Shown here piece after piece: positions 1-64,000 of a stretch of DNA of 64,000 bases. A program made the translations under genes and the position numbers. Each line of letters opens with the position of its first letter. Within the stretch, counting starts at the first letter, position 1. The notes under the pieces are model-generated. The model was not told the origin of the DNA. It was given only the letters and a program-made list of their open reading frames with translations, and made no database searches. The DNA comes from Ottowia flava (GTDB lineage Bacteria; Pseudomonadota; Gammaproteobacteria; Burkholderiales; Burkholderiaceae_C), in assembly GCF_008017535.1 (NCBI RefSeq), contig NZ_VRUA01000001.1:124001-188000 (forward strand), written 5' to 3'.

Positions 1-414
1 GCCCTGATCGCCGAAGGGCGCATCAGCGAAGCGTGCGCGCTGTGCGACGTGGTGTTGGCCGATGGCGTGCTGCGCCTGGCGGCCGGCCTGCCGCTGTCGC
101 GCTTTGCCGCACCCCGGCCGGACTGGGCCGACGCCTTGCACGACGCCCTGACCCAACTGGCGCCGTGGCGCCTGGCGGGCGGCCTGGCGCGCATCCAGAC
201 GCGGTTGGCGGCCGCCAACCGCCGGCCGCCGCGCCCCGGCAGCTGGGCGCGCAAGCTGTTCTGGTTACCGGGTCAGCGGACCGCGTCGCGCGCAGGACTG
301 GGCGCGCGTTTGGGCGCGCACGGCGGCCCGCTGCTGGAGGTGATCGATACGGCGTCGAACGCGCTGTTCCCCTCCCCCGACTGGTGGGACGACCGGGCCG
401 ATCGGCCCGGCTGA
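1..414 (+). CDS. C-terminal part of an unrecognised protein, cut by the window edge
   Basis: Frame 1 is open from the first base to the TGA at 412-414, giving at least 137 residues. No start is needed inside the window, so the gene begins upstream. The visible part is rich in Ala, Arg, Leu and Pro, contains the short motif CALCD near its beginning and ends with acidic and tryptophan residues (PDWWDD). I do not recognise a family. The GTG at 49 is an internal codon rather than a convincing start, because the frame is continuous upstream. The next gene follows 91 bp downstream on the same strand. Confidence 0.55.
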   Translation, partial: ALIAEGRISEACALCDVVLADGVLRLAAGLPLSRFAAPRPDWADALHDALTQLAPWRLAGGLARIQTRLAAANRRPPRPGSWARKLFWLPGQRTASRAGLGARLGAHGGPLLEVIDTASNALFPSPDWWDDRADRPG

Positions 415-505
415 CGCCCGGGGCCGCTGGGCGTGCAGCCTCCCCGGCACCGGTCCACGTGCATACTGCACCCTGCTTGTGCGCCACCGTTGTCCAGGAG
501 CCCCC

Positions 506-1126
506 ATGATCACCCTGCAATTTCTGATCACCTCCCTCATCGTCGTGCTGATCCCGGGCACGGGGGTGGTGTTCACCGTGGCCACCGGCATCACGCGCGG
601 GCGCCGCGCGGCGGTGTGGGCGTCTGTGGGCTGCACGTTGGGGATCGTGCCGCACCTGCTGGCCACGGTGCTGGGCCTGGCGGCGGTGATGCACGCCAGC
701 GCGCTGGCGTTCGAGGTGCTGAAGTTCGCCGGCGTGCTGTACCTGCTGTACCTGGCGGTGATGACCTGGCGGGACCGTTCGGGCTTTGCGATCGACCCCA
801 GCAGCGCACCCGAAACATCAACTGCGCGCATCGTGCTGCGGGCCTTTCTGATGAACATCCTCAACCCCAAGCTGACGATCTTCTTCCTGGCCTTCCTGCC
901 GCAGTTTGTGCACCCCGGTCAAGCGCTGCCGCCGATGGCGCAGATGCTGGTGCTCAGCGCCGTGTTCATGGCCATGACCTTCGGCGTGTTCGTGGTCTAC
1001 GGCTTCATGGCCCACGCCTTCCGCCGTGCGGTGGTCGAATCGCCGAGCGTGCAGGCCTGGCTGCGGCGCGGTTTCGCCGTCTCGTTCGCCGGGCTGGGCG
1101 TGAACCTGGCGCTGTCCAACCGCTGA
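506..1126 (+). CDS. LysE/RhtB family amino-acid exporter
   Basis: A 206-residue inner-membrane protein of the LysE/RhtB family, which exports amino acids or related metabolites. The N-terminus has the family's IPG-G-P/T pattern (IPGTGVVFTVATGITRG), followed by about five to six hydrophobic segments and the conserved central NPKLTIFFLAFLPQF segment typical of LysE-type proteins. Length is normal for the family (about 200-215). The ATG at 506 is preceded by AGGAG with suitable spacing; an in-frame upstream ATG at 479 would add nine non-conserved residues. The substrate cannot be deduced. Confidence 0.9.
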   Translation: MITLQFLITSLIVVLIPGTGVVFTVATGITRGRRAAVWASVGCTLGIVPHLLATVLGLAAVMHASALAFEVLKFAGVLYLLYLAVMTWRDRSGFAIDPSSAPETSTARIVLRAFLMNILNPKLTIFFLAFLPQFVHPGQALPPMAQMLVLSAVFMAMTFGVFVVYGFMAHAFRRAVVESPSVQAWLRRGFAVSFAGLGVNLALSNR

Positions 1127-1167
1127 GGCCGGCGCGCCGCGCCGGGAGCCGCGACGCGTTCGGGCCT

Positions 1168-1692
1168 TCAGCCGCTCTCGCGGTGCCAGGCCGCATGGCC
1201 GGCGGCCCTGGCTTCATCCCAGGTCAGGCGGGACTTGCCCTTGAGCGCGTCCCAGTCGCGCGCCAGGTCGGCCTCGGCCTCCTGCCAGGTCTTGCCGACG
1301 TAACGCGTGCGGCCCTGGTAGCCCAGGCGGTAAGCGGGCGAATAGTCGTCCTCGAAGTTGTAGTCGCCGACGAAGCCGGGCTGATCGCGGAAGTTGTCGC
1401 GCCAGTAGCTGTAGTCGGGGTCGGTCGCGTCGACCGCGGCGTAGCCGCCCAGCGCGCCCAGGATGGCGCCCACGGTGCCGCCCACGAACACGCCGACCGG
1501 CCCGCCGACCATGCCGACGGCCGCGCCAGCCGCGGCGCCGGCCACCATGCCGCCGCCAGCGCCCACGCTTTTGACTTCGCGCGCAGCGGTTTCGGCGTCG
1601 ATCGGCTCCTGCGCCACCAGCCGTGGGTCTTGCGAAGGCTGCTGCAGTGGCGCCGGGGTGTCGGGTTCAACAGGGGGTTTCTTGTCGGTCAT
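1168..1692 (-). CDS. Hypothetical protein with a glycine-zipper segment
   Basis: A 174-residue protein. Residues 1-40 are Pro/Glu rich and look disordered. Roughly residues 43-80 form an Ala/Gly-rich hydrophobic stretch with GxxxG spacing (glycine zipper) that could insert in or pack against a membrane. The rest is polar and aromatic with DYSYWRDNF and WDEARAAGHAAW; the latter half resembles small stress-related proteins seen in Burkholderiales, but I cannot name a family. No signal peptide precedes the zipper. The ATG at 1692 has a good AGGAG Shine-Dalgarno sequence seven bases upstream, so I prefer it to the longer reading frame starting at 1968. Confidence 0.7.
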   Translation of the reverse strand: MTDKKPPVEPDTPAPLQQPSQDPRLVAQEPIDAETAAREVKSVGAGGGMVAGAAAGAAVGMVGGPVGVFVGGTVGAILGALGGYAAVDATDPDYSYWRDNFRDQPGFVGDYNFEDDYSPAYRLGYQGRTRYVGKTWQEAEADLARDWDALKGKSRLTWDEARAAGHAAWHRESG

Positions 1693-1964
1693 TTGAATCT
1701 CCTTGCGGCAGGCATGCGGCCTGCCATGCGGTTCACGGCGGGTGTCGGTGGGGATCCGGGCGCCTTGCCGCCCTACCGGCCCGCTGATCGGCCACCGTAG
1801 GGGCCATAGCTTCACTGTGGCCCGGAAGACGCGGCACCGCGACGGTCCCGGACCGGACACGCCTGTCGGCCCTTGGCTTCCGCAGGCGTAGGAGAAGCCT
1901 GTCGGGCGGGGCCATCGCTGCGCGACCCCATCTCCGCTTGTGGACGAACGACCTTCCGGCGGGC

Positions 1965-2882
1965 TCACCCGTTGGGCGACTCACCCAGCCAGGCCGGCGC
2001 GTCTCGCCCGCACGCCGCGACACCGGGCACCGCGTCCGGCAAGGCCTGGCGCGCGATGGCGTACAGCGCGTCCAGGTCATCGCCCAGCCGCGTGGGCGTC
2101 AGGCCGTCGGCCAGTGTCTGCAGGACGCCCGTCCTTTCAGACGGCACGCCGTCGACGCCGGTGAACAGGTTGAACTTCATCAACAGCTTCTGGTCGCCCG
2201 CGTGGGGCGGGCGCGGCAGGCGCTGCAGAAAATCGTTGAAGGCCGGGTGCTGCGCGCGCGTGGCCTGCAGCCAGTCCCAGCGGTTGCACTGGCCGTAGGT
2301 CTTGAAGTTGCCCTCGCCCATGCCGCAAGGGAACATGTTGGCGTTCAACATGGCCAGCTCGTCCAGGATCTGCGCGTCGCTCCAGCCCGCGGCTTCGCGC
2401 TCGGCCACGCGGGCGAAGATGTCAACGGGTGCGGTGCCGAAGTCGGCGTCGTTTTCGATCTGCAGCACCTGCGACGCTTCTGGCGCGCCGCCCTGCTTGG
2501 CGCGGCACAGGCGCGCCTGGTTGAGCCAGGCGTGCGCCTCGCCCAACTCGCGCGCACGGGCGTAGGCCTGAGCGCTGTCGAAGCTGGCCACGGGCAGCCA
2601 TTGCTCGGGGCACTGCAGCGCATGGCCCAGCTCGTGCGCCAGCGCGCCGAACGTGCTGTGCGCGCAGGCGGCCGGCGGCGGCGGGCAGAAGAAGCGGATG
2701 GCGTCCGGCGCGCCGGTGGCGCCGGAGAAATCGGCGTCCACGCGCTCGATGCGACCACCGCTTTCGTAGAACCGCGTCAGCTGCGCCCACATGGCGGGCG
2801 TGTGGAGAACAGCCTGGCGCTCGGCGTCAGAAAAACCGGCGTCGCGCAGGTCGCGCTGAATGCGGCGGGTAAGAAACCACAT
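1965..2882 (-). CDS. Putative zinc metallopeptidase-like protein (HELGH motif)
   Basis: A 305-residue protein without signal peptide or membrane segment. Around residue 85 it has ALAHELGHALQ, the HExxH zinc-binding helix of zincins. A downstream GEAHAWL segment about 40 residues later could supply the third Glu ligand in gluzincin fashion. The C-terminal half is well conserved in style (NMFPCGMGEGNFKTYGQCNRWDW) with Cys and Trp, but I do not recognise it. The start at 2882 was chosen because the frame further upstream runs into non-coding, repeat-containing sequence. The gene stands alone, convergent with the LysE side. Protease activity is an inference from HELGH only. Confidence 0.6.
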   Translation of the reverse strand: MWFLTRRIQRDLRDAGFSDAERQAVLHTPAMWAQLTRFYESGGRIERVDADFSGATGAPDAIRFFCPPPPAACAHSTFGALAHELGHALQCPEQWLPVASFDSAQAYARARELGEAHAWLNQARLCRAKQGGAPEASQVLQIENDADFGTAPVDIFARVAEREAAGWSDAQILDELAMLNANMFPCGMGEGNFKTYGQCNRWDWLQATRAQHPAFNDFLQRLPRPPHAGDQKLLMKFNLFTGVDGVPSERTGVLQTLADGLTPTRLGDDLDALYAIARQALPDAVPGVAACGRDAPAWLGESPNG

Positions 2883-2967
2883 GGGCGCACTGTAGCGCGC
2901 GGGCGCGGATCGCGCGGGAGCGGTTCCGCGGGCCGGTGCGGCGCCAGGGCAGTGCTGCGGGCTTGGC

Positions 2968-3036
2968 ATAAAACTATCAAAACCGTAGCTGCCAGCGCAG
3001 GTGGGTCTAGCGCTGGAGGCCGTTTTCTCTTGAAAT
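2968..3036 (+). repeat. Dispersed repeat copy R1
   Basis: About 65-70 bp with the family pattern: AT-rich ACTATCAAAA arm, core GTAGCTGCCAGCGCAG, central TCTAGCGCTGGAGGCC and a T-rich arm. It lies in the 235-bp divergent gap between the HELGH gene and the Cys-rich gene at 3118. Part of the window-wide family described under findings. Confidence 0.75.
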
Positions 3037-3117
3037 CGGCGCAACGCCACAACCCTCCGGCACAGCGCGCAGCCATGCCCAGGCCAGCCGCACGCCCCGC
3101 AGCGGCACAATGCCGCC

Positions 3118-3507
3118 ATGTCCGCCCACCGCATCACCACCGCCGACGAACTGCGCGCCCTGGTCGCCCAGCGCGGCGCCGCGACCGGGTGCGCCTGCGG
3201 CGTCGGCCGCTGCGACGGCTGGACCAGCCTGACCGAAGAGCGCTGGCCCACCGCGCAGATGGTGCACGTCGGCAGCTTGCGCGACCTCGACGTGGCCGAG
3301 CCGACGTACGAAGAGCAGCACCCGAACGGCACGCGCTACGACGCAGCCGACGCGCCGGTGGCGATCGCCTTCTTCCCCTACAACCGCTGCGAGCTGTGGC
3401 GCTGCAACGCGTGCCAACGCCTGCTGCTGCGCTACACCGAGTACGGCGGCTACTACGTCGACCACCGCGTGCGCGAGCTGGGCCCGGCCACGCCGATCCT
3501 GGACTGA
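3118..3507 (+). CDS. Hypothetical Cys-rich protein, possible zinc-binding
   Basis: A 129-residue cytoplasmic-looking protein. It has two Cys clusters: CACGVGRC near residues 25-32 and CELWRCNACQR near residues 98-108, which together could bind a zinc ion. Between them is a stretch rich in Asp, Glu, Pro and aromatic residues, and after the second cluster YTEYGGYYVDHR. I do not recognise the family. The ATG at 3118 follows directly after the repeat-containing intergenic region; no strong Shine-Dalgarno sequence is visible. It is a single gene, convergent with glsA, with 74 bp between the stops. Confidence 0.65.
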   Translation: MSAHRITTADELRALVAQRGAATGCACGVGRCDGWTSLTEERWPTAQMVHVGSLRDLDVAEPTYEEQHPNGTRYDAADAPVAIAFFPYNRCELWRCNACQRLLLRYTEYGGYYVDHRVRELGPATPILD

Positions 3508-3581
3508 GTTAACGCAGCGCCTGGGCGCGCGCCGAGGCGGGCGCGGTGCGCCCTGCCCCACGCCCCACGCTCAGAAGAGCA

Positions 3582-4514
3582 TCAGAAGATCGACAACCCG
3601 GTGCGCCGGGTGAACAGCTCCAGCGCCTTCTGCCCCAGCACCGAGTTGCCGGTCTCGTCCAGCGCGGGCGACCACACCACCAGCGTCAGGTGGTCGGGCA
3701 CCACGGCCAGAATGCCGCCGCCCACGCCGCTCTTGCACGGCAGGCCGATGCGGTAGGCGAATTCGCCCGCCGCGTCGTAGGTGCCGCAGGTCAGCATCAG
3801 CGAATTGATGCGCCGCGTCTGCCGCTCGGTCATGATGTGCGCGCCCGGGCGCACCGGGTGGGCGCCGTCGCGGCTCAGATAGGCCGCCGCGCGCGCCAGT
3901 TGCAGGCAGCTCATCGACAGCGCGCACTGGTGAAAGTACAGGTCCAGCACGGTGTCGACCGCGTGGTCAACGCGGCCAAAGCTCTTCATGAAGTTGGCCA
4001 GCGCCTGGTTGCGAAAGCCGGTGGCGGCCTCGGAGGCGGCCACTTCCTCGTCGTAGCCGATGGGCTCGCCGCTCAGGTCGCTGAGGAACGCGCTGAGCTG
4101 CGCGCAGGCGGCGTCGCCGTACAGCCCCACCAGCCGGTCCGCCACCGCGATCGCGCCGGCGTTGATGAACGGGTTGCGCGGCGTGCCGTGCTCGAACTCC
4201 AGCTGCACCAGCGAGTTGAAGGCCGTGCCCGAGGGCTCGCGCCCGATGCGCGACCACAGCTGCTCCTCGCTCAAGTGCTGCATCGCCAGCGTCAGCGTGA
4301 AGACCTTGGAGATGCTCTGGATCGAGAACGGCAGCGCGCCGTCGCCCGCCACCGCCTCCTGGCCGTCGCAGGTGCGCAGCGCCATGCCGATGTGCCCGGC
4401 CGGCACCCGCGCCAGCGCCGGAATGTACTGGGCCACTTCACCGCGCGGCCCGTGCGCGCGCAGCTCGGCCTGCAAGGTGGCGGTGATCTCTTCGAGGATG
4501 GCTTGAAAATCCAT
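3582..4514 (-). CDS. glsA: Glutaminase A
   Basis: Hydrolyses L-glutamine to glutamate and ammonia; serine-dependent beta-lactamase-fold enzyme in the cytoplasm. The 310-residue length is typical. Visible hallmarks are the SISK (S-x-x-K) catalytic motif in PFSIQSISKVF, the NPFINAGAI segment, and the C-terminal KSGVGGGI loop. The frame is open upstream to 4601, but the ATG at 4514 gives the normal N-terminus MDFQAILEEI. It is monocistronic with a 298-bp upstream gap that carries repeat copy R2. Confidence 0.95.
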   Translation of the reverse strand: MDFQAILEEITATLQAELRAHGPRGEVAQYIPALARVPAGHIGMALRTCDGQEAVAGDGALPFSIQSISKVFTLTLAMQHLSEEQLWSRIGREPSGTAFNSLVQLEFEHGTPRNPFINAGAIAVADRLVGLYGDAACAQLSAFLSDLSGEPIGYDEEVAASEAATGFRNQALANFMKSFGRVDHAVDTVLDLYFHQCALSMSCLQLARAAAYLSRDGAHPVRPGAHIMTERQTRRINSLMLTCGTYDAAGEFAYRIGLPCKSGVGGGILAVVPDHLTLVVWSPALDETGNSVLGQKALELFTRRTGLSIF

Positions 4515-4662
4515 GGGGCTGGCGGCGGACGGTGCGGTCGATGACCGATTGTGGCGGCTGGCGCTGCGCGGTGCTGGCGCGCGGCCGATGGCCCCGGACA
4601 CGCCGTGGCGGCGGCGCGCCTGCCAAGCGCCTGCCGCAGCGTGCCGCCGGGCACACCGCTTG

Positions 4663-4724
4663 TTTCGCTATGGATTAAATAGCTGTCAGCGCTGACCGCT
4701 GTAGCGCTGGCGGCTGATTTCATG
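4663..4724 (+). repeat. Dispersed repeat copy R2
   Basis: About 60 bp between glsA and the EamA gene. It has the TTCGCTATGGATTAAATAGC arm, a slightly diverged core (AGCTGTCAGCGCTGACC) and the GTAGCGCTGGCGGCTGATTT arm. Same orientation as R1. Confidence 0.7.
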
Positions 4725-4812
4725 CCCAAACCGCTTTCTGCCCCTCTCCGCCCGGCGTGCGAATGGCCTGTGGCCGACGCTGCCGCGCCGCTGGCCCCAC
4801 AATCCGCCCACG

Positions 4813-5778
4813 ATGAAGCCCGATACCGCCCCTGCCATCCCCCCGGCGCCCGCGCCGGCTGCCGCGCACACCTTCGGCCCTACCCTGCCGGTGCGCCACC
4901 TGCTGCTGGCGGTGGCCGTGGTGGCGGTGTGGGGCACCAACTTCCCGATCATCAAGGTGGCGCTGGCGCACCTGCCGCCGCTGCTGATGGCCACGTTGCG
5001 CTTTGCGTTGGCGGCGCTGCCGGCGCTGTGGCTGATCCCGCGGCCCAAGGCCAGTTGGCGCAACCTGGCGGCGTTCGGCATCCTGATCGGCGTGGGGCAG
5101 TTCGGGCTGCTGTTCATTTCGATGACGCACTTCATCTCGCCCGGCCTGGCCTCGCTGGTGATCCAGGTGCAGGTGTTCTTCACCATCGGCATGGCGATGG
5201 CGATGACGGGCGAGCGCGTGCGCGGCTTTCAGGTGCTGGCCATGCTGCTGGCGGTGGCGGGCATCGTGCTGATCGGCTGGCACGCGGTGACGGATGGCGC
5301 ATCCATCACGCCGCTGGGGCTGGTGATGATCCTGCTGGCGGCGATGGCCTGGGCGGGCGGCAACATCGTCAGCCGCGCCGCCGGGCGCGTGGACGCGGTG
5401 GGCTACATGGTGTGGTCCAGCCTGTTCGCGGTGCCGCCCCTGCTGCTGCTGTCGCTGTGGCTGGAAGGCTGGCCCGCGATCCGCGACGGCATCGCCGCGG
5501 CCGACTGGGGCACCTGGGCCGCCGTGCTGTGGCAGGCCGTCGGCAACACCCTGTTCGGCTACGCCGCCTGGGCCTGGCTGCTGGTGCGCTACCCCGCGGC
5601 GAGCGTGACGCCGATGGCGCTCCTGGTCCCGGTGTTCGGCATGGGCTCGTCGGCGCTGTGGCTGGGCGAATCACTGCCCGGCTGGAAGATGCTGGCCGCG
5701 CTGCTGGTGATCGGCGGCCTGACGATCAACGTGCTGTGGCCGCGGCTGCAGGCGCGCTGGCGCGCAGCGCGCGTCTGA
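4813..5778 (+). CDS. EamA-family (DMT) transporter
   Basis: A 321-residue inner-membrane protein of the drug/metabolite transporter superfamily. Two EamA repeats are visible: the first begins at about residue 30 with VVAVWGTNFPIIKVAL and the second at about residue 165 with the PLGLVMILLAAMAWAGGNIVS segment. About ten hydrophobic helices are expected. A 28-residue Pro/Ala-rich cytoplasmic N-terminus precedes the first helix. It resembles YedA/EamA exporters of amino acids or metabolites, but the substrate is unknown. The start at 4813 is the only ATG near the first helix. Single gene between repeats R2 and R3. Confidence 0.9.
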   Translation: MKPDTAPAIPPAPAPAAAHTFGPTLPVRHLLLAVAVVAVWGTNFPIIKVALAHLPPLLMATLRFALAALPALWLIPRPKASWRNLAAFGILIGVGQFGLLFISMTHFISPGLASLVIQVQVFFTIGMAMAMTGERVRGFQVLAMLLAVAGIVLIGWHAVTDGASITPLGLVMILLAAMAWAGGNIVSRAAGRVDAVGYMVWSSLFAVPPLLLLSLWLEGWPAIRDGIAAADWGTWAAVLWQAVGNTLFGYAAWAWLLVRYPAASVTPMALLVPVFGMGSSALWLGESLPGWKMLAALLVIGGLTINVLWPRLQARWRAARV

Positions 5779-5889
5779 ACACCGCCGCGCGGCACCCATT
5801 GGCCGCGTGGGCCAACCCGACCGGGCAAGCGCCTGACTTGCGCACCCGATTGCGCGCCGCCAGCGCCCAGGTGGTCAGACGCGTTTTTC

Positions 5890-5946
5890 GCTCTGCTTTT
5901 GGGAGCTGCCCGCGCAGATAGCTGTAGGGCTCGCAGCCTATTTCTC
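5890..5946 (+). repeat. Dispersed repeat copy R3
   Basis: Roughly 57 bp downstream of the EamA gene. Core GGAGCTGCCCGCGCAGATAG followed by CTGTAGGGCTCGCAGCC and a T-rich end. It lies in the convergent gap before the gene at 5987. Confidence 0.7.
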
Positions 5947-5986
5947 TACTTTTCCGCCTGGGCCTGCGCGCCGCGGGGCACGCCCG

Positions 5987-6424
5987 TCACAGCTTGCCCG
6001 ACGCGGCCTCTTCGGCGTGGGTCGAGGTCTGCACCAGCTCCTCGATCACCAACGCACGGTAGTAATACGCCAGCACCGCGCGGGTGGCGGCAAAAGCGGC
6101 GCCCAAGTCCTCGGTCGACGCGTCGGCCACGTCAACCAGCACGCCGGGCTTGCCCTCCTTGGCCAACTCGACGTAGCGCAGCATGAACTGGTCTTCGCGC
6201 CCTACCGACGGCATGCCGCCGACGGATTCGGTGCGCTCGGCAAAGGCCTGGACGATGGCCTCAGGCGGCAGCAGGCGCACTTCGCCGACCTTGTGCACAG
6301 CGGCCAGACGCTCGACTGCCGCCTGTGCGTCGGCCGCGCTGTTGAACATGGCGAAGACGTGGCCCTTGGGATAGTAGGCGCCGGACATCGAGAAGTGGCT
6401 CGGGTCTGCGGTGAAGGTGGACAT
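5987..6424 (-). CDS. Hypothetical protein, diverged paralogue of the gene at 6628
   Basis: A 145-residue soluble protein without recognised domain. Starting at 6424 gives a good AAGGAGTCCTGTC ribosome binding site; upstream extension to 6646 is not supported. The middle carries VGEVRLLPPEAIVQAF and GKPGVLVDVADAS. The same spacing of VR, P-AI, Y-x3-V-x-LA and G-LVD occurs in the neighbouring 140-residue protein, so the two look like a tandem duplication that diverged. About 200 bp separates them, so they may have separate promoters. Function unknown; a ferredoxin-like alpha/beta fold is possible but not shown. Confidence 0.65.
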   Translation of the reverse strand: MSTFTADPSHFSMSGAYYPKGHVFAMFNSAADAQAAVERLAAVHKVGEVRLLPPEAIVQAFAERTESVGGMPSVGREDQFMLRYVELAKEGKPGVLVDVADASTEDLGAAFAATRAVLAYYYRALVIEELVQTSTHAEEAASGKL

Positions 6425-6627
6425 GACAGGACTCCTTGCGAGTTGACAATGGTTCATTGTTGGCAGATCCCCTTGCCGGTCAGGTATGCAAATGCAATTT
6501 CCTGCCTCAGCAAGCGGGGCGAAATCAGCGCGCGGTGGTGCCAAGTCAGCCGTACCGGACGCTACACAAACCGAAGCTGCCAGCGCATTGTGGTCAAGCT
6601 CTGCAGCCCGATCTGACACCCAATCTT

Positions 6628-7050
6628 TCAGGCCGCACGCCGCCATTCGGTCACCCCAGGCGCCGACTGCGCCAAGGTGAGCTCGCGCACGCCCTGCGCG
6701 CCCGCGACAAACGCAACCAGGGCGCCGCTATGGCCCAGCGCAGTGACCACGGCGGCGCTGTCGGCGCCGTTACAGTCGACCAGCAGGCCGGCACGCTGTG
6801 CGCGCGCCAGGTCGGCCACGCGCTTGACATACGCCGGCTCCTGCGTGCGAATGGGTGCAATGGCCGAGTGCGTCGCGCGCGCATCCACCGAACGCAGGAT
6901 TGCCTGTGGCTTCACCACCCTGACCCAGCACACGCCGGGTGCCGCCTCAGCCTCCAGCGCCGCTGCCTGGGCCGCGGCGATGTCGACGAACATCGCCAAC
7001 ACCTGCACCAACCGTGGCGACAGACCAGTGGGACGAGCAGCGGGCGACAT
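6628..7050 (-). CDS. Hypothetical protein, diverged paralogue of the gene at 5987
   Basis: A 140-residue protein with no signal peptide or membrane helix. It aligns by eye with the downstream neighbour over about 85 residues: CWVRVVKPQAIL against GEVRLLPPEAIV, YVKRVADLARAQRAGLLVD against YVELAKEGKPGVLVD, and a final REL/EEL. The first 25 residues are Pro/Ala rich. The ATG at 7050 is the first in frame. A short AT-rich stretch with TTGTTAACAA lies 40 bp upstream and may contain the promoter or an operator. The function is unknown. Confidence 0.6.
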   Translation of the reverse strand: MSPAARPTGLSPRLVQVLAMFVDIAAAQAAALEAEAAPGVCWVRVVKPQAILRSVDARATHSAIAPIRTQEPAYVKRVADLARAQRAGLLVDCNGADSAAVVTALGHSGALVAFVAGAQGVRELTLAQSAPGVTEWRRAA

Positions 7051-7243
7051 GGCGGTTTCCGGTGGACTTTGTACAGATGCAATCGATTGTTAACAAAGCC
7101 TTCACCGTGCGGTGTAGGAGATGACCGGCTGCGCGCCGCAGTCCAGACCCACGGCATCCGGTGCCCACGACAGCCCTACCGCCCTGAGGCCAGGTGCCTC
7201 GGCAGGCTGGCGGCGGGCGTCAGGGGTGTGACTTCTCGCTGCC

Positions 7244-8269
7244 TCAGGCCGGTTCCGGGGCGGCTTCCGTCAGGTGCGCCCTGGCGCGCGCCCACACGTC
7301 GCGCGCGGGCAGGTCCTTGAGCTTGTGGTCGCTCCAGACCTGGCGCCACAGGCGGGCGCCGCGCCGCCCGTGGTGCAGGCCCAGCATGTGGCGCGCGATG
7401 GCGTACCAGCCGGTGCCGTGCAGCGCCGCTTCGCGCGCCATGTAATCGACCATCGCCGCTTCCACCTCGTCAGGGTCGAGCGCGCGCGGCGCGTCGCCAA
7501 AAAAGCGCGCGTCCCAGCCGGTCATCAACCAGGGGCGGTGGTAGGCCTCGCGCCCCAGCATCACGCCGTCGACATGCTGCAGCTGTTCGGCGATCTGCTC
7601 ATCGGTGGTCACGCCGCCGTTGATGGCGATGGTCAGCTGCGGAAAGTCCTGTTTCAGGCGGTGCACCAGCGGGTAGCGCAGCGGCGGGATCTCGCGGTTT
7701 TCCTTGGGGCTCAGGCCTTTCAGCCAGGCGTTGCGGGCGTGGACGATGAAGACTTGGCAGCCCGCGTCGGCCACGGCGCCAACGAAGTCGCGCACGAAGC
7801 CGTAGCTTTCTTCCTTGTCGATGCCGATGCGGTGCTTGACGGTGACGGGCACGCTGACCACGTCCAGCATGGCCTTGACGCCATCGGCCACCAGCTGCGG
7901 CTCGGCCATCAGGCAGGCGCCGAATGCGCCGCGCTGCACCCGCTCGCTGGGACAGCCGCAGTTCAGGTTGACCTCGTCGTATCCCCACTCTTCGGCCAGG
8001 CGCGCGGCCGCGGCCAGCCGATCGGGCTCGCTGCCGCCCAGCTGCAGCGCAACCGGGTGCTCTTCGGCGTTGAAGCGCAGGTGCCGCTCGGTCCCACCGT
8101 ACAAGATGCCGCCGGCGTTCACCATCTCGGTGTACAGCAGCGTGCGGCGCGTCAACAGGCGGTGGAAGTAACGGCAGTGGCGATCGGTCCAGTCGAGCAT
8201 CGGCGCGACAGACAGGCGCCAGGGGCTGACATCGGACGCGGTGGCGGTCGAACCGGGCGTGGGGGACAT
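7244..8269 (-). CDS. dusA: tRNA-dihydrouridine(20/20a) synthase DusA
   Basis: FMN enzyme that reduces U20/U20a of tRNA to dihydrouridine using NADPH. The 341-residue protein is a TIM barrel with the Dus signature: SVAPMLDWTDRHCRYFHRL near the start, then NLNCGCPSERVQRGAFGACLM with the catalytic Cys of the NCGCPS motif, KHRIGID, and NGGVTT near the C-terminal half of the barrel. The MLGREAYHRPWL segment is characteristic of the DusA subfamily. The start at 8269 leaves about 20 extra residues before the barrel; a start a few codons downstream cannot be excluded. Divergent from the alkylation-response cluster. Confidence 0.93.
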   Translation of the reverse strand: MSPTPGSTATASDVSPWRLSVAPMLDWTDRHCRYFHRLLTRRTLLYTEMVNAGGILYGGTERHLRFNAEEHPVALQLGGSEPDRLAAAARLAEEWGYDEVNLNCGCPSERVQRGAFGACLMAEPQLVADGVKAMLDVVSVPVTVKHRIGIDKEESYGFVRDFVGAVADAGCQVFIVHARNAWLKGLSPKENREIPPLRYPLVHRLKQDFPQLTIAINGGVTTDEQIAEQLQHVDGVMLGREAYHRPWLMTGWDARFFGDAPRALDPDEVEAAMVDYMAREAALHGTGWYAIARHMLGLHHGRRGARLWRQVWSDHKLKDLPARDVWARARAHLTEAAPEPA

Positions 8270-8347
8270 GGCGCGATTATCCCGCGGGGGTCCGACAGGC
8301 GCCTGACGTGCAGCCGGAAGCCTTGGCGCTGGTGATCGCGTGGGTCG

Positions 8348-8361
8348 AATTCAATCGCAAG
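8348..8361 (+). promoter_or_regulatory. Putative Ada box upstream of the first oxygenase gene
   Basis: AATTCAATCGCAAG fits the E. coli Ada-box arrangement AAT-N6-GCAA (A box and B box). It lies 71 bp before the oxygenase ATG at 8432, where a promoter would be expected. The same word occurs in the inverted repeat before ada, which makes a common operator likely. Binding is inferred. Confidence 0.6.
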
Positions 8362-8431
8362 GATGAGGATGCGCCGGCGGGGATCGGTGCCTAGAGTGCG
8401 GTCATGGCCTTCAACCCACCGCTGACCTCCC

Positions 8432-9151
8432 ATGCCGACCGCACCCCCACTTGAGAAAACCGCCCCCGTCTGGGACGAATGTCGCCTGGCTGAAACCCTG
8501 GACGCCGAAGGCTGGGCCACCCTGCCCGGCCTGCTGCCGCCCTGCGACTGCGCCACCCTGGCCGGCCTGTACGACGCGCCACGTCACTTTCGCAGCCGCA
8601 TCGTGATGGCGCGGCACGGCTTCGGGCGCGGCGAATACCAGTACTTCGCCTACCCGCTGCCGCCGTTGATCGAAGGGCTGCGCCACGCGCTGTACCCGCC
8701 GTTGGCGCGCATCGCCAACGCGTGGCAGGCGCGCCTGGGCTCACCCACGCGCTACCCGGCCGAGTTGCCCGAATTCCTGGCGCGCTGCCATGGGGCCGGG
8801 CAAACGCGGCCGACGCCGCTGCTGCTGCGCTACAGCGCGGGCGACCACAACTGCCTGCACCAGGACTTGTATGGCGAACACGTCTTTCCGCTGCAACTGG
8901 CCATCCTGCTGTCGGCGCCCGGGCGCGACTTCAGCGGTGGCGAATTCGTCATGACCGAACGCACCAGCGACGGCCAACGCGCCGACGTGGTGCCGCTGCG
9001 CCAAGGCGACGGCGTGGTCTTCACCGTCAACGAACGGCCCGTGCCCAGCCGGCGCGGTGGCTGGCGGCGGGCGCAGATGCGCCACGGCGTCAGCGCGGTG
9101 CGACAAGGGCAGCGCCACACCGTCGGCGTGATCTTTCACGACGCGCGCTGA
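8432..9151 (+). CDS. 2OG-Fe(II) oxygenase of the alkylation-repair cluster (Oxygenase-NA type)
   Basis: A 239-residue protein resembling the Pfam Oxygenase-NA family, non-haem iron, 2-oxoglutarate dioxygenases that co-occur with ada/alkA and are thought to act on damaged nucleic acid. The iron site is complete: H143-Q-D145 in CLHQDLYGEH and a distal His in QMRHGVS, with a downstream Arg (RQGQR) suited to bind 2-oxoglutarate. The conserved core VFPLQLAILLSAPGRDFSGG is shared with the second copy at 10923. First gene of a unit with ogt (34 bp downstream), preceded by a putative Ada box. The true substrate is not known. Confidence 0.82.
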   Translation: MPTAPPLEKTAPVWDECRLAETLDAEGWATLPGLLPPCDCATLAGLYDAPRHFRSRIVMARHGFGRGEYQYFAYPLPPLIEGLRHALYPPLARIANAWQARLGSPTRYPAELPEFLARCHGAGQTRPTPLLLRYSAGDHNCLHQDLYGEHVFPLQLAILLSAPGRDFSGGEFVMTERTSDGQRADVVPLRQGDGVVFTVNERPVPSRRGGWRRAQMRHGVSAVRQGQRHTVGVIFHDAR

Positions 9152-9185
9152 TGGCGCGCCCCAGCTTTGCTTCAAGGAGCCAACC

Positions 9186-9730
9186 ATGAACACCCTCATC
9201 CTCAGCCAATTGGATTCGCCCCAGGGCCCGCTGCGCCTGGTGATCGACGCCCAAGGCCGCGTGCACGCACTGGACTTCACCGAAGGTCTGTCGCCCGCGC
9301 GCCGGCGCATGGGTTTTGGCGCGGCGCAAGGCGGCCTGCGTGCGGGGCCTGCGCCCGCATCGGTGTCCGACGCGCTCGCCCGCTACTTTGACGGCGACTG
9401 GGCTGCGCTGGACGCCCTACCGGTGCGCACCCAAGGCGACGCGCTGCAGGAGCAGGTCTGGGCGGCGCTGCGGCGCATCCCCGCTGGGCGCACGGTGTCG
9501 TACGGGCAACTGGCGCGCTCGCTCGGCCTGCAAGATCCGCGCGCCGCCATCGACGTGGGCGCCGCCAACGCGGCCAACCCGATCGCGCTGATCATCCCCT
9601 GCCATCGGGTGGTTGCAGCGACGGCAGCCTGCGCGGCTACGCCTGGAGCCTGGTGCGCAAACGCTGGTTGCTGGCGCACGAACACGCTTTGGCGGAGGCG
9701 CCGCTGACCGCCACGCTGCCGGGGTTTTGA
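9186..9730 (+). pseudogene. ogt: Methylated-DNA-[protein]-cysteine S-methyltransferase, frameshifted after the active site
   Basis: Suicide repair of O6-alkylguanine by transfer of the alkyl group to a Cys. The N-terminal part and the active-site IIPCHRVV (C139, codon at 9600) are read from the ATG at 9186, which has an AAGGAG site. Directly afterwards, at 9612-9616, one base appears to be missing. The conserved remainder (SDGSLRGYAWSLVRKRWLL, ending at TGA 9728) continues in another frame, while the original frame ends at 9707 with an unrelated tail. Restoring one G gives the canonical PCHRVVGSDGSLRGY. It is either a sequencing error or a recent loss. Confidence 0.85.
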
Positions 9731-9763
9731 CCGACCGATCCCGCCCGCGCGGGCGCCAATTTG

Positions 9764-9799
9764 ATTCAATCGCAAGAAACGGAATGCTTGCGATTGAAT
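9764..9799. promoter_or_regulatory. Inverted pair of Ada-box-like sequences upstream of ada
   Basis: A perfect 13-bp inverted repeat, ATTCAATCGCAAG at 9764-9776 and CTTGCGATTGAAT at 9787-9799, with a 10-bp spacer. The minus-strand copy reads AATTCAATCGCAAG (9800-9787), identical to the site at 8348. Position is 54 bp before the ada start, suitable for autoregulation by methylated Ada. Confidence 0.65.
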
Positions 9800-9852
9800 T
9801 TCGTCTTACGCTGAACACCTCATTCGATTCTTCTCCGCTTGCGAGCCTCACC

Positions 9853-10926
9853 ATGACCTCGTCCACCACCTCAACGCCTTACCGCAGCGACGACGCCCGC
9901 TGGCAGGCCATCGCCACGCGCGATGCCGCCGCCGACGGCGCCTTTGTCTACGCCGTGCGCACCACCGGCGTGTACTGCCGCCCCAGCGCCAACGGCCGTT
10001 TGCCAAGGCGCGACAACGTCGAGTTTTTTGACACGCCGGCCGCCGCCGAAGCCGCGGGCTACCGCGCCAGCCGCCGCGCCTGCGCCGACCGCACCGCCGC
10101 GGCCAGCGAGCGCGCCGCCCTGGTGGCCGAGGCTTGCCGCCAGATCAACAGCGCGGAGACGGCGCCCACGTTGGACGCCCTCGCCACCCACGCCGGCATG
10201 AGCCCCCACCACTTTCACCGCGTGTTCAAGGCCGAGACGGGGATGACCCCCAAGGCCTACGCCGCAGCGCAGCGCGCGCAGCGCCTGCGCGACGCTTTGC
10301 AACAGTGCGCAGGCACGGTGACGGACGCGATCTACGGTGCGGGCTTTGGCTCCAACAGCCGCTTTTACGCCGGTGCCGACCAGATGCTGGGCATGCTGCC
10401 GCGCGCTTACCAAGCCGGCGGTGCGGGCGCGGTGATCCGGTTCGCGCTGGGCGATTGTGCGCTGGGCGCGATCCTGGTGGCGCAAAGCCAGCTGGGCCTG
10501 TGCGCCATCCTGCTGGGCGACGAGCCGGACCAGCTGCTGCGCGATCTGCAGGACCAGTTCCCCAAAGCCGAGCTGGTCGGCGGCAACGCCGAGTTCGAGA
10601 AGCTGGTGGCGCAGGTGGTCGGTTTCATCGAAGCGCCGCACCTGGGGCTCAACCTGCCGCTGGACGTGCGCGGCACGGCCTTCCAGCAGCGCGTGTGGCA
10701 GGCGCTGGGCAGCATCCCGCCCGGCAGCACCGCCAGCTACGCCGAGATCGCTGAGCGCATCGGCGCGCCCAAGGCGGTGCGCGCGGTGGCGCAGGCTTGC
10801 GGCGCCAACGCGCTGGCGGTCGCCATCCCCTGTCACCGCGTGGTGCGGCGCGACGGCGACATCTCGGGCTATCGCTGGGGCGTGGCGCGCAAGCGCGAAC
10901 TGCTGCGGCGCGAGGCGACGGCATGA
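9853..10926 (+). CDS. ada: Bifunctional Ada: AraC-type activator and O6-methylguanine-DNA methyltransferase, with degenerate N-terminal zinc site
   Basis: A 357-residue three-part protein. Residues 1-80 are the Ada N-domain, 85-180 an AraC-type helix-turn-helix region (ATHAGMSPHHFHRVFKAETGMTPKAY), and 200-357 the methyltransferase with AIPCHRVV (C327) and GYRWGVARKRELL. In E. coli the N-domain zinc is held by C38, C42, C69 and C72. Here only the C38 equivalent (C42 in YCRPS) remains; the others are A46, S73 and A76, with a stray C77. The phosphotriester switch is therefore doubtful, while O6 repair should work. The ATG at 9853 was chosen on domain length. Its stop overlaps the next start (ATGA). 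Confidence 0.9.
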   Translation: MTSSTTSTPYRSDDARWQAIATRDAAADGAFVYAVRTTGVYCRPSANGRLPRRDNVEFFDTPAAAEAAGYRASRRACADRTAAASERAALVAEACRQINSAETAPTLDALATHAGMSPHHFHRVFKAETGMTPKAYAAAQRAQRLRDALQQCAGTVTDAIYGAGFGSNSRFYAGADQMLGMLPRAYQAGGAGAVIRFALGDCALGAILVAQSQLGLCAILLGDEPDQLLRDLQDQFPKAELVGGNAEFEKLVAQVVGFIEAPHLGLNLPLDVRGTAFQQRVWQALGSIPPGSTASYAEIAERIGAPKAVRAVAQACGANALAVAIPCHRVVRRDGDISGYRWGVARKRELLRREATA

Positions 10927-11618
10927 GCGCGGCTGGGGATACCTCGACCCGAATCGACGCCAACACCGTGGCCTCGCACCGCGCGGCGCCGGGCGCCTGG
11001 GATGCGGCGGCCATCGATGCTCAGTTGAGCCAGAACGGGTACGCGCTGTTGCCAGGTCTGTTCGGGTCGGCTGTGGCCCCTTGGCAAGCCGCCCACGAAT
11101 CGAACGATCTACCCAACGGCCCGCTGCCACCGGCCTTCGCCATGTGGCGCCACGCCTTGTACCGCCGCCTGGCGCCCATTGCCAACCGGTGGGCCCAGGC
11201 CTTGGGCGAGCCGGCGCATTTCCCGCCAGAGCTGACCGACTTCGACACGCTCAATCGGGCGGCGGGTCAGAACACCCCGCTCAGCCTGGTCAGTCGGCTG
11301 AACGCCGGGGCCGAGGTTGCGCTGCGCCAGGACACAGCGGGCACGCTCGTGTTTCCGCTGCAGGTCGTCGGCCTCCTGTCGGCACCCGATGCGGACTTCA
11401 CCGGCGGCGCTTTCGTTCTGGTGGAGCAACGACCGCGGATGCAGTCGCGCCCGAGCGTGGTGCCGCTGCAGTTTGGCGACGCCGCCATCATCTGCACCGG
11501 CCCGCGCCCCGTGCGCGGCCGCCAGGGCATCTACCGCGTGAACGTCCGCCACGCGATCGCGCGCGTGCGCAGCGGGCAGCGTGTGGGGCTCTCGCTGTCG
11601 TTTCATGGCGCCGTGTAG
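10923..11618 (+). CDS. Second Oxygenase-NA-like protein with altered iron site
   Basis: A 231-residue paralogue of the protein at 8432; the core VFPLQVVGLLSAPDADFTGG aligns without gaps. The first iron ligand is changed: the HxD motif of the paralogue reads R135-Q-D137 here (ALRQDTAG), and the preceding DHN is AEV. The distal RHA and the GQR segment are kept. It is probably unable to bind iron normally and may be a regulatory or structural partner, or a decaying copy. The start ATG overlaps the ada stop by four bases, so it is translationally coupled to ada and should be induced with it. Confidence 0.75.
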   Translation: MSAAGDTSTRIDANTVASHRAAPGAWDAAAIDAQLSQNGYALLPGLFGSAVAPWQAAHESNDLPNGPLPPAFAMWRHALYRRLAPIANRWAQALGEPAHFPPELTDFDTLNRAAGQNTPLSLVSRLNAGAEVALRQDTAGTLVFPLQVVGLLSAPDADFTGGAFVLVEQRPRMQSRPSVVPLQFGDAAIICTGPRPVRGRQGIYRVNVRHAIARVRSGQRVGLSLSFHGAV

Positions 11619-11907
11619 TGCAGATCCGTCAGGGCCGACCCTTTTTGGCACGCGCACTTGGACCCTGATGGGCCCCGACGGGCAGTCGTACGCCAGTGCG
11701 ACGCCCGGCGCCCTGGGCGGCCACCGGCGTGGGCGCATCTACGGGCAGCTCAACTGCCGATCGGCCTTGCAGGCGATCGTGCGCGGCGGCTACGTCCCGC
11801 AGCGTGTGTTCTTTGCCGATGAGGCCACGGCCATTGCGGCGGGGTACCGGCCTTGCGCCGTGTGCATGCCGCAGGCCTATGCGAATTGGCAGGCAAAGCA
11901 CCCGTGA
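11605..11907 (+). CDS. Stand-alone Ada-type metal-binding domain protein
   Basis: About 100 residues, almost wholly one Ada N-terminal zinc-domain fold: RIYGQLNC (C51), VFFADEATAIAAGYRPC (C84), AVC (C87). Compared with E. coli Ada it keeps C42, C69 and C72 equivalents, but the methyl-acceptor position is G47. It could therefore bind zinc through three Cys plus another ligand but not take up a methyl group. The start is uncertain: ATG 11605 overlaps the upstream gene by 14 bp, while ATG 11668 would give an 80-residue form beginning just before the domain. Last gene of the ada unit. Confidence 0.75.
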   Translation: MAPCSADPSGPTLFGTRTWTLMGPDGQSYASATPGALGGHRRGRIYGQLNCRSALQAIVRGGYVPQRVFFADEATAIAAGYRPCAVCMPQAYANWQAKHP

Positions 11908-11982
11908 ATCCGCTGGCGTGCACTGCCCACCATCCGAAGCCGCCGCAAATCGGGAGCAAATCACCAGGGCCCACCCACAAAA

Positions 11983-12004
11983 AAACCCCGCCGAAGCGGG
12001 GTTT
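11983..12004 (-). terminator. Rho-independent terminator of phaB
   Basis: Nine-bp stem AAACCCCGC/GCGGGGTTT with a CGAA loop in the convergent gap. On the minus strand it is followed by a run of T, so it fits the end of the pha unit best; on the plus strand it may act weakly for the ada unit. Confidence 0.85.
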
Positions 12005-12026
12005 GGTGCGTCCGACTCCGGCGCGA

Positions 12027-12764
12027 TCAGCCCATGTGCAGGCCGCCGTTGCAGGAGAAGTTGGCGCCGGTGGTGAAACCCGCGTCGTCGCCGGCCAGCC
12101 AGGCGACGATAGAGCCGATTTCGTCTGGGGTGCCCAGGCGCTTGACCGGGATGGTGCCGACGATCTTTTCCAGCACGTCGGGACGGATGGCCTTGACCAT
12201 GTCGGTGCCGATGTAGCCGGGGCTGACCGTGTTCACGGTAACGCCCTTGCCGGCCAGCTCCTGCGCCAGCGCCATGGCAAAACCGTGCATGCCGGCCTTG
12301 GCGGCCGAGTAGTTGGTCTGCCCGGCCTGGCCTTTTTCACCGTTGACCGAACTGATCTGGATGATGCGGCCAAAACCGCGCTCGGCCATATCGGGCACGA
12401 CCTGCTTGGTCACGTTGAACATGCTGGTCAGGTTGGTGTCGATCACCGCGTCCCAGTCTTCGCGGGTCATCTTCAGGAACATGCGGTCGCGCGTGATGCC
12501 GGCGTTGTTGACCAGCACGTCGATCGGGCCGTGGTCGGCCTTGGCCTTGGCGAAGGCGTCGGCGGTGGACTGCCAGTCGCTCACGTTGCCCACGCTTGCG
12601 TAGAACGTGTAGCCCAGCGCCTTCTGCTCGTCCAGCCACTTCTGGAAGTCGCGCGTCGGGCCGCAGCCAGCGATGACTTTGAAACCTTCCTTGTGCAGGC
12701 GCTGGCAGATCGCGGTGCCGATGCCACCCATGCCGCCGGTCACGTACGCTACTTTCTGACTCAT
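12027..12764 (-). CDS. phaB: Acetoacetyl-CoA reductase (PHB pathway)
   Basis: NADPH-dependent reduction of acetoacetyl-CoA to (R)-3-hydroxybutyryl-CoA, the second step of polyhydroxybutyrate synthesis. The 245-residue short-chain dehydrogenase has the TGGMGGIG nucleotide loop, NNAG, the catalytic Ser of QISSVNG and the YSAAK Tyr/Lys pair, plus VSPGYIGTDMV. Length and motifs match PhaB closely. The ATG at 12764 follows AGGAGACAG. It is third in the order phaC-phaA-cupin-phaB on the minus strand, 76 bp after the cupin stop counting from the other side, and ends at a clear terminator. Confidence 0.95.
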   Translation of the reverse strand: MSQKVAYVTGGMGGIGTAICQRLHKEGFKVIAGCGPTRDFQKWLDEQKALGYTFYASVGNVSDWQSTADAFAKAKADHGPIDVLVNNAGITRDRMFLKMTREDWDAVIDTNLTSMFNVTKQVVPDMAERGFGRIIQISSVNGEKGQAGQTNYSAAKAGMHGFAMALAQELAGKGVTVNTVSPGYIGTDMVKAIRPDVLEKIVGTIPVKRLGTPDEIGSIVAWLAGDDAGFTTGANFSCNGGLHMG

Positions 12765-12840
12765 TTACTGTCTCCTCAATGGACTGCGAAAAAAACTGTC
12801 GGAAATTTAGGCACGCCGACCCTCCCGTGCAAACCCCTGC

Positions 12841-13205
12841 TCAAACCCAGACGTCGTTCGGCGCGGTGTAGGCGCCGCCAGCGGCCCCGGTGTTCACCAC
12901 GCCACGCGGCTCGACCAGCATCACCGCGCATTCCTGCGCCGCCACGGGCCGGTGCTCAACGCCCTTGGGCACCACGCACAGCTCGCCCTGCGCGAGCGGA
13001 ACGGTCCGGTCGCGAAACTGCAGTTCCAGCGCGCCGTCGACGACGATGAACACCTCGTCGGTGTCCGCGTGGCTGTGCCACACGAATTCGCCTTGGATCT
13101 TGACGAGCTTGAACTGGTAGTCGTTCATCTCGGCGATCACCCGCGGCGACCAGTGCTCGGCAAAGCGGCCGAGCTTGTCCTGCAGGTTGATCGCTGCCGC
13201 AGCCA

Positions 13206-13206
<1 letters not shown>
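12841..13206 (-). CDS. Small cupin-domain protein between phaA and phaB
   Basis: A 121-residue single-domain cupin. The metal-binding motif is present: [19 protein letters not shown] carries two His and a Glu, and KGVEHRPVA carries the second-motif His. It may bind a metal and a small carboxylate. The ATG at 13206 overlaps the phaA stop in an ATGA arrangement, so translation is coupled to phaA. Usually phaA and phaB are adjacent in related bacteria, so the cupin is an insertion into the PHA operon. Its role there is unknown. The C-terminal tail (TAPNDVWV) is unusual for an enzyme. Confidence 0.85.
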
Positions 13207-14387
<1,181 letters not shown>

Positions 14388-14400
14388 GGAACGCTCTCCT

Positions 14401-14454
14401 TTCGATAGCTGCTCGCGCTTGTCCCTGTAGCGCTAGCCGCTGTTTTGATGCTGA
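14401..14454 (+). repeat. Dispersed repeat copy R4
   Basis: About 54 bp filling most of the phaC-phaA intergenic gap: TTCGATAGCTGCTCGCGC core followed by CTGTAGCGCTAGCCGC and a TTTTGATG arm. It lies within the pha transcription unit. Confidence 0.75.
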
Positions 14455-14463
14455 ATCTGAAAA

Positions 14464-16221
14464 TCAGGCCTTGGCCTTGACGTAGCTGCCGGGTGCGGGC
14501 TCGATCGCCTCGTACGCGGTGCCGCGGCCGTAGCGCTTGGGCGCGGCCACCTGCTTGCCGCCGTGGTCGCCCAGCCAGTCGGACCAGTCGGGCCACCAGC
14601 TGCCGGGCGTTTCGGTGGCGCCGGCGATCCATTCGTTCACATCGGCCGGAAACTTGCCGTCGTCGCGCACCCAGTGGCTGCGCTTCTTGGCGGCGGGCGG
14701 GTTGATCACGCCGGCGATGTGGCCGGACGCGCCCATCATGAAGCGCTTCTTGCCCGGCAGCACCTGCGTGGAGGCGTAGGCGCCGCCGATCGGCACGATG
14801 TGGTCTTCGCGCGAGCCGTAGATGTAGACCGGGATATCGAGCTTGCGCAGGTCGATCTTCTCGCCGCAAACCGTGGCCTTGCCGGGCTTGACGAGGTTGT
14901 TTTCAAGGTAGGTGTTGCGCAGGTACCAAGCGTAGAACGGGCCCGGCAGGTTGGTGGAGTCGCTGTTCCAGTACAGCAGGTCAAACGCGGGCGGCGTTTC
15001 GCCCTTGAGGTAGTTGCCCACCACGTAGTTCCACACCAGGTCGTTGGGCCGCAGAAAGCTGAAGGTGCTGGCCAGGTCGTTGCCCTTGAGCATGCCGCCC
15101 GCGCCCATCTGCATCTCGCGAAAACGCACCATGTTCTCGTCGATGAAGACATCCAGGATGCCGGTGTCGCGGAAGTCGATCAGCGTGGTCAGCAGGGTCA
15201 GCGCCGACACGGGCTTTTCACCGCGTGCAGCCAGCACGGCCAGCGCCGTGGTCAGGATGGTGCCGCCCACGCAGAAGCCCAGGGCGTTGATCTGCTTGGC
15301 GCCGGTGACGTCCTGCACCGTTTCGATGGCCTTGATGGCAGCGTTCTGGATGTAGTCGTCCCAGGAGTACTTCTCCATTGACGCGTCGGGGTTGCGCCAG
15401 CTCACCACGAAGGTGCGGTGGCCCTGGCTGACGGCGTAGCGAATGAAGGAGTTTTCAGGCTGCAGGTCGAGGATGTAGAACTTGTTGATGCAGGGCGGCA
15501 CCAGCAGAAAAGGTTTTTCGTACACCTTGGCGGTCAGCGGCTTGTATTCGATCAGCTGGAACAGCTCGTTCTCGAACACCACGGCGCCCTCGGTGGTGGC
15601 AACGTTCTTGCCGACCTCGAACACGCTTTCGTCGGTCATCGACACGTGCCCCAGGCGCATGTCGTGCAGGATGTTGGCCAGGCCCTTGGCCAGGCTTTCG
15701 CCCTGCGTCTCGATGGCTTTTTGCTGCGCGTCGGCGTTCAGCGCCAGGAAGTTGCTGGGCGACGCCGCGGCCACCCACTGCTCGACGGCAAAGCGCACGC
15801 GCTGGCGGCTCTTTTCGTCGCCCTCGGCCGCTTCGGCCATGGCCATCAGCGTGCGGGCGTTGAGCAGGTAGACCGCGGCGGTGAAGGACGACAGCGGATT
15901 GCTGGTCCAGGCCTCGCCCTTGAAACGCCGGTCCTTGAGTGTCGGGTTGGCCTGCAGCGTCTGGTTCCACAGCTCGCTGGCTTCGCGCACGTAGTTCTGC
16001 TGCAGCTCGAGCATCTTCTCGGGCGGGAACGTCAGGCTGGGAAGATCGACCGGGGTGGGGCCGCGCCCGAGCGGGCTCATGCCGCCGAGATCCATGTTCT
16101 GGAACTGCGCGAACGCGTTCTTCCAGCCTTCGATGAGCCCCTGATCCATGGGAAAACCCATGCCCTGGGGCAACTTGCTCATCATGTCCTGCCAAAGCGA
16201 GGAAGCCTGGTTCGGCGTCAT
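14464..16221 (-). CDS. phaC: Class I poly(3-hydroxyalkanoate) synthase
   Basis: Polymerises (R)-3-hydroxyacyl-CoA into PHA at the granule surface. The 585-residue protein has the class I lipase-like box GFCVGG with the catalytic Cys, the Asp of GSREDHIVP and the His of GASGHIAG, all in the alpha/beta-hydrolase domain from about residue 230. The conserved W-x-W-rich end (GSWWPDWSDWL) is also present. The ATG at 16221 has GGAGACACC upstream and gives the standard N-terminal length; the open frame continues to 16392 without need. First gene of phaC-phaA-cupin-phaB. Confidence 0.97.
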   Translation of the reverse strand: MTPNQASSLWQDMMSKLPQGMGFPMDQGLIEGWKNAFAQFQNMDLGGMSPLGRGPTPVDLPSLTFPPEKMLELQQNYVREASELWNQTLQANPTLKDRRFKGEAWTSNPLSSFTAAVYLLNARTLMAMAEAAEGDEKSRQRVRFAVEQWVAAASPSNFLALNADAQQKAIETQGESLAKGLANILHDMRLGHVSMTDESVFEVGKNVATTEGAVVFENELFQLIEYKPLTAKVYEKPFLLVPPCINKFYILDLQPENSFIRYAVSQGHRTFVVSWRNPDASMEKYSWDDYIQNAAIKAIETVQDVTGAKQINALGFCVGGTILTTALAVLAARGEKPVSALTLLTTLIDFRDTGILDVFIDENMVRFREMQMGAGGMLKGNDLASTFSFLRPNDLVWNYVVGNYLKGETPPAFDLLYWNSDSTNLPGPFYAWYLRNTYLENNLVKPGKATVCGEKIDLRKLDIPVYIYGSREDHIVPIGGAYASTQVLPGKKRFMMGASGHIAGVINPPAAKKRSHWVRDDGKFPADVNEWIAGATETPGSWWPDWSDWLGDHGGKQVAAPKRYGRGTAYEAIEPAPGSYVKAKA

Positions 16222-16405
16222 GGTGTCTCCTGAAATCGTTGTGTTGACGGGTCCGCGCAGCGGTGGGAGGAGCCGTCGCCGCGCCTTGACCGCTGCTGAG
16301 CCCAGTATCCCCGAGCTCGGTAACGGCACACTGACACGCTGCCAATATACGCCGACTTCTGCGGGCTTCCGGGCGGGCGCCTCCCCGGTCAATCCCTGTC
16401 AGGGC

Positions 16406-17251
16406 TTACGCGGAGGGCGCGCCAACCTCGTCGATCCAGATGCAGGCGGCCATGCGGCCGGTGCCGCCCAGCGCCGACTGGTCGCGCCGGAACGAGAAGT
16501 AGCGATCCGGCCGCGCCACGGTGCACCAAGCGTCGCTGCCGTCGTTACCGTACACCGCCGTGACGCCGTTCGTGAGCAGCACGCGCCGCGCAAGCGCGGG
16601 CAGATCCGCCAGGAACTTGCCGGGCGTGTGCGGCGCAAAGGCCGGGTCTGCGCCAGCGTCCTGCGCGAGGAACGCCTCCCGCACCTCAGCGCCCACCTCG
16701 AAGGCACGTGGTCCAATGCAGGGGCCCAGCCAGGCGATGATCGGATCAGCGCCTTGATTCGCTTCATTATCGATAGCTGGCTGCGCCCGTCCCGCCTGCC
16801 CTGCAGGCCGAAACTGCTCCAAAGTCGCCTGGAGCACACCCGATGCGAGCCCGCGCCAGCCCGCATGCGCAGCGGCCACGGCGCTGCCGCTGGCGGTGGT
16901 CAGCAACACGGGAAGGCAGTCGGCCACCATCACCGTGCAGGCGACGTCGCTTCGAGTGCTGAACGCCGCATCCGCCGTGGTGCCATCGGCAAGATCCGGT
17001 GAGAGCGCGCACACGCCCGTGCCATGCACCTGATGCAGAAACACGGGCCGCGCAGCCCCCAGCGCCTGCGCCAGCAACGCGCGGTTGGCAGCCACGGCAT
17101 CAGCGGCATCGCCCACGTGATCGCCTAGGTTGAAATACTGATAAGGCGCGGGTGAAGCGCCATCGGCAGGCGACGAACCGCGCGTGGTGAACAGCGCCCG
17201 CACCCGCGTGGGTGCCGGCCAGTCGGGTACAAACCAGCGCGCGTCGACCAT
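16406..17251 (-). CDS. pgeF: Peptidoglycan editing factor PgeF (polyphenol oxidase/laccase-domain family)
   Basis: YfiH/DUF152-type protein; in E. coli PgeF removes misincorporated L-Ser from peptidoglycan precursors, and homologues show multicopper or purine-nucleoside activity in vitro. The metal-site motifs are present: FLHQVHGTGV, VADCLPVLL and AAHAGWRGL. Length is 281 residues from ATG 17251; a GTG at 17260 is also in frame and overlaps the maiA stop. Residues around 155-175 (AGQAGRAQPAIDNEANQGAD) are not expected in the family and are encoded by repeat copy R5. Located between maiA and phaC. Confidence 0.93.
   Translation of the reverse strand: MVDARWFVPDWPAPTRVRALFTTRGSSPADGASPAPYQYFNLGDHVGDAADAVAANRALLAQALGAARPVFLHQVHGTGVCALSPDLADGTTADAAFSTRSDVACTVMVADCLPVLLTTASGSAVAAAHAGWRGLASGVLQATLEQFRPAGQAGRAQPAIDNEANQGADPIIAWLGPCIGPRAFEVGAEVREAFLAQDAGADPAFAPHTPGKFLADLPALARRVLLTNGVTAVYGNDGSDAWCTVARPDRYFSFRRDQSALGGTGRMAACIWIDEVGAPSA
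16760..16816 (+). repeat. Dispersed repeat copy R5, inside pgeF
   Basis: Core ATCGATAGCTGGCTGCGCCC with CCTGCAGGCCGAAACTG as distal arm, about 57 bp and in frame with pgeF on the opposite strand. It adds a polar insert at a loop position before the LGPCIGP motif. Confidence 0.75.
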
Positions 17252-17256
17252 GCGGT

Positions 17257-17895
17257 TCACTTTTCAGCGTCGGGGCAGGCGGAAGGCTGTGCCTTCTGGA
17301 AGGCGTCGAGCTTCATGCATGCCTCGAACACGGCCATGGTGCGCGGGTACGCAGACAGGTCGCAATCGAAACGCTGTGCATTGAAGATTTGCGGCACCAG
17401 ACAGCAGTCGGCCAGTGTCGGTGTTTCGCCATGACTGAAGGTGGCGGGCGCCTCGGCCAGGCGGGCTTCGAAGGCCTGCAGGCCCAGCGCCACCCAATGC
17501 CGGTACCAGCTGTTCTTGGCCGCTTCGTTCTGCGCGAGTTCGTGCGTCAGGTACTTGAGCACCCGCAGGTTGTTGAGCGGATGCACCTCGCACGCGATCA
17601 GCTGCGCGAGCGCGCGAACGCGTGCACGGCCGATGGCGTCGGCGGGCAGCAGCGCGGACTGCGGATGGGTCTCTTCCAGGTACTCGATGATGGCCATGGA
17701 CTGCGTGATGCGCTGGCCGTTGTCCAGCTCCAGCAGCGGCACCAGACCTTCCGAACTGAGCGATGTGAACTCGGCGCGCCGATGTTCACCCTTGGCCAGA
17801 TGTACCGGCAGGTACTCGTAGGAGAGTCCCTTGAGGTTGAGTGCGATGCGCACACGAAACGACGCCGAGGATCGGAAGTAGTTGTAGAGCTTCAT
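17257..17895 (-). CDS. maiA: Maleylacetoacetate isomerase / zeta-class glutathione S-transferase
   Basis: Isomerises maleylacetoacetate to fumarylacetoacetate with glutathione, in tyrosine/homogentisate breakdown; other zeta GSTs act on halo-acids. The 212-residue protein has the zeta signature SSASFRVRIALNLKGL (residues 9-24), the QSMAIIEYLEE glutathione-binding segment (SNAIL-like) and the C-terminal TLADCCLVPQIFNAQRF. No other homogentisate genes lie in the window, so the name rests on family similarity. Its stop overlaps the possible GTG start of pgeF, suggesting co-transcription. Confidence 0.88.
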   Translation of the reverse strand: MKLYNYFRSSASFRVRIALNLKGLSYEYLPVHLAKGEHRRAEFTSLSSEGLVPLLELDNGQRITQSMAIIEYLEETHPQSALLPADAIGRARVRALAQLIACEVHPLNNLRVLKYLTHELAQNEAAKNSWYRHWVALGLQAFEARLAEAPATFSHGETPTLADCCLVPQIFNAQRFDCDLSAYPRTMAVFEACMKLDAFQKAQPSACPDAEK

Positions 17896-17985
17896 GCGAA
17901 AAGTGTAGCCCGGCTGCGTGGGCTCGCGCTGTGTGCAGACATGCCGGGCGGACGCCAATAGCTGGCGCTGCACGCACAAAAAAAA

Positions 17986-18005
17986 CGCCACCGTGTCCGG
18001 TGGCG
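17986..18005 (-). terminator. Rho-independent terminator of the OmpA-family gene
   Basis: Perfect 8-bp stem CGCCACCG/CGGTGGCG with a 4-base loop, followed on the minus strand by a run of eight T. It ends transcription from the gene at 18071 and separates it from maiA. Confidence 0.88.
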
Positions 18006-18070
18006 CGAGGGTTTCAGGGGGCCGAGGCCGCGGCCGTGATTCAGGCGCTCGCCTCATGCCAATCCATCCA

Positions 18071-18769
18071 TCAGCGTACCGGCTGACCACCAATCGGCGT
18101 GTTGTACGTGGGTGCAGGCGCAGCGGCGACCGGTGCGCGGTCGGCCAGGAAGATCTCCACGCGGCGGTTCTGAGCGCGGCCCGCGTCGGTGCGGTTGTCG
18201 GCGATAGGCTCGCGCGAACCGCGGCCATCGGTACGGATGCGGCGCGTGTCCACGCCGCGCGTGGCCAGGTAGTCGCGCACGCTGTTGGCGCGTGCCACGG
18301 ACAGCGGGTTGTTGATCGCATCGGTGCCGGTCGAATCGGTGTGGCCGATGATGGTCACCTCCAGGCTCGGCTGCTGGCCCAGACCTTGACCGAACTGGTC
18401 GAGGATGGGGCGCAGGCGCGGCTGGATGTCGGCACGGCCGGTGGCGAAGGAAATGTCCTCGGGAATGTTCAGCTTGAGCTGGTTGTCTGGCGTCTGGGTG
18501 ACCTGCACGCCGGTGCCCGCCGTGGCCGCCTGCATCTGCTGCTTCTTGTTCTCCATGTAGCGCGACCAGGCGTACCCGCCCAGAGCGCCCACACCGGCGC
18601 CGATGGCCGCCCCCTTGCCGTCACCGATCAGGCCACCGGCAGCTGCGCCCACACCTGCACCAATAGCAGTATTGCGCTGAGTTTCCGTCATGTTGGCGCA
18701 GCCGGTCATGAAGACGGCTGCCGCCGTGGTGGCCACCAGCAGGCCACGGCCAATTTCACGTGTTTGCAT
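18071..18769 (-). CDS. OmpA-family outer-membrane lipoprotein with glycine zipper
   Basis: A 232-residue protein. It has a signal peptide ending in a lipobox (VFMTGCAN), a glycine-zipper segment (GAGVGAAAGGLIGDGKGAAIG, about residues 38-65), and a C-terminal OmpA-like peptidoglycan-binding domain with TIIGHTDSTGTDAINNPLS and NRRVEIFL. This is the YiaD/Pal-like layout: anchored in the outer membrane and bound to peptidoglycan. The ATG at 18769 is chosen because AAAGGAAAC lies just upstream; an in-frame ATG at 18787 sits on that ribosome binding site. It is monocistronic with its own terminator. Confidence 0.92.
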   Translation of the reverse strand: MQTREIGRGLLVATTAAAVFMTGCANMTETQRNTAIGAGVGAAAGGLIGDGKGAAIGAGVGALGGYAWSRYMENKKQQMQAATAGTGVQVTQTPDNQLKLNIPEDISFATGRADIQPRLRPILDQFGQGLGQQPSLEVTIIGHTDSTGTDAINNPLSVARANSVRDYLATRGVDTRRIRTDGRGSREPIADNRTDAGRAQNRRVEIFLADRAPVAAAPAPTYNTPIGGQPVR

Positions 18770-18920
18770 CGGGATGTTTCCTTTCATTGAGTTATCGCAG
18801 CAACTGCGAGACCGGCGTGTACCGGTGGCAGTTCACAAGGGCGGGCGGGAGTCCCGCGGCGCCTGCGAATCTAACGCTCGGCCCGCGCGCGACGCTGTAG
18901 GACACGCGCGCATGGGGCCG

Positions 18921-19376
18921 TCAGGCCGGCGTTTCGCGCTCGTGATGTGCGACCAATTTGGCAAGCAGCCCCATGAATTGGGTGCGTTCTGACAGGCTCA
19001 GGCCATCAACGATCCGGGTCTGCACTGAGGGCATGTGGGCCGTCATGCCATGCAAGGCGGCAAGACCTTCAGGGGTCAGGCGCAGCAGCTTGCGCCGGCG
19101 ATCCTGCTCGGCCGGCTCGCGGTGCAGCCAGCCCTTGCCGATGAGACGCGCGACCACCGAGCCGATTGTCGCCTGGTCGAACGCCACCCGTTGCGCCAGC
19201 GTGATCTGGTCAATGTCGGGCGCCTGGGCCAACACGCTGAGGATCGCGAACTGCACGGGCGTGACGCCGAAAGCAGCCGTCTCCTCGCTGAACACGGCGA
19301 CGGAGATCTGGTGCGCACGGCGAATCAAATGGCCGGGCGCTTGTTCGAACGAAAAGACATCGGAGTCTGCTGGCAT
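18921..19376 (-). CDS. MarR-family transcriptional regulator
   Basis: A 151-residue winged-helix repressor or activator. The DNA-binding part is FAILSVLAQAPDIDQITLAQRVAFDQATIGSVVARLIGKGWL followed by the wing AEQDRRRKLLRLTPEG, typical of MarR; helices at both ends form the dimer. Divergent from the Nudix gene with about 68 bp between the starts, so it may control that promoter and its own. No ligand can be deduced. Confidence 0.92.
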   Translation of the reverse strand: MPADSDVFSFEQAPGHLIRRAHQISVAVFSEETAAFGVTPVQFAILSVLAQAPDIDQITLAQRVAFDQATIGSVVARLIGKGWLHREPAEQDRRRKLLRLTPEGLAALHGMTAHMPSVQTRIVDGLSLSERTQFMGLLAKLVAHHERETPA

Positions 19377-19444
19377 ACCGCCAAGTGTAGGCGGCGCCGG
19401 TCGGCGCGAAGCGGGCTCGGCACCGCACGTACACTGTGGCGTCT

Positions 19445-20002
19445 ATGCAGCGTCGAACTATCCAGCACTGCCGCGAGTGCGGAACCGCCGTGGACTACCG
19501 CATTCCCGACGACGGAGACACGCGCGAGCGCGCCGTGTGTCCGTCCTGCGGCACTGTCCATTACGTCAATCCGCTCCTGGTGGTGGGCACCGTACCCTAT
19601 CTGGGCGAGAGCGTGCTGCTGTGCAAACGTGCCATTGAACCGCGCTGGGGCAAGTGGACCTTGCCCGCAGGGTTCATGGAGATGGACGAGACCATGGCCG
19701 AAGGCGCCGCCCGCGAGACCGATGAGGAAGCCGGCGCGCAGATCTCCATGGGTAGGCTGTTCAGCACGCTGAGCATTCCCCGCGTTGGCCAGGTGCACGT
19801 GTTCTACCTTGCTCAACTGCAAAGCGATGTCTTTCACCCGGGTCAGGAAACGCTGGAAGCGCGGCTTTTCACCGAAGCCGAGATTCCCTGGGACGAATTG
19901 GCTTTCATGACGGTGCGCGAAACGCTGAAGCGCTTCTTCGACGACCACCGGCGCGGCAGCTACGGCGTGCACGACATCGATATTCCCTGGCCACCGCGAT
20001 GA
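19445..20002 (+). CDS. Nudix hydrolase with N-terminal zinc ribbon
   Basis: A 185-residue protein. Residues 8-40 are a zinc ribbon (HCRECG ... CPSCG) and the Nudix box follows at about 80-102 (GFMEMDETMAEGAARETDEEAG), which fits GX5EX7REUXEEXGU. Such proteins hydrolyse nucleoside diphosphate derivatives, often NADH- or FAD-like. The ATG at 19445 is preferred over the GTG at 19436. Its stop overlaps the ATG of aat (ATGA), so it heads a Nudix-aat-bpt unit. Confidence 0.9.
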   Translation: MQRRTIQHCRECGTAVDYRIPDDGDTRERAVCPSCGTVHYVNPLLVVGTVPYLGESVLLCKRAIEPRWGKWTLPAGFMEMDETMAEGAARETDEEAGAQISMGRLFSTLSIPRVGQVHVFYLAQLQSDVFHPGQETLEARLFTEAEIPWDELAFMTVRETLKRFFDDHRRGSYGVHDIDIPWPPR

Positions 20003-20760
20003 GGCCCATGCCGGCGTTGACCGTGCTGCGCGCGGGCGACGCCTTTCCGCCCGTAGCGCAGGCTTGGGGCCCTGAGACGAGCGCACCGGGGCTCGTTGCC
20101 GCAGGCGGCGAACTGGATGTGGCCACGTTGCGCGCCGCCTATTCGGCCACCGTCTTCCCGTGGTTCAGCGAAGGCGAACCCATCCTCTGGTGGAGCCCCG
20201 ATCCGCGCATGGTGCTGCGCGTGAACGCTTTCCGGCTGCACCGCTCTCTGCGCAAGGCCATCGAGAGGTTTCGTGCCGATCCGGCGTGCGAGATCCGCTT
20301 CGACACCGCATTCGATGCGGTGGTCGGCGCCTGCTCTGCAGCCGCACGGCCGGGCCAGGAAGGAACCTGGATCGGGCCGGACATGCGGCGCGCCTACGGC
20401 GAGTTGCACCGCGCCGGCTACGCACACAGCGTGGAAGCCTGGGTGGGCGGCGAGTTGGTGGCTGGCCTGTATGGCGTTGGCATCGGGCACGCGGTGTTTG
20501 GCGAGTCGATGTTCACGCGCGTCCCTGACGGGTCGAAGATCGCGCTGGCTGCCCTGGTGGCGTGGTGCATCCACCACGGGGTGCCGCAGATCGATTGCCA
20601 GCAGAACACCCCGCACCTCGCCTTCATGGGCGCGGGGGAGGTGCCGCGCGCTGAATTCGCCGCAGCGGTGTCGGAACTCGCGGGCCGACCATCACCGCCA
20701 TGGAAATTCGACCCCGTATACTGGAATGTGTTGTTGCCTCCACGTTCGGCTGCTCGTTGA
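19999..20760 (+). CDS. aat: Leucyl/phenylalanyl-tRNA-protein transferase
   Basis: Transfers Leu or Phe from aminoacyl-tRNA to proteins with N-terminal Lys or Arg, marking them for ClpAP through the N-degron pathway. The 253-residue protein has the family motifs [43 protein letters not shown] and FGESMFTR. The ATG at 19999 overlaps the Nudix stop by four bases; an ATG at 20008 is a second option. It is followed by bpt with a TTG/TGA overlap, so both N-degron transferases are made from one message. Confidence 0.96.
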
Positions 20761-21527
20761 CCCACCTCAAGGACCTTCCTTTTCAGGCGCTGCAGTTCTA
20801 CGCGACAGCGCCCTACCCATGCAGCTACCTGCCGGGGCGGCAGGCGCGCTCGCAGGTCGCCACGCCGAGCCACCTGGTCAACAACGAAGCCTATTCCGAA
20901 CTGGTGCAAAGCGGCTTTCGCCGCAGCGGGATGTTCACGTACCGGCCGTATTGCGACGGCTGCCACGCGTGCGTGCCGATGCGCGTGTGTGTCGAGCGCT
21001 TCAAGCCTGACCGCAGCCAGCGCCGCGCACAGGCACGCCACGGCGGCCTGCAGGTGCGGGTGATGAAGCTGTGCTACGTGCCGGAACACTACCAGCTCTA
21101 CCTGCGCTACCAGGCCGGCCGTCACACCGGCGGCGGCATGGACCAGGACAGCGTGGACCAGTACACCCAGTTCCTGCTGCAGAGCAACGTGAATTCGCGC
21201 CTGGTTGAATTCCGCGAGCCAGCGCCGGACGGCGGCGCTGGCGCCCTGCGCATCGTGTCCATCGTCGACGTGCTGAACGACGGGCTGTCGGCGGTCTACA
21301 CCTTCTACGACCCGGGCGACGCCCGCGCCAGCCTGGGCACTTACAGCATCCTCTGGCAGATCGAGCAGGCCCGAGCGCTGGGTTTGCCGTATGTCTACCT
21401 CGGCTACTGGATCGACGGCAGCGCCAAGATGGCGTACAAGGCACGGTTTCGCCCGTCCGAGCGGCGCATCGGCGGCCAATGGCTGCGAGACGACAACGCC
21501 TCGGCGCTGAACAGCGCCCTCACCTGA
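20757..21527 (+). CDS. bpt: Bacterial aspartate/glutamate leucyltransferase (arginyltransferase family)
   Basis: Adds Leu to proteins with N-terminal Asp or Glu, the second branch of the bacterial N-degron pathway. The 256-residue protein begins with [21 protein letters not shown], has [13 protein letters not shown] with the Cys cluster, and ends with the GNAT-like [24 protein letters not shown]. The family's normal N-terminus THLKDLP... starts at a TTG (20757) overlapping the aat stop; the only upstream ATG (20700) would overlap aat by 61 bp. I therefore take the TTG start. Confidence 0.94.
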
Positions 21528-21535
21528 ACACTGCC

Positions 21536-22321
21536 ATGCGACGCCCCAAACCCGACGCCCACCAGACGCCGACCATCCAGGTGATCGAGCGCATGTTTTC
21601 GCTGATCGACGTGCTGGCCTCGCGCGACGAGCCGATCTCGCTCAAGGAGATCAGCGAGCAGACCGGCTTGCACCCCTCCACCACCCACCGCATCCTGAAT
21701 GACCTGACCGTGGGCCGCTTCGTCGACCGACCGGAGCCCGGCAGCTACCGGCTGGGCATGCGCCTGCTGGAGTTGGGCAACCTGGTCAAGGGCCGGCTCG
21801 ACGTGCGCGATGCGGCGCTGGCGCCGATGCGCGACCTGCACCGCCTGATCCAGCAGCCGGTCAACCTGAGCGTGCGCCAGGGCGACGAAATCGTCTACAT
21901 CGAGCGCACCTACAGCGAACGGTCCGGGATGCAGGTGGTGCGCGCCATCGGCGGACGGGCGCCACTGCATCTGACGTCCACCGGCAAGCTGTTTCTGGCC
22001 TACGACGAACTGCCGCGCGTGCGCGCCTACGCCACGCGCACGGGCCTGGCCGGCCACACGCGCAACAGCATCACGCAACTGCCCACGCTGGAGCGCGAGT
22101 TGATCCGCGCGCGCCAGTCCGGCGTGGCGCACGACAACGAAGAGCTGGAGATGGGCGTGCGCTGCATGGCCGCCGGCATCTACGACGACCAGGGCAAGCT
22201 GGTGGCGGGCCTGTCGATCTCGGCCCCTGCCGACCGACTGGACGACAGCTGGCTGCCCAAGCTGCAGCACACGGCGCAGGAAATCTCGGCCGCGCTGGGC
22301 CACACCGGTTCGGCCCGCTGA
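21536..22321 (+). CDS. IclR-family transcriptional regulator
   Basis: A 261-residue regulator. It has an N-terminal winged helix (about residues 15-80: PTIQVIERMFSLIDVLAS, KEISEQTGLHPSTTHRILNDL) and a C-terminal IclR effector domain with RGDEIVYIERT-like, GGRAPLHLTSTGKLFLA and GVAHDNEELEMGVRCMAAGIYD segments. Family members sense small aromatic or organic acids. The ATG at 21536 is eight bases after the bpt stop. The gene ends just before a strong bidirectional terminator. The target genes are not evident here. Confidence 0.93.
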   Translation: MRRPKPDAHQTPTIQVIERMFSLIDVLASRDEPISLKEISEQTGLHPSTTHRILNDLTVGRFVDRPEPGSYRLGMRLLELGNLVKGRLDVRDAALAPMRDLHRLIQQPVNLSVRQGDEIVYIERTYSERSGMQVVRAIGGRAPLHLTSTGKLFLAYDELPRVRAYATRTGLAGHTRNSITQLPTLERELIRARQSGVAHDNEELEMGVRCMAAGIYDDQGKLVAGLSISAPADRLDDSWLPKLQHTAQEISAALGHTGSAR

Positions 22322-22348
22322 CGGCCGGGGACGCCTGGGGCAGATGCA

Positions 22349-22374
22349 AAAAAGGCGCCGATTGGCGCCTTTTT
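22349..22374. terminator. Bidirectional terminator
   Basis: Eleven-bp stem AAAAAGGCGCC/GGCGCCTTTTT with a GATT loop. It lies between the iclR gene and the convergent pbpG-like gene and has T runs on both strands. Confidence 0.9.
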
Positions 22375-22385
22375 AATTTTCGAGT

Positions 22386-22440
22386 GAAACTGGCTTGTAG
22401 CCCTACAACCATCTGCGCAAGCAGCTATTTAAACCATAGC
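22386..22440 (-). repeat. Dispersed repeat copy R6
   Basis: Minus-oriented copy: on the minus strand AAATAGCTGCTTGCGCAG then ATGGTTGTAGGGCTACAAGC. It lies in the 3' region between the terminator and the stop of the endopeptidase gene at 22477. Confidence 0.8.
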
Positions 22441-22476
22441 AACTACAAGCCGCAAGAAACAGCCTGCTGCGGCCGG

Positions 22477-23775
22477 TCAGCCCGCGTAGCCGTTGCCCGC
22501 AAAGGTGGACGACGGGCGCTCGTTCTCGACCCAGCGGCGCACGCGCTCGGCGTCGGCCAGGCGGCTGTACTTGCCGTTCGAATCCAGGAAGACCATGATC
22601 ACCTTGCGGCCCGCCACGCGCGCCTGCATCACCAGGCACTGCCCGGCTTCGGAGATGTAACCGGTCTTCTGCAGACCGATCTGCCAATCCGGCTTGTGCA
22701 CCAGACGGTTGGTGTTGTTGTAGGTCAGCACGCGGCTGCCCACCGCCACCTCGTAGCCTTGCGATGTGGTCAGCTGGCGCAGCAGCGGGTCTTGCGAGGC
22801 AAAGCCCACCAGTGTGGCCAGGTCGATCGCGCTGGCGCGGTTGGAGCTGGACAGGCCCGTCGGCTCGACGTAGCGCGTGTCCTTCATGCCCAGCGCCGCG
22901 GCGCGGTTGTTCATCAGGCCGACAAAGCGCTGCAGGCCGCCCGGGTAGGTGCGGCCCAACGCGTGCGCGGCGCGGTTTTCGCTGGACATCAGGGCCAGGT
23001 GCATCAGCTCGCCGCGCGTCAGCGTGGTGCCCACAGCCAGGCGCGAGCTGCTGCCCTTCTCGTAATCGACGTCCTCGTCGGTGATGGTGATCAACTCGTC
23101 CAGCGGCAGACGCGCTTCCGACACCAGCAGGCCGGTCATCAGCTTGGTCAGCGACGCGATCGGCAGCACGGCGTGGTCGTTCTTGCTGAACAGCACCTCA
23201 TGCGTATCTTGGTCGAGCACCAGGGCCACGCTGGACTTCAGGTCCAGCGCGTCGCCCGCGTGGTGCAAGCCAGCGGCCTGCGCGATGGACAGGCGCGGCG
23301 CCGGCGCTTCCCGCGGCGTGTGAACGGCGTGGCGCAGGGTGACGCGGGTCTCGCGTGCGGCCAGGCGTTCAGCGCGCTCCTGCGCACGGCTCTTGCCTTT
23401 GGCGCCCTTGGCGACGACGGTGGCCCTCACGCGGTCCGCCTTGCCGCCCTTCTTGCTGTCTTTGGCGCTGGCGACCTTGGCGTCACGCTTGTTCTCCGCG
23501 ATCGCGCGCTTGCCGCGAGGCGGTTCCCGGCGCACATCGGCTTTGGTGGCCGAGCCGGCCTTGCCAGCCTTGGCGCTGGAGGTCTTGGCGCTACCGGACT
23601 TGGCAGCGGCCTTGGGCGCTGCAGCCTTGCTGGCAGCCGCCGCCTTGGCGGGTTTCTTGGGGCCCGCCTGGGCGTGCGCCCAAGGCAATGCGGTCAGTGC
23701 AATACCGATTGAAACAGCACCCAGACCACCACGCCACATCCGAGTCCACCGGTTTCCCCATGCAGCCATTGCCAT
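22477..23775 (-). CDS. pbpG: D-alanyl-D-alanine endopeptidase (PBP7/8-like)
   Basis: Serine peptidase S11 family; cleaves D-Ala-meso-DAP cross-links in periplasmic peptidoglycan. The three penicillin-binding motifs are present: SLTK, SSEN and KTG (QKTGYISEAG). A signal peptide (WRGGLGAVSIGIALTALPWAHAQA) is followed by a Lys/Ala/Ser-rich stretch of about 110 residues before the catalytic domain begins near residue 165. That tail is much longer than in E. coli PbpG and may bind the wall or DNA non-specifically. The start at 23775 has GGTGAAGAA directly upstream. Symbol by similarity. Confidence 0.9.
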   Translation of the reverse strand: MAMAAWGNRWTRMWRGGLGAVSIGIALTALPWAHAQAGPKKPAKAAAASKAAAPKAAAKSGSAKTSSAKAGKAGSATKADVRREPPRGKRAIAENKRDAKVASAKDSKKGGKADRVRATVVAKGAKGKSRAQERAERLAARETRVTLRHAVHTPREAPAPRLSIAQAAGLHHAGDALDLKSSVALVLDQDTHEVLFSKNDHAVLPIASLTKLMTGLLVSEARLPLDELITITDEDVDYEKGSSSRLAVGTTLTRGELMHLALMSSENRAAHALGRTYPGGLQRFVGLMNNRAAALGMKDTRYVEPTGLSSSNRASAIDLATLVGFASQDPLLRQLTTSQGYEVAVGSRVLTYNNTNRLVHKPDWQIGLQKTGYISEAGQCLVMQARVAGRKVIMVFLDSNGKYSRLADAERVRRWVENERPSSTFAGNGYAG

Positions 23776-23827
23776 TTCTTCACCCCAGCCCGTACCACGA
23801 ATAGGGCGCAAGTGTACTAAAACAGAA

Positions 23828-23861
23828 AAAGGGGCGCAATAACAAAGACTTGCGCCCCTTT
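23828..23861 (-). terminator. Terminator of the leuA unit
   Basis: Twelve-bp stem AAAGGGGCGCAA/TTGCGCCCCTTT with a 10-base loop. On the minus strand it is followed by TTTTTC, so it fits the end of the leuA gene whose stop is at 23895. Confidence 0.88.
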
Positions 23862-23894
23862 CCTCATTTGTTTCCAGAGTTATACGGGTTAACC

Positions 23895-25433
23895 CTAGCC
23901 TTGTGCCGCCACCCGATCAGCTTTGCTGTGTAACTTGTTGAGGGCACTCAGATAAGCCTTGGCCGACGCGACCACGATATCGGGGTCGGCGCCCACGCCG
24001 TTGACGACACGACCCGAATTTTGCAGCCGAACGGTGACTTCGCCCTGGCTTTCGGTCGATCCGCTGATGGCATTGACCGAATACAGCACCATTTCTGCGC
24101 CACTTTTTACATGCGATTCGATCGCCTTGAGCGACGCGTCCACCGGCCCGTTGCCGGCGGACGACCCGTGCACTTCCGCTCCGTCAACGGTGAAGACGAT
24201 GTCGGCATGAGGCATTTCACCGGTTTCGCTGTGCTGTGAAAGCGAGATGAAGCCGTACTGCTCCTTTTCGGCGGTGACGCTTTCGTCACTCACCAGCGCC
24301 AGGATGTCCTCGTCGAAGATCTCGCTCTTGCGGTCGGCCAATTCCTTGAACTTGGCAAACGCGGCCATGATTTCGCTTTCCGATTCGAGCACCACGCCCA
24401 ACTCCTGCAGGCGCTGCTTGAACGCGTTGCGGCCCGACAGCTTGCCCAGCACGATCTTGTTGGCCGACCAGCCCACGTCTTCGGCGCGCATGATCTCGTA
24501 GGTGTCGCGCGCCTTCAGCACGCCGTCCTGGTGGATGCCGCTGGCGTGCGCGAACGCGTTGGCGCCCACGACCGCCTTGTTGGGCTGCACCACAAAGCCG
24601 GTGGTCTGGCTGACCATGCGGCTGGCCTGCACGATCTGCGAGGCGTCGATGCCCACGTCCAGGCCAAAGTAGTCGCGCCGCGTTTTCACGGCCATGACCA
24701 CCTCTTCCAGCGAGCAGTTGCCCGCGCGCTCGCCCAGGCCGTTGATGGTGCATTCGATCTGGCGCGCGCCGCCCAACTGCACACCGGCGAGGCTGTTGGC
24801 CACCGCCATGCCGAGGTCGTTGTGACAATGCACGGACCAGACGGCCTGGTCGCTGTTGGGCACCTTCTCGCGCAGCGTCTTGATGAAGTTGCCGTACAGC
24901 TCGGGAATCGCGTAGCCCACCGTGTCGGGGATGTTGATGGTGCGCGCGCCTTCCTTGATGACCGCCTCGCACACGCGGGCCAGGAAGTCGATGTCGCTGC
25001 GGTAGCCGTCTTCGGCGCTGTATTCGATGTCGTCCATCAGGTTGCGTGCGAAACGCACGGCCAGCTTGGACTGCTCGAACACCTCGTCGGGCGTCATGCG
25101 CAGCTTTTTTTCCATGTGCAGCGGGCTGGTGGCGATGAAGGTGTGGATGCGCCCGCGCGCCGCCCCCTTGAGCGCCTCGGCCGCGCGTGCAATATCGCGG
25201 TCGTTGGCGCGCGAGAGCGAGCACACGGTCGACTCCTTGATCGCGTTGGCGATCGCCTGCACGCACTCGAAGTCGCCGTTGGAGCTGGCGGCAAAGCCGG
25301 CCTCGATCACGTCGACCTTCAGGCGCTCCAACTGGCGCGCAATGCGCAGCTTCTCGTCCTTGGTCATGCTGGCGCCGGGCGATTGCTCGCCGTCGCGCAG
25401 GGTCGTGTCGAAAATGATCAGCTTGTCGGTCAT
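23895..25433 (-). CDS. leuA: 2-isopropylmalate synthase (standard bacterial type)
   Basis: First committed step of leucine synthesis: acetyl-CoA plus 2-oxoisovalerate. The 512-residue protein starts [22 protein letters not shown] (metal and substrate loop), has [18 protein letters not shown] with the HxH metal ligands and NGLGERAGN, then a C-terminal LeuA dimerisation/regulatory domain where leucine binds. Length is typical for the bacterial class. It is 59 bp downstream of a second, different leuA gene and is likely co-transcribed with it. Terminator follows at 23861. Confidence 0.96.
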
Positions 25434-25492
25434 AGAAAAAAATGCTCCTGAATAGCGTGGGTGTTGTTCTGGTGCGCGCCGAGCTTATGGCG

Positions 25493-27208
25493 TCAGGCGA
25501 TGGCAACCGCCGATTGTGCGGCCTGGGGCGCCGATTCTGACGCCCAGCCCGCCGCCCGGGCGCGATTCAGCCCCGAAAGCAAGGCCTGCATGGCCGCTGC
25601 AGAGGTATCGCTGTCCATGCCGACGCCGAAGAAAGCCGGCGAATCGCGCAGGCGCAGCTCCACGTAGGCCATGGCGCGCGCGTCGGCCCCTTCGTCGATG
25701 GCGTGCTGGTGGTAGTCGACCACGCGCACCGGTTGCCCAACCAGCGCGCCCACGGCTGCCGCGAAGGCGTCGATGGGGCCATTGCCCTGCCCTTGCACCG
25801 TGTGCGATTGGCCGGCCCACTGCACCTTTGCGCTCAGCCGGACATGGCGGGCGCCGTCGGCCTGCGTGGCTTCCCAGACCCGATGCTCCACCGCGGCGGA
25901 TTCGCCCAGACCGTATTCGGCGCGGAACAACTGCCAGAGGTCCGCCGCCGTCAGCTCCTTGCCGTCACGGTCCATGACGCGCTGCACCACCTGGCTGAAC
26001 TCGATTTGCAGACGGCGCGGCATCGTCACGCCGTATTCGCTTTCCAGCAGGTAGCTCATGCCGCCCTTGCCCGACTGGCTGTTGACGCGGATCACGGCTT
26101 CGTAGCTGCGGCCCAGGTCCTTCGGGTCGATCGGCAAATACGGGATCTCCCAGACATCGCCGTCCTGACGCGCGGCGAAGGCCTTCTTGATCGCGTCCTG
26201 GTGTGAGCCCGAAAACGAGGTGTAGACCAACTCGCCCGCGTACGGGTGGCGCGGGTGCACCGGCAGCTGGTTGCAGTGCTCGACCGTGCGGCGCACCGCA
26301 TCAATGTCGGAGAAGTCCAGCTCAGGGTCGACGCCCTGCGTGTAGAGGTTGAGCGCGACGTTGACGATGTCGAGGTTGCCCGTGCGCTCGCCGTTGCCGA
26401 ACAAACAGCCCTCAACGCGGTGCGCGCCCGCCATCAAGGCCAGCTCTGCTGCCGCGACGCCGGTGCCGCGGTCGTTGTGCGGGTGCAGGGATACCACCAC
26501 TTCGGGCCGGTCAGCAAAGCGCCGCACCATCCATTCGATCTGGTCGGCAAAGATGTTGGGCGTGGCGTTTTCCACGGTGGTCGGCAGGTTGAGGATGATC
26601 GGCCGACCGGCACCCCAAGCGTGGACAGCCGTTTCGCACGCTTCCAGCGACACCGACAATTCGGCCAGCGAGAAGGTTTCGGGCGAGTACTGCAGCACCC
26701 ACTCCGTCTCGGGCTGCGCATCGGTCAAGCGGCGCACCATGTCGACGTGGTGGCGCACCAGTTCCATCACCTGCGGCACTTCCAGGCCGAACACGACGCG
26801 GCGCCACACCGGTGCGACGGCGTTGTAGACGTGAACGATGGCGCGGCGTGCGCCGGCCAGCGATTCGACGGTGCGTTCGATCAGCTCTTCGCGTGCGGGC
26901 GTCATGACCTGGATGGTCACGTCGTCGGGCACACGGTCTTCCTCGATCAGCTGGCGCACGAAGTCGAAGTCGGTCTGCGACGCAGCCGGAAAGCCGACCT
27001 CGATCTCCTTGAAGCCCACCTGCACCAGCAGGTCGAACATGCGCAGCTTGCGCGCCGCGTCCATGGGCTCGATCAAGGCCTGGTTGCCGTCGCGCAGGTC
27101 GGTCGACAGCCACACCGGCGCCTTGGTCAGTTGCGTGTCGGGCCAGCGGCGGTCGGCGAGGCCGATCGGGGCGAAGGGACGGTACTTGGTCTGCGGTTGC
27201 TTGAGCAT
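25493..27208 (-). CDS. leuA: 2-isopropylmalate synthase, longer (yeast/actinobacterial-like) type
   Basis: A 571-residue LeuA of the second class, beginning MLKQPQTKYRPFAPIGLADRR, with WLSTDLRDGNQAL as the metal/substrate loop, SLHPHNDRGTGVAAAELA as the HxH segment and NGERTGNLD. The C-terminal regulatory domain includes QGQGNGPIDAFAAAV. It is not a close copy of the neighbouring leuA: motif spacing and length differ. The ATG at 27208 follows a leader peptide and terminator-like hairpin (27260-27372), so leucine-responsive attenuation is likely. Both genes probably form one unit. Confidence 0.94.
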   Translation of the reverse strand: MLKQPQTKYRPFAPIGLADRRWPDTQLTKAPVWLSTDLRDGNQALIEPMDAARKLRMFDLLVQVGFKEIEVGFPAASQTDFDFVRQLIEEDRVPDDVTIQVMTPAREELIERTVESLAGARRAIVHVYNAVAPVWRRVVFGLEVPQVMELVRHHVDMVRRLTDAQPETEWVLQYSPETFSLAELSVSLEACETAVHAWGAGRPIILNLPTTVENATPNIFADQIEWMVRRFADRPEVVVSLHPHNDRGTGVAAAELALMAGAHRVEGCLFGNGERTGNLDIVNVALNLYTQGVDPELDFSDIDAVRRTVEHCNQLPVHPRHPYAGELVYTSFSGSHQDAIKKAFAARQDGDVWEIPYLPIDPKDLGRSYEAVIRVNSQSGKGGMSYLLESEYGVTMPRRLQIEFSQVVQRVMDRDGKELTAADLWQLFRAEYGLGESAAVEHRVWEATQADGARHVRLSAKVQWAGQSHTVQGQGNGPIDAFAAAVGALVGQPVRVVDYHQHAIDEGADARAMAYVELRLRDSPAFFGVGMDSDTSAAAMQALLSGLNRARAAGWASESAPQAAQSAVAIA

Positions 27209-27259
27209 GTCGATCTTTCGGTAAAATGTGGAATCGACCAGCAACCTCCCAAAAACACA

Positions 27260-27288
27260 ACGGCCCGTTGCTGGTGCGAACGGGCCGT
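27260..27288 (-). terminator. Attenuator hairpin in the leuA leader
   Basis: Ten-bp stem ACGGCCCGTT/AACGGGCCGT with a 9-base loop. On the minus strand it is followed by TGTGTTTTTG. It lies between the leader peptide and the leuA ATG at 27208, as in amino-acid biosynthetic attenuators. Confidence 0.8.
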
Positions 27289-27318
27289 GATGGGTGCTTT
27301 GCTTTTTGAGTGCGCGCG

Positions 27319-27372
27319 CTACCGTCTCCGCCCGAAGGGGATGGCTAGTAGGTTGAGAGCAAAGCGTGCCAT
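27319..27372 (-). CDS. Leucine-operon leader peptide
   Basis: A 17-residue open reading frame MARFALNLLAIPFGRRR ending in TAG. Its three Leu codons are CTC, CTA and CTA; CTA is rare in this GC-rich window. Ribosome stalling at these codons when charged tRNA-Leu is scarce would allow an antiterminator to form instead of the hairpin at 27260-27288. It is placed exactly where a leuA leader peptide should be. No experimental evidence; a candidate antiterminator pairing was not worked out. Confidence 0.75.
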   Translation of the reverse strand: MARFALNLLAIPFGRRR

Positions 27373-27403
27373 GAGAAAGCGCACTCTAGCATAAGACAAC
27401 CCG

Positions 27404-28291
27404 TCAGTCATGCAAGCCGCGCTCGTCGGGCTCGTCCGTCGAGGTGCTGACGATGCTCGCGTGCTCGCCACGCGCGCGCCGCCAGACGTAGATCACGTAG
27501 CCCGACAGCGCATAGGCGACAAAGAAAATGAAAAGGATGGTCGCCGGCTCGATGCTGACGATGGCGATCAAGAGCGCGATCAGCACCAGCACGATGAAGG
27601 GCACGCTGCGGCGCCCACCAAAGTCCTTGAAGCTGTAGTACGGCACGTTGGTGACCATGGTCAGACCCGCGAACAGCGTCACGGCGAAGGTGATCCAGGC
27701 CAGGTCGGCCCGCACGATCGGCTCGCCGCCGAACAGCGAGATCACCGCACGGAAGATCGGCACTTCGCGGTGCGACGTCAGCATGGCGCTGGTCAGCCAG
27801 ATCAGCCCCGCCACCAGCGCCGCGGCCGCGGGCGAAGGCAGGCCCTGGAAGTAGCGCTTGTCCACCACGGCGGTGTTGACGTTGAAGCGCGCCAGGCGCA
27901 GTGCCGCGCAGGCGCAGTACACGAACGCGGCAATCCAGCCCCAGCGACCCAGCGGGCGCAGCGCCCATTCGTACGCCAGCAGCGCAGGCGCGGCGCCAAA
28001 GCTGACCATGTCGGACAGCGAATCCATCTGTTCGCCGAACGCGCTTTGCGTGCCCGTCATGCGCGCCACTCGACCGTCCAGGCTGTCGAGCACCATCGCC
28101 GCGAAAATGCCGGTGGTGGCCAGGTCAAACCGACCGTTCATCGCCATGACGATGCCGTAGAACCCGCCGAACAGCGCCGCCAGCGTGAACAGGTTGGGCA
28201 GCACGTAGATGCCCTTGCGACGCACGCGCTGCGACATGTCGTGGCCCCAGGCGGGGTGGCGCGGCTCGGAATGCGGATCGGGTGGGTTCAT
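27404..28291 (-). CDS. pssA: CDP-diacylglycerol-serine O-phosphatidyltransferase
   Basis: Inner-membrane enzyme making phosphatidylserine, precursor of phosphatidylethanolamine. The CDP-alcohol phosphotransferase motif is present as DSLDGRVARMTGTQSAFG and DSLSDMVSFG (D-x2-DG-x2-AR-x8-G-x3-D-x3-D). About seven hydrophobic helices; 295 residues from ATG 28291, or 277 from an internal ATG at 28237 (MSQRVRRKG), which may be the real start because family members start close to the RRKGIYVLPNLFT segment. Gene order ilvC-pssA-leuA is typical of Burkholderiales. Confidence 0.93.
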   Translation of the reverse strand: MNPPDPHSEPRHPAWGHDMSQRVRRKGIYVLPNLFTLAALFGGFYGIVMAMNGRFDLATTGIFAAMVLDSLDGRVARMTGTQSAFGEQMDSLSDMVSFGAAPALLAYEWALRPLGRWGWIAAFVYCACAALRLARFNVNTAVVDKRYFQGLPSPAAAALVAGLIWLTSAMLTSHREVPIFRAVISLFGGEPIVRADLAWITFAVTLFAGLTMVTNVPYYSFKDFGGRRSVPFIVLVLIALLIAIVSIEPATILFIFFVAYALSGYVIYVWRRARGEHASIVSTSTDEPDERGLHD

Positions 28292-28294
28292 AGG

Positions 28295-28350
28295 TCAAAC
28301 GGGTCGCCAGCGCTACAACCATCTGCGCAAGCAGCTATCAAAATCAAAGC
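28295..28350 (-). repeat. Dispersed repeat copy R7
   Basis: Minus-oriented: TTTTGATAGCTGCTTGCGCA then GATGGTTGTAGCGCTGGCG. It lies immediately upstream of pssA. The rest of this 329-bp gap holds the ilvC terminator (28552-28575) and otherwise nothing I can identify. Confidence 0.82.
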
Positions 28351-28551
28351 GCATCGGCGCGCATGGCAGGTCGCAATGTGCCGACCGACACGCCCTGAAG
28401 TGTACGGGGCGCCGCCGCTGCGGCGCGATCATTCGCACGCGCTCGGGAAATCCATGAGCGGCTGCCGGCTCCGCCCAGGACCCGCGCGAAGGCGCAGGCA
28501 CGCACTCTGCATTCCGCCTGTCACAGGGCTGGAGAGCCATGTGAAATGCAA

Positions 28552-28575
28552 AAGGGCCACCTGCCGGTGGCCCTT
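28552..28575 (-). terminator. Terminator of ilvC
   Basis: Ten-bp stem AAGGGCCACC/GGTGGCCCTT with a 4-base loop, followed on the minus strand by TTTTGCATTT. It lies 46 bp beyond the ilvC stop. Confidence 0.85.
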
Positions 28576-28620
28576 GTCGCTTGAGGCGACAGGCCAGCGC
28601 CTGTCGCTGGGTCGCGCCGA

Positions 28621-29746
<1,126 letters not shown>

Positions 29747-30238
29747 TTAAACGCGCAACAGACGTTCGCCCCGCCCGATGCCGCTGGCGCCGGTGCGCAC
29801 GGTCTCGAGAATGGCGGACTTGTCGATCGAATTGAGGAAGGCGTCGTGCTTGCTTTGGTCGCCCGTCAGCTCGACCGTGTAGCTCTTGTCGGTGACGTCG
29901 ATGATGCGGCCGCGGAAGATGTCGCAGGTGCGCTTGATCTCCTCGCGCTCCTTGCCGACGGCGCGCACCTTGACCATCATGTGCTCGCGCTCGATGTAGC
30001 TGCCTTCGGTCAGGTCGACCACCTTCACCACCTCGATCAGGCGGTTCAGGTGCTTGGTGATCTGCTCGATGGTGTCTTCCGAGCCGCGCGTCTGGATGGT
30101 CATGCGCGAGAGGCTTTCGTCCTCGGTCGGCGCGACGATCAGCGATTCGATGTTGTAGCCACGGGCCGAGAACAGGCCCACCACGCGGGACAGGGCGCCC
30201 GCTTCGTTTTCAATCAGAACAGCGATGATGTGTTTCAT
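29747..30238 (-). CDS. ilvH: Acetolactate synthase small (regulatory) subunit
   Basis: Confers valine feedback inhibition on the catalytic subunit. The 163-residue protein starts MKHIIAVLIENEAGALSRVVGLFSARGYNIESL, the ACT domain, with SRMTIQT and a C-terminal ALS_ss_C domain (FRGRIIDVTDKSYTVELTG). Typical IlvH length. The gene lies directly downstream of ilvI with a 132-bp gap that contains repeat R9. Confidence 0.96.
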   Translation of the reverse strand: MKHIIAVLIENEAGALSRVVGLFSARGYNIESLIVAPTEDESLSRMTIQTRGSEDTIEQITKHLNRLIEVVKVVDLTEGSYIEREHMMVKVRAVGKEREEIKRTCDIFRGRIIDVTDKSYTVELTGDQSKHDAFLNSIDKSAILETVRTGASGIGRGERLLRV

Positions 30239-30311
30239 GTGTCAGAGCCCTCTTTTCGCCGCCCTCCCCCGCCACCGGTAAGTGGCAGGCTTGGCGCACG
30301 ATAGAATCGTC

Positions 30312-30372
30312 TTGCTATCTAAAAAGTAGCTGCCCGCGCAGATTGCTCTATGGCTAGCAGCCGATTTGGCTT
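30312..30372 (+). repeat. Dispersed repeat copy R9
   Basis: TTGCTATCTAAAAAGTAGC arm, core GTAGCTGCCCGCGCAG and CTCTATGGCTAGCAGCCGAT arm; full-length copy between ilvI and ilvH. It runs into the ilvI stop codon (TAA at 30373-30371). Confidence 0.83.
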
Positions 30373-32149
30373 AAAGGTCTTCAGAACCCAGCAGCATCTC
30401 GGTGATGCCCTTGCCGGCCTGGACCATCGGGAACACGTTCTCCGTCGGGTCGGTGCGGAAGTCCATGAAGACCGTGCGGTCCTTGAGCTTGCGCGCCTCG
30501 CGCAGTGCGGGCTCGACGTCCTGCGGCCGCTCAATCAGCATGCCGACGTGGCCATAGGCCTCGGCCAGCTTCACGAAGTTGGGCAGCGCGTCCATGTAGC
30601 TGTGGCTGTAGCGGCCAGAGTATTCGATCTCCTGCCACTGACGCACCATGCCCAGGTAACGGTTGTTGAGCGACAGGATCTTGATCGGCGTGTTGTACTG
30701 CAGGCAGGTCGACAGCTCCTGGATGCACATCTGCACCGAACCTTCACCGGTGACGCAGAACACTTCCGATTCGGGCTTGGCCAGCTTGATGCCCATGGCG
30801 TAGGGGATGCCCACGCCCATGGTGCCCAGGCCGCCGGAGTTGATCCAGCGGCGCGGCTCGTCAAAGTGGTAGTACTGCGCGGCCCACATCTGGTGTTGGC
30901 CCACGTCGGAGGTGATGTAGGCGTCCGCGTCCTTGGTCATGCCCCACAGGGTCTCGATGACCTTCTGCGGCTTGATGACTTCGGTGTTGTCGCGGTCGTA
31001 CTTCATACAGTCGCGCGCGCGCCAGCCTTCGATCTGCTGCCACCAGGCGTCCAGCGCCGCCTGGTCGGGCTTCTGGTTGGCCTCGCGGACCATGGCGATC
31101 AGCTCGGTCAGCACGTCCTTGACGTCGCCGACGATCGGCACGTCGACCTTGACGCGCTTGGAAATCGACGACGGGTCGATGTCGATGTGGATGATCTTGC
31201 GGTCAACCGACGCGAAGTGCTTGGGGTTGCCGATGACGCGGTCGTCAAAACGCGCACCGACGGCCAGCAGCACGTCGCAGTTCTGCATGGCGTTGTTGGC
31301 TTCCCAGGTGCCGTGCATGCCGAGCATGCCCAAAAAGCGCCGGTCGCTGGCCGGAAAGGCGCCCAGCCCCATCAGCGTGTTGGTGACCGGGTAGTTCAGC
31401 ATGTCCACGAGCTGGCGCAGCTCGGGACTGGCGTTGGACAACAGCACACCACCGCCGGTGTAGATGTAGGGGCGCTTGGCGTTCAGCAGCAGCTGCAGCG
31501 CCTTGCGGATCTGGCCGCCGTGGCCCTTCTTGACCGGGTTGTACGAGCGCATCTCGACGCTCTCGGGGTAACCCTTGTAGGCGGCCTTGTTGAAGGACAC
31601 GTCCTTGGGCACGTCCACCACCACCGGGCCGGGGCGGCCGGTGCGCGCGATGTGGAAGGCCTTTTTCATCACGTCGGCCATGTCGCGCGCATCCTTGACC
31701 AGGAAGTTGTGCTTGACGATGGGGCGGGTGATGCCGACGGTGTCGCATTCCTGGAAGGCGTCCAGGCCGATGGCGGCGGTGGGCACCTGGCCGGAGATGA
31801 TCACCATCGGGATCGAATCCATGTAGGCCGTGGCTATGCCCGTGACGGCGTTGGTCAGCCCGGGGCCGGAGGTGACCAGCGCCACGCCGACGTCACCCGT
31901 GGCACGGGCATAGCCATCGGCGGCGTGCACGGCGGCCTGTTCGTGGCGCACCAGCACGTGCTGGATGGTGTCCTGCTTGTAGAACGCGTCGTAGATGTGC
32001 AACACCGCGCCGCCCGGGTAGCCCCAGACGTATTTGACATCTTCGGCCTGCAAGGCCTTGACGAGAATTTCGGCGCCGCGGAGTTCTTCGGAGTCGCTGC
32101 GCGCTGCAGCAGCAGCGGCCGACTTGATTTCGGCTTTGGAGATTTCCAT
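30371..32149 (-). CDS. ilvI: Acetolactate synthase large (catalytic) subunit
   Basis: Thiamine-diphosphate and FAD enzyme forming acetolactate or acetohydroxybutyrate. The 592-residue protein has the N-terminal [14 protein letters not shown] and [20 protein letters not shown] (catalytic Glu), [21 protein letters not shown] and the C-terminal thiamine motif [20 protein letters not shown]...NN. Here GEGS replaces the more common GDGS, which also occurs in other betaproteobacteria as far as I know. The ATG at 32149 gives the normal start; an Ala-rich 20-residue N-terminus precedes the domain. First gene of the ilv unit. Could equally be called ilvB. Confidence 0.96.
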
Positions 32150-32459
32150 GATGAGATGAACCTTTCGAGAATTTCTCTGACGAAAAACCTTGGGTGCCCC
32201 TTGCCAGCCCTTGTGAGGCCGCTTCAGGACTTGAGGCCACACGCCATTGACGACCTATTTCGGTCGCCGGACGGTAACCCGTTTGCCTTTTTGACTGCAA
32301 TTGCACATTATCGCACTGCAGCAGCCGTGTCGCACATCGCCGGGGAATTTGTTCCGGCGAAGGGGTGCCATAATCCGGCGCCGGCCCGACTCGGGCCGGT
32401 GTCCATCCGCTCCAACGCCCTCTTTCGCCGTGCCCAGCGCCCTTCGCTGATCGACCGTC
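32150..32459. other. Divergent promoter region between ilvI and the sigma-factor gene
   Basis: A 310-bp gap without a gene. On the minus strand GATAATG near 32310, with TGC just before it, could be an extended -10 element for ilvI; no strong -35 was found. A GCCGGC-type palindrome (CCGGCGCCGGCCCGACTCGG, about 32376-32395) lies toward the sigma gene. I see no clear leader peptide rich in Ile, Val or Leu here. Confidence 0.4.
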
Positions 32460-33026
32460 TTGGCCACCGAACAAGAACTCTCCGACTTTCTCAAAAGCGT
32501 GGAAAAACGGGCCTTCAAGCGCTCGATGTACCACGTGCGGGACGAGGATGCGGCGCTCGACATCGTGCAGGACAGCATGATGAAGCTGGCCGAGCACTAT
32601 GGCGACAAGCCGCCGGGCGAATTGCCCATGCTGTTCCAGCGCATCCTGTCGAACAGCACGCTGGACTGGTTTCGGCGCCAGAAGACGCGCCGTGCCGTGT
32701 TTTCGAACATGAGCGATTTCGAATCGCCCGATGGTGATGGCGATTTCGACCTGCTGGAGGCGTTTGCGGGCGCGTCCAACACCGAGCAGATCGAAAGCGC
32801 AGAGGACTCCACACGCCGTCACGAAATCCTGGCCGCGATCGAGTTACAAATTCAAGCCCTGCCCACGCGTCAACGAGAGGCGTTTTTGATGCGTTACTGG
32901 GAGGAGATGGACGTTGCGGAGACCGCGGCCGCCATGGGTTGCTCTGAAGGCAGTGTCAAGACACACTGTTCGCGTGCGGTCCAGGCGCTCGCCAAAGCCC
33001 TGCGCGCCAAGGGAATTACGCCATGA
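32460..33026 (+). CDS. RNA polymerase sigma factor, ECF-like
   Basis: A 188-residue sigma-70 family protein of the ECF type. Region 2 is at about residues 20-85 (DEDAALDIVQDSMMKLAEHYGDKPPGELPMLFQRILSNSTLDWFRRQK), then an acidic linker, and region 4 is at 125-180 (ALPTRQREAFLMRYWEEMDVAETAAAMGCSEGSVKTHCSRAVQAL). The start must be TTG at 32460, because the first in-frame ATG (32526) would delete part of region 2. It overlaps the DUF3619 gene by four bases; a possible anti-sigma role of that partner is inference. The cluster is conserved next to ilvI in Burkholderiales. Confidence 0.9.
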   Translation: MATEQELSDFLKSVEKRAFKRSMYHVRDEDAALDIVQDSMMKLAEHYGDKPPGELPMLFQRILSNSTLDWFRRQKTRRAVFSNMSDFESPDGDGDFDLLEAFAGASNTEQIESAEDSTRRHEILAAIELQIQALPTRQREAFLMRYWEEMDVAETAAAMGCSEGSVKTHCSRAVQALAKALRAKGITP

Positions 33027-33487
33027 CCAGACCTTACCCCCCGCATCATGCAGAAGTCGCGCAGAACCGGTTCGGTCTGCGCGTTGCCGCGCGCCTATCG
33101 GCCGGCGCCGACGCGATGCCGCACGATTTGCAGGAACGCTTGCGCGCCGCGCGCGAGCAGGCGCTGGCGCGTCGCAAGCAGCCAGCGGTTGAAACCCGTC
33201 TGCGTACGGCGCCCAGCATTCTGAGCAATGGCCGCGCTGCGGCGCTGGGCTTGGGCGACGACGTGCTCGGGTTCTGGGGTCGCCTGACTTCCCTGGCGCT
33301 TGTTTGCGCGTTGGTGGTCGGCTTGGTTGCCGTCAACGTCGTTCAGGACGATGATCGCACCATGGAAGTCGCCGATTTGGATGCCACGCTCCTGACGGAC
33401 GACTTGCCACCCGAAGCTTATTCCGACCCTGGATTCGTGCAGTATCTGAAGACCAGCGCCAACCGTTCCTCGGCCTCTGGCCGTTGA
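33023..33487 (+). CDS. DUF3619 family membrane protein
   Basis: A 154-residue protein with one transmembrane helix at about residues 90-110 (LTSLALVCALVVGLVAVNVV), an N-terminal cytoplasmic part rich in Arg and Ala, and a C-terminal acidic segment (DLDATLLTDDLPPEAYSDPGF). This is the DUF3619 layout. Overlap with the sigma-factor gene (ATGA) and the single-helix topology make an anti-sigma-like function plausible but unproved. Confidence 0.85.
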   Translation: MTRPYPPHHAEVAQNRFGLRVAARLSAGADAMPHDLQERLRAAREQALARRKQPAVETRLRTAPSILSNGRAAALGLGDDVLGFWGRLTSLALVCALVVGLVAVNVVQDDDRTMEVADLDATLLTDDLPPEAYSDPGFVQYLKTSANRSSASGR

Positions 33488-33507
33488 CCCCAGGTTTTCC
33501 GATCCCG

Positions 33508-34116
33508 ATGCGCCTTGCGCTGCCGTTTTTCCTGCTGCTCACTCTTTTGGCCTCTCCGCCGGTGCTGGCCCAATCGACGCAGCCAGATTCCGGCGCGCTT
33601 CCTGTTGCCGGCAGCCTGCCATGGAGCAGCCTCTCTGCCGAACAGAAAAGCGCACTCAAGCCGCTCGCGAGCCAGTGGCGCTCGCTGGGCGCTGACCACC
33701 AGCGCAAATGGATCGCCGTTACCCACAACTTCAACCGCATGACGGGTGAGGAACAAGAGACGCTTCAGGGTCGCATGAGCGAGTGGGCACAACTCACGCC
33801 CGCGCAGCGCACGCAGGCGCGCATGAATTTCTACGAAGTGCGCCGGGTGCCGGCCGACGAAAAGCGTGCCAAATGGGAGGAATATCAGGCCCTGCCGCCG
33901 GAAGAGCGCGAACGCCTGGCCGGCGACCGACCCAAGCCTCCTGCCGGAGTTGCACCGGCGCTGCGGCCTGCGCCGCGCAACCGTATCCTGCGTCCTGGCG
34001 AAGCTACGGCACAAGGCCCGGCCAAGTCGCCCGCGACGCTGCGTGCACCGGCGAATGTGAATCGCAATACACTCCTGCCTCAGCCGCCAGCTTCGGCGGT
34101 TAAGTCGTCGCGCTGA
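33508..34116 (+). CDS. DUF3106 family exported protein
   Basis: A 202-residue protein with a signal peptide (MRLALPFFLLLTLLASPPVLAQ). The mature part has a DUF3106 repeat-like helical region: WSSLSAEQKSALKPLASQW, RKWIAVTHNFNRM, MSEWAQLTPAQRTQARMNF and YQALPPEERERLA, followed by a Pro/Ala-rich tail. The ATG at 33508 starts at the signal peptide; a TTG at 33484 overlapping the upstream stop is also possible. Function unknown; usually found next to the sigma/DUF3619 genes. Confidence 0.85.
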   Translation: MRLALPFFLLLTLLASPPVLAQSTQPDSGALPVAGSLPWSSLSAEQKSALKPLASQWRSLGADHQRKWIAVTHNFNRMTGEEQETLQGRMSEWAQLTPAQRTQARMNFYEVRRVPADEKRAKWEEYQALPPEERERLAGDRPKPPAGVAPALRPAPRNRILRPGEATAQGPAKSPATLRAPANVNRNTLLPQPPASAVKSSR

Positions 34117-34191
34117 TCCGCTTGGGCGGGGCGGCGCCTCCACCCTCACCCCTTGATCTCTTCTAGCGCGGCGCAAGCGCCCCTACCGGAC

Positions 34192-34740
34192 ATGACTTTG
34201 CCCGATGCTGGCACCCTGCCCCCGTCACCATCGGGACCGAGCGTGCGGCGCGCCCCCTCGCTGCGCCGACGTATGGCCTGCTGGATGTACGAAGGCATGC
34301 TGATGTTCGGCGTGGTGTTCGTGGCCGGCTACGTGTTCAGCGCCAGCACCCAAACCCGCCATGCGCTGGACAACCGGCACGCTCTCCAGGCCTTCCTGTT
34401 CGCCGTCTCCGCGCTCTACTTCGTCTGGTTCTGGACACGCGGCCAGACCCTGGCCATGAAAACATGGCACATCCAGGTCGTCGACAAGCACGGTCAGCGC
34501 CTTGGTGGTGGCCGCGCGCTGCTGCGCTATGTGCTCAGCTGGGTCTGGTTCCTGCCGCCCTTGGCCGCGATGGGTCCCTGGCAGTTGAGTGCACTGGAGG
34601 TATCCGTGCTGTTGTTGGGCTGGGTGGCGGTCTGGGCGCTGCTCAGCCGGTTCAACCGCGAACAGCAGTTCTGGCACGACATTTTGGCCGGCACCCGCCT
34701 GATCGATATTCAGCCCGATCTGGCCCGACGACGCACGTGA
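34192..34740 (+). CDS. RDD family membrane protein
   Basis: A 182-residue inner-membrane protein with three to four hydrophobic segments and the RDD-domain features: RRRMACWMYEGMLMFGVVF at the start of the first helix, GQTLAMKTWHIQVVDKHGQRLGGGRALLRYVLSWVWF in the middle, and QQFWHDILAGTRLID near the end. The ATG at 34192 leaves a 25-residue Pro-rich tail before the first helix; TTG 34153 is an alternative. Last gene of the sigma/DUF3619/DUF3106/RDD cluster. Function unknown; some RDD proteins are ion antiporters. Confidence 0.85.
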   Translation: MTLPDAGTLPPSPSGPSVRRAPSLRRRMACWMYEGMLMFGVVFVAGYVFSASTQTRHALDNRHALQAFLFAVSALYFVWFWTRGQTLAMKTWHIQVVDKHGQRLGGGRALLRYVLSWVWFLPPLAAMGPWQLSALEVSVLLLGWVAVWALLSRFNREQQFWHDILAGTRLIDIQPDLARRRT

Positions 34741-34773
34741 TTCAAACTCCAGCAGCCCTATCCGCCTGTCGTC

Positions 34774-35178
34774 ATGCCGCCTGAGTCTTCCGCTGACCTC
34801 GTCAACCCGCAGAAAGCGCGAACTGGTCTGTCGCGCGTCTGGCACGCTGGCCTTTACTCGCTGGCCGGGCTGCGCGCCGGCTGGCGTGAACCTGCCTTCC
34901 GGCAGGAAGCCATTCTGGCCATCGTGCTGATCCCTCTATCGTTCTGGCTGGGCCGCACCTGGGTGGAAGTGGCGATGCTCTCCGGTTCGCTTCTCCTGGT
35001 CATGATCGTCGAGTTGCTCAACACCGGCATCGAGACTGTGGTTGACCGCATTGGCCCCGAGTGGCATGCGCTGTCCAAGCGCGCCAAAGACATGGGGTCG
35101 GCAGCCGTCCTGCTCAGCCTATTGCTGGCCGGCGGCGTCTGGCTCGCGGCGCTGTACACCCATTTCGCACCGCCATGA
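34774..35178 (+). CDS. dgkA: Diacylglycerol kinase DgkA
   Basis: Small trimeric inner-membrane kinase that recycles diacylglycerol to phosphatidic acid. The 134-residue protein has three hydrophobic segments and the signature ELLNTGIETVVDRIGPEWHALSKRAKDMGSAAV, containing the catalytic Glu and the Asn/Asp cluster. An amphipathic N-terminal region (AGLYSLAGLRAGWREPAFRQE) is also typical. The stop overlaps the start of the LOG gene by four bases. Confidence 0.95.
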   Translation: MPPESSADLVNPQKARTGLSRVWHAGLYSLAGLRAGWREPAFRQEAILAIVLIPLSFWLGRTWVEVAMLSGSLLLVMIVELLNTGIETVVDRIGPEWHALSKRAKDMGSAAVLLSLLLAGGVWLAALYTHFAPP

Positions 35179-35780
35179 CCAACGCTGCTTCCGTGGCCGA
35201 ACCGGCCTTCTCTGTCTGCGTGTATTGCGGCTCGCGACCGGGCCGTTCTCCTGAGTTTGCGGAAACCGCCCGGGCGGTCGGCCGCTGGATCGGCGCGCAG
35301 GGCGGGCAACTGGTCTATGGCGGCGGCCGCGCTGGCCTGATGGGCGAAGTGGCCGACGCCACGCTGGCTGCGGGCGGACGCGTGATCGGCGTGATTCCCC
35401 GCACGCTGGTCGAGCGCGAACACGCCCACCGAGGCTGCACCGAGTTGCACATCGTGGAAACCATGCACGAGCGCAAACGCCTGATGGCCGAGCACGCCGA
35501 CGCCTTTCTGGCGCTGCCCGGCGGCATCGGCACCTTCGAGGAGCTGTTCGAAACCTGGACCTGGCACCAGCTCGGCTACCACGACAAGCCGCTCGGCCTG
35601 CTGAACCAGGGCGGCTATTACGACCACCTGCTCACCTTCGTGCGTCACAGCATCGCCTCAGGGCTGATGGACGAGCACCAGTGGCGGCTGATCGACACCG
35701 ACCGCGATGCCCTGCCCCTGCTGCAGCGTCTGGTCACGGCGGCGGGCTTTCCAGCGCCAACGAGCCTGGACGAAATCTGA
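35175..35780 (+). CDS. LOG family protein (cytokinin riboside monophosphate phosphoribohydrolase type)
   Basis: A 201-residue Rossmann-like protein. The two LOG motifs are present: LVYGGGRAGLMGEVAD and ALPGGIGTFEELFE (PGGxGTxxE). Members cleave the ribose-phosphate from cytokinin or AMP-like nucleotides; the natural substrate in bacteria is often unclear. The ATG at 35175 overlaps the dgkA stop. A strong terminator follows the gene. Confidence 0.94.
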   Translation: MTNAASVAEPAFSVCVYCGSRPGRSPEFAETARAVGRWIGAQGGQLVYGGGRAGLMGEVADATLAAGGRVIGVIPRTLVEREHAHRGCTELHIVETMHERKRLMAEHADAFLALPGGIGTFEELFETWTWHQLGYHDKPLGLLNQGGYYDHLLTFVRHSIASGLMDEHQWRLIDTDRDALPLLQRLVTAAGFPAPTSLDEI

Positions 35781-35825
35781 GGCTCGGCGAGGCCGGACGC
35801 GCGGATACGCCGCACGCGCGGGCCC

Positions 35826-35868
35826 ATAAAATACGCCGCCTGGCGACAGCCAAGGCGGCGTATTTTAT
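35826..35868. terminator. Bidirectional terminator
   Basis: Sixteen-bp perfect stem ATAAAATACGCCGCCT/AGGCGGCGTATTTTAT with an 11-base loop. It lies between LOG and the convergent csbD gene and has A/T ends suited to both directions. Confidence 0.92.
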
Positions 35869-35911
35869 ATCAGGGCCGTGCGCTCATCGCGCGGCCCTCA
35901 GCCCAAAAGGC

Positions 35912-36124
35912 TCAATCCCAGCGGTAGCTTTCGCGGGTTTCCCAGTCCTTGACCTGCTTTTCGGCCTCTTCCTGGGCGATGCCCATGCGCTCCTGCAGCT
36001 TGCCGACCATCTGGTCGCGCTTGCCCGCGATCACGTCCAGATCGTCATCGGTCAGCTTGCCCCACTGCTCCTTGACCTTGCCCTTGAATTGCATCCAGTT
36101 GCCTTTGACGGTGTTCTCGTTCAT
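35912..36124 (-). CDS. CsbD-family stress protein
   Basis: A 70-residue protein, MNENTVKGNWMQFKGKVKEQ followed by WGKLTDDDLDVIAGKRDQM. This is the CsbD motif found in small general-stress proteins. The acidic, helical remainder ends KDWETRESYRWD. AGGAGA lies six bases before the ATG at 36124. Highly likely to be induced by envelope or osmotic stress in relatives; no regulatory site was identified here. Confidence 0.93.
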   Translation of the reverse strand: MNENTVKGNWMQFKGKVKEQWGKLTDDDLDVIAGKRDQMVGKLQERMGIAQEEAEKQVKDWETRESYRWD

Positions 36125-36258
36125 GCGGTGGTCTCCTGACGCCTGCAAGCACCCCTTCGCGACCCATTCGCGAAAGCCAGCGCTGCCTGCGATGGCATGA
36201 CTTTAGGGGCCGCTTTGCGTCCACGACGTCAGCCCAGGCGCCTGCAGAATGTCAGCGA

Positions 36259-37488
36259 TTACCTACCCATGGGAGTTTGTGAATTTGCGTTGTCGGGCAG
36301 GAACAATTGCTGCACGTCGCTCAGGAAATCGAAGCCGCGCGCGGTCGGCCGCCACCAGGCGCCGTCCTGCTCCAGCCAGCCGTTTTGCTCTGCTTCTGAT
36401 AGCTGACTGCGCACGCTGCTCGGGGGCAAACCGGTCTTTTCAGTGAAATCCTGCACCGTGAAGCCGTCGCGCAGGCGCAGCGCGTTGACCATGTATTCAA
36501 ACGGCAGGTCGCGCCGTGTCACCTCGTGTTCCTGCGCCACCGCGTCGCCCGTCAAAGCCTTGTCCATGTACAGATCGGGCTGGCGGTGGCGCACCTGGCG
36601 CACCACGCGGTGGGCAAAGCTGATCTTGCCGTGCGCGCCGGCGCCAATGCCCAGATAGTCGCCGAACTGCCAGTAATTCAGGTTGTGCACGCAGCGGTGG
36701 CCGGCGCGCGCGTAGGCCGACACTTCGTAGCGCTCCATGCCCGCGTCGGCGGTGCGCGCGATCAGGTGGTCCAGCATGTCCCAGGCCGTGTCGTCGTCGG
36801 GCACCTTGGGTGGGAACTTGGCGAACACCGTGTTCGGCTCGATCGTCAGGTGGTAGAGCGACAGGTGTGGCGGCGCAAAGGCCAGCGCGGTGTCGACATC
36901 GGCCTTCAGCTCATCCAGCGTCTGGCCGGGCAGCGCGTACATCAGGTCGAGGTTGAAGGTGTCGAAGCTGCGCGCCGCTTCTTCCACGGCAGCGCGCGCC
37001 TGCGCGCCGTCGTGCACGCGGCCGAGGGCCTTCAAATGCGCGTCGTTGAAGCTCTGCACCCCAATCGACAGGCGCGTGACGCCCGCAGCGCGGAAGGCGG
37101 CGAAGCGCTCGCGCTCGAAGGTGCCGGGGTTGGCCTCCAGCGTGATCTCGCAGATGGGCGTCAGTGGCAGGCGCGCACGCAGGCCGGCGATCAGCTGGTC
37201 GATGGCATCGGGAGAAAACAGGCTGGGCGTGCCGCCGCCGATGAAGATGCTGTGCACCGGCCGGCCCCAAATCAGCGGCAGGCTGGCCTCCAAGTCGGCC
37301 AGCACGGCGGCGATGTAGCGTTGCTCCTGCGCCCTCGCGTCCGTGCCTTCCCGCCGCTCATGCGAATTGAAATCGCAGTACGGGCATTTGCGCAGGCACC
37401 AGGGCAGGTGCACGTACAGCGACAGCGGCGGCAGCGCCGGCAACTGCAGCGTGCCGGGCCGCATGTAGTGCTGAATATCGTGGGGCAT
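36259..37488 (-). CDS. hemW: Radical SAM heme chaperone HemW
   Basis: Inserts heme into respiratory enzymes; related to but distinct from the coproporphyrinogen dehydrogenase HemN. The 409-residue protein has the radical SAM cluster CLRKCPYCDF (CxxxCxxC) near residue 32, FIGGGTPSLF, and LEANPGTFE. HemW characteristics such as NLNYWQFGDYLGIGAGAHGKI are present. The C-terminal winged region contains KTGLPPSSVRSQLSEAEQNGWL, which may carry an old copy of the dispersed repeat (R10). Downstream of rdgB, same direction. Confidence 0.94.
   Translation of the reverse strand: MPHDIQHYMRPGTLQLPALPPLSLYVHLPWCLRKCPYCDFNSHERREGTDARAQEQRYIAAVLADLEASLPLIWGRPVHSIFIGGGTPSLFSPDAIDQLIAGLRARLPLTPICEITLEANPGTFERERFAAFRAAGVTRLSIGVQSFNDAHLKALGRVHDGAQARAAVEEAARSFDTFNLDLMYALPGQTLDELKADVDTALAFAPPHLSLYHLTIEPNTVFAKFPPKVPDDDTAWDMLDHLIARTADAGMERYEVSAYARAGHRCVHNLNYWQFGDYLGIGAGAHGKISFAHRVVRQVRHRQPDLYMDKALTGDAVAQEHEVTRRDLPFEYMVNALRLRDGFTVQDFTEKTGLPPSSVRSQLSEAEQNGWLEQDGAWWRPTARGFDFLSDVQQLFLPDNANSQTPMGR
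36384..36440 (+). repeat. Possible dispersed repeat copy R10, inside hemW
   Basis: TTGCTCTGCTTCTGATAGCT arm and core TGATAGCTGACTGCGCACG match the family in about 13 of 15 core positions, but the distal arm is diverged. It is read in frame by hemW. Treat as tentative. Confidence 0.4.
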
Positions 37489-37565
37489 GGCGCGATTGTC
37501 GGTGGCTTGGCGCGCGGAGGTCGCGTGCCCGCAGGCAAAGCCCTGCGCCGCACAGCCCGGTGGAG

Positions 37566-38168
37566 TCAGCCCAGCCAGCGCTCGCGCATCAGCGTGATCA
37601 TGGCGCGGCTGGCGTGGCCGCGGTGGCTGTGGGCATGTTTGACGTCCGGGGGCAGCTCGGCAAAGGTCTTGCCGAGTTCGGGCAGAAACATGATGGGGTC
37701 GAAGCCAAAGCCGCCTTCGCCCGTTGGCGCGCGGGCGATTTCGCCCACCACACGGCCGACGGCGATCAGCGGCTCGGGGTCGTCGGCGCTGCGCAGCGCG
37801 ACCAGGGTGCTGACCATGGCGGCGCGGCGGTGGTCGACGCCCTGCATCTGCTCCAGAAGCGCGCGCACGTTGTTGGCGTCGCCCTTGTCGTAGCCGAACT
37901 GCGTGGCGTAGTACGCCGTGTCCACGCCCGGCAAGCCACCAAACGCGTCGACGCACAGGCCGGCGTCGTCGGCGATGGCGGGCAGGCCGCTTTCGCGCGC
38001 GGCGTGGCGCGCCTTGGTCAACGCGTTTTCGACAAAGGTGCGGTACGGCTCAGGCGCTTCGCCGATGGCCAGGTCGCCCTGGCGCACGAGTTGCATGCCC
38101 AAAGGGGCCAACAGCGTCTGCAATTCGGCAAGCTTGCCCGCGTTGTTGGACGCCAGTACGATTTTCAT
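37566..38168 (-). CDS. rdgB: dITP/XTP pyrophosphatase (RdgB/HAM1)
   Basis: House-cleaning nucleotide pyrophosphatase removing dITP, ITP and XTP. The 200-residue protein begins MKIVLASNNAGKLAELQTLLA (SxNxGK motif) and has SGLPAIADDAGLCVDAFGGLPGV and EGGFGFDPIMFLPE; the catalytic Asp lies in DDAG. Length is standard. The stop is 78 bp from the hemW start. The start codon overlaps the edge of repeat R11. Confidence 0.96.
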   Translation of the reverse strand: MKIVLASNNAGKLAELQTLLAPLGMQLVRQGDLAIGEAPEPYRTFVENALTKARHAARESGLPAIADDAGLCVDAFGGLPGVDTAYYATQFGYDKGDANNVRALLEQMQGVDHRRAAMVSTLVALRSADDPEPLIAVGRVVGEIARAPTGEGGFGFDPIMFLPELGKTFAELPPDVKHAHSHRGHASRAMITLMRERWLG

Positions 38169-38229
38169 ATAAATATGGCTCCAGCCCTACAGCAACCTGC
38201 GCAGCTAGCTATCAAATCAGTAGCGATTG
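38166..38229 (-). repeat. Dispersed repeat copy R11, forming the end of rph
   Basis: Minus-oriented copy with TACTGATTTGATAGCTAGC core and GCGCAGGTTGCTGTAGGGC. It fills the whole gap between rph and rdgB and supplies the rph stop codon (TGA at 38214-38212) and its last residues. Confidence 0.82.
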
Positions 38230-38946
38230 TTTCTGCATGGCAATCAACTCGCCAATACCTTTTTCGGCCAGTTCCAGCAGGCGGTCCATCTCGGCGCGGG
38301 AAAACGCCGCGCCCTCGGCCGTGCCCTGCACTTCGACGTAGTGGCCCGCGCCGGTCATCACCACGTTCATGTCGGTGTCGCAGGCCGAATCCTGCGCGTA
38401 GTCGAGGTCCAGCACCGGCAGACCCTGCACGATGCCGACCGACACCGCCGCCACCGGGTGCAGCACCGGCGATTCGGCGATCAGCCCGCGCGCCAGCAGC
38501 CAGCTGACGGCGTCCTGCGCCGCCACGTAGGCGCCCGTAATGCTGGCGCAGCGCGTGCCGCCGTCGGCCTGGATCACGTCGCAGTCGAGGTGGATGGTGC
38601 GCTCGCCCAGCTTCTTCAAATCGAACACGGCACGCAGGCTGCGGCCGATCAGGCGCTGGATTTCCTGCGTGCGCCCCGTCTGCTTGCCGCGCGCCGCCTC
38701 GCGGCTGCCGCGGGTGTTGGTGGCGCGCGGCAGCATGCCGTACTCGGCCGTCACCCAGCCTTCACCGCTGCCCTTTTTGTGTGGCGGCACCTTTTCTTCG
38801 ACGGACGCGGTGCACAGCACCTGGGTGTTGCCGACCGAGATCAGCACCGAGCCTTCGGCGTGCATGGTGAAGCCGCGCTGAATGCGCACGGTGCGCAGCT
38901 GGTCGGGCGCGCGGGTAGCGATGGACGGAATGGTGTGGGTGGTCAT
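38212..38946 (-). CDS. rph: Ribonuclease PH
   Basis: Phosphorolytic 3'-exoribonuclease for tRNA trimming. The 244-residue protein has the family core: [68 protein letters not shown] and [16 protein letters not shown]. The C-terminus ([10 protein letters not shown]) is followed by a stop supplied by repeat R11. The ATG at 38946 is conserved; the open frame extends beyond to 39015 without need. Confidence 0.96.
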
Positions 38947-39018
38947 AGGCAAATTCTGCTCGCAAAAAAAGAAAGCGCCGCGACCCGGCTGGGCCGGGCG
39001 CGCGGCGGCGGCCACCGG

Positions 39019-39927
39019 TCAGCGCTTGCGTGAAGCCGAGCGCTGGATGGCGTCGTTAATCTCGGCGATGGAGCGCTCGATGGCGTCGTCGTCCAGCTCG
39101 TCCAGCAGCGGGTCGAGCCCACCGGACTGGATGGTGGACGCAAACACCTCGTCGCCCATCATCTGGGTTTCGGTGAAGCCGCTGGGCTGGAACTGCGACT
39201 CGGCGGGCGTTTCCCATTCCAGCGCGATGACGGTGACGTTGTCGGAGTGGTCGCCCGCCGTGAGCAAAGCCTGCTCGACCAGCGCGGGCACGGCGTCCGC
39301 CACCGGCACCGACGACAAGGTGTTGACGATGTCCTCGTCCTCCACGCTGCCCCACAGGCCGTCGGAGCACAGCAGCAGCTTGTCGCCTTCGCGCAGCTTC
39401 AGCGGCCCCGCCACGTCGAACATCGGCCGCACAGTGGAGCCCAGGCAGGTAAACAGCACGTTGCGGTTGACGCCTTCAATGTCGGCGCCGGCTTTGGCTT
39501 GCGCCTCGATGTAGGAATGGTCGCGCGTGCGCGACAGCAACTCGCCATCGCGCACCACGTACAGGCGCGAATCGCCGCAGTGCGCCCAGTGCAGCTCGCC
39601 TTCCTGGATCAGACCGGCCACCAGCGTGGTGCGTGGCGTGTCCATCATGGCGCGTTCGCTGGCGTAGCGGATGATCTGGTGGTGCGCGGCCATCACGCCG
39701 CTGGCCAGAAAGCTCTGCGCCGATGGCAAATCCGGCTTGGCGTCGCGCTGGAACAGGCTGGAGAGCGTCTGCAGTGCGATCTGCGCCGCCATCTCGCCCT
39801 CGGGGTGGCCCCCCATGCCATCGGCCAGCAGGAACAGTACCGCGTCGCGCGTGTAGCTGTAGCCCATGCGGTCTTCGTTCTTCTCACGGCCGCCGCGGCG
39901 GCTCAGCTGAAACACCGAGAATTTCAT
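39019..39927 (-). CDS. PP2C-family serine/threonine phosphatase
   Basis: Metal-dependent protein phosphatase. The 302-residue protein has FLLADGMGGHPEGE (the first metal-binding DG motif), HCGDSRLYVVRDGEL (GDSR), LLCSDGLWGSVED and ADGVSDNVTVIAL-type end (GDHSDNVTVIALEW). The C-terminal 60 residues (DPLLDELDDDAIERSIAEI) are an acidic tail outside the catalytic domain. It is 16 bp downstream of the Ser/Thr kinase and is its probable antagonist. Confidence 0.94.
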   Translation of the reverse strand: MKFSVFQLSRRGGREKNEDRMGYSYTRDAVLFLLADGMGGHPEGEMAAQIALQTLSSLFQRDAKPDLPSAQSFLASGVMAAHHQIIRYASERAMMDTPRTTLVAGLIQEGELHWAHCGDSRLYVVRDGELLSRTRDHSYIEAQAKAGADIEGVNRNVLFTCLGSTVRPMFDVAGPLKLREGDKLLLCSDGLWGSVEDEDIVNTLSSVPVADAVPALVEQALLTAGDHSDNVTVIALEWETPAESQFQPSGFTETQMMGDEVFASTIQSGGLDPLLDELDDDAIERSIAEINDAIQRSASRKR

Positions 39928-39943
39928 CGAACGGATCGTTGGC

Positions 39944-40951
39944 CTACTTCTGGTGCGTGCCCATGCGGGTCGCGCGCTTCAGGTTCTTCTTGGTGTCGTT
40001 CAGCATGTTGTCGAACTGCAGACGCACCTTCTCACCCACAGTGAGCTTGGTGTACTGGCGCTCGCCCTCGCGGCTGAGCTCTTTTTGCAGCGCAAACACC
40101 GACTGGGGGCGCGACAGCGGATCAAGCGACATGCACCACTCGACCACCTCGATCAGGTTGTCCGAATACACGCCGCGCAGGCGAGTCAGCGACAGCGCCA
40201 GGCGATCCTTTTCCAGACGCTGCGGCGCATCATTGGGCGGGTAGCCCTGCATGCACGAATAGATGCAGGCGCCGATGGCGTAGATGTCGGTCCACGGCCC
40301 CATCGTGGAGTCGCGCCGGTACATCTCGGGGGCGGCAAAACCGGGCGTGTACATCGGGCGGGTGAAGTTGCCTTCCTTGTTCAGCACCTCGCGCGCCGCG
40401 CCAAAATCCAGCATCACCGCCCGGTTGTCGTCGGTGATCATGATGTTGGCGGGCTTCAGGTCCAGGTGCAGCATCTTGTGCTGGTGCACGATGCGCAGGC
40501 CACGCAGAATCTCGTCGTACAACGAGCGGATGGTCGACTCGCGGAACACCTTCTGCTTCTTCAGGTCGCGCGCGGTCACGATGAAATCCTGCAGGCTGGC
40601 GCCCTCCAGGTAATTCATCACCATGTACACGGTCTCGTTCTGGCGGAAGAAGTTGAGCACGCTCACCACCGAGGGGTGCGAAATCTGCGCGAGCGAGCGC
40701 CCTTCCTCGAAGAAACTCTTCAGGCCCAATCGGTACAGCGAGAGCTTCTCGGGCGCGACGTGTGGCACCAGTTCACCAGGTTCGCGCATGGTCAGCGCCG
40801 ACGGCAGGTATTCCTTGACCGCGACCTGCTGACCTTCCTTGTCCACCGCCAGGTAAACCACGCCGAAGCCCCCGGCCGACAGGCGGCGCACCACGCGGTA
40901 CCCACCGATCACCGTATCGGGTGGCAGGGGGGCGGGTTTGAGCTTTGACAT
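39944..40951 (-). CDS. Serine/threonine protein kinase (Hanks type)
   Basis: A 335-residue kinase without membrane helix or extracellular domain. The motifs are LSAGGFGVVYLAVD (P-loop), VAVKEYLP (Lys), LHLDLKPANIMIT (catalytic loop; HLDLK replaces HRDLK), LDFGAAR (DFG) and YTPGFAAPEM (APE). The C-terminal 45 residues contain REGERQYTKLTVGEKVRLQFDNM. It sits head-to-tail with the PP2C gene, 16 bp apart, forming a kinase-phosphatase pair; substrates are unknown. Divergent from yicC, with about 100 bp between. Confidence 0.94.
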   Translation of the reverse strand: MSKLKPAPLPPDTVIGGYRVVRRLSAGGFGVVYLAVDKEGQQVAVKEYLPSALTMREPGELVPHVAPEKLSLYRLGLKSFFEEGRSLAQISHPSVVSVLNFFRQNETVYMVMNYLEGASLQDFIVTARDLKKQKVFRESTIRSLYDEILRGLRIVHQHKMLHLDLKPANIMITDDNRAVMLDFGAAREVLNKEGNFTRPMYTPGFAAPEMYRRDSTMGPWTDIYAIGACIYSCMQGYPPNDAPQRLEKDRLALSLTRLRGVYSDNLIEVVEWCMSLDPLSRPQSVFALQKELSREGERQYTKLTVGEKVRLQFDNMLNDTKKNLKRATRMGTHQK

Positions 40952-41052
40952 AATTTGCGGCGCGGCCCCGGTCTATGACTGGCCTGCGGGAACGCGCACG
41001 GCGCGAAGGCCGAACTGCTCACCCACGCCGCGTAGCACCGGTAAGTTACACA

Positions 41053-41973
41053 ATGTCAGTTTACAGTATGACGGGCTTTGCCAGCGGTCAGCAGGCTGTG
41101 GCCACCGCCCCTACCGAAGGCGCGCCCTGGAAGGGCGCAGCGCCCCGGATCGCGGTCGAGTTGCGCTCGGTCAACAGCCGCTTTCTGGACCTCTCCTTTC
41201 GCCTGCCCGACGAGTTGCGCGCGCACGAACCGGCCTTGCGCGAGCTGCTGACGCGTCAGCTCAAGCGTGGCAAGGTCGAGTTGCGCGCCTACGTCGAAGG
41301 CCGTGACGAAGGCGCTCTGGCCGACCCACCACCGCGTGTTCTGCAACGCATGGCCTCGCTGCAGGACCAGGTCATGGCCTGGCTGCCCGACGTCCGTCCC
41401 TTGAGCGTGGCCGACGTGCTGCGCCTGTCCGGCGGCGGCCAGTCCAACACCGCCGAAGGCCTGGGTGACACCCTGCTGGCGCTGGCCCAGCAGGTGCTGA
41501 CCGACTTCATGGCCGCCCGCGCCCGCGAAGGCGTCCGCCTGACCGAGCTGCTGCTGGCGCGCCTGACCGAGCTGCGCCGCCTGGCGGCCGAGGCCCAGCC
41601 GCTGGTGCCCCAGGTCGTGCAGGCGCAGAAAGAGCGCTTTCTGACGCGCTGGAACGAAGCCCTGGCCGGTGCCGACGCCAAAGTCACCCCTGAAGCCGGG
41701 CAGGAACGCGCCCTGGCTGAAGCCACGGCCTTCGCCATCCGCATCGACGTGGCCGAAGAGCTCGGCCGCCTGGCCGCGCACCTGGACGAGATCGAAAGCG
41801 TGCTGAAAAAAGGCGGCGACATCGGCAAGCGGCTGGACTTTTTGATTCAAGAACTGCACCGCGAGGCGAACACGCTCGGCTCCAAATCCGCCGCGCTGGA
41901 GATGAGGCGCATCTCGGTCGACATGAAGGTGTTGATCGAGCAGATGCGCGAGCAGGTGCAGAACATCGAGTGA
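41053..41973 (+). CDS. yicC: YicC/YloC family endoribonuclease
   Basis: A 306-residue endoribonuclease-related stress-induced family. The N-terminus MSVYSMTGFASGQ and PRIAVELRSVNSRFLDLSFRLPDELRAHE match YicC_N. The C-terminus GDIGKRLDFLIQELHREANTLGSKSAALEMRRISVDMKVLIEQMREQVQNIE is the DUF1732 signature. There is a 25-residue insert after the start motif relative to shorter homologues. In related genomes yicC precedes gmk; here it is followed after 187 bp by the Wadjet operon. Confidence 0.95.
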   Translation: MSVYSMTGFASGQQAVATAPTEGAPWKGAAPRIAVELRSVNSRFLDLSFRLPDELRAHEPALRELLTRQLKRGKVELRAYVEGRDEGALADPPPRVLQRMASLQDQVMAWLPDVRPLSVADVLRLSGGGQSNTAEGLGDTLLALAQQVLTDFMAARAREGVRLTELLLARLTELRRLAAEAQPLVPQVVQAQKERFLTRWNEALAGADAKVTPEAGQERALAEATAFAIRIDVAEELGRLAAHLDEIESVLKKGGDIGKRLDFLIQELHREANTLGSKSAALEMRRISVDMKVLIEQMREQVQNIE

Positions 41974-42159
41974 GATTTCTCGACAGCGCACCCTCTACAA
42001 GGGCGCCACGTTCAACGCAGCTCTGAAGCATCACGACCTACGAGGCTACTGACACACACAACCTCTCCCGAGGCTGATTCGCGGCGCAAAGAGCATCGAG
42101 CGCAACGATTCGTCTGATGCACTCCAGTCATCAGTGACTGCCTCTATTTATTCGGCGAC

Positions 42160-43620
42160 ATGACGTTCTTTGCCCCACCGCGTGAGCACTTCTTCCGCCC
42201 CCTTACGCATGACAATCGAGAGCTGTGTGCCGCCGTACTCCGCGCATTGCACGAACGAGTGCACGGAGCCAACGCTGACTATGCCGAGGTTCTGACTCGC
42301 GAGTTGGTAATGGAGGCGATCCAGCAAGTACTAGCCAGCCCCGAGCTGCGCGGCTTGGCCTTTGAGGCCGGGCAGACTGTGCGCGCCGAGGAAGAGCGTA
42401 CCTACGCCAGCGACCTGCTGCGCAAGCTCAAGGACCATGGCTGGCTGGAGGACTACCGCGACCCCATTGACCTGCGGCCCACCCTCAAGCTCAGTCGCGC
42501 AGGCAAGGCCTTCAGCGAAACCTTCGCCAACCTCGACGACTCCCGCGCCAAGACCCGCCAGCGCAATATGCGCTCGGCCCGCAAGGCGCTGGTGGCCTTC
42601 ATCGCCACCCGGGATGCCGACGAACTGCTGGACGCCCACGAATTCGCCAGCCGCGTCGTGCAGGACCTGCAGGACGACATCGAATACTTCCGCCACTTGA
42701 TCCAGAGTCTGACGCGCGAGGCCCTGGCGCAGCAGGTGGCCTGGAATGAGTTCAATGATTTTATTGAGAAGCGCTTCGCACGCGAGTACGCGGTGCGCCT
42801 GGTGGCGGACTCGGCCGAGCGCCATCGCGGCCAGATCAACGAAGTATTGGAAGATGTGCGCGCGCTCGACGGCGATCAACGCGCCGGCTTAGACGCCCAC
42901 CTGCTGCAGCGCGCACCGTGGCTGGAGCAGACGGCGCAAGGCCGCAGCCCCATGCTGTGGCTCGCTGATCGCATCGGGAGCATGGTCGATGCTGCCTGCA
43001 GCCTAAAGCTGCCCATGCTGCGCTCGGAGATGAACAACTATGTGCGCCGATTCACCAGCCTGCTGCGGCAGGCGCTGTCCCTGGACTATGGTGCCGAGTC
43101 CCCGCTAGGCCGCACCATGGCCTGGCTGAAGGAGCAGCCAGAGCACGCCCGCGAAGGACTGCTCGACGCTTTGGCCCGGCGCCTGGCCACCGCCGAGATC
43201 CGTCTTCCCGGCGGTGTGCTGCGTTGGACGGTGCGCGATCGCGAATCTGAAGCTGTAGCGCAGGCACCGTTGGTCGTGGACGAAACCAGCCGCTTGAATG
43301 CCCTGCTGCGCCGAGCTGAAGCAGAGGCTTTCGCCTTCAGCGATCAGCAGGTTCTGCAAGGCCTCTTACCCCACCTGCAGGGCGGCCCCATCACGCTGGC
43401 GGCATTGCCGGTGGACTCCGCTGAGGACGCAGTGCGCGTGCTGCATGCCGTGGGAGCGGCGCGTACTGCCGAAGGGCGTCGCCTGATACAGGCGCGCAAG
43501 ATGACAGGACAGGTAAGCAATACCTACTTCCAAGCCGACGACTACGAGTTGCGCGTCGAACTGCAGGATGGGATGGACGTGACGTCCAGCAGGGCCGGTG
43601 GCGCCGATAGGAGGCATTGA
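42160..43620 (+). CDS. jetA: Wadjet anti-plasmid system protein JetA (MukF/kleisin-like)
   Basis: A 486-residue kleisin-like subunit of the JetABCD SMC complex that recognises and cleaves circular plasmids. It has an N-terminal winged-helix segment (FFRPLTHDNRELCAAVLRALHERV) and a middle region of long helices (EADELLDAHEFASRVVQDLQDDIEYFRHLIQSLTRE-like), as in the JetA family. It is followed by jetB with a 7-bp gap and a GGAGG motif. The C-terminus is predicted to be an extended segment reaching the SMC. The family name rests on operon context as much as on sequence. Confidence 0.85.
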   Translation: MTFFAPPREHFFRPLTHDNRELCAAVLRALHERVHGANADYAEVLTRELVMEAIQQVLASPELRGLAFEAGQTVRAEEERTYASDLLRKLKDHGWLEDYRDPIDLRPTLKLSRAGKAFSETFANLDDSRAKTRQRNMRSARKALVAFIATRDADELLDAHEFASRVVQDLQDDIEYFRHLIQSLTREALAQQVAWNEFNDFIEKRFAREYAVRLVADSAERHRGQINEVLEDVRALDGDQRAGLDAHLLQRAPWLEQTAQGRSPMLWLADRIGSMVDAACSLKLPMLRSEMNNYVRRFTSLLRQALSLDYGAESPLGRTMAWLKEQPEHAREGLLDALARRLATAEIRLPGGVLRWTVRDRESEAVAQAPLVVDETSRLNALLRRAEAEAFAFSDQQVLQGLLPHLQGGPITLAALPVDSAEDAVRVLHAVGAARTAEGRRLIQARKMTGQVSNTYFQADDYELRVELQDGMDVTSSRAGGADRRH

Positions 43621-43627
43621 ACACACC

Positions 43628-44317
43628 ATGCTGCAATCCGTGGCTCAGTACATCGAACAGAGGCTGGCGACCGAAGGCGCCGCCAACGTCAAACCTGCAC
43701 GCTTCGCCGAATTAGCCGGGCGGCTGCTGGCGAGCGGTGTGGTGTGGCGCGAGCATTCCCGCCCGGAGGCTGCGCTGTACGACGACGCCATCCAATGCGA
43801 GCAGTTGCTGCGCGAATGGTTCGCCTGCATCGGCTTCGTGCTGGCTCACGACAGCGATGCCCGCCTGCTGCGGCTATACCCACCCGGCGAAGGCGGTGGC
43901 GACGACGAGGAAGACGGAGTGCGCCGCCTGCGCGCCCGACTGTCGCGTGATTTCGTGGCTGCCGTGATCGCCCTGCGTTTTCTCTACACGGAGGCGCTCA
44001 CCGGACGTCGCTCACTGGTGGACGAACGCCTGGCTATCAGCCTGGAAGATCTGTCACAAGCGGTGGTGTCGCTGTTGGCGCACAAACTGCCCAATGCGGC
44101 CAGCGAGCGCATGGTTCTATTGCGCGAACTGCGCAAGCACCGTGTGCTGCATTTCGTCGAGGGCGACGACGCCGGCGACATGCAGATGGGCTTGGCCGTG
44201 CTGCGGCCGGTGATGAGCTTCGTCAGCGACGAGGCCCTGGAAGAGGCTTTGCGGATAGTGGGGCGCCAGACTCCCCCTGCGCTCGCCGTCAAATCAGCCA
44301 CCGCGGACGGCGCATGA
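43628..44317 (+). CDS. jetB: Wadjet system protein JetB (MukE/DUF4194-like)
   Basis: A 229-residue protein of the DUF4194 type: winged-helix KITE-like subunit that bridges JetA and the SMC. Features are the N-terminal AEYIEQRLATEGA-type helix, LRLYPPGEGGGDDEEDGVRRLRARLSRDFVAAVIALRFLY, and the C-terminal HRVLHFVEGDD and LRPVMSFVSDEALEEAL. The start ATG overlaps nothing, but the stop overlaps the jetC ATG (ATGA), giving translational coupling. Confidence 0.86.
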   Translation: MLQSVAQYIEQRLATEGAANVKPARFAELAGRLLASGVVWREHSRPEAALYDDAIQCEQLLREWFACIGFVLAHDSDARLLRLYPPGEGGGDDEEDGVRRLRARLSRDFVAAVIALRFLYTEALTGRRSLVDERLAISLEDLSQAVVSLLAHKLPNAASERMVLLRELRKHRVLHFVEGDDAGDMQMGLAVLRPVMSFVSDEALEEALRIVGRQTPPALAVKSATADGA

Positions 44318-47300
44318 AGATCGCCAAGCTGCTTACGTGGCACTGGGGTTCGCTGGAAGACCGCGAATGGCCCTTCGCTGACGCCGTGTTGCTGACGGGT
44401 GAGTCGGGGTCGGGCAAGTCCACGCTGCTCGACGCCATCCAGACCGTGCTGACGGCAGCGCACCAGCATGTGGTGCAGTTCAACATCGGCCAGGACGAAT
44501 CCACGCAGAGTCGGCGTGGCGGCAAGGAGCCGCGCACGCTGGCCGCCTATGCCCTTGGGCAGCAAGCCGATGGTGTGTTCTTGCGCACCCGCTCGACCAG
44601 CTACGCCGGCATCGTTTTCGAAGCTTCCGAACAGGCAGGCGAACAGGTCGAGCCTTTCACCGCATTGGTAGGCGTGGAGGCTTTCGAGGACGGCCGGCGC
44701 GCCGTCCTCCAGGGCACACCCCAGTTCTTCATCGTGCGCCGGTCGCTGTCGCTGGACCATCTGGCACGCCGGGCGGGCGGGGCACTCATCGCTTCGCCAT
44801 TGCCGCTGAAGGAGCTGTACGTGCAACTCCAGCACTGCCTGCAGGCCCATGCCGATAAAGCTGCCGCGGTGGTGCAGCGTTTTCCCGACAAGGGCGGCTA
44901 CCTGCAACATCTCTATGGCGCGCTGATGGGCAAGACAGCGGTGGGCGAACACGATGCCACGCGCGCGGCCAAGTCGCTTGTCAAGGCCATGGCCTACAAG
45001 GAACTGGGCAATGTCAACGACCTGGTGCGCGACGAGATCCTGGAACCGCACGATTTCAGCAAAGACCTCGACAAGATGCGCGAGCTGATGCGCTCCATCG
45101 CCAGCCTCAAGCTGGAGGCTGAGCGCCTGGCGTTGAATCTGGAGCGGCTCAACACCGCCCAGGGCAGCGCGGACCAGGTCATTGATGAGGCACGGCGGTT
45201 CGTCACCACCACCATCGCACATGCCTTGCGCACACGCAGCGAGGCACAGGATGAACTAGCCTCAGTGCAGCGCCAGATCGCCGCGCAGGACAGGAAGCAG
45301 GTACAGCTGCAGGAGAAGCTTGCCTCACTCGAAGCGCAGGAGACCCAGTTGCGCGAACAATTGCGCGGGGTGGACAAGCGCCTTGACGACAGCGACGTGG
45401 CACGCGAGAAGCAGGCACTGGAAAATCAGATCCGGCTGCAGGCAGACCAGTTCCGCCTGCACTGGAGCCACGTGCAGGAGGCCGCACGCGGCATCGCCGG
45501 CATGGCCGCGCAGCTCAAACAACTGCTGGCGCTGGACCTGTCTGCCGTCCCGGAGCTGGCTGCGGCCGTACAAGCCTTGCGCCCCGCCGCGCACCAAGTT
45601 CTCAAACCCTGGCCGGCCCTGGCCCAGGCCTATGCGCGCGATGCGCTGCTGGACGTGGTGCTGCCCGCCTTCGAGCTGGAAGCCTTTGATACGCAACTGG
45701 CCAGCCTGCGCCAGGGCCTCCACGACGGCGAGGCCTCGGTGCAAGGCGCGGTGCTGCAGGCCTTGACCGACGTGGGCGTGCAGTTGAACCATTTGAAGGA
45801 CGGCACCGAACAGCGCGATGCCGAACTGCGCCGCTTGCAGTCCGGCCGAGCGCAAGGCCCGAAGGATGCACATGATGCGGTGGCACTGATCGAGCGTGAG
45901 CTTCCTTCAGCCCACCCCCACCTGCTGGCGCAATTGGTAGAGCCGCGCCCTGGCACCCGCTGGCAAAACGCCATCGAAGGCTATATGGGCGGCGACCGCT
46001 TCGCCATCATCGTTGAAGCGGGCATGGAGGCGCGTTGCGCACGGCTGGTCAAGCAGCACTACCGCGTGCGCTCGCCCAAGGTCGTACAGGGCCGCAAGGC
46101 AATGGAAGACACCGAAGGCCGCCAGTTGGAGGCCCGGGCCGTGCTGCACGAACTGATCTGCCAGCACCCTGTGGGTCATGCCTTCCTGATGGCGCAGTAT
46201 GGCCGCGTGCGCAAGGTGGACACCGAAGAAGAGTTGGCGCGCACCCCACAGGGGCTGATGGAGGAAGGTCTGGGCAGCCGGGGCTACGGTATGTTCTCCT
46301 GCCACGCACCCGATGGCGAGCTGGCTTTCGGTGAAGGCGCGCGCCAGCGACGCCGGCAATGGTGTGAGGACGAACTCAAACGCCTGGCAAAAGAGACGAG
46401 TGCACTGCAGGCGCTACGCCAGTCGCTGCTCGCGATCACCCGCATGTTCAATGGCCCCGTGTTCACGCCGCTGACTCCCTTGCTGCTCGCCGTGTTGGAA
46501 AGCCAGTCCCAGCATGCCAATGCTGAACAGGCACTTCAGGCGCTGGACTTGTCGGCTATCGATGCGCTACTGGCCGAGCAGAAAAACCTCAATGGGCGCA
46601 TCAATGGCGTGCGGGCGCAGCACAGCGATGAAAAAGAGCAGATGGGCGCAACGAAACTGGCCTTGGGAGGCTTGCACAGGCGTGAGGTCGATTTGGAGGC
46701 CCGCCTGCCTGATCTCGACATCGCTTGCGCCAACGCCACAGTCTGGGCCTCGCGCTTCGCGGGTGCTGGCCCCACCCTGGCTACAGAGCCTCAATTGCTG
46801 GACGAAGCCCAGACACTGGCGGCCAAGCCAGAAACCAGTCTGGACGCGCTGCGCCACCGCGTGCAGAGCTTGCGAGAAGGCCTTCCCCGCACACTGCGCG
46901 AACTGGCCCAGGCCGTGGGCACTTACTTGTCGGGGGCGCGCGACGACAGCGAGCGCTTCGTCTGGATCGACCCGCCCCGCAATGTCGATCGACTCGAAGA
47001 GCTGCTTCCTTTGGTCGAACGCACCCGCACCGCCATTGCCGAGCAGGCCCAGCGCCAGCGCGCCATCGGCCTGGCGGACAACGCGCGCGCCCTGCGCGAC
47101 GCCGAAGGCCAGTTCAACCACGTCTTCACCAGCAGCTTCTGCTTCAAGGTGCGCGACGATGTCAAGCAGGGCGCGCTGACGCTGCAGCGGCTCAACCGCC
47201 ACCTGCAAGACATCCGCTTCGGCAGCGACACCTTCAGGCTGGAATGGGACTGGGTGCCGCGCATGCAGAAAGTGCAGGATTTCTTCGAGGCGGTGGAAAG

Positions 47301-48018
47301 CGCGGTCGAAGGACTGGAGCATGACCGCGGCTCCATCTTCACCTCGCCGCGACTCAGCGACGAACAGCGCGCCACCGCGGAAGAGATTCGCCGCCTGCTG
47401 CTGGCCAACGATCAGGGCGCCAGCGAACGCGCGCTGCGCGAACTGGCGGACTACCGCAACTACCGGCGCTACGACATCCTGCGCACTAGCCCGGTGGGTA
47501 CCACGCGGCTGTCCACCTGGGGCACGGGTTCGGGCGGCGAGCTGGAAACGCCTTTTTACGTGGTGCGCTCAGCCGTGCTGGCCCATGCGCTCGGGCACTT
47601 CGGCCGCGACCGCCGCGAGGCGCCCGCCCTGCGGCTGATGCTCAGCGATGAGGCTTTCTCCAAGATGGACGAAACGCGCTCGCGCAACGTGCTGCAGTTC
47701 CTGTCGCAGACACTGGGTCTGCAACTCATCGTGGCCATGCCCACGTCCAAATCTGGCGCGGTCAAGCCCGAGTTCGACAAGGAGTTCACTTTCTCGAAGG
47801 TGATCGCTCGACGCGATGGTCAAGAGCTCTTCATCAGCGACGCGCAGGAGAAAACACTCAACCGTCCGGCCCTGGCCCGGTTGTGGAGCGCACATGCCGA
47901 ACAGGCCCGCCAGGCGGCGCGCGTCCAGTGGATCGCTCAACAGGCCCAAGAAGAGCCCCCAGGTCTGCCGGCCGAAGATGCCCGCGCAAGCCTGGATGAA
48001 CGCAGGCCCTCGCCCTGA
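44314..48018 (+). CDS. jetC: Wadjet system SMC-like ATPase JetC (MukB-like)
   Basis: A 1234-residue SMC-family motor. Walker A GESGSGKS is at residues 29-36. Long coiled-coil arms run from about 230 to 1000 with a hinge-like region near 550-650. The ABC signature TWGTGSGGELE lies near residue 1070 and Walker B LMLSDEAFSKMD near 1108-1119. The helical arms contain heptad-rich Leu/Gln/Glu sequence. In Wadjet the complex extrudes DNA loops and presents small circular DNA to JetD. The protein is complete with no frameshift. Confidence 0.93.
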   Translation: MKIAKLLTWHWGSLEDREWPFADAVLLTGESGSGKSTLLDAIQTVLTAAHQHVVQFNIGQDESTQSRRGGKEPRTLAAYALGQQADGVFLRTRSTSYAGIVFEASEQAGEQVEPFTALVGVEAFEDGRRAVLQGTPQFFIVRRSLSLDHLARRAGGALIASPLPLKELYVQLQHCLQAHADKAAAVVQRFPDKGGYLQHLYGALMGKTAVGEHDATRAAKSLVKAMAYKELGNVNDLVRDEILEPHDFSKDLDKMRELMRSIASLKLEAERLALNLERLNTAQGSADQVIDEARRFVTTTIAHALRTRSEAQDELASVQRQIAAQDRKQVQLQEKLASLEAQETQLREQLRGVDKRLDDSDVAREKQALENQIRLQADQFRLHWSHVQEAARGIAGMAAQLKQLLALDLSAVPELAAAVQALRPAAHQVLKPWPALAQAYARDALLDVVLPAFELEAFDTQLASLRQGLHDGEASVQGAVLQALTDVGVQLNHLKDGTEQRDAELRRLQSGRAQGPKDAHDAVALIERELPSAHPHLLAQLVEPRPGTRWQNAIEGYMGGDRFAIIVEAGMEARCARLVKQHYRVRSPKVVQGRKAMEDTEGRQLEARAVLHELICQHPVGHAFLMAQYGRVRKVDTEEELARTPQGLMEEGLGSRGYGMFSCHAPDGELAFGEGARQRRRQWCEDELKRLAKETSALQALRQSLLAITRMFNGPVFTPLTPLLLAVLESQSQHANAEQALQALDLSAIDALLAEQKNLNGRINGVRAQHSDEKEQMGATKLALGGLHRREVDLEARLPDLDIACANATVWASRFAGAGPTLATEPQLLDEAQTLAAKPETSLDALRHRVQSLREGLPRTLRELAQAVGTYLSGARDDSERFVWIDPPRNVDRLEELLPLVERTRTAIAEQAQRQRAIGLADNARALRDAEGQFNHVFTSSFCFKVRDDVKQGALTLQRLNRHLQDIRFGSDTFRLEWDWVPRMQKVQDFFEAVESAVEGLEHDRGSIFTSPRLSDEQRATAEEIRRLLLANDQGASERALRELADYRNYRRYDILRTSPVGTTRLSTWGTGSGGELETPFYVVRSAVLAHALGHFGRDRREAPALRLMLSDEAFSKMDETRSRNVLQFLSQTLGLQLIVAMPTSKSGAVKPEFDKEFTFSKVIARRDGQELFISDAQEKTLNRPALARLWSAHAEQARQAARVQWIAQQAQEEPPGLPAEDARASLDERRPSP

Positions 48019-48020
48019 CC

Positions 48021-49277
48021 ATGGACACGTCCGAATCGTCCTCGCTGTCCAATCCGCCTCAGCCACATCCCTTCCTGCTGCGGCTGGCCCGGTTGCTGCT
48101 CGCCAAGGCTGAGCGCAGCACAGCCGAGGGGCCGGTGCGCCTGCCGCTGGATCGCAAGGCTGCACCCGAGTTGCACGATGCCGTGGATGCTGACCAGATC
48201 CTGTTGCTCCGCATGCAACTCGATGACCTGTGCGCCACGGGCTGGGTCGCCTTGCTGTTGGAAGCGCCCCGCGCATTCGCCAGCTTCAGCGACCGCAGAC
48301 CCCGGCTGGAGCTGTGCGATTTCGGCGCTCTGGCGGCGTGGGCCCGGTACACCCCGCAGGCCCAACGCTGGCGGCAGCAATGGCGAGCGCACTTGGCCGC
48401 ACACTGGACGGCGAATCCGATGGAAGCACCTGCCGATCCGGCCGCCGTGCTGGACCACCTGGCCCGCAGCCCATTGATCCCTATGGAAGGACTGCCGGTG
48501 GAGGAGGCCACCCGCAGCCTCGCCATCTTGACCACGTTGTGCCAATCGGGCCAAGCGATGGCCCTGCGCGAAGCCTCTGCACGCGCCTTCCAGGGCCGCT
48601 CCAAGGTGCTGGACCACCGCGAGGAACTGCTGAGGCTGCTGGGCGCGACGTCGAGCCAGTTCGCAGAGGCGCCGATCCAGTTGTTGCTGGCTCCGCCGCA
48701 TTGGAGTCCAACTGGCGGCACCAATGACGGTGGCAGAGCCTTCCAGGACGTGCTGTTCATCGAGAACCTGGTGACCTTCGAGCACATGGCCGACACACGT
48801 GCCTCCGCCTGGGCGAATAGCCTGTTGGTCTATGCAGCGGGTTTCCGGGGCAGCGGTCGCAGATTGCGTTCACGTGCCGGTTGTCGTCTGTACCTGCGCA
48901 CCTCGGCGCCCCCAATTGCGCGGCACCAAATCGAGGCGTGGTTATTCCAGTCAGGGGAAGGCGGGCGCGATGACCCGCCAGTAGTGCCGATGTCCTTCTT
49001 TGGCGACCTCGACCATTCGGGCATGCAGATTCTGGCGACTCTGCGCGAGGTATTTCCCCAACTCGGCGCTTGGCGCACCGGCTACGGGCAATTGGTGAGG
49101 CTGCTTGAGGCTGGTGCAGGCCACTTCCCCGAATGGGCAGCCAAGGCCAAACAAACGGATCCCGGCCACACCGGCTGTCCTTATGCTGACAACGTATTGC
49201 TGCCCATTCTGCGCAGCGAGGGGCGTTTCGTCGACCAAGAGGCTTTCGACCTACAGGTTGCCGATGGATCGAGCTGA
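48021..49277 (+). CDS. jetD: Wadjet system nuclease JetD (DUF3322/DUF2220, Toprim)
   Basis: A 418-residue protein with an N-terminal DUF3322-like part and a C-terminal DUF2220 Toprim domain. The Toprim residues are the Glu of VLFIENLVTFEH (about 247), the DxD of FGDLDHSGMQ (about 330) and the RFVDQEAFD end. JetD cleaves plasmid DNA held by the SMC complex. The ATG at 48021 lies two bases after the jetC stop. All four Jet proteins are intact, so the system is probably functional. Confidence 0.92.
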   Translation: MDTSESSSLSNPPQPHPFLLRLARLLLAKAERSTAEGPVRLPLDRKAAPELHDAVDADQILLLRMQLDDLCATGWVALLLEAPRAFASFSDRRPRLELCDFGALAAWARYTPQAQRWRQQWRAHLAAHWTANPMEAPADPAAVLDHLARSPLIPMEGLPVEEATRSLAILTTLCQSGQAMALREASARAFQGRSKVLDHREELLRLLGATSSQFAEAPIQLLLAPPHWSPTGGTNDGGRAFQDVLFIENLVTFEHMADTRASAWANSLLVYAAGFRGSGRRLRSRAGCRLYLRTSAPPIARHQIEAWLFQSGEGGRDDPPVVPMSFFGDLDHSGMQILATLREVFPQLGAWRTGYGQLVRLLEAGAGHFPEWAAKAKQTDPGHTGCPYADNVLLPILRSEGRFVDQEAFDLQVADGSS

Positions 49278-49504
49278 TGCTCTGCGCCAACTACGGCACA
49301 GTGCCCAACGCCGCGGCGGTATGTTATCGCGCCACAGCCAAACGAGTTGTGTTCGGGGGTACATCACGAAGGAATATAGGCTTGCACCTCGCTAGTCCAC
49401 TGAATCCTTGAAATCGAATGCATTGACGCCAGATATCAGGGCGTGCAAAGAACAGAATTGACGCTCGAATAGCGCGCTGAGTTGGAGGCCGTGATGCGCA
49501 AGCG

Positions 49505-49835
49505 TCACGGCAACGCCACCTTGGCACGCCGCGCCCGGCGTGTGTTGCCTTGCAGCCAGAGCCAGGTGGACTGCGCGCTCCCGCCGCCATAGGCGCCGGC
49601 GTCTGAATGGGCCGTGAAGTAGTTGCCAGCGTAGCGCAGCGCCCATTGAAAGCCGTAAAGCGGCTCGGTTTCGCCTGATTGACACGCGTATGGCCCGGTC
49701 TCGGCGCAGGCTTGCGGCGGCGGGGCGTCCTGCCCGTCACCCCCCGCAGGCGGCTAAGGTCAGCGCCAAGGGTGCGACCCGCCACCACGTGGCAGCGAGG
49801 CGCGCACCAGCACGACGCGGGTAGGGGTTTGGCAT
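49505..49835 (-). pseudogene. Frameshifted small lipoprotein gene
   Basis: Two minus-strand frames join to one protein. From the ATG at 49835 (AAAGG upstream) the product has an Arg-rich start and a hydrophobic segment ending in the lipobox LTLAACGG. It then meets TGA right after a run of six G (plus-strand C6 at 49740-49745). Removing one G lets the frame continue through YGFQWALRYAGNYF and STWLWLQGNTRR to the TGA at 49505, giving a 109-residue lipoprotein. Unknown family. The remaining parts of this 674-bp gap (49278-49504 and 49836-49951) show nothing recognisable. Confidence 0.6.
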
Positions 49836-49951
49836 ATCGGTGGCCTTTGCATCCATTCAATTTGACACAGGTTGTCACGCGCCATGGCATCAGACAGCGG
49901 ATGCCGCGTGTGGGCTCGGCCCGCCAAATCGCCCATCGCGCAGTGCCGCAG

Positions 49952-50560
49952 TTAACGCCCGCCCAAGTGCTCCAGCTTAAACAGCGGCACCTCGGCGCTG
50001 CGGCTCAGCCACAGGCCGCCGCCCAGTTCGTGGAAGTGCGGGCGCAGGCCGCGCCGGTACAGCTCGGCGCGGTGGCGAAAGAGGCGCGCGTCGGTCAACT
50101 CTTCGTCGATCACGTCGCGTTCGTAGTCTTCGCGCGCCACTGCTTCGACGTACAGTGCGCCGCGGCTCAGCCGGCCCAGGTTGGCCAGCGCTCGCCGCAG
50201 ATCGGGCGGGCTGAGGTAGGGCAACACGCCCTGGCAGATGACCAGGTCGAACGGCTCGTCCGCGGCGTAGTCGACGACGGACGCCTGCTGCCACCCGAAG
50301 CGCTCGCACAAATACGCGCTGAGTTCCACGCCATGGTAGCTGGCATCCGGAAAGTGCCGCGCGATCAGTCCTTGCCACAGACCGATGCCGCAGCCCACGT
50401 CCAGCACGCGCCGCACCGGCACGCGCAGGTACTGCAGGTAGGCGGCGACGAACGCGCCCAGCCGGTCCATGTGCGCGGGGTCGACCACGCTGGTCTTCTT
50501 GTCGAAATAGAAGCGTTCGTAGTACGCGGCGTCAAAGATGTCGGCGGAGGCGGATTGCAT
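49952..50560 (-). CDS. Class I SAM-dependent methyltransferase
   Basis: A 202-residue methyltransferase with the SAM-binding motif RRVLDVGCGIGLWQG at about residue 55 and PFDLVICQGVLPYL as motif IV. The N-terminus (DIFDAAYYERFYFD) and the end resemble small generic methyltransferases of proteobacteria that methylate metabolites or lipids; the substrate is unknown. ATG 50560 chosen because it begins just before the conserved AAYYERFY; the frame extends to 50635. Faces the Wadjet operon across the junction. Confidence 0.85.
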   Translation of the reverse strand: MQSASADIFDAAYYERFYFDKKTSVVDPAHMDRLGAFVAAYLQYLRVPVRRVLDVGCGIGLWQGLIARHFPDASYHGVELSAYLCERFGWQQASVVDYAADEPFDLVICQGVLPYLSPPDLRRALANLGRLSRGALYVEAVAREDYERDVIDEELTDARLFRHRAELYRRGLRPHFHELGGGLWLSRSAEVPLFKLEHLGGR

Positions 50561-50797
50561 GGTCGGTCCGTGAAAGCGGGTGGGCAGCAGCGACCCACTT
50601 TGGGCAGGGAACTGGGCGTTGGCCCCAGAGGACATTGCTCGGGCAGCTACCGATTCAAGAGCAGGCTACGCGGCTTGCGCAGGTGCGCTGGCACTTGATC
50701 GCCGCAGCGCGTGGCCGGTGCGGGGTGCGGCGACGCGAACGCCATCGGCGCGCGGCTTCGGGCCGACACCATACCTGATGCGGCGCGGCCCCGCGCG

Positions 50798-50904
50798 CTG
50801 CCCAAAGAATAGGCACGCCCCGCCAGCCCAATGCCGGCGCGGCTTTCGGCACTTGCCCCCACGCTTTTCAACAAGTCCGCCCACAACGCGCGGGTACAAG
50901 TCGG
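50798..50904 (+). repeat. 107-bp direct repeat, copy A
   Basis: Starts CTGCCCAAAGAATAGGCACG and ends CGCGGGTACAAGTCGG; shares about three quarters of its bases with copy B. The 790-bp gap from 50561 to 51351 holds copies A and B, repeat R12 and otherwise no gene I can support. Confidence 0.65.
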
Positions 50905-50968
50905 CGCCTTGTGCAGAGCCCGTCAAATCATCCGGGTACAAACAGGTCAAATCGACGCCAACAGCCCA

Positions 50969-51075
50969 CTGCCCAAACAAGAGGCACCGCCCGCCAAGCC
51001 AAGCGGGGCGCGGGATGCCAGGGTTGTCCAGAAGGCCTTCCACAGCTCAGCCCACAGGACGCGGGGACAAGTCGG
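50969..51075 (+). repeat. 107-bp direct repeat, copy B
   Basis: Starts CTGCCCAAACAAGAGGCACC and ends GCGGGGACAAGTCGG. Direct orientation relative to copy A, with a 64-bp spacer that includes CATCCGGGTACAAACAGG. Origin unknown. Confidence 0.65.
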
Positions 51076-51109
51076 GCGGGCAGCGAAGCAGGTGGGATGA
51101 AGGCGCTGC

Positions 51110-51171
51110 TTGCTATACAAAGAGAAGCTGGTTGCGCAGGTGGTTGTAGGGCCAGAGACCGATTTGACTGG
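51110..51171 (+). repeat. Dispersed repeat copy R12
   Basis: TTGCTATACAAAGAGAAGCT arm, core GCTGGTTGCGCAGGTGGTTG, then TAGGGCCAGAGACCGATTTG. Full-length copy upstream of lysR. Confidence 0.82.
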
Positions 51172-51351
51172 ATTTGTGCCGCTACGCCCACCGCGCGCGG
51201 TCGGCCCGCGCTGACCGCTTGCCCGCTCGCTCCGGCCGGCAGACATTCCGTCTGCGCCATCTACCCATCGCCATTCGCGATGCCCTGACTTGGTTTTGCT
51301 GAGAGAATGGCAAAAAGCCTTCTTGAAGCAAGAAGCCACAACCCGCCCACT

Positions 51352-52311
51352 ATGAAACTCACCGAACGCAGCTTTGCCCGCCGCATCGACCTGACCAGCT
51401 TGCAGCTGTTCGTGGCCGTGTGCGAGGCCGGCAGCATCGGCAAGGCGGCCGAGCGGGAATTCATCGCCGCGTCGGCCGTCAGCAAGCGCCTGGCCGACCT
51501 GGAAGCGGCGCTGGACACGCCCCTGCTCTACCGCCATGCGCGCGGGGTCGACCTGACGCCGGCCGGTCAAAGCCTGTTGCACCACGCACGCAACGTGCTG
51601 TATGGGCTGGAAAAAATGCAGAGCGAGCTGAGCGAATACGCCGACGGCGTGCGCGGCCATGTGCGCGTGCACGCCAGCATTTCGGCCATCGTGCAGTTTC
51701 TGCCGGACGATTTGGGCAGCTTTGTGCGCGCGCACCCGCAGGTCAAGATCGACCTGGAAGAGCACTTGTCCGCCGACGTGGTGCGCGCCGTGCAGGAAGG
51801 CGCGGCCGACCTGGGCATTTGCAACGCCAGCGCGCTGGCGGCCGGTGGCGCGGCGCTGCAGTCGCTGCCGTACCGGCACGACGATTTGGTGCTGGTGGTG
51901 CCTGCAGGCCACGCCCTGTCTGCGCAGCCAGCTATCGAATTCGCAGAAAGCCTGGACTTTGACCACGTCGGCCTGCACGCTGGCAGCTCCATCGCGCTGG
52001 CCATGCACCAGGCGGCGGCGCAGGCCGGGCGGGCGATTCGCCTGCGCATCCGCGTGACCGGGCTGGACGCCATGTGCCGCATGATCGACAACGGCCTGGG
52101 CGTGGGCGTGATGCCGGCGCGCGCGTTTGAATTGATGCGCGCCGCCGGCGCCCTGCACGCCGTGCCCCTCACCGACGCCTGGGCGCGGCGCGACATCCGC
52201 CTGATTGCGCGCGATTTCAAGACCTTGCCCGTGACTGCGCGGGCGCTGGTCGACCACCTGCAGGCCGATGAACACCTGCAGGCCGATCCGCCGCTGGCGC
52301 ACGCGGCCTGA
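51352..52311 (+). CDS. LysR-family regulator next to leuC
   Basis: A 319-residue regulator. The helix-turn-helix is near residues 12-70 (LTSLQLFVAVCEAGSIGKAAEREFIAASAVSKRLADLE) and a periplasmic-binding-like effector domain follows. The gene is divergent from none; it precedes leuC by 45 bp in the same direction, so it probably is co-transcribed or controls the leu genes. Residues about 185-200 (AGHALSAQPAIEFAES) are partly encoded by repeat copy R13. The ATG at 51307 is in frame but adds a non-conserved tail, so 51352 is preferred. Confidence 0.9.
   Translation: MKLTERSFARRIDLTSLQLFVAVCEAGSIGKAAEREFIAASAVSKRLADLEAALDTPLLYRHARGVDLTPAGQSLLHHARNVLYGLEKMQSELSEYADGVRGHVRVHASISAIVQFLPDDLGSFVRAHPQVKIDLEEHLSADVVRAVQEGAADLGICNASALAAGGAALQSLPYRHDDLVLVVPAGHALSAQPAIEFAESLDFDHVGLHAGSSIALAMHQAAAQAGRAIRLRIRVTGLDAMCRMIDNGLGVGVMPARAFELMRAAGALHAVPLTDAWARRDIRLIARDFKTLPVTARALVDHLQADEHLQADPPLAHAA
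51899..51950 (-). repeat. Dispersed repeat copy R13, inside lysR
   Basis: On the minus strand GATAGCTGGCTGCGCAGACA followed by GGGCGTGGCCTGCAGGC. In frame with the lysR protein around the PAGHALSAQPAIEF segment. Confidence 0.65.
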
Positions 52312-52356
52312 GTTTTTTTCGCAACCCTCGATTTCATTCCCACGAAGCACGACACC

Positions 52357-53811
52357 ATGACCGCACGCACGCTGTACGACAAGCTTTGGGACGACCACGT
52401 CGTCCACACCGAAGAGGACGGCACCGCCATCCTCTACATCGACCGCCACCTGGTGCACGAAGTGACCAGCCCGCAAGCGTTTGAAGGCCTGCGCGAAGCC
52501 GGCCGCAAGGTCTGGCGCGTGAGCAGCGTGGTCGCCACCGCCGACCACAACACGCCCACCACCGGCTGGGAGCGCGGCTACGACGGCATTGAAGACCCGA
52601 TCAGCAAAGAGCAGATCACCACGCTGGACGCCAACATCCGCGCCAACGGGGCGGCGGCCTTCTTCCCCTTCATGCACAAGCGCCAGGGCATCGTGCACGT
52701 GATCGGCCCTGAAAACGGCGCCACCCTGCCCGGCATGACGGTGGTGTGCGGCGACAGCCACACCAGCACGCACGGCGCGTTTGGCGCGCTGGCGCACGGC
52801 ATCGGCACCAGCGAGGTCGAGCATGTGCTGGCCACGCAAACCCTGCTGGCCAAGAAGGCCAAGAACATGCTGATCCGCGTGAACGGCCAAACCGCGCCCG
52901 GCGTGACGGCCAAGGACATCGTGCTGGCCATCATCGGCAAGATCGGCACGGCGGGCGGCACCGGCTACACCATTGAATTTGCGGGCGACGCGATCCGCGC
53001 GCTCAGCATGGAAGGCCGCATGACGGTGTGCAACATGGCAATCGAAGCCGGTGCGCGCGCCGGTCTGGTCGCGGTGGACGACAAGACCGTCGAATACGTC
53101 AAAGGCCGCCTGCTGTCGCCCGGCACCGATTCGGCCACCGGTAAGTTTGTTGGCGGCCCGGAATGGGACCAGGCCGTGGGCTACTGGCGCACCCTGCATT
53201 CGGACGAAGGCGCCAAGTTCGACACCGTGGTCGAGCTGAACGCCGCCGAGATCCTGCCGCAAGTTACCTGGGGCACCAGCCCCGAGATGGTGCTGGGCAT
53301 TGACGGCCGCGTGCCCGACCCCGACAAGGAAAAAGACGCCAACAAGCGCGGCGCCATCGAGCGCGCGCTGACCTACATGGGTCTGGAACCCAACAAGGCG
53401 CTGGCCGACATCCGCGTGGACAAGGTCTTCATCGGCAGCTGCACCAACAGCCGCATCGAAGACATGCGCGAAGCCGCCGCCGTGGTCAAGAAGCTGGGCC
53501 AGAAGGTGGCCGGCAACGTCAAGCAGGCGCTGGTGGTGCCGGGCTCGGGCCTGGTCAAGCAGCAGGCCGAGGCCGAAGGCCTGGACAAGATCTTCACCGC
53601 CGCCGGCTTTGAATGGCGCGAACCGGGTTGCAGCATGTGCCTGGCCATGAACGCCGACCGACTGGAGCCGGGCGAGCGCTGCGCCAGCACCAGCAACCGC
53701 AACTTCGAAGGCCGCCAGGGCAACGGTGGCCGCACGCACCTGGTCAGTCCGGCCATGGCCGCCGCGGCAGCCGTGCACGGGCACTTCGTCGACGTTCGGC
53801 GTTTTGTCTGA
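52357..53811 (+). CDS. leuC: 3-isopropylmalate dehydratase large subunit
   Basis: [4Fe-4S] aconitase-family enzyme isomerising 2- to 3-isopropylmalate. The 484-residue protein has [33 protein letters not shown], and the cluster Cys residues in [18 protein letters not shown] and [14 protein letters not shown]. Length and motifs are canonical. ATG at 52357. Followed by a small entericidin-like lipoprotein gene and then leuD. Confidence 0.97.
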
Positions 53812-53877
53812 CGGACGGGCGGCCGGGGAATTTGCTACGCTGAAGTCCTGAGTACTATTTTTTACAAGGAGCTTCAC

Positions 53878-54072
53878 ATGCAACGCATTCTTCCCCTGCT
53901 GTTCGTCACTGCTGCACTCGCCCTGGGCGGCTGCGGCAGTACCTGGCAAGGCGCCAAGAAGGACACCAAGGAAAACGCCGGCACCGTGACCAACGCCGTC
54001 GGCACGGGCCTCGACAAGGCTGGCCAAGGCATCGAAAAAGCCGGCGAAAAGGTTAAGGAAGTAGGCAAATAA
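53878..54072 (+). CDS. Entericidin A/B family lipoprotein
   Basis: A 64-residue lipoprotein: signal peptide with lipobox LALGGCGSTWQGAKKDTKEN and a short charged, helical mature part (NAVGTGLDKAGQGIEKAGEKVKEVGK). This is the entericidin-like family, small stress lipoproteins related to the antidote/toxin pair of E. coli. An AAGGAG site precedes the ATG. It lies inside the leu operon between leuC and leuD, which is an odd place functionally. Confidence 0.9.
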   Translation: MQRILPLLFVTAALALGGCGSTWQGAKKDTKENAGTVTNAVGTGLDKAGQGIEKAGEKVKEVGK

Positions 54073-54081
54073 GCCATCTGA

Positions 54082-54104
54082 GGGCGCCCCCGCAAGGGGT
54101 GCCC
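54082..54104 (+). other. GC-rich hairpin between the entericidin gene and leuD
   Basis: Nine-bp stem GGGCGCCCC/GGGGTGCCC (one G-T pair) with a CGCAA loop. No T run follows, so it is more likely an RNA processing or stability element, or a weak attenuator, than a true terminator. Confidence 0.5.
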
Positions 54105-54128
54105 GGGTGATGGCGGAACGGAATCAAC

Positions 54129-54773
54129 ATGGAAAAATTCACCGTACACCAGGGCCTTGTGGCCCCCATGGACCGCGAGAACGTCGACACCGACGCCATC
54201 ATCCCAAAGCAATTTCTCAAGTCGATCAAGAAGACGGGCTTTGGCCCCAACCTGTTCGACGAATGGCGCTACCTGGACAAGGGCGAACCGGGCATGGACC
54301 CGGCCAGCCGCAAGCCGAACCCCGACTTCGTGCTGAACCAGTCGCGCTACGCCGGCGCCAGCGTGCTGATCGCGCGCAAGAATTTCGGCTGCGGCTCCAG
54401 CCGCGAGCACGCCCCCTGGGCGCTGCAGCAGTACGGCTTTCGCGCCATCCTGGCGCCCAGCTTTGCCGACATCTTCTTCAACAACTGCTTCAAGAACGGC
54501 GTGCTGCCGATCGTGCTGCCCGAGGCCACGATCGCCAAGCTGTTTGACGAAGTCGCCGCCTTCCCCGGCTACGAGCTCACCGTTGATCTGGAGCGTCAGG
54601 TCATCGTCAAGGGCGACGGCAGCGAGATCCCCTTCGACGTCCAACCCTTCCGCAAGTACTGCCTGCTGAACGGCTTTGACGACATCGGCCTGACCCTGCG
54701 CCAGCAGGACAAGATCAAGGCCTTTGAAGCCAACCGGCTGGCAACCAAGCCCTGGCTGGCGCATACGGTGTGA
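54129..54773 (+). CDS. leuD: 3-isopropylmalate dehydratase small subunit
   Basis: Swivel-domain partner of LeuC. The 214-residue protein begins [30 protein letters not shown] and has [39 protein letters not shown], the LeuD signature. The ATG at 54129 follows a GGAACGGAATC leader. About 56 bp after the entericidin stop. Confidence 0.97.
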
Positions 54774-54942
54774 CATCCCCCTGAGCCGCTGACGCGGCTT
54801 CCCCCTTCTCTCGCTTCGCGGGAAGGGGGACAACGCCGGTCGCCGCCGCGGGTGCGGCGACGGCGTTCGCTGGTGGGGGCGTGGGTGCCACGGGCGGCAC
54901 CGCTTGCCTGCGGTAAGCTTGGTGGGCCAAATCCCCGTTTTT

Positions 54943-55001
54943 TAATCAAATCAGGCTCTAGCGCTACTGCAATCTGCGCGGGCAGCTATTAAAAGAGAAG
55001 C
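54943..55001 (-). repeat. Dispersed repeat copy R14
   Basis: Minus-oriented: TTTAATAGCTGCCCGCGCAG followed by ATTGCAGTAGCGCTAGAGC and TGATTTGATT. It ends only nine bases before the leuB ATG, so the leuB ribosome binding region borders the repeat. The rest of the leuD-leuB gap contains a GC-rich hairpin around 54784-54830. Confidence 0.82.
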
Positions 55002-55009
55002 AAAATACC

Positions 55010-56080
55010 ATGAAGATCGCCATTCTTCCCGGCGACGGGATCGGTCCGGAAATCACGGCGGAAGCCGTCAAGGTGCTGAACGCGCTGGGCCTGAAGTTCG
55101 AAATGGAAACGGCGCCGGTCGGCGGTGCGGCGTACGAGGCGTCGGGCCATCCGCTGCCGGAAGCCACGTTGAACTTGGCCAAGTCGGCCGACGCCATCCT
55201 GTTTGGCGCGGTGGGCGATTGGAAGTACGACACGCTGGACCGCCCGCTGCGGCCCGAGCAGGCCATCCTGGGCCTGCGCAAGGCGCTGGGCCTGTTCGCC
55301 AACTTCCGCCCGGCGATTTGCTATGAACAGCTGGTGAGTGCCTCCAGCCTGAAGCCCGAGTTGGTGGCCGGCCTGGACATCCTCATCATCCGCGAGCTGA
55401 CGGGCGACATCTACTTCGGCCAGCCGCGCGGCAAGCGCACGGCCACGGACGGCCACTTCCCGGGCACCGAGGAAGCCTTCGACACCATGCGCTATTCCAA
55501 GCCGGAGATCGAGCGTATCGCCCGCGTCGCCTTTGAAGCCGCGCGCAAGCGCAACAAGAAGGTGACCAGCGTCGACAAGGCCAACGTGCTGGAGACCTTC
55601 CAGTTCTGGAAAGACGTGGTGACCGAGGTGCACAAGGACTACCCGGACGTCGCGCTGGACCACATGTACGTCGACAACGCCGCCATGCAACTGGTCAAGG
55701 CGCCCAAGGCGTTTGACGTGATCGTCACCGGCAACATGTTCGGCGACATCCTGAGCGACGAGGCATCGATGCTGACCGGCTCCATCGGCATGCTGCCCAG
55801 CGCCAGCCTGAACGACAAGAAGCAAGGCCTGTACGAACCCAGCCACGGCAGCGCACCCGACATCGCCGGCAAGGGCGTGGCCAACCCGCTGGCCACCATC
55901 CTCAGCGCCGCGATGATGCTGCGCTTCAGCCTCGGCCAGCCCGAAGCCGCCGACCGCATTGAAACCGCCGTCAAAGCCGTGCTGGCCCAAGGCCTGCGCA
56001 CGCCCGACATCTACAGCGAAGGCACGACCAAGGTCGGCACGCGCGAGATGGGTGATGCGGTGGTCAAGGCGCTGAAGTAA
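55010..56080 (+). CDS. leuB: 3-isopropylmalate dehydrogenase
   Basis: NAD-dependent oxidative decarboxylation of 3-isopropylmalate. The 356-residue protein begins [16 protein letters not shown] and has [18 protein letters not shown], the substrate/metal region [53 protein letters not shown], and [18 protein letters not shown], all diagnostic for LeuB. The ATG at 55010 sits just beyond repeat R14. Confidence 0.97.
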
Positions 56081-56137
56081 GGCGCCGAGCCCTCTCCTGC
56101 GCCAGCGCGGCACGGCCCGGCTGGCGCTGTCACCCCG

Positions 56138-56728
56138 ATGCCCTACACCCTGCTCGCGCCCTGCCACAGCGAGCTGATCCTCAAGAAAAGCCGCTTCATC
56201 GGCTGCGTGCAAGCGGTGCACAGCCGCGACGAGGCCGCGCGCATCGTCGCCGGCTTGCGCGCCGAACACCCCAAGGCCAACCACGTGTGTTGGGCGCTGA
56301 TGGCGGGCGGCCAGTCGGCCGCGGCGGACGACGGCGAGCCCTCCGGCACGGCCGGGCGGCCGATGCTCGAAGTGCTGCGCCACCACAACCTGCACCAGGT
56401 GCTGGCCACCGTGGTGCGCTATTTCGGCGGCGTGAAGCTGGGCGCGGGCGGCCTGGTGCGTGCCTACACCGACGCGGTCGCGCAGGCTTTGCTGACGGCC
56501 GAGAAGCAAGAAGCTGTGGCGCTGACCGAGCTGCGCTTTGCCTGCGACTACGTGCACGAAGGCCTGGTGCGCCGCGCGCTGGCAGACGGCGTGCAGTTGC
56601 TGGACGTGCAACACGGGGAACGCGTGCACTGGCGAGTGCGCTTGCCGTTGGCGGAAGCGGACGGGTGGCTGCAGGCGCTTTCGGCGCAATGCCACGGCGG
56701 TTTGGTGGTGCTGCCAGCAGCGGAGTGA
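56138..56728 (+). CDS. YigZ/IMPACT family protein
   Basis: A 196-residue protein with the IMPACT family features: SELILKKSRFIGCVQAVHSRDEAARIVAGLRAEHPKANHVCWA, DDGEPSGTAGRPMLEVL and VVRYFGGVKLGAGGLVRAY, then a C-terminal DUF1949 domain. Homologues (YigZ in E. coli) have a proposed ribosome- or stress-related role. The ATG at 56138 is the first in frame. Same direction as leuB, 57 bp downstream; possibly the last gene of the leu unit. Confidence 0.93.
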   Translation: MPYTLLAPCHSELILKKSRFIGCVQAVHSRDEAARIVAGLRAEHPKANHVCWALMAGGQSAAADDGEPSGTAGRPMLEVLRHHNLHQVLATVVRYFGGVKLGAGGLVRAYTDAVAQALLTAEKQEAVALTELRFACDYVHEGLVRRALADGVQLLDVQHGERVHWRVRLPLAEADGWLQALSAQCHGGLVVLPAAE

Positions 56729-56790
56729 AAGCGAGCAGCGCCGGCGTCGCCTGAGTCCAGCCCGATAGCGCAATGCACACCGGCGAGAAA

Positions 56791-56811
56791 AAGCCGCCTC
56801 GCGGGCGGCTT
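56791..56811 (-). terminator. Terminator of the desaturase gene
   Basis: Stem AAGCCGCC/GGCGGCTT with a 5-base loop, followed on the minus strand by TTTTTCTC. It ends transcription of the gene at 56871 and lies in the convergent gap with yigZ. Confidence 0.82.
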
Positions 56812-56870
56812 GTCGTGGACACCGAAGGTTTTGCCAGGAGCGGCGCCGGCCGCCTCCTGGCGCTGGCGTC

Positions 56871-58073
56871 TTACGCCATCGCCCGCAACTTCAGCGAAAA
56901 CTCGCGCAGCGCGGCGATGCCGCTGGCTTCAGCGCGATGGCACCAGGCCTGCAAATCGGCGACCAGCTGTTCGCGCGTACGGCCGGTGTTCAGCCACAGT
57001 TGGCGCAGCTCTTCGCGCATGGTGACCATCTGGTCCAGCACCGGGTAGGCGGCGCGGGCTTCGGCCAGTTGCGGAGCGGCGGTGGCGGGCACCTTGTCGG
57101 TGTCGCGGTGCAGCCAGCGGCGCGCGGCCTGCAGGGCGCGGCTGGGGCTGGCCGACTGGGTCTGCTGCGCGAGCACGGCACGCATGTGGCGGGCGTAGCC
57201 GGCCATCACCTCGTAGCGGTGGGCGATCAGCGCTTCCAGCGTCTTCTCGTCGGCCACCGGGCGCATCTCGCCATAGGCCAGGCGAGGCGGGATCTTCTTG
57301 GCCTTGGCCAGGCCCAGCTTGCTCAACAGGCTGATGTAGAACCAGCCGATGTCGAATTCGTACGGCTTGACCGAGAACTTGGCCGAGGTCGGGTACGTAT
57401 GGTGGTTGTTGTGCAACTCCTCGCCGCCGATCACGATGCCCCAGGGCGTCAGGTTGGTGGATGCGTCCTGCGCTTCGAAATTGCGGTAACCCCAGTAGTG
57501 CCCCATGCCGTTGACGACACCGGCCGCCCAAAACGGGATCCAGACCATCTGCATCGCCCACAGCGCCGCACCCAAGGCGCCAAACAGCGCCACGTCGATG
57601 ATCAGCATGAGGCTGACCCCAAGCGCCGAGTAGCGGCTGTACAGGTGGCGCTCGACCCAGTCGTTGGGCGTGCCGTGACCGTAACGCGACATCGTCTCGG
57701 CGTTGGCGGCCTCGGCGCGGTACAGCTCCGCGCCCTGCCAGAACACCTTGCGGATGCCGTGGATCTGCGGGCTGTGCGGGTCTTCGGCCTGCTCGCACTT
57801 GGCGTGGTGCTTGCGGTGGATGGCGGTCCACGCCTTGGTTGTCATGCCGGTTGTCATCCACAACCAGAAACGGAAGAAATGCTGCAGCACCGGGTGCAGA
57901 TCTAGTGCGCGGTGCGCTGAATGCCGGTGCAGGTACAGCGTGACGCTGACGATCGTGATGTGCGTGGCCACCAGGCCGATCAGCAGCACTTGCCACCAGG
58001 CCAGATCCAGCAGGCCGCCGGCCAGCCAGTCCACCGTGGCGTTCAGCATCGGCGCATCGAGAAACCAGTTCAT
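56871..58073 (-). CDS. Fatty-acid (acyl-CoA delta-9 type) desaturase
   Basis: A 400-residue integral membrane di-iron desaturase. The three His boxes are at H49-H54 (HRHSAH), H86-H90 (HRKHH) and H221-H225 (HNNHH). Hydrophobic segments lie at about 15-45, 65-75 and 150-190. The C-terminal 140 residues (helical, Ala/Arg/Leu-rich, with W at LRQLW) are longer than in simple homologues. The gene is divergent from the radical-SAM gene with 302 bp between starts, where a regulatory site might exist; I see only the LexA-type box near the other gene. Confidence 0.92.
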   Translation of the reverse strand: MNWFLDAPMLNATVDWLAGGLLDLAWWQVLLIGLVATHITIVSVTLYLHRHSAHRALDLHPVLQHFFRFWLWMTTGMTTKAWTAIHRKHHAKCEQAEDPHSPQIHGIRKVFWQGAELYRAEAANAETMSRYGHGTPNDWVERHLYSRYSALGVSLMLIIDVALFGALGAALWAMQMVWIPFWAAGVVNGMGHYWGYRNFEAQDASTNLTPWGIVIGGEELHNNHHTYPTSAKFSVKPYEFDIGWFYISLLSKLGLAKAKKIPPRLAYGEMRPVADEKTLEALIAHRYEVMAGYARHMRAVLAQQTQSASPSRALQAARRWLHRDTDKVPATAAPQLAEARAAYPVLDQMVTMREELRQLWLNTGRTREQLVADLQAWCHRAEASGIAALREFSLKLRAMA

Positions 58074-58356
58074 TGAGTCGAGTACTTTCGGATACCGGGG
58101 AAGCCGTTGTCCCCGTCAGTGTTCGGCGTGCCGGGTCGATCCTTGCCCGGAGCCGGTAAGAGGCGGTTGTAGCCAGAAGGTTCGATTGTAGGGACGGGGT
58201 CTCGCGCCAGGACCGGGTTTTTCCCTGCAACAGGCGTAGCACCGTATCACACAAGGGATTTCCGTGCCGAATTGCGCGCTCCAGCCGCTGCCCGAGCCGG
58301 TGTCGACCCGCGGGAGCGCCACATACCCTCCCGGCCATCTCGACGAAGCCGAAGAA

Positions 58357-58372
58357 CTGTATGAAAATACAG
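58357..58372 (+). promoter_or_regulatory. LexA-type (SOS) box
   Basis: CTGTATGAAAATACAG is a 16-base CTGT-N8-ACAG palindrome, matching the LexA consensus of proteobacteria. It ends three bases before the ATG of the radical-SAM DNA-repair gene. An ATG inside the box (58361) is in frame, but the family N-terminus starts at 58376. Confidence 0.7.
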
Positions 58373-58375
58373 CCC

Positions 58376-59698
58376 ATGGACACGTTGCGGAAACTCGAAA
58401 TCCTGGCCGATGCGGCCAAGTACGACGCCAGCTGCGCCTCCAGCGGCGGCCAGCGCCGCGACTCGCGCGACGGTACCGGCATGGGCTCGGTCACGGGCAG
58501 CGGCATCTGCCACAGCTACGCACCGGACGGGCGCTGCATCTCGCTGCTCAAGGTGCTGTTGACCAACTACTGCGTCTACGACTGCCGCTACTGCATCAAC
58601 CGCGTCAGCTCCAACGTGGCCCGCGCACGCTTCACGGTGCAGGAGGTGGTGGCCCTGACGCTGGACTTCTACCGCCGCAACTGCATCGAAGGCCTGTTCC
58701 TGTCCAGCGGCATCATCCAGTCGCCCGACTACACCATGGAGCAGTTGGTGCGCGTGGCCCGCTCGCTGCGCGAGGAGCACGACTTTCGCGGCTACATCCA
58801 CCTCAAGACCATCCCGGACGCGTCGGCCGAGCTGCTGGCGCTGGCCGGGCGCTACGCCGACCGGCTGAGCATCAACGTGGAACTGCCCACGGCGCAAGGC
58901 CTGTCGCAGCTCGCGCCCGAAAAAGACGGCAAACGCATCCGCGCCGCGATGGGCGAGGTCGCGGGGCGGGTCAGCGCGCGCAAGGCCGCCGTGGCACAGC
59001 AGTCGCACATCCAGTCACTGCCCCGTGCGCCTGCGCGCCGAGCCCGCGTGCCGCGCTTCGCGCCTGCAGGCCAGAGCACGCAGATGATCGTGGGCGCCGA
59101 CCGCGCCAGCGACCGCGACATCCTGCTGACCAGTTCCAGCCTGTACACCGGGTACGGCCTGCGGCGCGTGTACTACTCGGCGTTCAGCCCGATTCCCGAT
59201 GCCTCCAGCGACCTGCCGCTGCAGGCGCCGCCGCTGATGCGCGAACACCGCCTTTACCAGGCCGACTGGCTGATGCGCTTCTATGGCTACGCCGCGCAAG
59301 AGATCGTGCCTGCCACCGCCACCGGCGCGGACATGCTCGACCTGGACATCGACCCCAAACTCGCCTGGGCGCTGGCCAACCGGCAGGCATTTCCCGTCGA
59401 TCTGAACCGCGCGCCCAAGTCGATGCTGCTGCGCGTCCCCGGCCTCGGCCCGCGCACGGTGGGCCGCCTGCTGATGGCCCGGCGCGCGCGCCGCATCCGC
59501 CACGAAGACCTGCTGGCGCTGAGGATTCCGGTGCACAAGGCGCTGGCCTTCATCGTTGTTGATGGCCACGTCCCGCGCGACGGGGTCGACAGCCTGCGCT
59601 TGCGCGCCGCCCTGCTGCAGCAAGGCGCTGCCAGCGTGGCGCAACGCACCCACAGCGGCCTGCGGCGCGTCGAGCCGGCGCAGGCCAGCCTGTTCTGA
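58376..59698 (+). CDS. Radical SAM protein of the DNA modification/repair type (UdgX-linked)
   Basis: A 440-residue protein of the TIGR03916-like family, usually paired with a DUF4130/UdgX protein. It starts MDTLRKLEILADAAKYDASCASSG, has the radical SAM Cys motif NYCVYDCRYCIN (CxxxCxxC), GLFLSSGIIQSPDYTMEQLV and a C-terminal helix-hairpin-helix DNA-binding segment (DLNRAPKSMLLRVPGLGPRTVGRLL). The start was chosen at 58376 because the earlier ATG is inside the LexA box. Partner gene 12 bp downstream. The chemistry on DNA is not established. Confidence 0.93.
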   Translation: MDTLRKLEILADAAKYDASCASSGGQRRDSRDGTGMGSVTGSGICHSYAPDGRCISLLKVLLTNYCVYDCRYCINRVSSNVARARFTVQEVVALTLDFYRRNCIEGLFLSSGIIQSPDYTMEQLVRVARSLREEHDFRGYIHLKTIPDASAELLALAGRYADRLSINVELPTAQGLSQLAPEKDGKRIRAAMGEVAGRVSARKAAVAQQSHIQSLPRAPARRARVPRFAPAGQSTQMIVGADRASDRDILLTSSSLYTGYGLRRVYYSAFSPIPDASSDLPLQAPPLMREHRLYQADWLMRFYGYAAQEIVPATATGADMLDLDIDPKLAWALANRQAFPVDLNRAPKSMLLRVPGLGPRTVGRLLMARRARRIRHEDLLALRIPVHKALAFIVVDGHVPRDGVDSLRLRAALLQQGAASVAQRTHSGLRRVEPAQASLF

Positions 59699-59710
59699 AC
59701 GGGCGCGCCC

Positions 59711-60622
59711 ATGGTGACCGACGACGCCACCCTGGTGATCGAGCTGGCCGGGCCCACCGACTGGGCCGGGTTTCGCCAGGCCTGCCGCGTGCTGCTGGCC
59801 GAAGGCGTGCCGCCGGAGCAAGTGCGCTGGCGTTGGGGCACGGCCGATGACCACGATGCTGGCGACCCGGTTGCCACGCCCGCCGCCCCGGCCCACGCAG
59901 ACCTGTTCAGCGCCAACGCGTCCGCCAGCGTCACCGGCCGCGCGTTGACGCCGCGCGATCTGGACCGGGTGCCGCTGCGTGCCGACCAACGGCCGCTGCG
60001 CCTGTCGCGCGAGCAGTTGCGCACGCTGCAAGGCGCCAGCTTGCACCGCGACGCTGGGCGCTTCGAGCTGTGCCACCGCTGGCTGCATCGCACGCACGCC
60101 GACCCGCGCCTGCGCCAGGACGTGCTGGACGCCGACTGGCGCCAGCTCGAGCGCATGGCCCACGCCGTCGGGCGCGACATCCACAAGATGCACGCCTTCG
60201 TGCGCTTTCGCCCCACGCGCCGCCCGGGCGAGCCCGACCTGCAGGTGGCATGGTTCGAACCAGCCCACCACATCGTGCTGGCGGCCGCGCCCTTCTTTGT
60301 GCGGCGCTTCGCCAACCAGCGCTGGTCGATCCTGACGCCGGACCTGTGCGTGGCCTGGGACGGCGAGCAGCTGCAAACGGCCCCCGGCGCACGCCGCGCC
60401 GATGCGCCGCCCGCAGACGCGGGCGAAGCGCTGTGGCTGGCCTATTACGCCAGCACCTTCAACCCGGCGCGCCTGAAGGACCAGGCGATGCGGCGCGAAA
60501 TGCCGCGCCGGTACTGGGCCAACCTGCCCGAAGCGGTGCTGATTTCGACCCTGGTGCAGCAGGCCCGCGCCCGCACGGGCCGCATGCTGAACGACGCAGC
60601 CCGCGATGGGCCAGCACCCTGA
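59711..60622 (+). CDS. DUF4130-type DNA-repair partner (TIGR03915-like), without UDG domain
   Basis: A 303-residue protein with the DUF4130 features RFELCHRWLHRTHADPRLRQDVLDADWRQLERMAHAVGRDIHKMHAFVRFRP, WFEPAHHIVLAAAPFFVRRFANQRWSILTPDLCVAWDG and YYASTFNPARLKDQAMRREMPRRYWANLPEA. In proteobacteria this domain is commonly fused to a C-terminal UdgX-type uracil-DNA glycosylase. Here the protein ends soon after the DUF4130 core, and repeat R15 follows directly. No glycosylase frame is present downstream. Confidence 0.88.
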   Translation: MVTDDATLVIELAGPTDWAGFRQACRVLLAEGVPPEQVRWRWGTADDHDAGDPVATPAAPAHADLFSANASASVTGRALTPRDLDRVPLRADQRPLRLSREQLRTLQGASLHRDAGRFELCHRWLHRTHADPRLRQDVLDADWRQLERMAHAVGRDIHKMHAFVRFRPTRRPGEPDLQVAWFEPAHHIVLAAAPFFVRRFANQRWSILTPDLCVAWDGEQLQTAPGARRADAPPADAGEALWLAYYASTFNPARLKDQAMRREMPRRYWANLPEAVLISTLVQQARARTGRMLNDAARDGPAP

Positions 60623-60631
60623 TTAAAGGGT

Positions 60632-60684
60632 CAAATTGGGCTGAAACGCCCACTGGCCTTGCGCAACCAGCTATCAAATCAGGA
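60632..60684 (-). repeat. Dispersed repeat copy R15
   Basis: Minus-oriented: CTGATTTGATAGCTGGTTGC then GCAAGGCCAGTGGGCG; slightly shorter and more diverged. It lies right after the stop of the DUF4130 gene. Confidence 0.68.
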
Positions 60685-60728
60685 TCAGATTCGGCGACAG
60701 GCAGGCCATGACCTGCGCGCGGTCAGCC

Positions 60729-62024
60729 TCACTTGCGCTGCCACGCGGCAGCGAAGAAGCCGTCCGTGCCATGGCGGTGCGGCCACAGCCGCAGGAACTG
60801 GCCTGCGGGCACGCGGCCCTCGCCTTCGCTCTCAGTCGCCGGGCTGCACAGCGCCGTGGCGTCCGGCACCTTGAGCGTCGTCAGCACTTCGGCCACGTTC
60901 AGCGGCACGAAATCCGCGTGCGCGGCGCCGAAGGCGGTGGCGATGGCCTCGTTCTCTTCCGACAGCACGCTGCAGGTGGCGTAGACCAGGCGCCCGCCCG
61001 GTTTGACCAGGCGCGCGGCGCTGGTCAGGATGGCCTGCTGCTTGGCGGTCAGCTCTTGCACGTCCTTGGGCGACTGGCGCCATTTCAGGTCGGGGTTGCG
61101 GCGCAGCGTGCCCAGGCCCGAGCACGGCGCGTCGACCAGCACGCGGTCCATCTTGCCGGCCAGCCGCTTGATGCGTTCGTCGCGCTCGTGCGCGATAGCG
61201 ACCGGGTGCACGTTCGACAGCCCGCTGCGCGCCAGGCGAGGCTTCAGCGCCGCCAGTCGGTGCGCCGACACGTCAAACGCGTACAGCCGCCCGGTGCTGC
61301 GCATGCCCGCGCCAATCGCCAGCGTCTTGCCACCGGCGCCGGCGCAAAAGTCCGCCACCATCTCGCCGCGCTTGGCGTCCAGCAGCAGCGCCAGCAGTTG
61401 CGAGCCCTCGTCCTGCACTTCAAGTGCGCCTTCGGTGAACAGCGCCAGCTTCTGCAAGGGCGGTTTGCCGTGCACGCGCAGGCCCCAGGGCGAATGCGGT
61501 GTTGCTTCAGATTGAATAGCTGCCCGCGCAAGTCCCTTCTCGGCTTCAGCCCGTTTCATCTTCAAAGTGTTGACACGCAGGTCGAGCGGCGCCGTCTCCA
61601 GCAGGTTGGCCGCGAGTGCGTCGAATTCGTCGCCGACCTGCGCCCGCAGCGGTTCGACCAGCCAGGCCGGCAGGTTGTGCACGTCTTCGGGGCGCAGCTC
61701 GGCCGCCGTCACGGCGTCGCACGACTTGAGCCAGGATTTTTCCTGCGGGCTGAGCGCGCCATTCAAAAAGTCGCGCGAGCCGTGAAAGCCCAGGATGGCC
61801 AGGCGCCGCTCGCGCGCGCCGCTGCCGGCGCGGGCAAGGTGTTCGTACAAAGGCTTGCGCCGCAGCACGGCGTAGGCGGTCTCGGCCAGCGTGGCGCGCT
61901 CGCGCGGGCCCAGCTGGCGGTGGTCACGGAAATAGCGGGACACCACCGCATCGGCCGGGTGGTCCAGGCGCAGAACCTGCAGCACCAGTTCACTGGCGTG
62001 GTTCAGCAAGGCGTTGGGATGCAT
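60729..62024 (-). CDS. RsmB/NOP-family RNA (cytosine-5) methyltransferase
   Basis: A 431-residue class I methyltransferase for m5C in RNA. The catalytic core has DFCAGAGGKTLAIGA (SAM), DAPCSGLGTLRRNPDLKW (first Cys) and YATCSV (second Cys of the NOP/RsmB mechanism). The N-terminal part (PNALLNHASELVLQVLRLDHPADAVVSRYFRDHR) does not look like the NusB domain of E. coli RsmB, so I do not use that symbol. ATG 62024 preferred. Residues about 190-210 (KRAEAEKGLARAAIQSEATP) contain sequence from repeat R16. Confidence 0.9.
   Translation of the reverse strand: MHPNALLNHASELVLQVLRLDHPADAVVSRYFRDHRQLGPRERATLAETAYAVLRRKPLYEHLARAGSGARERRLAILGFHGSRDFLNGALSPQEKSWLKSCDAVTAAELRPEDVHNLPAWLVEPLRAQVGDEFDALAANLLETAPLDLRVNTLKMKRAEAEKGLARAAIQSEATPHSPWGLRVHGKPPLQKLALFTEGALEVQDEGSQLLALLLDAKRGEMVADFCAGAGGKTLAIGAGMRSTGRLYAFDVSAHRLAALKPRLARSGLSNVHPVAIAHERDERIKRLAGKMDRVLVDAPCSGLGTLRRNPDLKWRQSPKDVQELTAKQQAILTSAARLVKPGGRLVYATCSVLSEENEAIATAFGAAHADFVPLNVAEVLTTLKVPDATALCSPATESEGEGRVPAGQFLRLWPHRHGTDGFFAAAWQRK
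61499..61560 (+). repeat. Dispersed repeat copy R16, inside the RsmB-like gene
   Basis: TTGCTTCAGATTGAATAGCT arm and core TAGCTGCCCGCGCAAG, then CTTCTCGGCTTCAGCCCG. Read in frame by the methyltransferase gene on the opposite strand, adding about 18-20 residues. Confidence 0.76.
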
Positions 62025-62144
62025 GGGGGGATTGTCGCATTCGGCTCCACGCATGCGCGGACGGCTTGTGCGGCGCGCGTGCGGCTTGCATGCGGGTCGC
62101 GCGGCGGCCGGGGCCAGCGACACGGTGATAGGGCAGCGCTGCCG

Positions 62145-62210
62145 TTTGCTATCTTCTTGCTAGCTGACCGCGCAATCCCCCGTAGGGCCAGAGGCGCATT
62201 CCCCTTGAAA
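62145..62210 (+). repeat. Dispersed repeat copy R17
   Basis: TTGCTATCTTCTTGCTAGCT arm with core CTAGCTGACCGCGCAATC and CGTAGGGCCAGAGGCGCATT, then TTGAAA. Near full-length copy between the RsmB-like gene and purN. Confidence 0.8.
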
Positions 62211-62255
62211 ACCTCTCGGACCGGCCCGCGCGCGCCGTCGCGGCCTATCCGCCTA

Positions 62256-62843
62256 TCAGCCGCCCTGCTCTTGCAGCCACGCCGCGATGGCGCGCGGGTA
62301 CAGCAAGTGTTCCTGGCTCAACACACGCGCGCCAAGCGTGGCGGCGCTGTCGCCCGGCAGCACCGGCACCACCGCCTGGTCCAGGATGTCGCCGTGGTCC
62401 AGCTCGGCCGTCACGCGGTGCACGGTGGCACCGGCAAAGCGGCAACCCATGTCGATGGCGCGCTGGTGCGTGTGCAGGCCGGTGAAGGCCGGCAGCAGGC
62501 TGGGGTGGATGTTGATCAGCCGCCCGTCAAAGCGCGCGACAAAGCCGGGCGTCAGGATGCGCATGAAGCCGGCCAGCACCACCAGCGCGGGCGCGTGCTG
62601 CTCGATGGCGTCGCCCAACGCCGCGTCAAACGCCTCGCGGCTGGCGTAGGCCTGGTGGTCGACGACGTGCGTGGCCAAGCCGGCGTCCCGTGCCAGCGCC
62701 AGCCCCGGCGCCTGCGGGCGGTTGCTGATCACGGCGGTGACGCGCGCGCTCAGGCGCTCGGCCCAGCGCTCGCGCTCGGCGGCCTGCACGATGGCCGCCA
62801 TGTTGCTGCCGGTGCCGGAGATCAGGATGACGATGTGCTGCAT
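62256..62843 (-). CDS. purN: Phosphoribosylglycinamide formyltransferase
   Basis: Third step of purine synthesis, transfers formyl from 10-formyl-THF to GAR. The 195-residue protein begins MQHIVILISGTGSNMAAI, has VLAGFMRILTPGFVARFDGRLINIHPSLLPAF with the catalytic Asn-His region, and GATVHRVTAELDHGDILDQ with the catalytic Asp. Length and motifs are canonical. ATG at 62843; the gene runs toward the RsmB-like gene, in an order known from Burkholderiales. Confidence 0.95.
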   Translation of the reverse strand: MQHIVILISGTGSNMAAIVQAAERERWAERLSARVTAVISNRPQAPGLALARDAGLATHVVDHQAYASREAFDAALGDAIEQHAPALVVLAGFMRILTPGFVARFDGRLINIHPSLLPAFTGLHTHQRAIDMGCRFAGATVHRVTAELDHGDILDQAVVPVLPGDSAATLGARVLSQEHLLYPRAIAAWLQEQGG

Positions 62844-62923
62844 GAAGGGGGTGGATTATCGGGCAGCCCCGTGCGACGGGCGACGCGGTGGTGCGCCCGC
62901 CCGCGCCTCGCTATGCTTGCCGC

Positions 62924-63640
62924 ATGACCTTGCCCCGACCTCTGACCCCGACCGAAACCCGCGTGCTGGGCACGCTGCTGGAAAAGGCGCGCACCGTGCC
63001 CGACACCTACCCGCTGTCGCTCAACCTGGTGGTGACCGGCTGCAACCAGAAGACCAGCCGCGAACCGGTGATGAACGTGAGCGAAGCCGAGGCGCAGGAA
63101 GCGCTGGACGATCTGAAGGCGCTGTCCCTGGTGATCGAATCGCACGGCAGCCGCGTCGCCAAGTACGAACACAACCTTCAGCGCGTGCTGCAGATCCCCG
63201 ACCAGTCGGCCGTGCTGCTGGGCCTGCTGATGCTGCGCGGACCGCAGACGGCGGCCGAGCTGCGCACCAACGCCGAGCGCTGGCACCGCTTTGCCGACAT
63301 CTCGTCGGTAGAGGGCTTTCTGAACGAGCTGGCCGAGCGCGCCGACGACAAAGGCGGCCCGCTGGTCGTGCTGCTGCCGCGCGCGGCCGGTGCGCGCGAG
63401 GCGCGGTGGGCGCACCTGCTGGCGGGCGAAGTGGACGCATCCGCTATGCAAAGCGTAGCTGGTCGTGCAGATGGTTCTAGGGCTGAAGGCCAATTTGACC
63501 GTATTTCTGCGTTGGAAGCTGAAGTGGCAGCCCTGCGTGCCACGGTAGAGCGCCTGTGCGACGCACTGGGCGTGTCGCCTGGGGAACGGGAGCCGACCGA
63601 AGCGCGTGCTACAACCACGGACTCACCGGAGACACACTGA
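62924..63640 (+). CDS. DUF480 (YceH-type) protein
   Basis: A 238-residue protein of the DUF480 family, two winged-helix domains: [45 protein letters not shown] and [43 protein letters not shown]. The C-terminal coiled coil is [23 protein letters not shown]. Between domain 2 and the coil, residues around 173-195 ([20 protein letters not shown]) come from repeat R18. The stop shares one base with the next start (TGATG). Confidence 0.92.
63442..63505 (+). repeat. Dispersed repeat copy R18, inside the DUF480 gene
   Basis: CCGCTATGCAAAGCGTAGC arm, core GTAGCTGGTCGTGCAG, then TTCTAGGGCTGAAGGCCAAT. In frame and on the same strand as the gene, adding about 20 residues. Confidence 0.8.
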
Positions 63641-64000
63641 TGGATCTTGCCTTCACCCCCGAAGAATTGAAGTTCCGCGACGAGATTCGCGCTTGGGTCA
63701 AAGCCCACCTTCCCCCCGAGATCGCCGACAAGGTGCACAAGGCGCAGCGCCTGTCGCGCGACGACATGCAGCGCTGGGCCAAGATCCTGGGCAAGCAGGG
63801 TTGGCTGGGCTACGGCTGGCCCCAACAGTTCGGCGGACCGGGCTGGACTGCAGTGCAGAAACACCTTTTCGAGGAAGAATGCGCCATGGCGGGCGCGCCG
63901 CGAATCGTGCCCTTTGGCCCGGTAATGGTGGCGCCGGTGATCATGGCCTACGGCAACAAAGAGCAGCAAGAGCGCTTCCTGCCCGGCATCGCCAGCGGCG
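63640..64000 (+). CDS. Acyl-CoA dehydrogenase, N-terminal part (cut by window end)
   Basis: The first 120 residues are visible: [20 protein letters not shown] followed by KAHLPPEIADKV and the FAD/substrate-domain segment LGYGWPQQFGGPGWTAVQKHLFEEECAMAGAPR, then GNKEQQERFLPGIASG, typical of the ACAD N-terminal and middle domains. The start ATG at 63640 overlaps the DUF480 stop by one base. The gene continues beyond the window. Substrate unknown. Confidence 0.93.
   Translation, partial: MDLAFTPEELKFRDEIRAWVKAHLPPEIADKVHKAQRLSRDDMQRWAKILGKQGWLGYGWPQQFGGPGWTAVQKHLFEEECAMAGAPRIVPFGPVMVAPVIMAYGNKEQQERFLPGIASG

Follow-up and report, generated by a model that had tools for sequence, protein, structure and literature searches.

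What are the short repeats scattered through a 64,000-nucleotide stretch of the Ottowia flava genome (the window), and what could have spread them? The original prediction listed 18 copies of about 60 bp, with the core ATAGCTG-N3-GCGCA, and took them for a MITE or REP-like element. We found that the family is real and that the mobile-element reading of it is poorly supported. We tentatively favor a motif resembling a DNA uptake sequence.

A family of 68-bp repeats

We found the exact core ATAGCTGN3GCGCA 319 times genome-wide, compared with 3 times for the reversed pattern, which confirms a dispersed family. The shorter form ATAGCTGN3GCGC occurs 448 times, against 3 for its reversed-pattern control. 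An excess over shuffled expectation had been set beforehand as a test, and the window holds 31 core matches with up to two mismatches, compared with 9.7 ± 2.9 in shuffles (shuffle maximum, 18). An iterated nhmmer profile gave 136 matches at an E value of <0.01 in 460 kb (the window and 20 stretches of contig C1) and 1 in the reversed sequence. Extrapolating from the core counts and from these 136 profile matches per 460 kb, we put the whole-chromosome total at roughly 1,200 copies.

The profile matched all 18 listed copies at an E value of <0.01, the weakest being those listed at 16760 and 36384, and it added two, which brings the window to 20 (Table 1). Its seed consisted of 15 of the 18 and one at 6573, so finding those 16 again is no independent confirmation. 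Independent recoveries were those at 16773, 36399, 51921, and 50636, together with 116 outside the window.

Table 1. Repeat copies and associated features in the window
Feature	Position	Strand	Evidence
Copy	2969..3036	+	nhmmer 42.3 bits; ends from profile
Copy	4663..4730	+	36.3 bits
Copy, convergent intergenic	5886..5953	+	32.9 bits
Copy beyond first list	6557..6624 (match 6561-6609)	+	19.8 bits; in profile seed
Copy	14389..14456	+	27.6 bits
Weak copy, left half only, within called gene	16757..16824	+	16.1 bits, E 0.0045, model positions 1-26
Copy, convergent intergenic	22377..22444	-	44.0 bits
Copy	28287..28354	-	40.6 bits
Copy downstream of ilvH (ilvH on - strand)	29684..29751	+	41.8 bits; Pfam
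ilvH RNA motif RF02993	30244-30311		Rfam match
Copy between ilvI and ilvH, adjoining ilvH RNA motif	30310..30377	+	39.9 bits
Weak, tentative copy within called gene	36383..36450	+	15.4 bits, E 0.0074
Copy between rph and Ham1-family gene	38161..38228	-	43.7 bits
Copy beyond first list	50599..50666 (match 50614-50662)	-	26.8 bits
Copy	51108..51175	+	38.2 bits
Copy within LysR-family gene, no insertion vs orthologs	51884..51951	-	23.2 bits
Copy between leuD and leuB; other genera share position and orientation	54938..55005	-	42.8 bits
leuB, anchor for locus comparison	55010..56080	+	
Weaker copy, convergent intergenic	60623..60690	-	18.8 bits
Copy within rsmB-like gene, domain length normal	61500..61567	+	25.8 bits
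Copy	62144..62211	+	26.5 bits
DUF480 gene carrying a copy	62924..63640	+	PF04337 at residues 7-156
Copy within DUF480 gene, past the domain	63439..63506	+	37.1 bits

The profile of 127 copies (9 of the 136 had no usable core or flank) gives an element of about 68 bp rather than 60 bp, sharply bounded from core -16 to +51 and flat beyond. The motif carries 61 bits of information and combines fixed TAGCT and GCGC boxes with A/T tracts; its GC content is 49.5% (93 copies). Mutual information on these 127 copies revealed strong couplings only between near-neighbor positions. At +39/+40 we found TT in 90 of 127 copies and AA in 26, and at -4/-3 TT in 62 and AA in 31; each is an A/T tract of one kind, as expected of shape readout. 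Both orientations occur, as originally described (genome-wide, one strand has 171 exact cores and the other 148). On contig C1 the strand balance is uneven, with 82 plus-strand and 54 minus-strand copies. We also found no named family with this core in the literature (one open-access library searched), in agreement with the original prediction.

Copies are commonest between convergent genes

We placed 131 of the 136 copies relative to genes, leaving out 5 at stretch ends. Among intergenic regions of at least 60 bp, there were 30 copies over 42 convergent regions, 55 over 147 tandem regions, and 11 over 50 divergent regions. The remaining 35 of the 131 lie within called genes, which span 385 of the 460 kb, so coding sequence is underrepresented. 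The earlier remark that many copies sit against stop codons therefore holds in that convergent regions are the richest, but it passes over these in-gene copies and others directly before start codons. A simple reason may be that constraint is weakest between convergent genes.

We found no strand preference: in tandem regions, 25 copies run in the direction of transcription and 30 run opposite, and in-gene copies occur on either strand. Along the one contig analyzed, copies are spaced more regularly than chance (coefficient of variation, 0.774). Values as low arose in 7 of 500 nulls sampled from intergenic regions, in 0 of 500 uniform nulls, and in 0 of 300 under a laxer null that weighted intergenic regions by length.

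Copies within genes are not insertions

We compared in-gene copies with the same sites in low-copy or copy-free relatives. Sequence-only CM counts, which reached at least 150 matches in 9 of 23 genomes, were useful only to separate low-copy genomes. In none of the 392 comparisons did the net gain reach 30 bp: 366 were within 12 bp, 14 were at +13 to +29, and 12 were at -13 or less. In a stricter subset, without poorly aligned flanks and without four genomes that retain relics or carry some copies themselves (G170, G150, G151, and G156), 195 of 206 were within 12 bp and 0 were at +30 or more. When the 112 comparisons whose flanks had over 60 unaligned bases were left out, 44 of 45 sites kept usable flanks, and the median net insertion was within 12 bp at all 44. 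We concluded that the in-gene copies are not insertions.

Codon usage at these sites was distinctive. In three genes, A/T-ending codons make up 0.40 to 0.58 of the element codons in carriers, compared with 0.11 elsewhere in the gene and 0.21 to 0.31 at the same codons in comparison genomes. By this measure, the element window ranks third among the 457 windows of RlmD and fourth among the 302 of LysR, and in DapE the best windows start at codons 40 to 43. Contrary to our expectation, third-codon-position conservation in carriers was unremarkable at the element (rank 206 of 457 in RlmD and 148 of 302 in LysR). Some in-gene copies alter the encoded protein.

The comparison of empty sites had a different outcome between leuD and leuB. 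Of 98 loci, 25 have a copy upstream of leuB; 23 of these share a single orientation, 1 has the opposite one, and 1 has both. The median intergenic length is 95 bp in the 25 loci with a copy and 46 bp in the 73 without, and 14 leuD-leuB sites showed median gains of 23.5 to 49 bp. This is what an insertion would give and points toward one at this locus.

Folding, target-site duplication, and RAYT association

We found no covarying stem. RNAalifold on the 20 window copies returned 2 pairs, and neither mutual information on the 127 own copies nor pair counts on 110 relatives' copies revealed compensatory change (largest excess at a proposed stem pair, 0.10). The consensus center in relatives can pair GCGC with GCGC and is foldable in many of their copies; this pairing is lost in the consensus of this genome. 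In the window, only the ilvH RNA reaches the Rfam gathering score; at a loose E value, a subthreshold STnc40 match (21.9 bits, E 3.9) overlaps one copy in the 22- to 31-kb interval.

Flanking direct repeats of 2 to 9 bp, sought around 127 copies as target-site duplications, were near the shuffled level; the largest departures were 75 versus 64.1 ± 5.9 at k = 3 and 2 versus 0.5 ± 0.8 at k = 7. By eye, the profile has no clear terminal inverted repeat.

This genome does carry a RAYT gene (NF047646, 82.3 bits; cutoff, 80), with copies 723 bp before it and 12 bp after it. Copies also lie less than 500 bp from a Y1 gene in three relatives (G160, G159, and G168). In contrast, we found no Y1 transposase match in four carriers (G165, G166, G169, and G154), of which G166, with 392 cores, and G154 are 99% complete. 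In 4 of 10 other carriers (G152, G157, G164, and G167), no copy of at least 14 bits lies in the 7 kb around the Y1 gene; for G163, which has 20 Y1 matches, the check covered one place. We therefore rejected a RAYT link as a general rule.

Shared sites and dialects among relatives

Orthologous copy positions are kept across genera. Of the 62 named loci without a match, 21 served for comparison. We found that this genome has its own dialect at the center of the element: the log-odds exceed 0 for 116 of the 127 own copies but for just 4 of the 110 from relatives. At the seven shared sites, six of the copies here are of the own type, strongly so at leuB (16.5), YceH (23.2), and DapE (32.0) and more weakly at LysR, RsmB, and RlmD (3.2 to 6.5); the PrmC site is of the ancestral type (-21.9). 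A close relative, G165, also has an own-type center at leuB (+9.4), and thus the dialect at that site is not private to this genome.

Relics persist in some low-copy relatives; among 15 low-copy loci, a relic was the best match in 4. A genome recorded as Acidovorax facilis DSM 649 carries two copies within 13 kb. A LeuB tree with carrier labels required at least 19 changes for 31 carriers among 99 rows, 9 of them forced by well-supported branches; each label reflects one 3- to 20-kb locus and is noisy (G171, with 117 cores, counts as a noncarrier), and leuB itself may recombine. ComEC was rejected as the gene separating carriers from noncarriers. It is present in 24 of 25 genomes; here, PF03772 lies in an 839-amino-acid open frame. 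The conjugative plasmid pVEIS01, which belongs to another genus and was the sole plasmid scanned, had no match above 6 bits, and a one-copy BLAST search against 72,556 plasmids was uninformative, yielding 4 matches that were partial and weak (E 0.1 to 6; three in Comamonadaceae).

Discussion

Because some copies lie in genes without inserted DNA, the scatter of this family suggests a DNA tag rather than a jumping element. The family is perhaps best explained as a motif resembling DNA uptake sequences and spread by molecular drive through transformation, a reading to which our analysis gives nearly an even chance. According to this model, a type IV pilus or competence component of these Comamonadaceae, the candidate receptor, would bind the motif, with its fixed TAGCT and GCGC boxes and A/T tracts, on incoming DNA. 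DNA bearing the motif would be taken up and recombined more often, and better-matching alleles would thereby displace worse ones. Such drive would build and keep the motif where harm is least. A shift in receptor specificity would let copies drift toward a new dialect, and loss of biased uptake would let them decay. In favor of this model stand the copy number over its controls, the sharp profile with its near-neighbor couplings, the lack of strand preference, the in-gene copies without net insertion and their A/T-ending codons, the largely uniform orientation at leuB, the dialect, the relics, the regular spacing, ComEC, and the copies in A. facilis. Against it stand the length of the motif, the failure of ComEC to separate carriers, the longer leuD-leuB region, the unremarkable third-position conservation, the own-type leuB center of G165, and the ancestral type at PrmC.

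Self-tagging for uptake is described in two families, the Neisseriaceae and Pasteurellaceae (PMC7811141), and the accumulation of DUS and USS is explained by molecular drive (PMC3630211, PMC7811141, PMC2397512). Like our family, DUS and USS are described there as very numerous, dispersed, less frequent in coding sequence, and relatively evenly distributed; USS have AT tracts beside a conserved core and shape readout, and DUS have lineage dialects (PMC3630211, PMC7811141, PMC2397512). Known uptake sequences are given as 9 to 11 bp (PMC4212676), with USS at 31 bp (PMC7811141, PMC2397512). Our family occurs in Comamonadaceae, has another core, and is a candidate uptake motif by analogy. It occurs once per ~3.4 kb rather than ~1 kb, and its 68-bp form, compared with about 10 to 31 bp in these accounts, keeps us from filing it as a proven DUS or USS member.

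Acidovorax temperans, A. facilis, and Verminephrobacter eiseniae are reported to be naturally transformable, and two further Acidovorax species gave no transformants (PMC4212676). A. temperans was transformed by own-species DNA only (PMC4212676). For V. eiseniae, transformation was ~10-fold lower with heterologous DNA at 100:1 and did not drop more at ratios up to 1500:1; the authors interpreted this as selective binding (PMC4212676). Species-limited transformation can stem from sequence divergence alone. We hold it possible, at rather less than even confidence, that the family supplies the uptake signal so far missing for naturally competent Comamonadaceae. It would then be a third system, evolved independently in a third family, with dialects changed in concert at many hundreds of sites. 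If it is an uptake signal, the 68-bp motif is, to our knowledge, the longest such motif.

The main rival to an uptake motif is the binding site of an abundant chromosome-organizing or nucleoid protein, kept by selection on the contact and shifted in dialect by a change of specificity. The fixed boxes, A/T tracts, and lack of a covarying fold fit it equally, as do the lack of orientation preference, the regular spacing, the in-gene copies without insertion, and the relics in some relatives. We consider it unlikely, since selection would have to act on some 1,200 sites, each 68 bp long, including those that change the encoded protein, and 61 bits far exceeds the ~13 bits that mark 1,200 of 8.2 million positions. 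The genes sought, those for the Y1 transposase and ComEC, gave no candidate for such a protein.

A REP- or MITE-like element moved by a transposase such as this genome's RAYT would account for dispersed units with sharp ends, for the copies beside RAYT and Y1 genes, for the longer leuD-leuB regions, and for the GCGC/GCGC pairing in relatives. We judge it decidedly unlikely, given in-gene copies without net gain, no target-site duplication, no covariation, and carriers in which Y1 is absent or unflanked. REP/REPIN-RAYT systems are likewise dispersed, mainly intergenic short repeats in genomes with a RAYT gene; here, we found no palindrome by covariation, no in-gene insertion, and no consistent RAYT association. 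Rickettsia palindromic elements are short repeats inside genes, in tolerated reading frames, and are in-frame insertions, unlike the in-gene copies here. The Betaproteobacteria repeat BRE, found in Bordetella, Acidovorax, Polaromonas, Delftia, and Rhodoferax among others, is described as about 75 to 91 bp, often tandem, in 1 to 29 copies per genome, with an average GC content of 69.0% in Bordetella (PMC3110155). By that description, our dispersed, far more numerous 68-bp repeat of lower GC content would differ from BRE.

An RNA-level element, either a transcription terminator or an mRNA-stabilizing hairpin, would suit the rich convergent regions and the foldable centers of relatives but is very improbable given unbiased tandem regions, in-gene copies on either strand, no compensatory changes, and a center pairing lost in this genome's consensus.

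Even if another binding protein is responsible, ~1,200 sites of 61 bits, present also within genes without insertion and varying in concert between lineages, call for a mechanism beyond ordinary transposition. If the family is an uptake motif, it would be a third uptake system, from bacteria common in soil and water (Acidovorax, Comamonas, Polaromonas, Rhodoferax, and their kin). With relatives available at several stages, one could then test how uptake signals arise, grow longer, switch dialect, and disappear. The candidate motif could also account for selective transformation in Acidovorax and Verminephrobacter.

The repeat is frequent throughout the genome

We found that the window contains 31 matches to the core ATAGCTGN3GCGCA with two or fewer mismatches, versus 9.7 ± 2.9 in shuffled sequences. 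Across the whole genome (4.12 Mb, 53 contigs), the exact core occurs 319 times and the reversed pattern 3 times. We seeded a profile from 16 copies in the window (15 among the 18 first reported and one that we added) and iterated it, at a threshold of E<0.01, across 460 kb made up of the window plus 20 stretches of its contig. The profile detected 136 copies, versus 1 in the reversed sequence, and recovered all 18 of those first reported; the window holds 20 in total. Scaled up from 460 kb, this suggests about 1,200 copies in the genome.

Alignment of 127 copies on the core showed a conserved block from -16 to +51 (68 bp), with little conservation beyond it and 61.0 bits of information in total. 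CT at -11/-10, AGCT at 2-5, and GCGC at 10-13 are invariant or nearly so; A at 14, TAG at 23-25, GC at 27-28, and A/T tracts near -4, +40, and +49 are well conserved. The tract at +39/+40 reads TT in 90 of the 127 copies and AA in 26, and that at -4/-3 reads TT in 62, AA in 31, and is mixed in 24. Strong mutual information was confined to near-neighbor columns, and none of the 40 strongest pairs showed distant coupling (more than 5 columns apart) above the shuffled maximum of 0.173. The GC content of the element is 49.5% (93 copies) versus 67% for the window.

Using a home-made gene caller, whose genes cover 385 of the 460 kb, we could place 131 of the 136 copies: 35 lie in genes, and of the intergenic ones 30 occupy convergent regions, 55 tandem regions, and 11 divergent regions. 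Tandem regions hold 25 copies along transcription and 30 opposite to it. A copy is present in 89 of the 256 intergenic regions of at least 50 bp. Gaps between copies are more even than chance (coefficient of variation [CV], 0.774 versus 0.93 ± 0.07 when intergenic regions are drawn without replacement); a CV this low arose in 7 of 500 such nulls and in 0 of 500 uniform placements, and the effect against the stricter null is modest. Copies on contig C1 are uneven by strand (82 plus, 54 minus).

The nearest named repeat that we found in open-access literature is BRE. As characterized in the available part of its source (PMC3110155), it is unlike the element in GC, arrangement, and copy number, a distinction by description and not by sequence. 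Features neighboring copies are listed in the table. Separately, the Y1 (IS200-like) transposase family is matched 20 times in one complete genome, G163, with several of the matches equal in score.

Features adjoining or near copies of the element
Feature	Location	Coordinates	Strand	Remarks
ilvH RNA motif (RF02993)	window	30244-30311	-	78 bits; adjoins a copy in the ilvI-ilvH region
RAYT gene (NF047646), single	locus L045, contig C23 of the same genome	9787-10485		immediately ahead of a long frame that by eye resembles glutamate synthase; flanked by oppositely oriented copies, 723 bp upstream and 12 bp downstream

Copies are scattered among relatives and occupy shared positions

In core counts across the order (150 genomes, own included), a plain excess over control was found in 2 of the 4 genomes of the family and in none of the remaining genomes; one from another family had 16 versus 6. 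Within genus g1 (this genome and 24 others), each genome has between 3 and 610 exact cores. A sequence-only model gave one match each in genomes G161, G173, G133, and G049. Among 80 named loci fetched via LeuB, 18 carry a copy at E<0.01, from Acidovorax, Alicycliphilus, Giesbergeria, Comamonas, Xenophilus, Polaromonas, Rhodoferax, and MAGs. At the same threshold, no copy was found in further fetched loci of Acidovorax, Giesbergeria, and Comamonas or in those of Variovorax (8), Hydrogenophaga (5), Ramlibacter (2), Roseateles (3), and Ideonella (2). When carrier status (31 carriers) is mapped onto a 99-row LeuB tree, at least 19 changes are required. A locus on a contig titled Akkermansia muciniphila (L098) has a Comamonadaceae-like LeuB (87%) that falls beside Limnohabitans in this tree and is probably a mislabeled bin.

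A copy lies upstream of leuB in 25 of 98 loci, solely in one orientation in 23 of them. The center of the element tends to GCGCTTGnnnnnCAAGCGC in relatives and reads GCGCAGATGGTTGTAGSGC in this genome; 116 of 127 own copies had center log-odds above 0, versus 4 of 110 relatives' copies, each copy being left out of its own model. At shared sites, 6 of 7 own copies scored above 0 with themselves in the model, strongly at leuB, YceH, and DapE and weakly at LysR, RsmB, and RlmD. The own PrmC copy retains the ancestral-type center, and the leuB copy of G165 is likewise own-type (+9.4).

We also found relics: in 4 of 15 low-copy loci, the orthologous site was the best match with a positive score, and the other 11 gave none or a minor match. 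These lie in RlmD (G156, 12.6 bits; G150, 7.0 bits with the own profile only) and DapE (G156, 7.6 bits; G170, 11.6 bits with the relatives' profile only). G093, checked alongside, has a true DapE copy (30 to 34 bits) and none in RlmD. In the leuD-leuB region of Comamonas testosteroni and kin (L083, L107, and L040), the two half-sites are split by a much longer piece and resemble a long palindrome. In G159 and G172 (L036 and L039), the same region (159 bp) carries another, larger inverted repeat in place of the element, GGACGCGAAGG ... TTCGCGTCC, perhaps a separate repeat family.

Copies inside genes are not insertions

In-gene copies mostly use one reading frame per strand and encode peptides such as A-L-E-P-S-A-R-A-A-T or one of 16 letters. 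We scanned ten such proteins. The copy lies beside or between domains in several (SucB-like, ABC-F-like, PBP1C-like, and DUF480). In the LysR and RsmB-like proteins it falls within a domain, and the domain is of normal length: the Pfam matches span 208 residues against 205 profile positions and 70 against 70, respectively, and show no 22-residue insert.

We mapped the 150-bp flanks of carrier copies (leu, rlmD, and dapE regions) onto low-copy or copy-free relatives at 45 gene sites (LysR, 14; RlmD, 12; PrmC, 5; DapE, 5; ABC-F-like, 1; unassigned genes, 8). Net length changed by no more than 12 bp in 366 of 392 comparisons; there were 14 gains of 13 to 29 bp, 12 losses of at least 13 bp, and no gain of 30 bp or more. 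With well-aligned flanks only, 257 of 280 comparisons (44 sites) fell within 12 bp. Some copies or relics are present in G170, G150, G151, and G156, so no insertion would be visible against these genomes; in a stricter set that omitted them, 195 of 206 fell within 12 bp and 11 at +13 to +29, with none beyond. The RlmD loop of carriers equals that of G133 and G093 in length, and their DapE loop exceeds that of G049, G133, and G154 by 5 to 7 residues. We concluded that in-gene copies are not insertions. Some noncarriers may be former carriers, in which case old insertions would be hidden, though the LysR and RsmB domain lengths given above show no such insert. At leuD-leuB, the sole intergenic site well covered, carriers have the longer region: the median is 95 bp for the 25 loci with a copy (75 to 97 bp in 15 of them) and 46 bp for the 73 without, and insertion is therefore possible there.

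A DNA uptake sequence as a tentative explanation

According to the available text of PMC7811141, PMC2397512, and PMC3630211, biased DNA uptake should, through molecular drive, yield a motif that emerges in situ on both strands, lies in genes where tolerated, is evenly spread, forms dialects, and fades in some lineages. We therefore tentatively read the element as a DUS/USS-like uptake sequence. Within genes of carriers, element codons end in A/T at a fraction of 0.40 to 0.58, versus 0.11 in the rest of these genes. The Neisseria study (PMC2397512) argues that many new DUSs come via recombination and not point mutation, and sites with numerous base differences would fit this as well. Several points count against uptake: known uptake sequences are far shorter, third-codon-position conservation as such is nothing special at the element, the spacing effect is modest against the stricter null, and carriers have a longer leuD-leuB region. 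ComEC is present in this genome but fails to tell carriers from noncarriers, which also counts against it. A chromosome-binding protein that recognized the motif would account for most of the facts cited for uptake; we consider it the main alternative, though a less likely one.

Natural transformation with signs of selectivity has been published for Acidovorax and Verminephrobacter, with no signal named in the portion of PMC4212676 available. Under biased uptake, a receptor would preferentially take up DNA with the motif, and molecular drive would then spread it; we infer that uptake, receptor, and drive together may lie behind the element.
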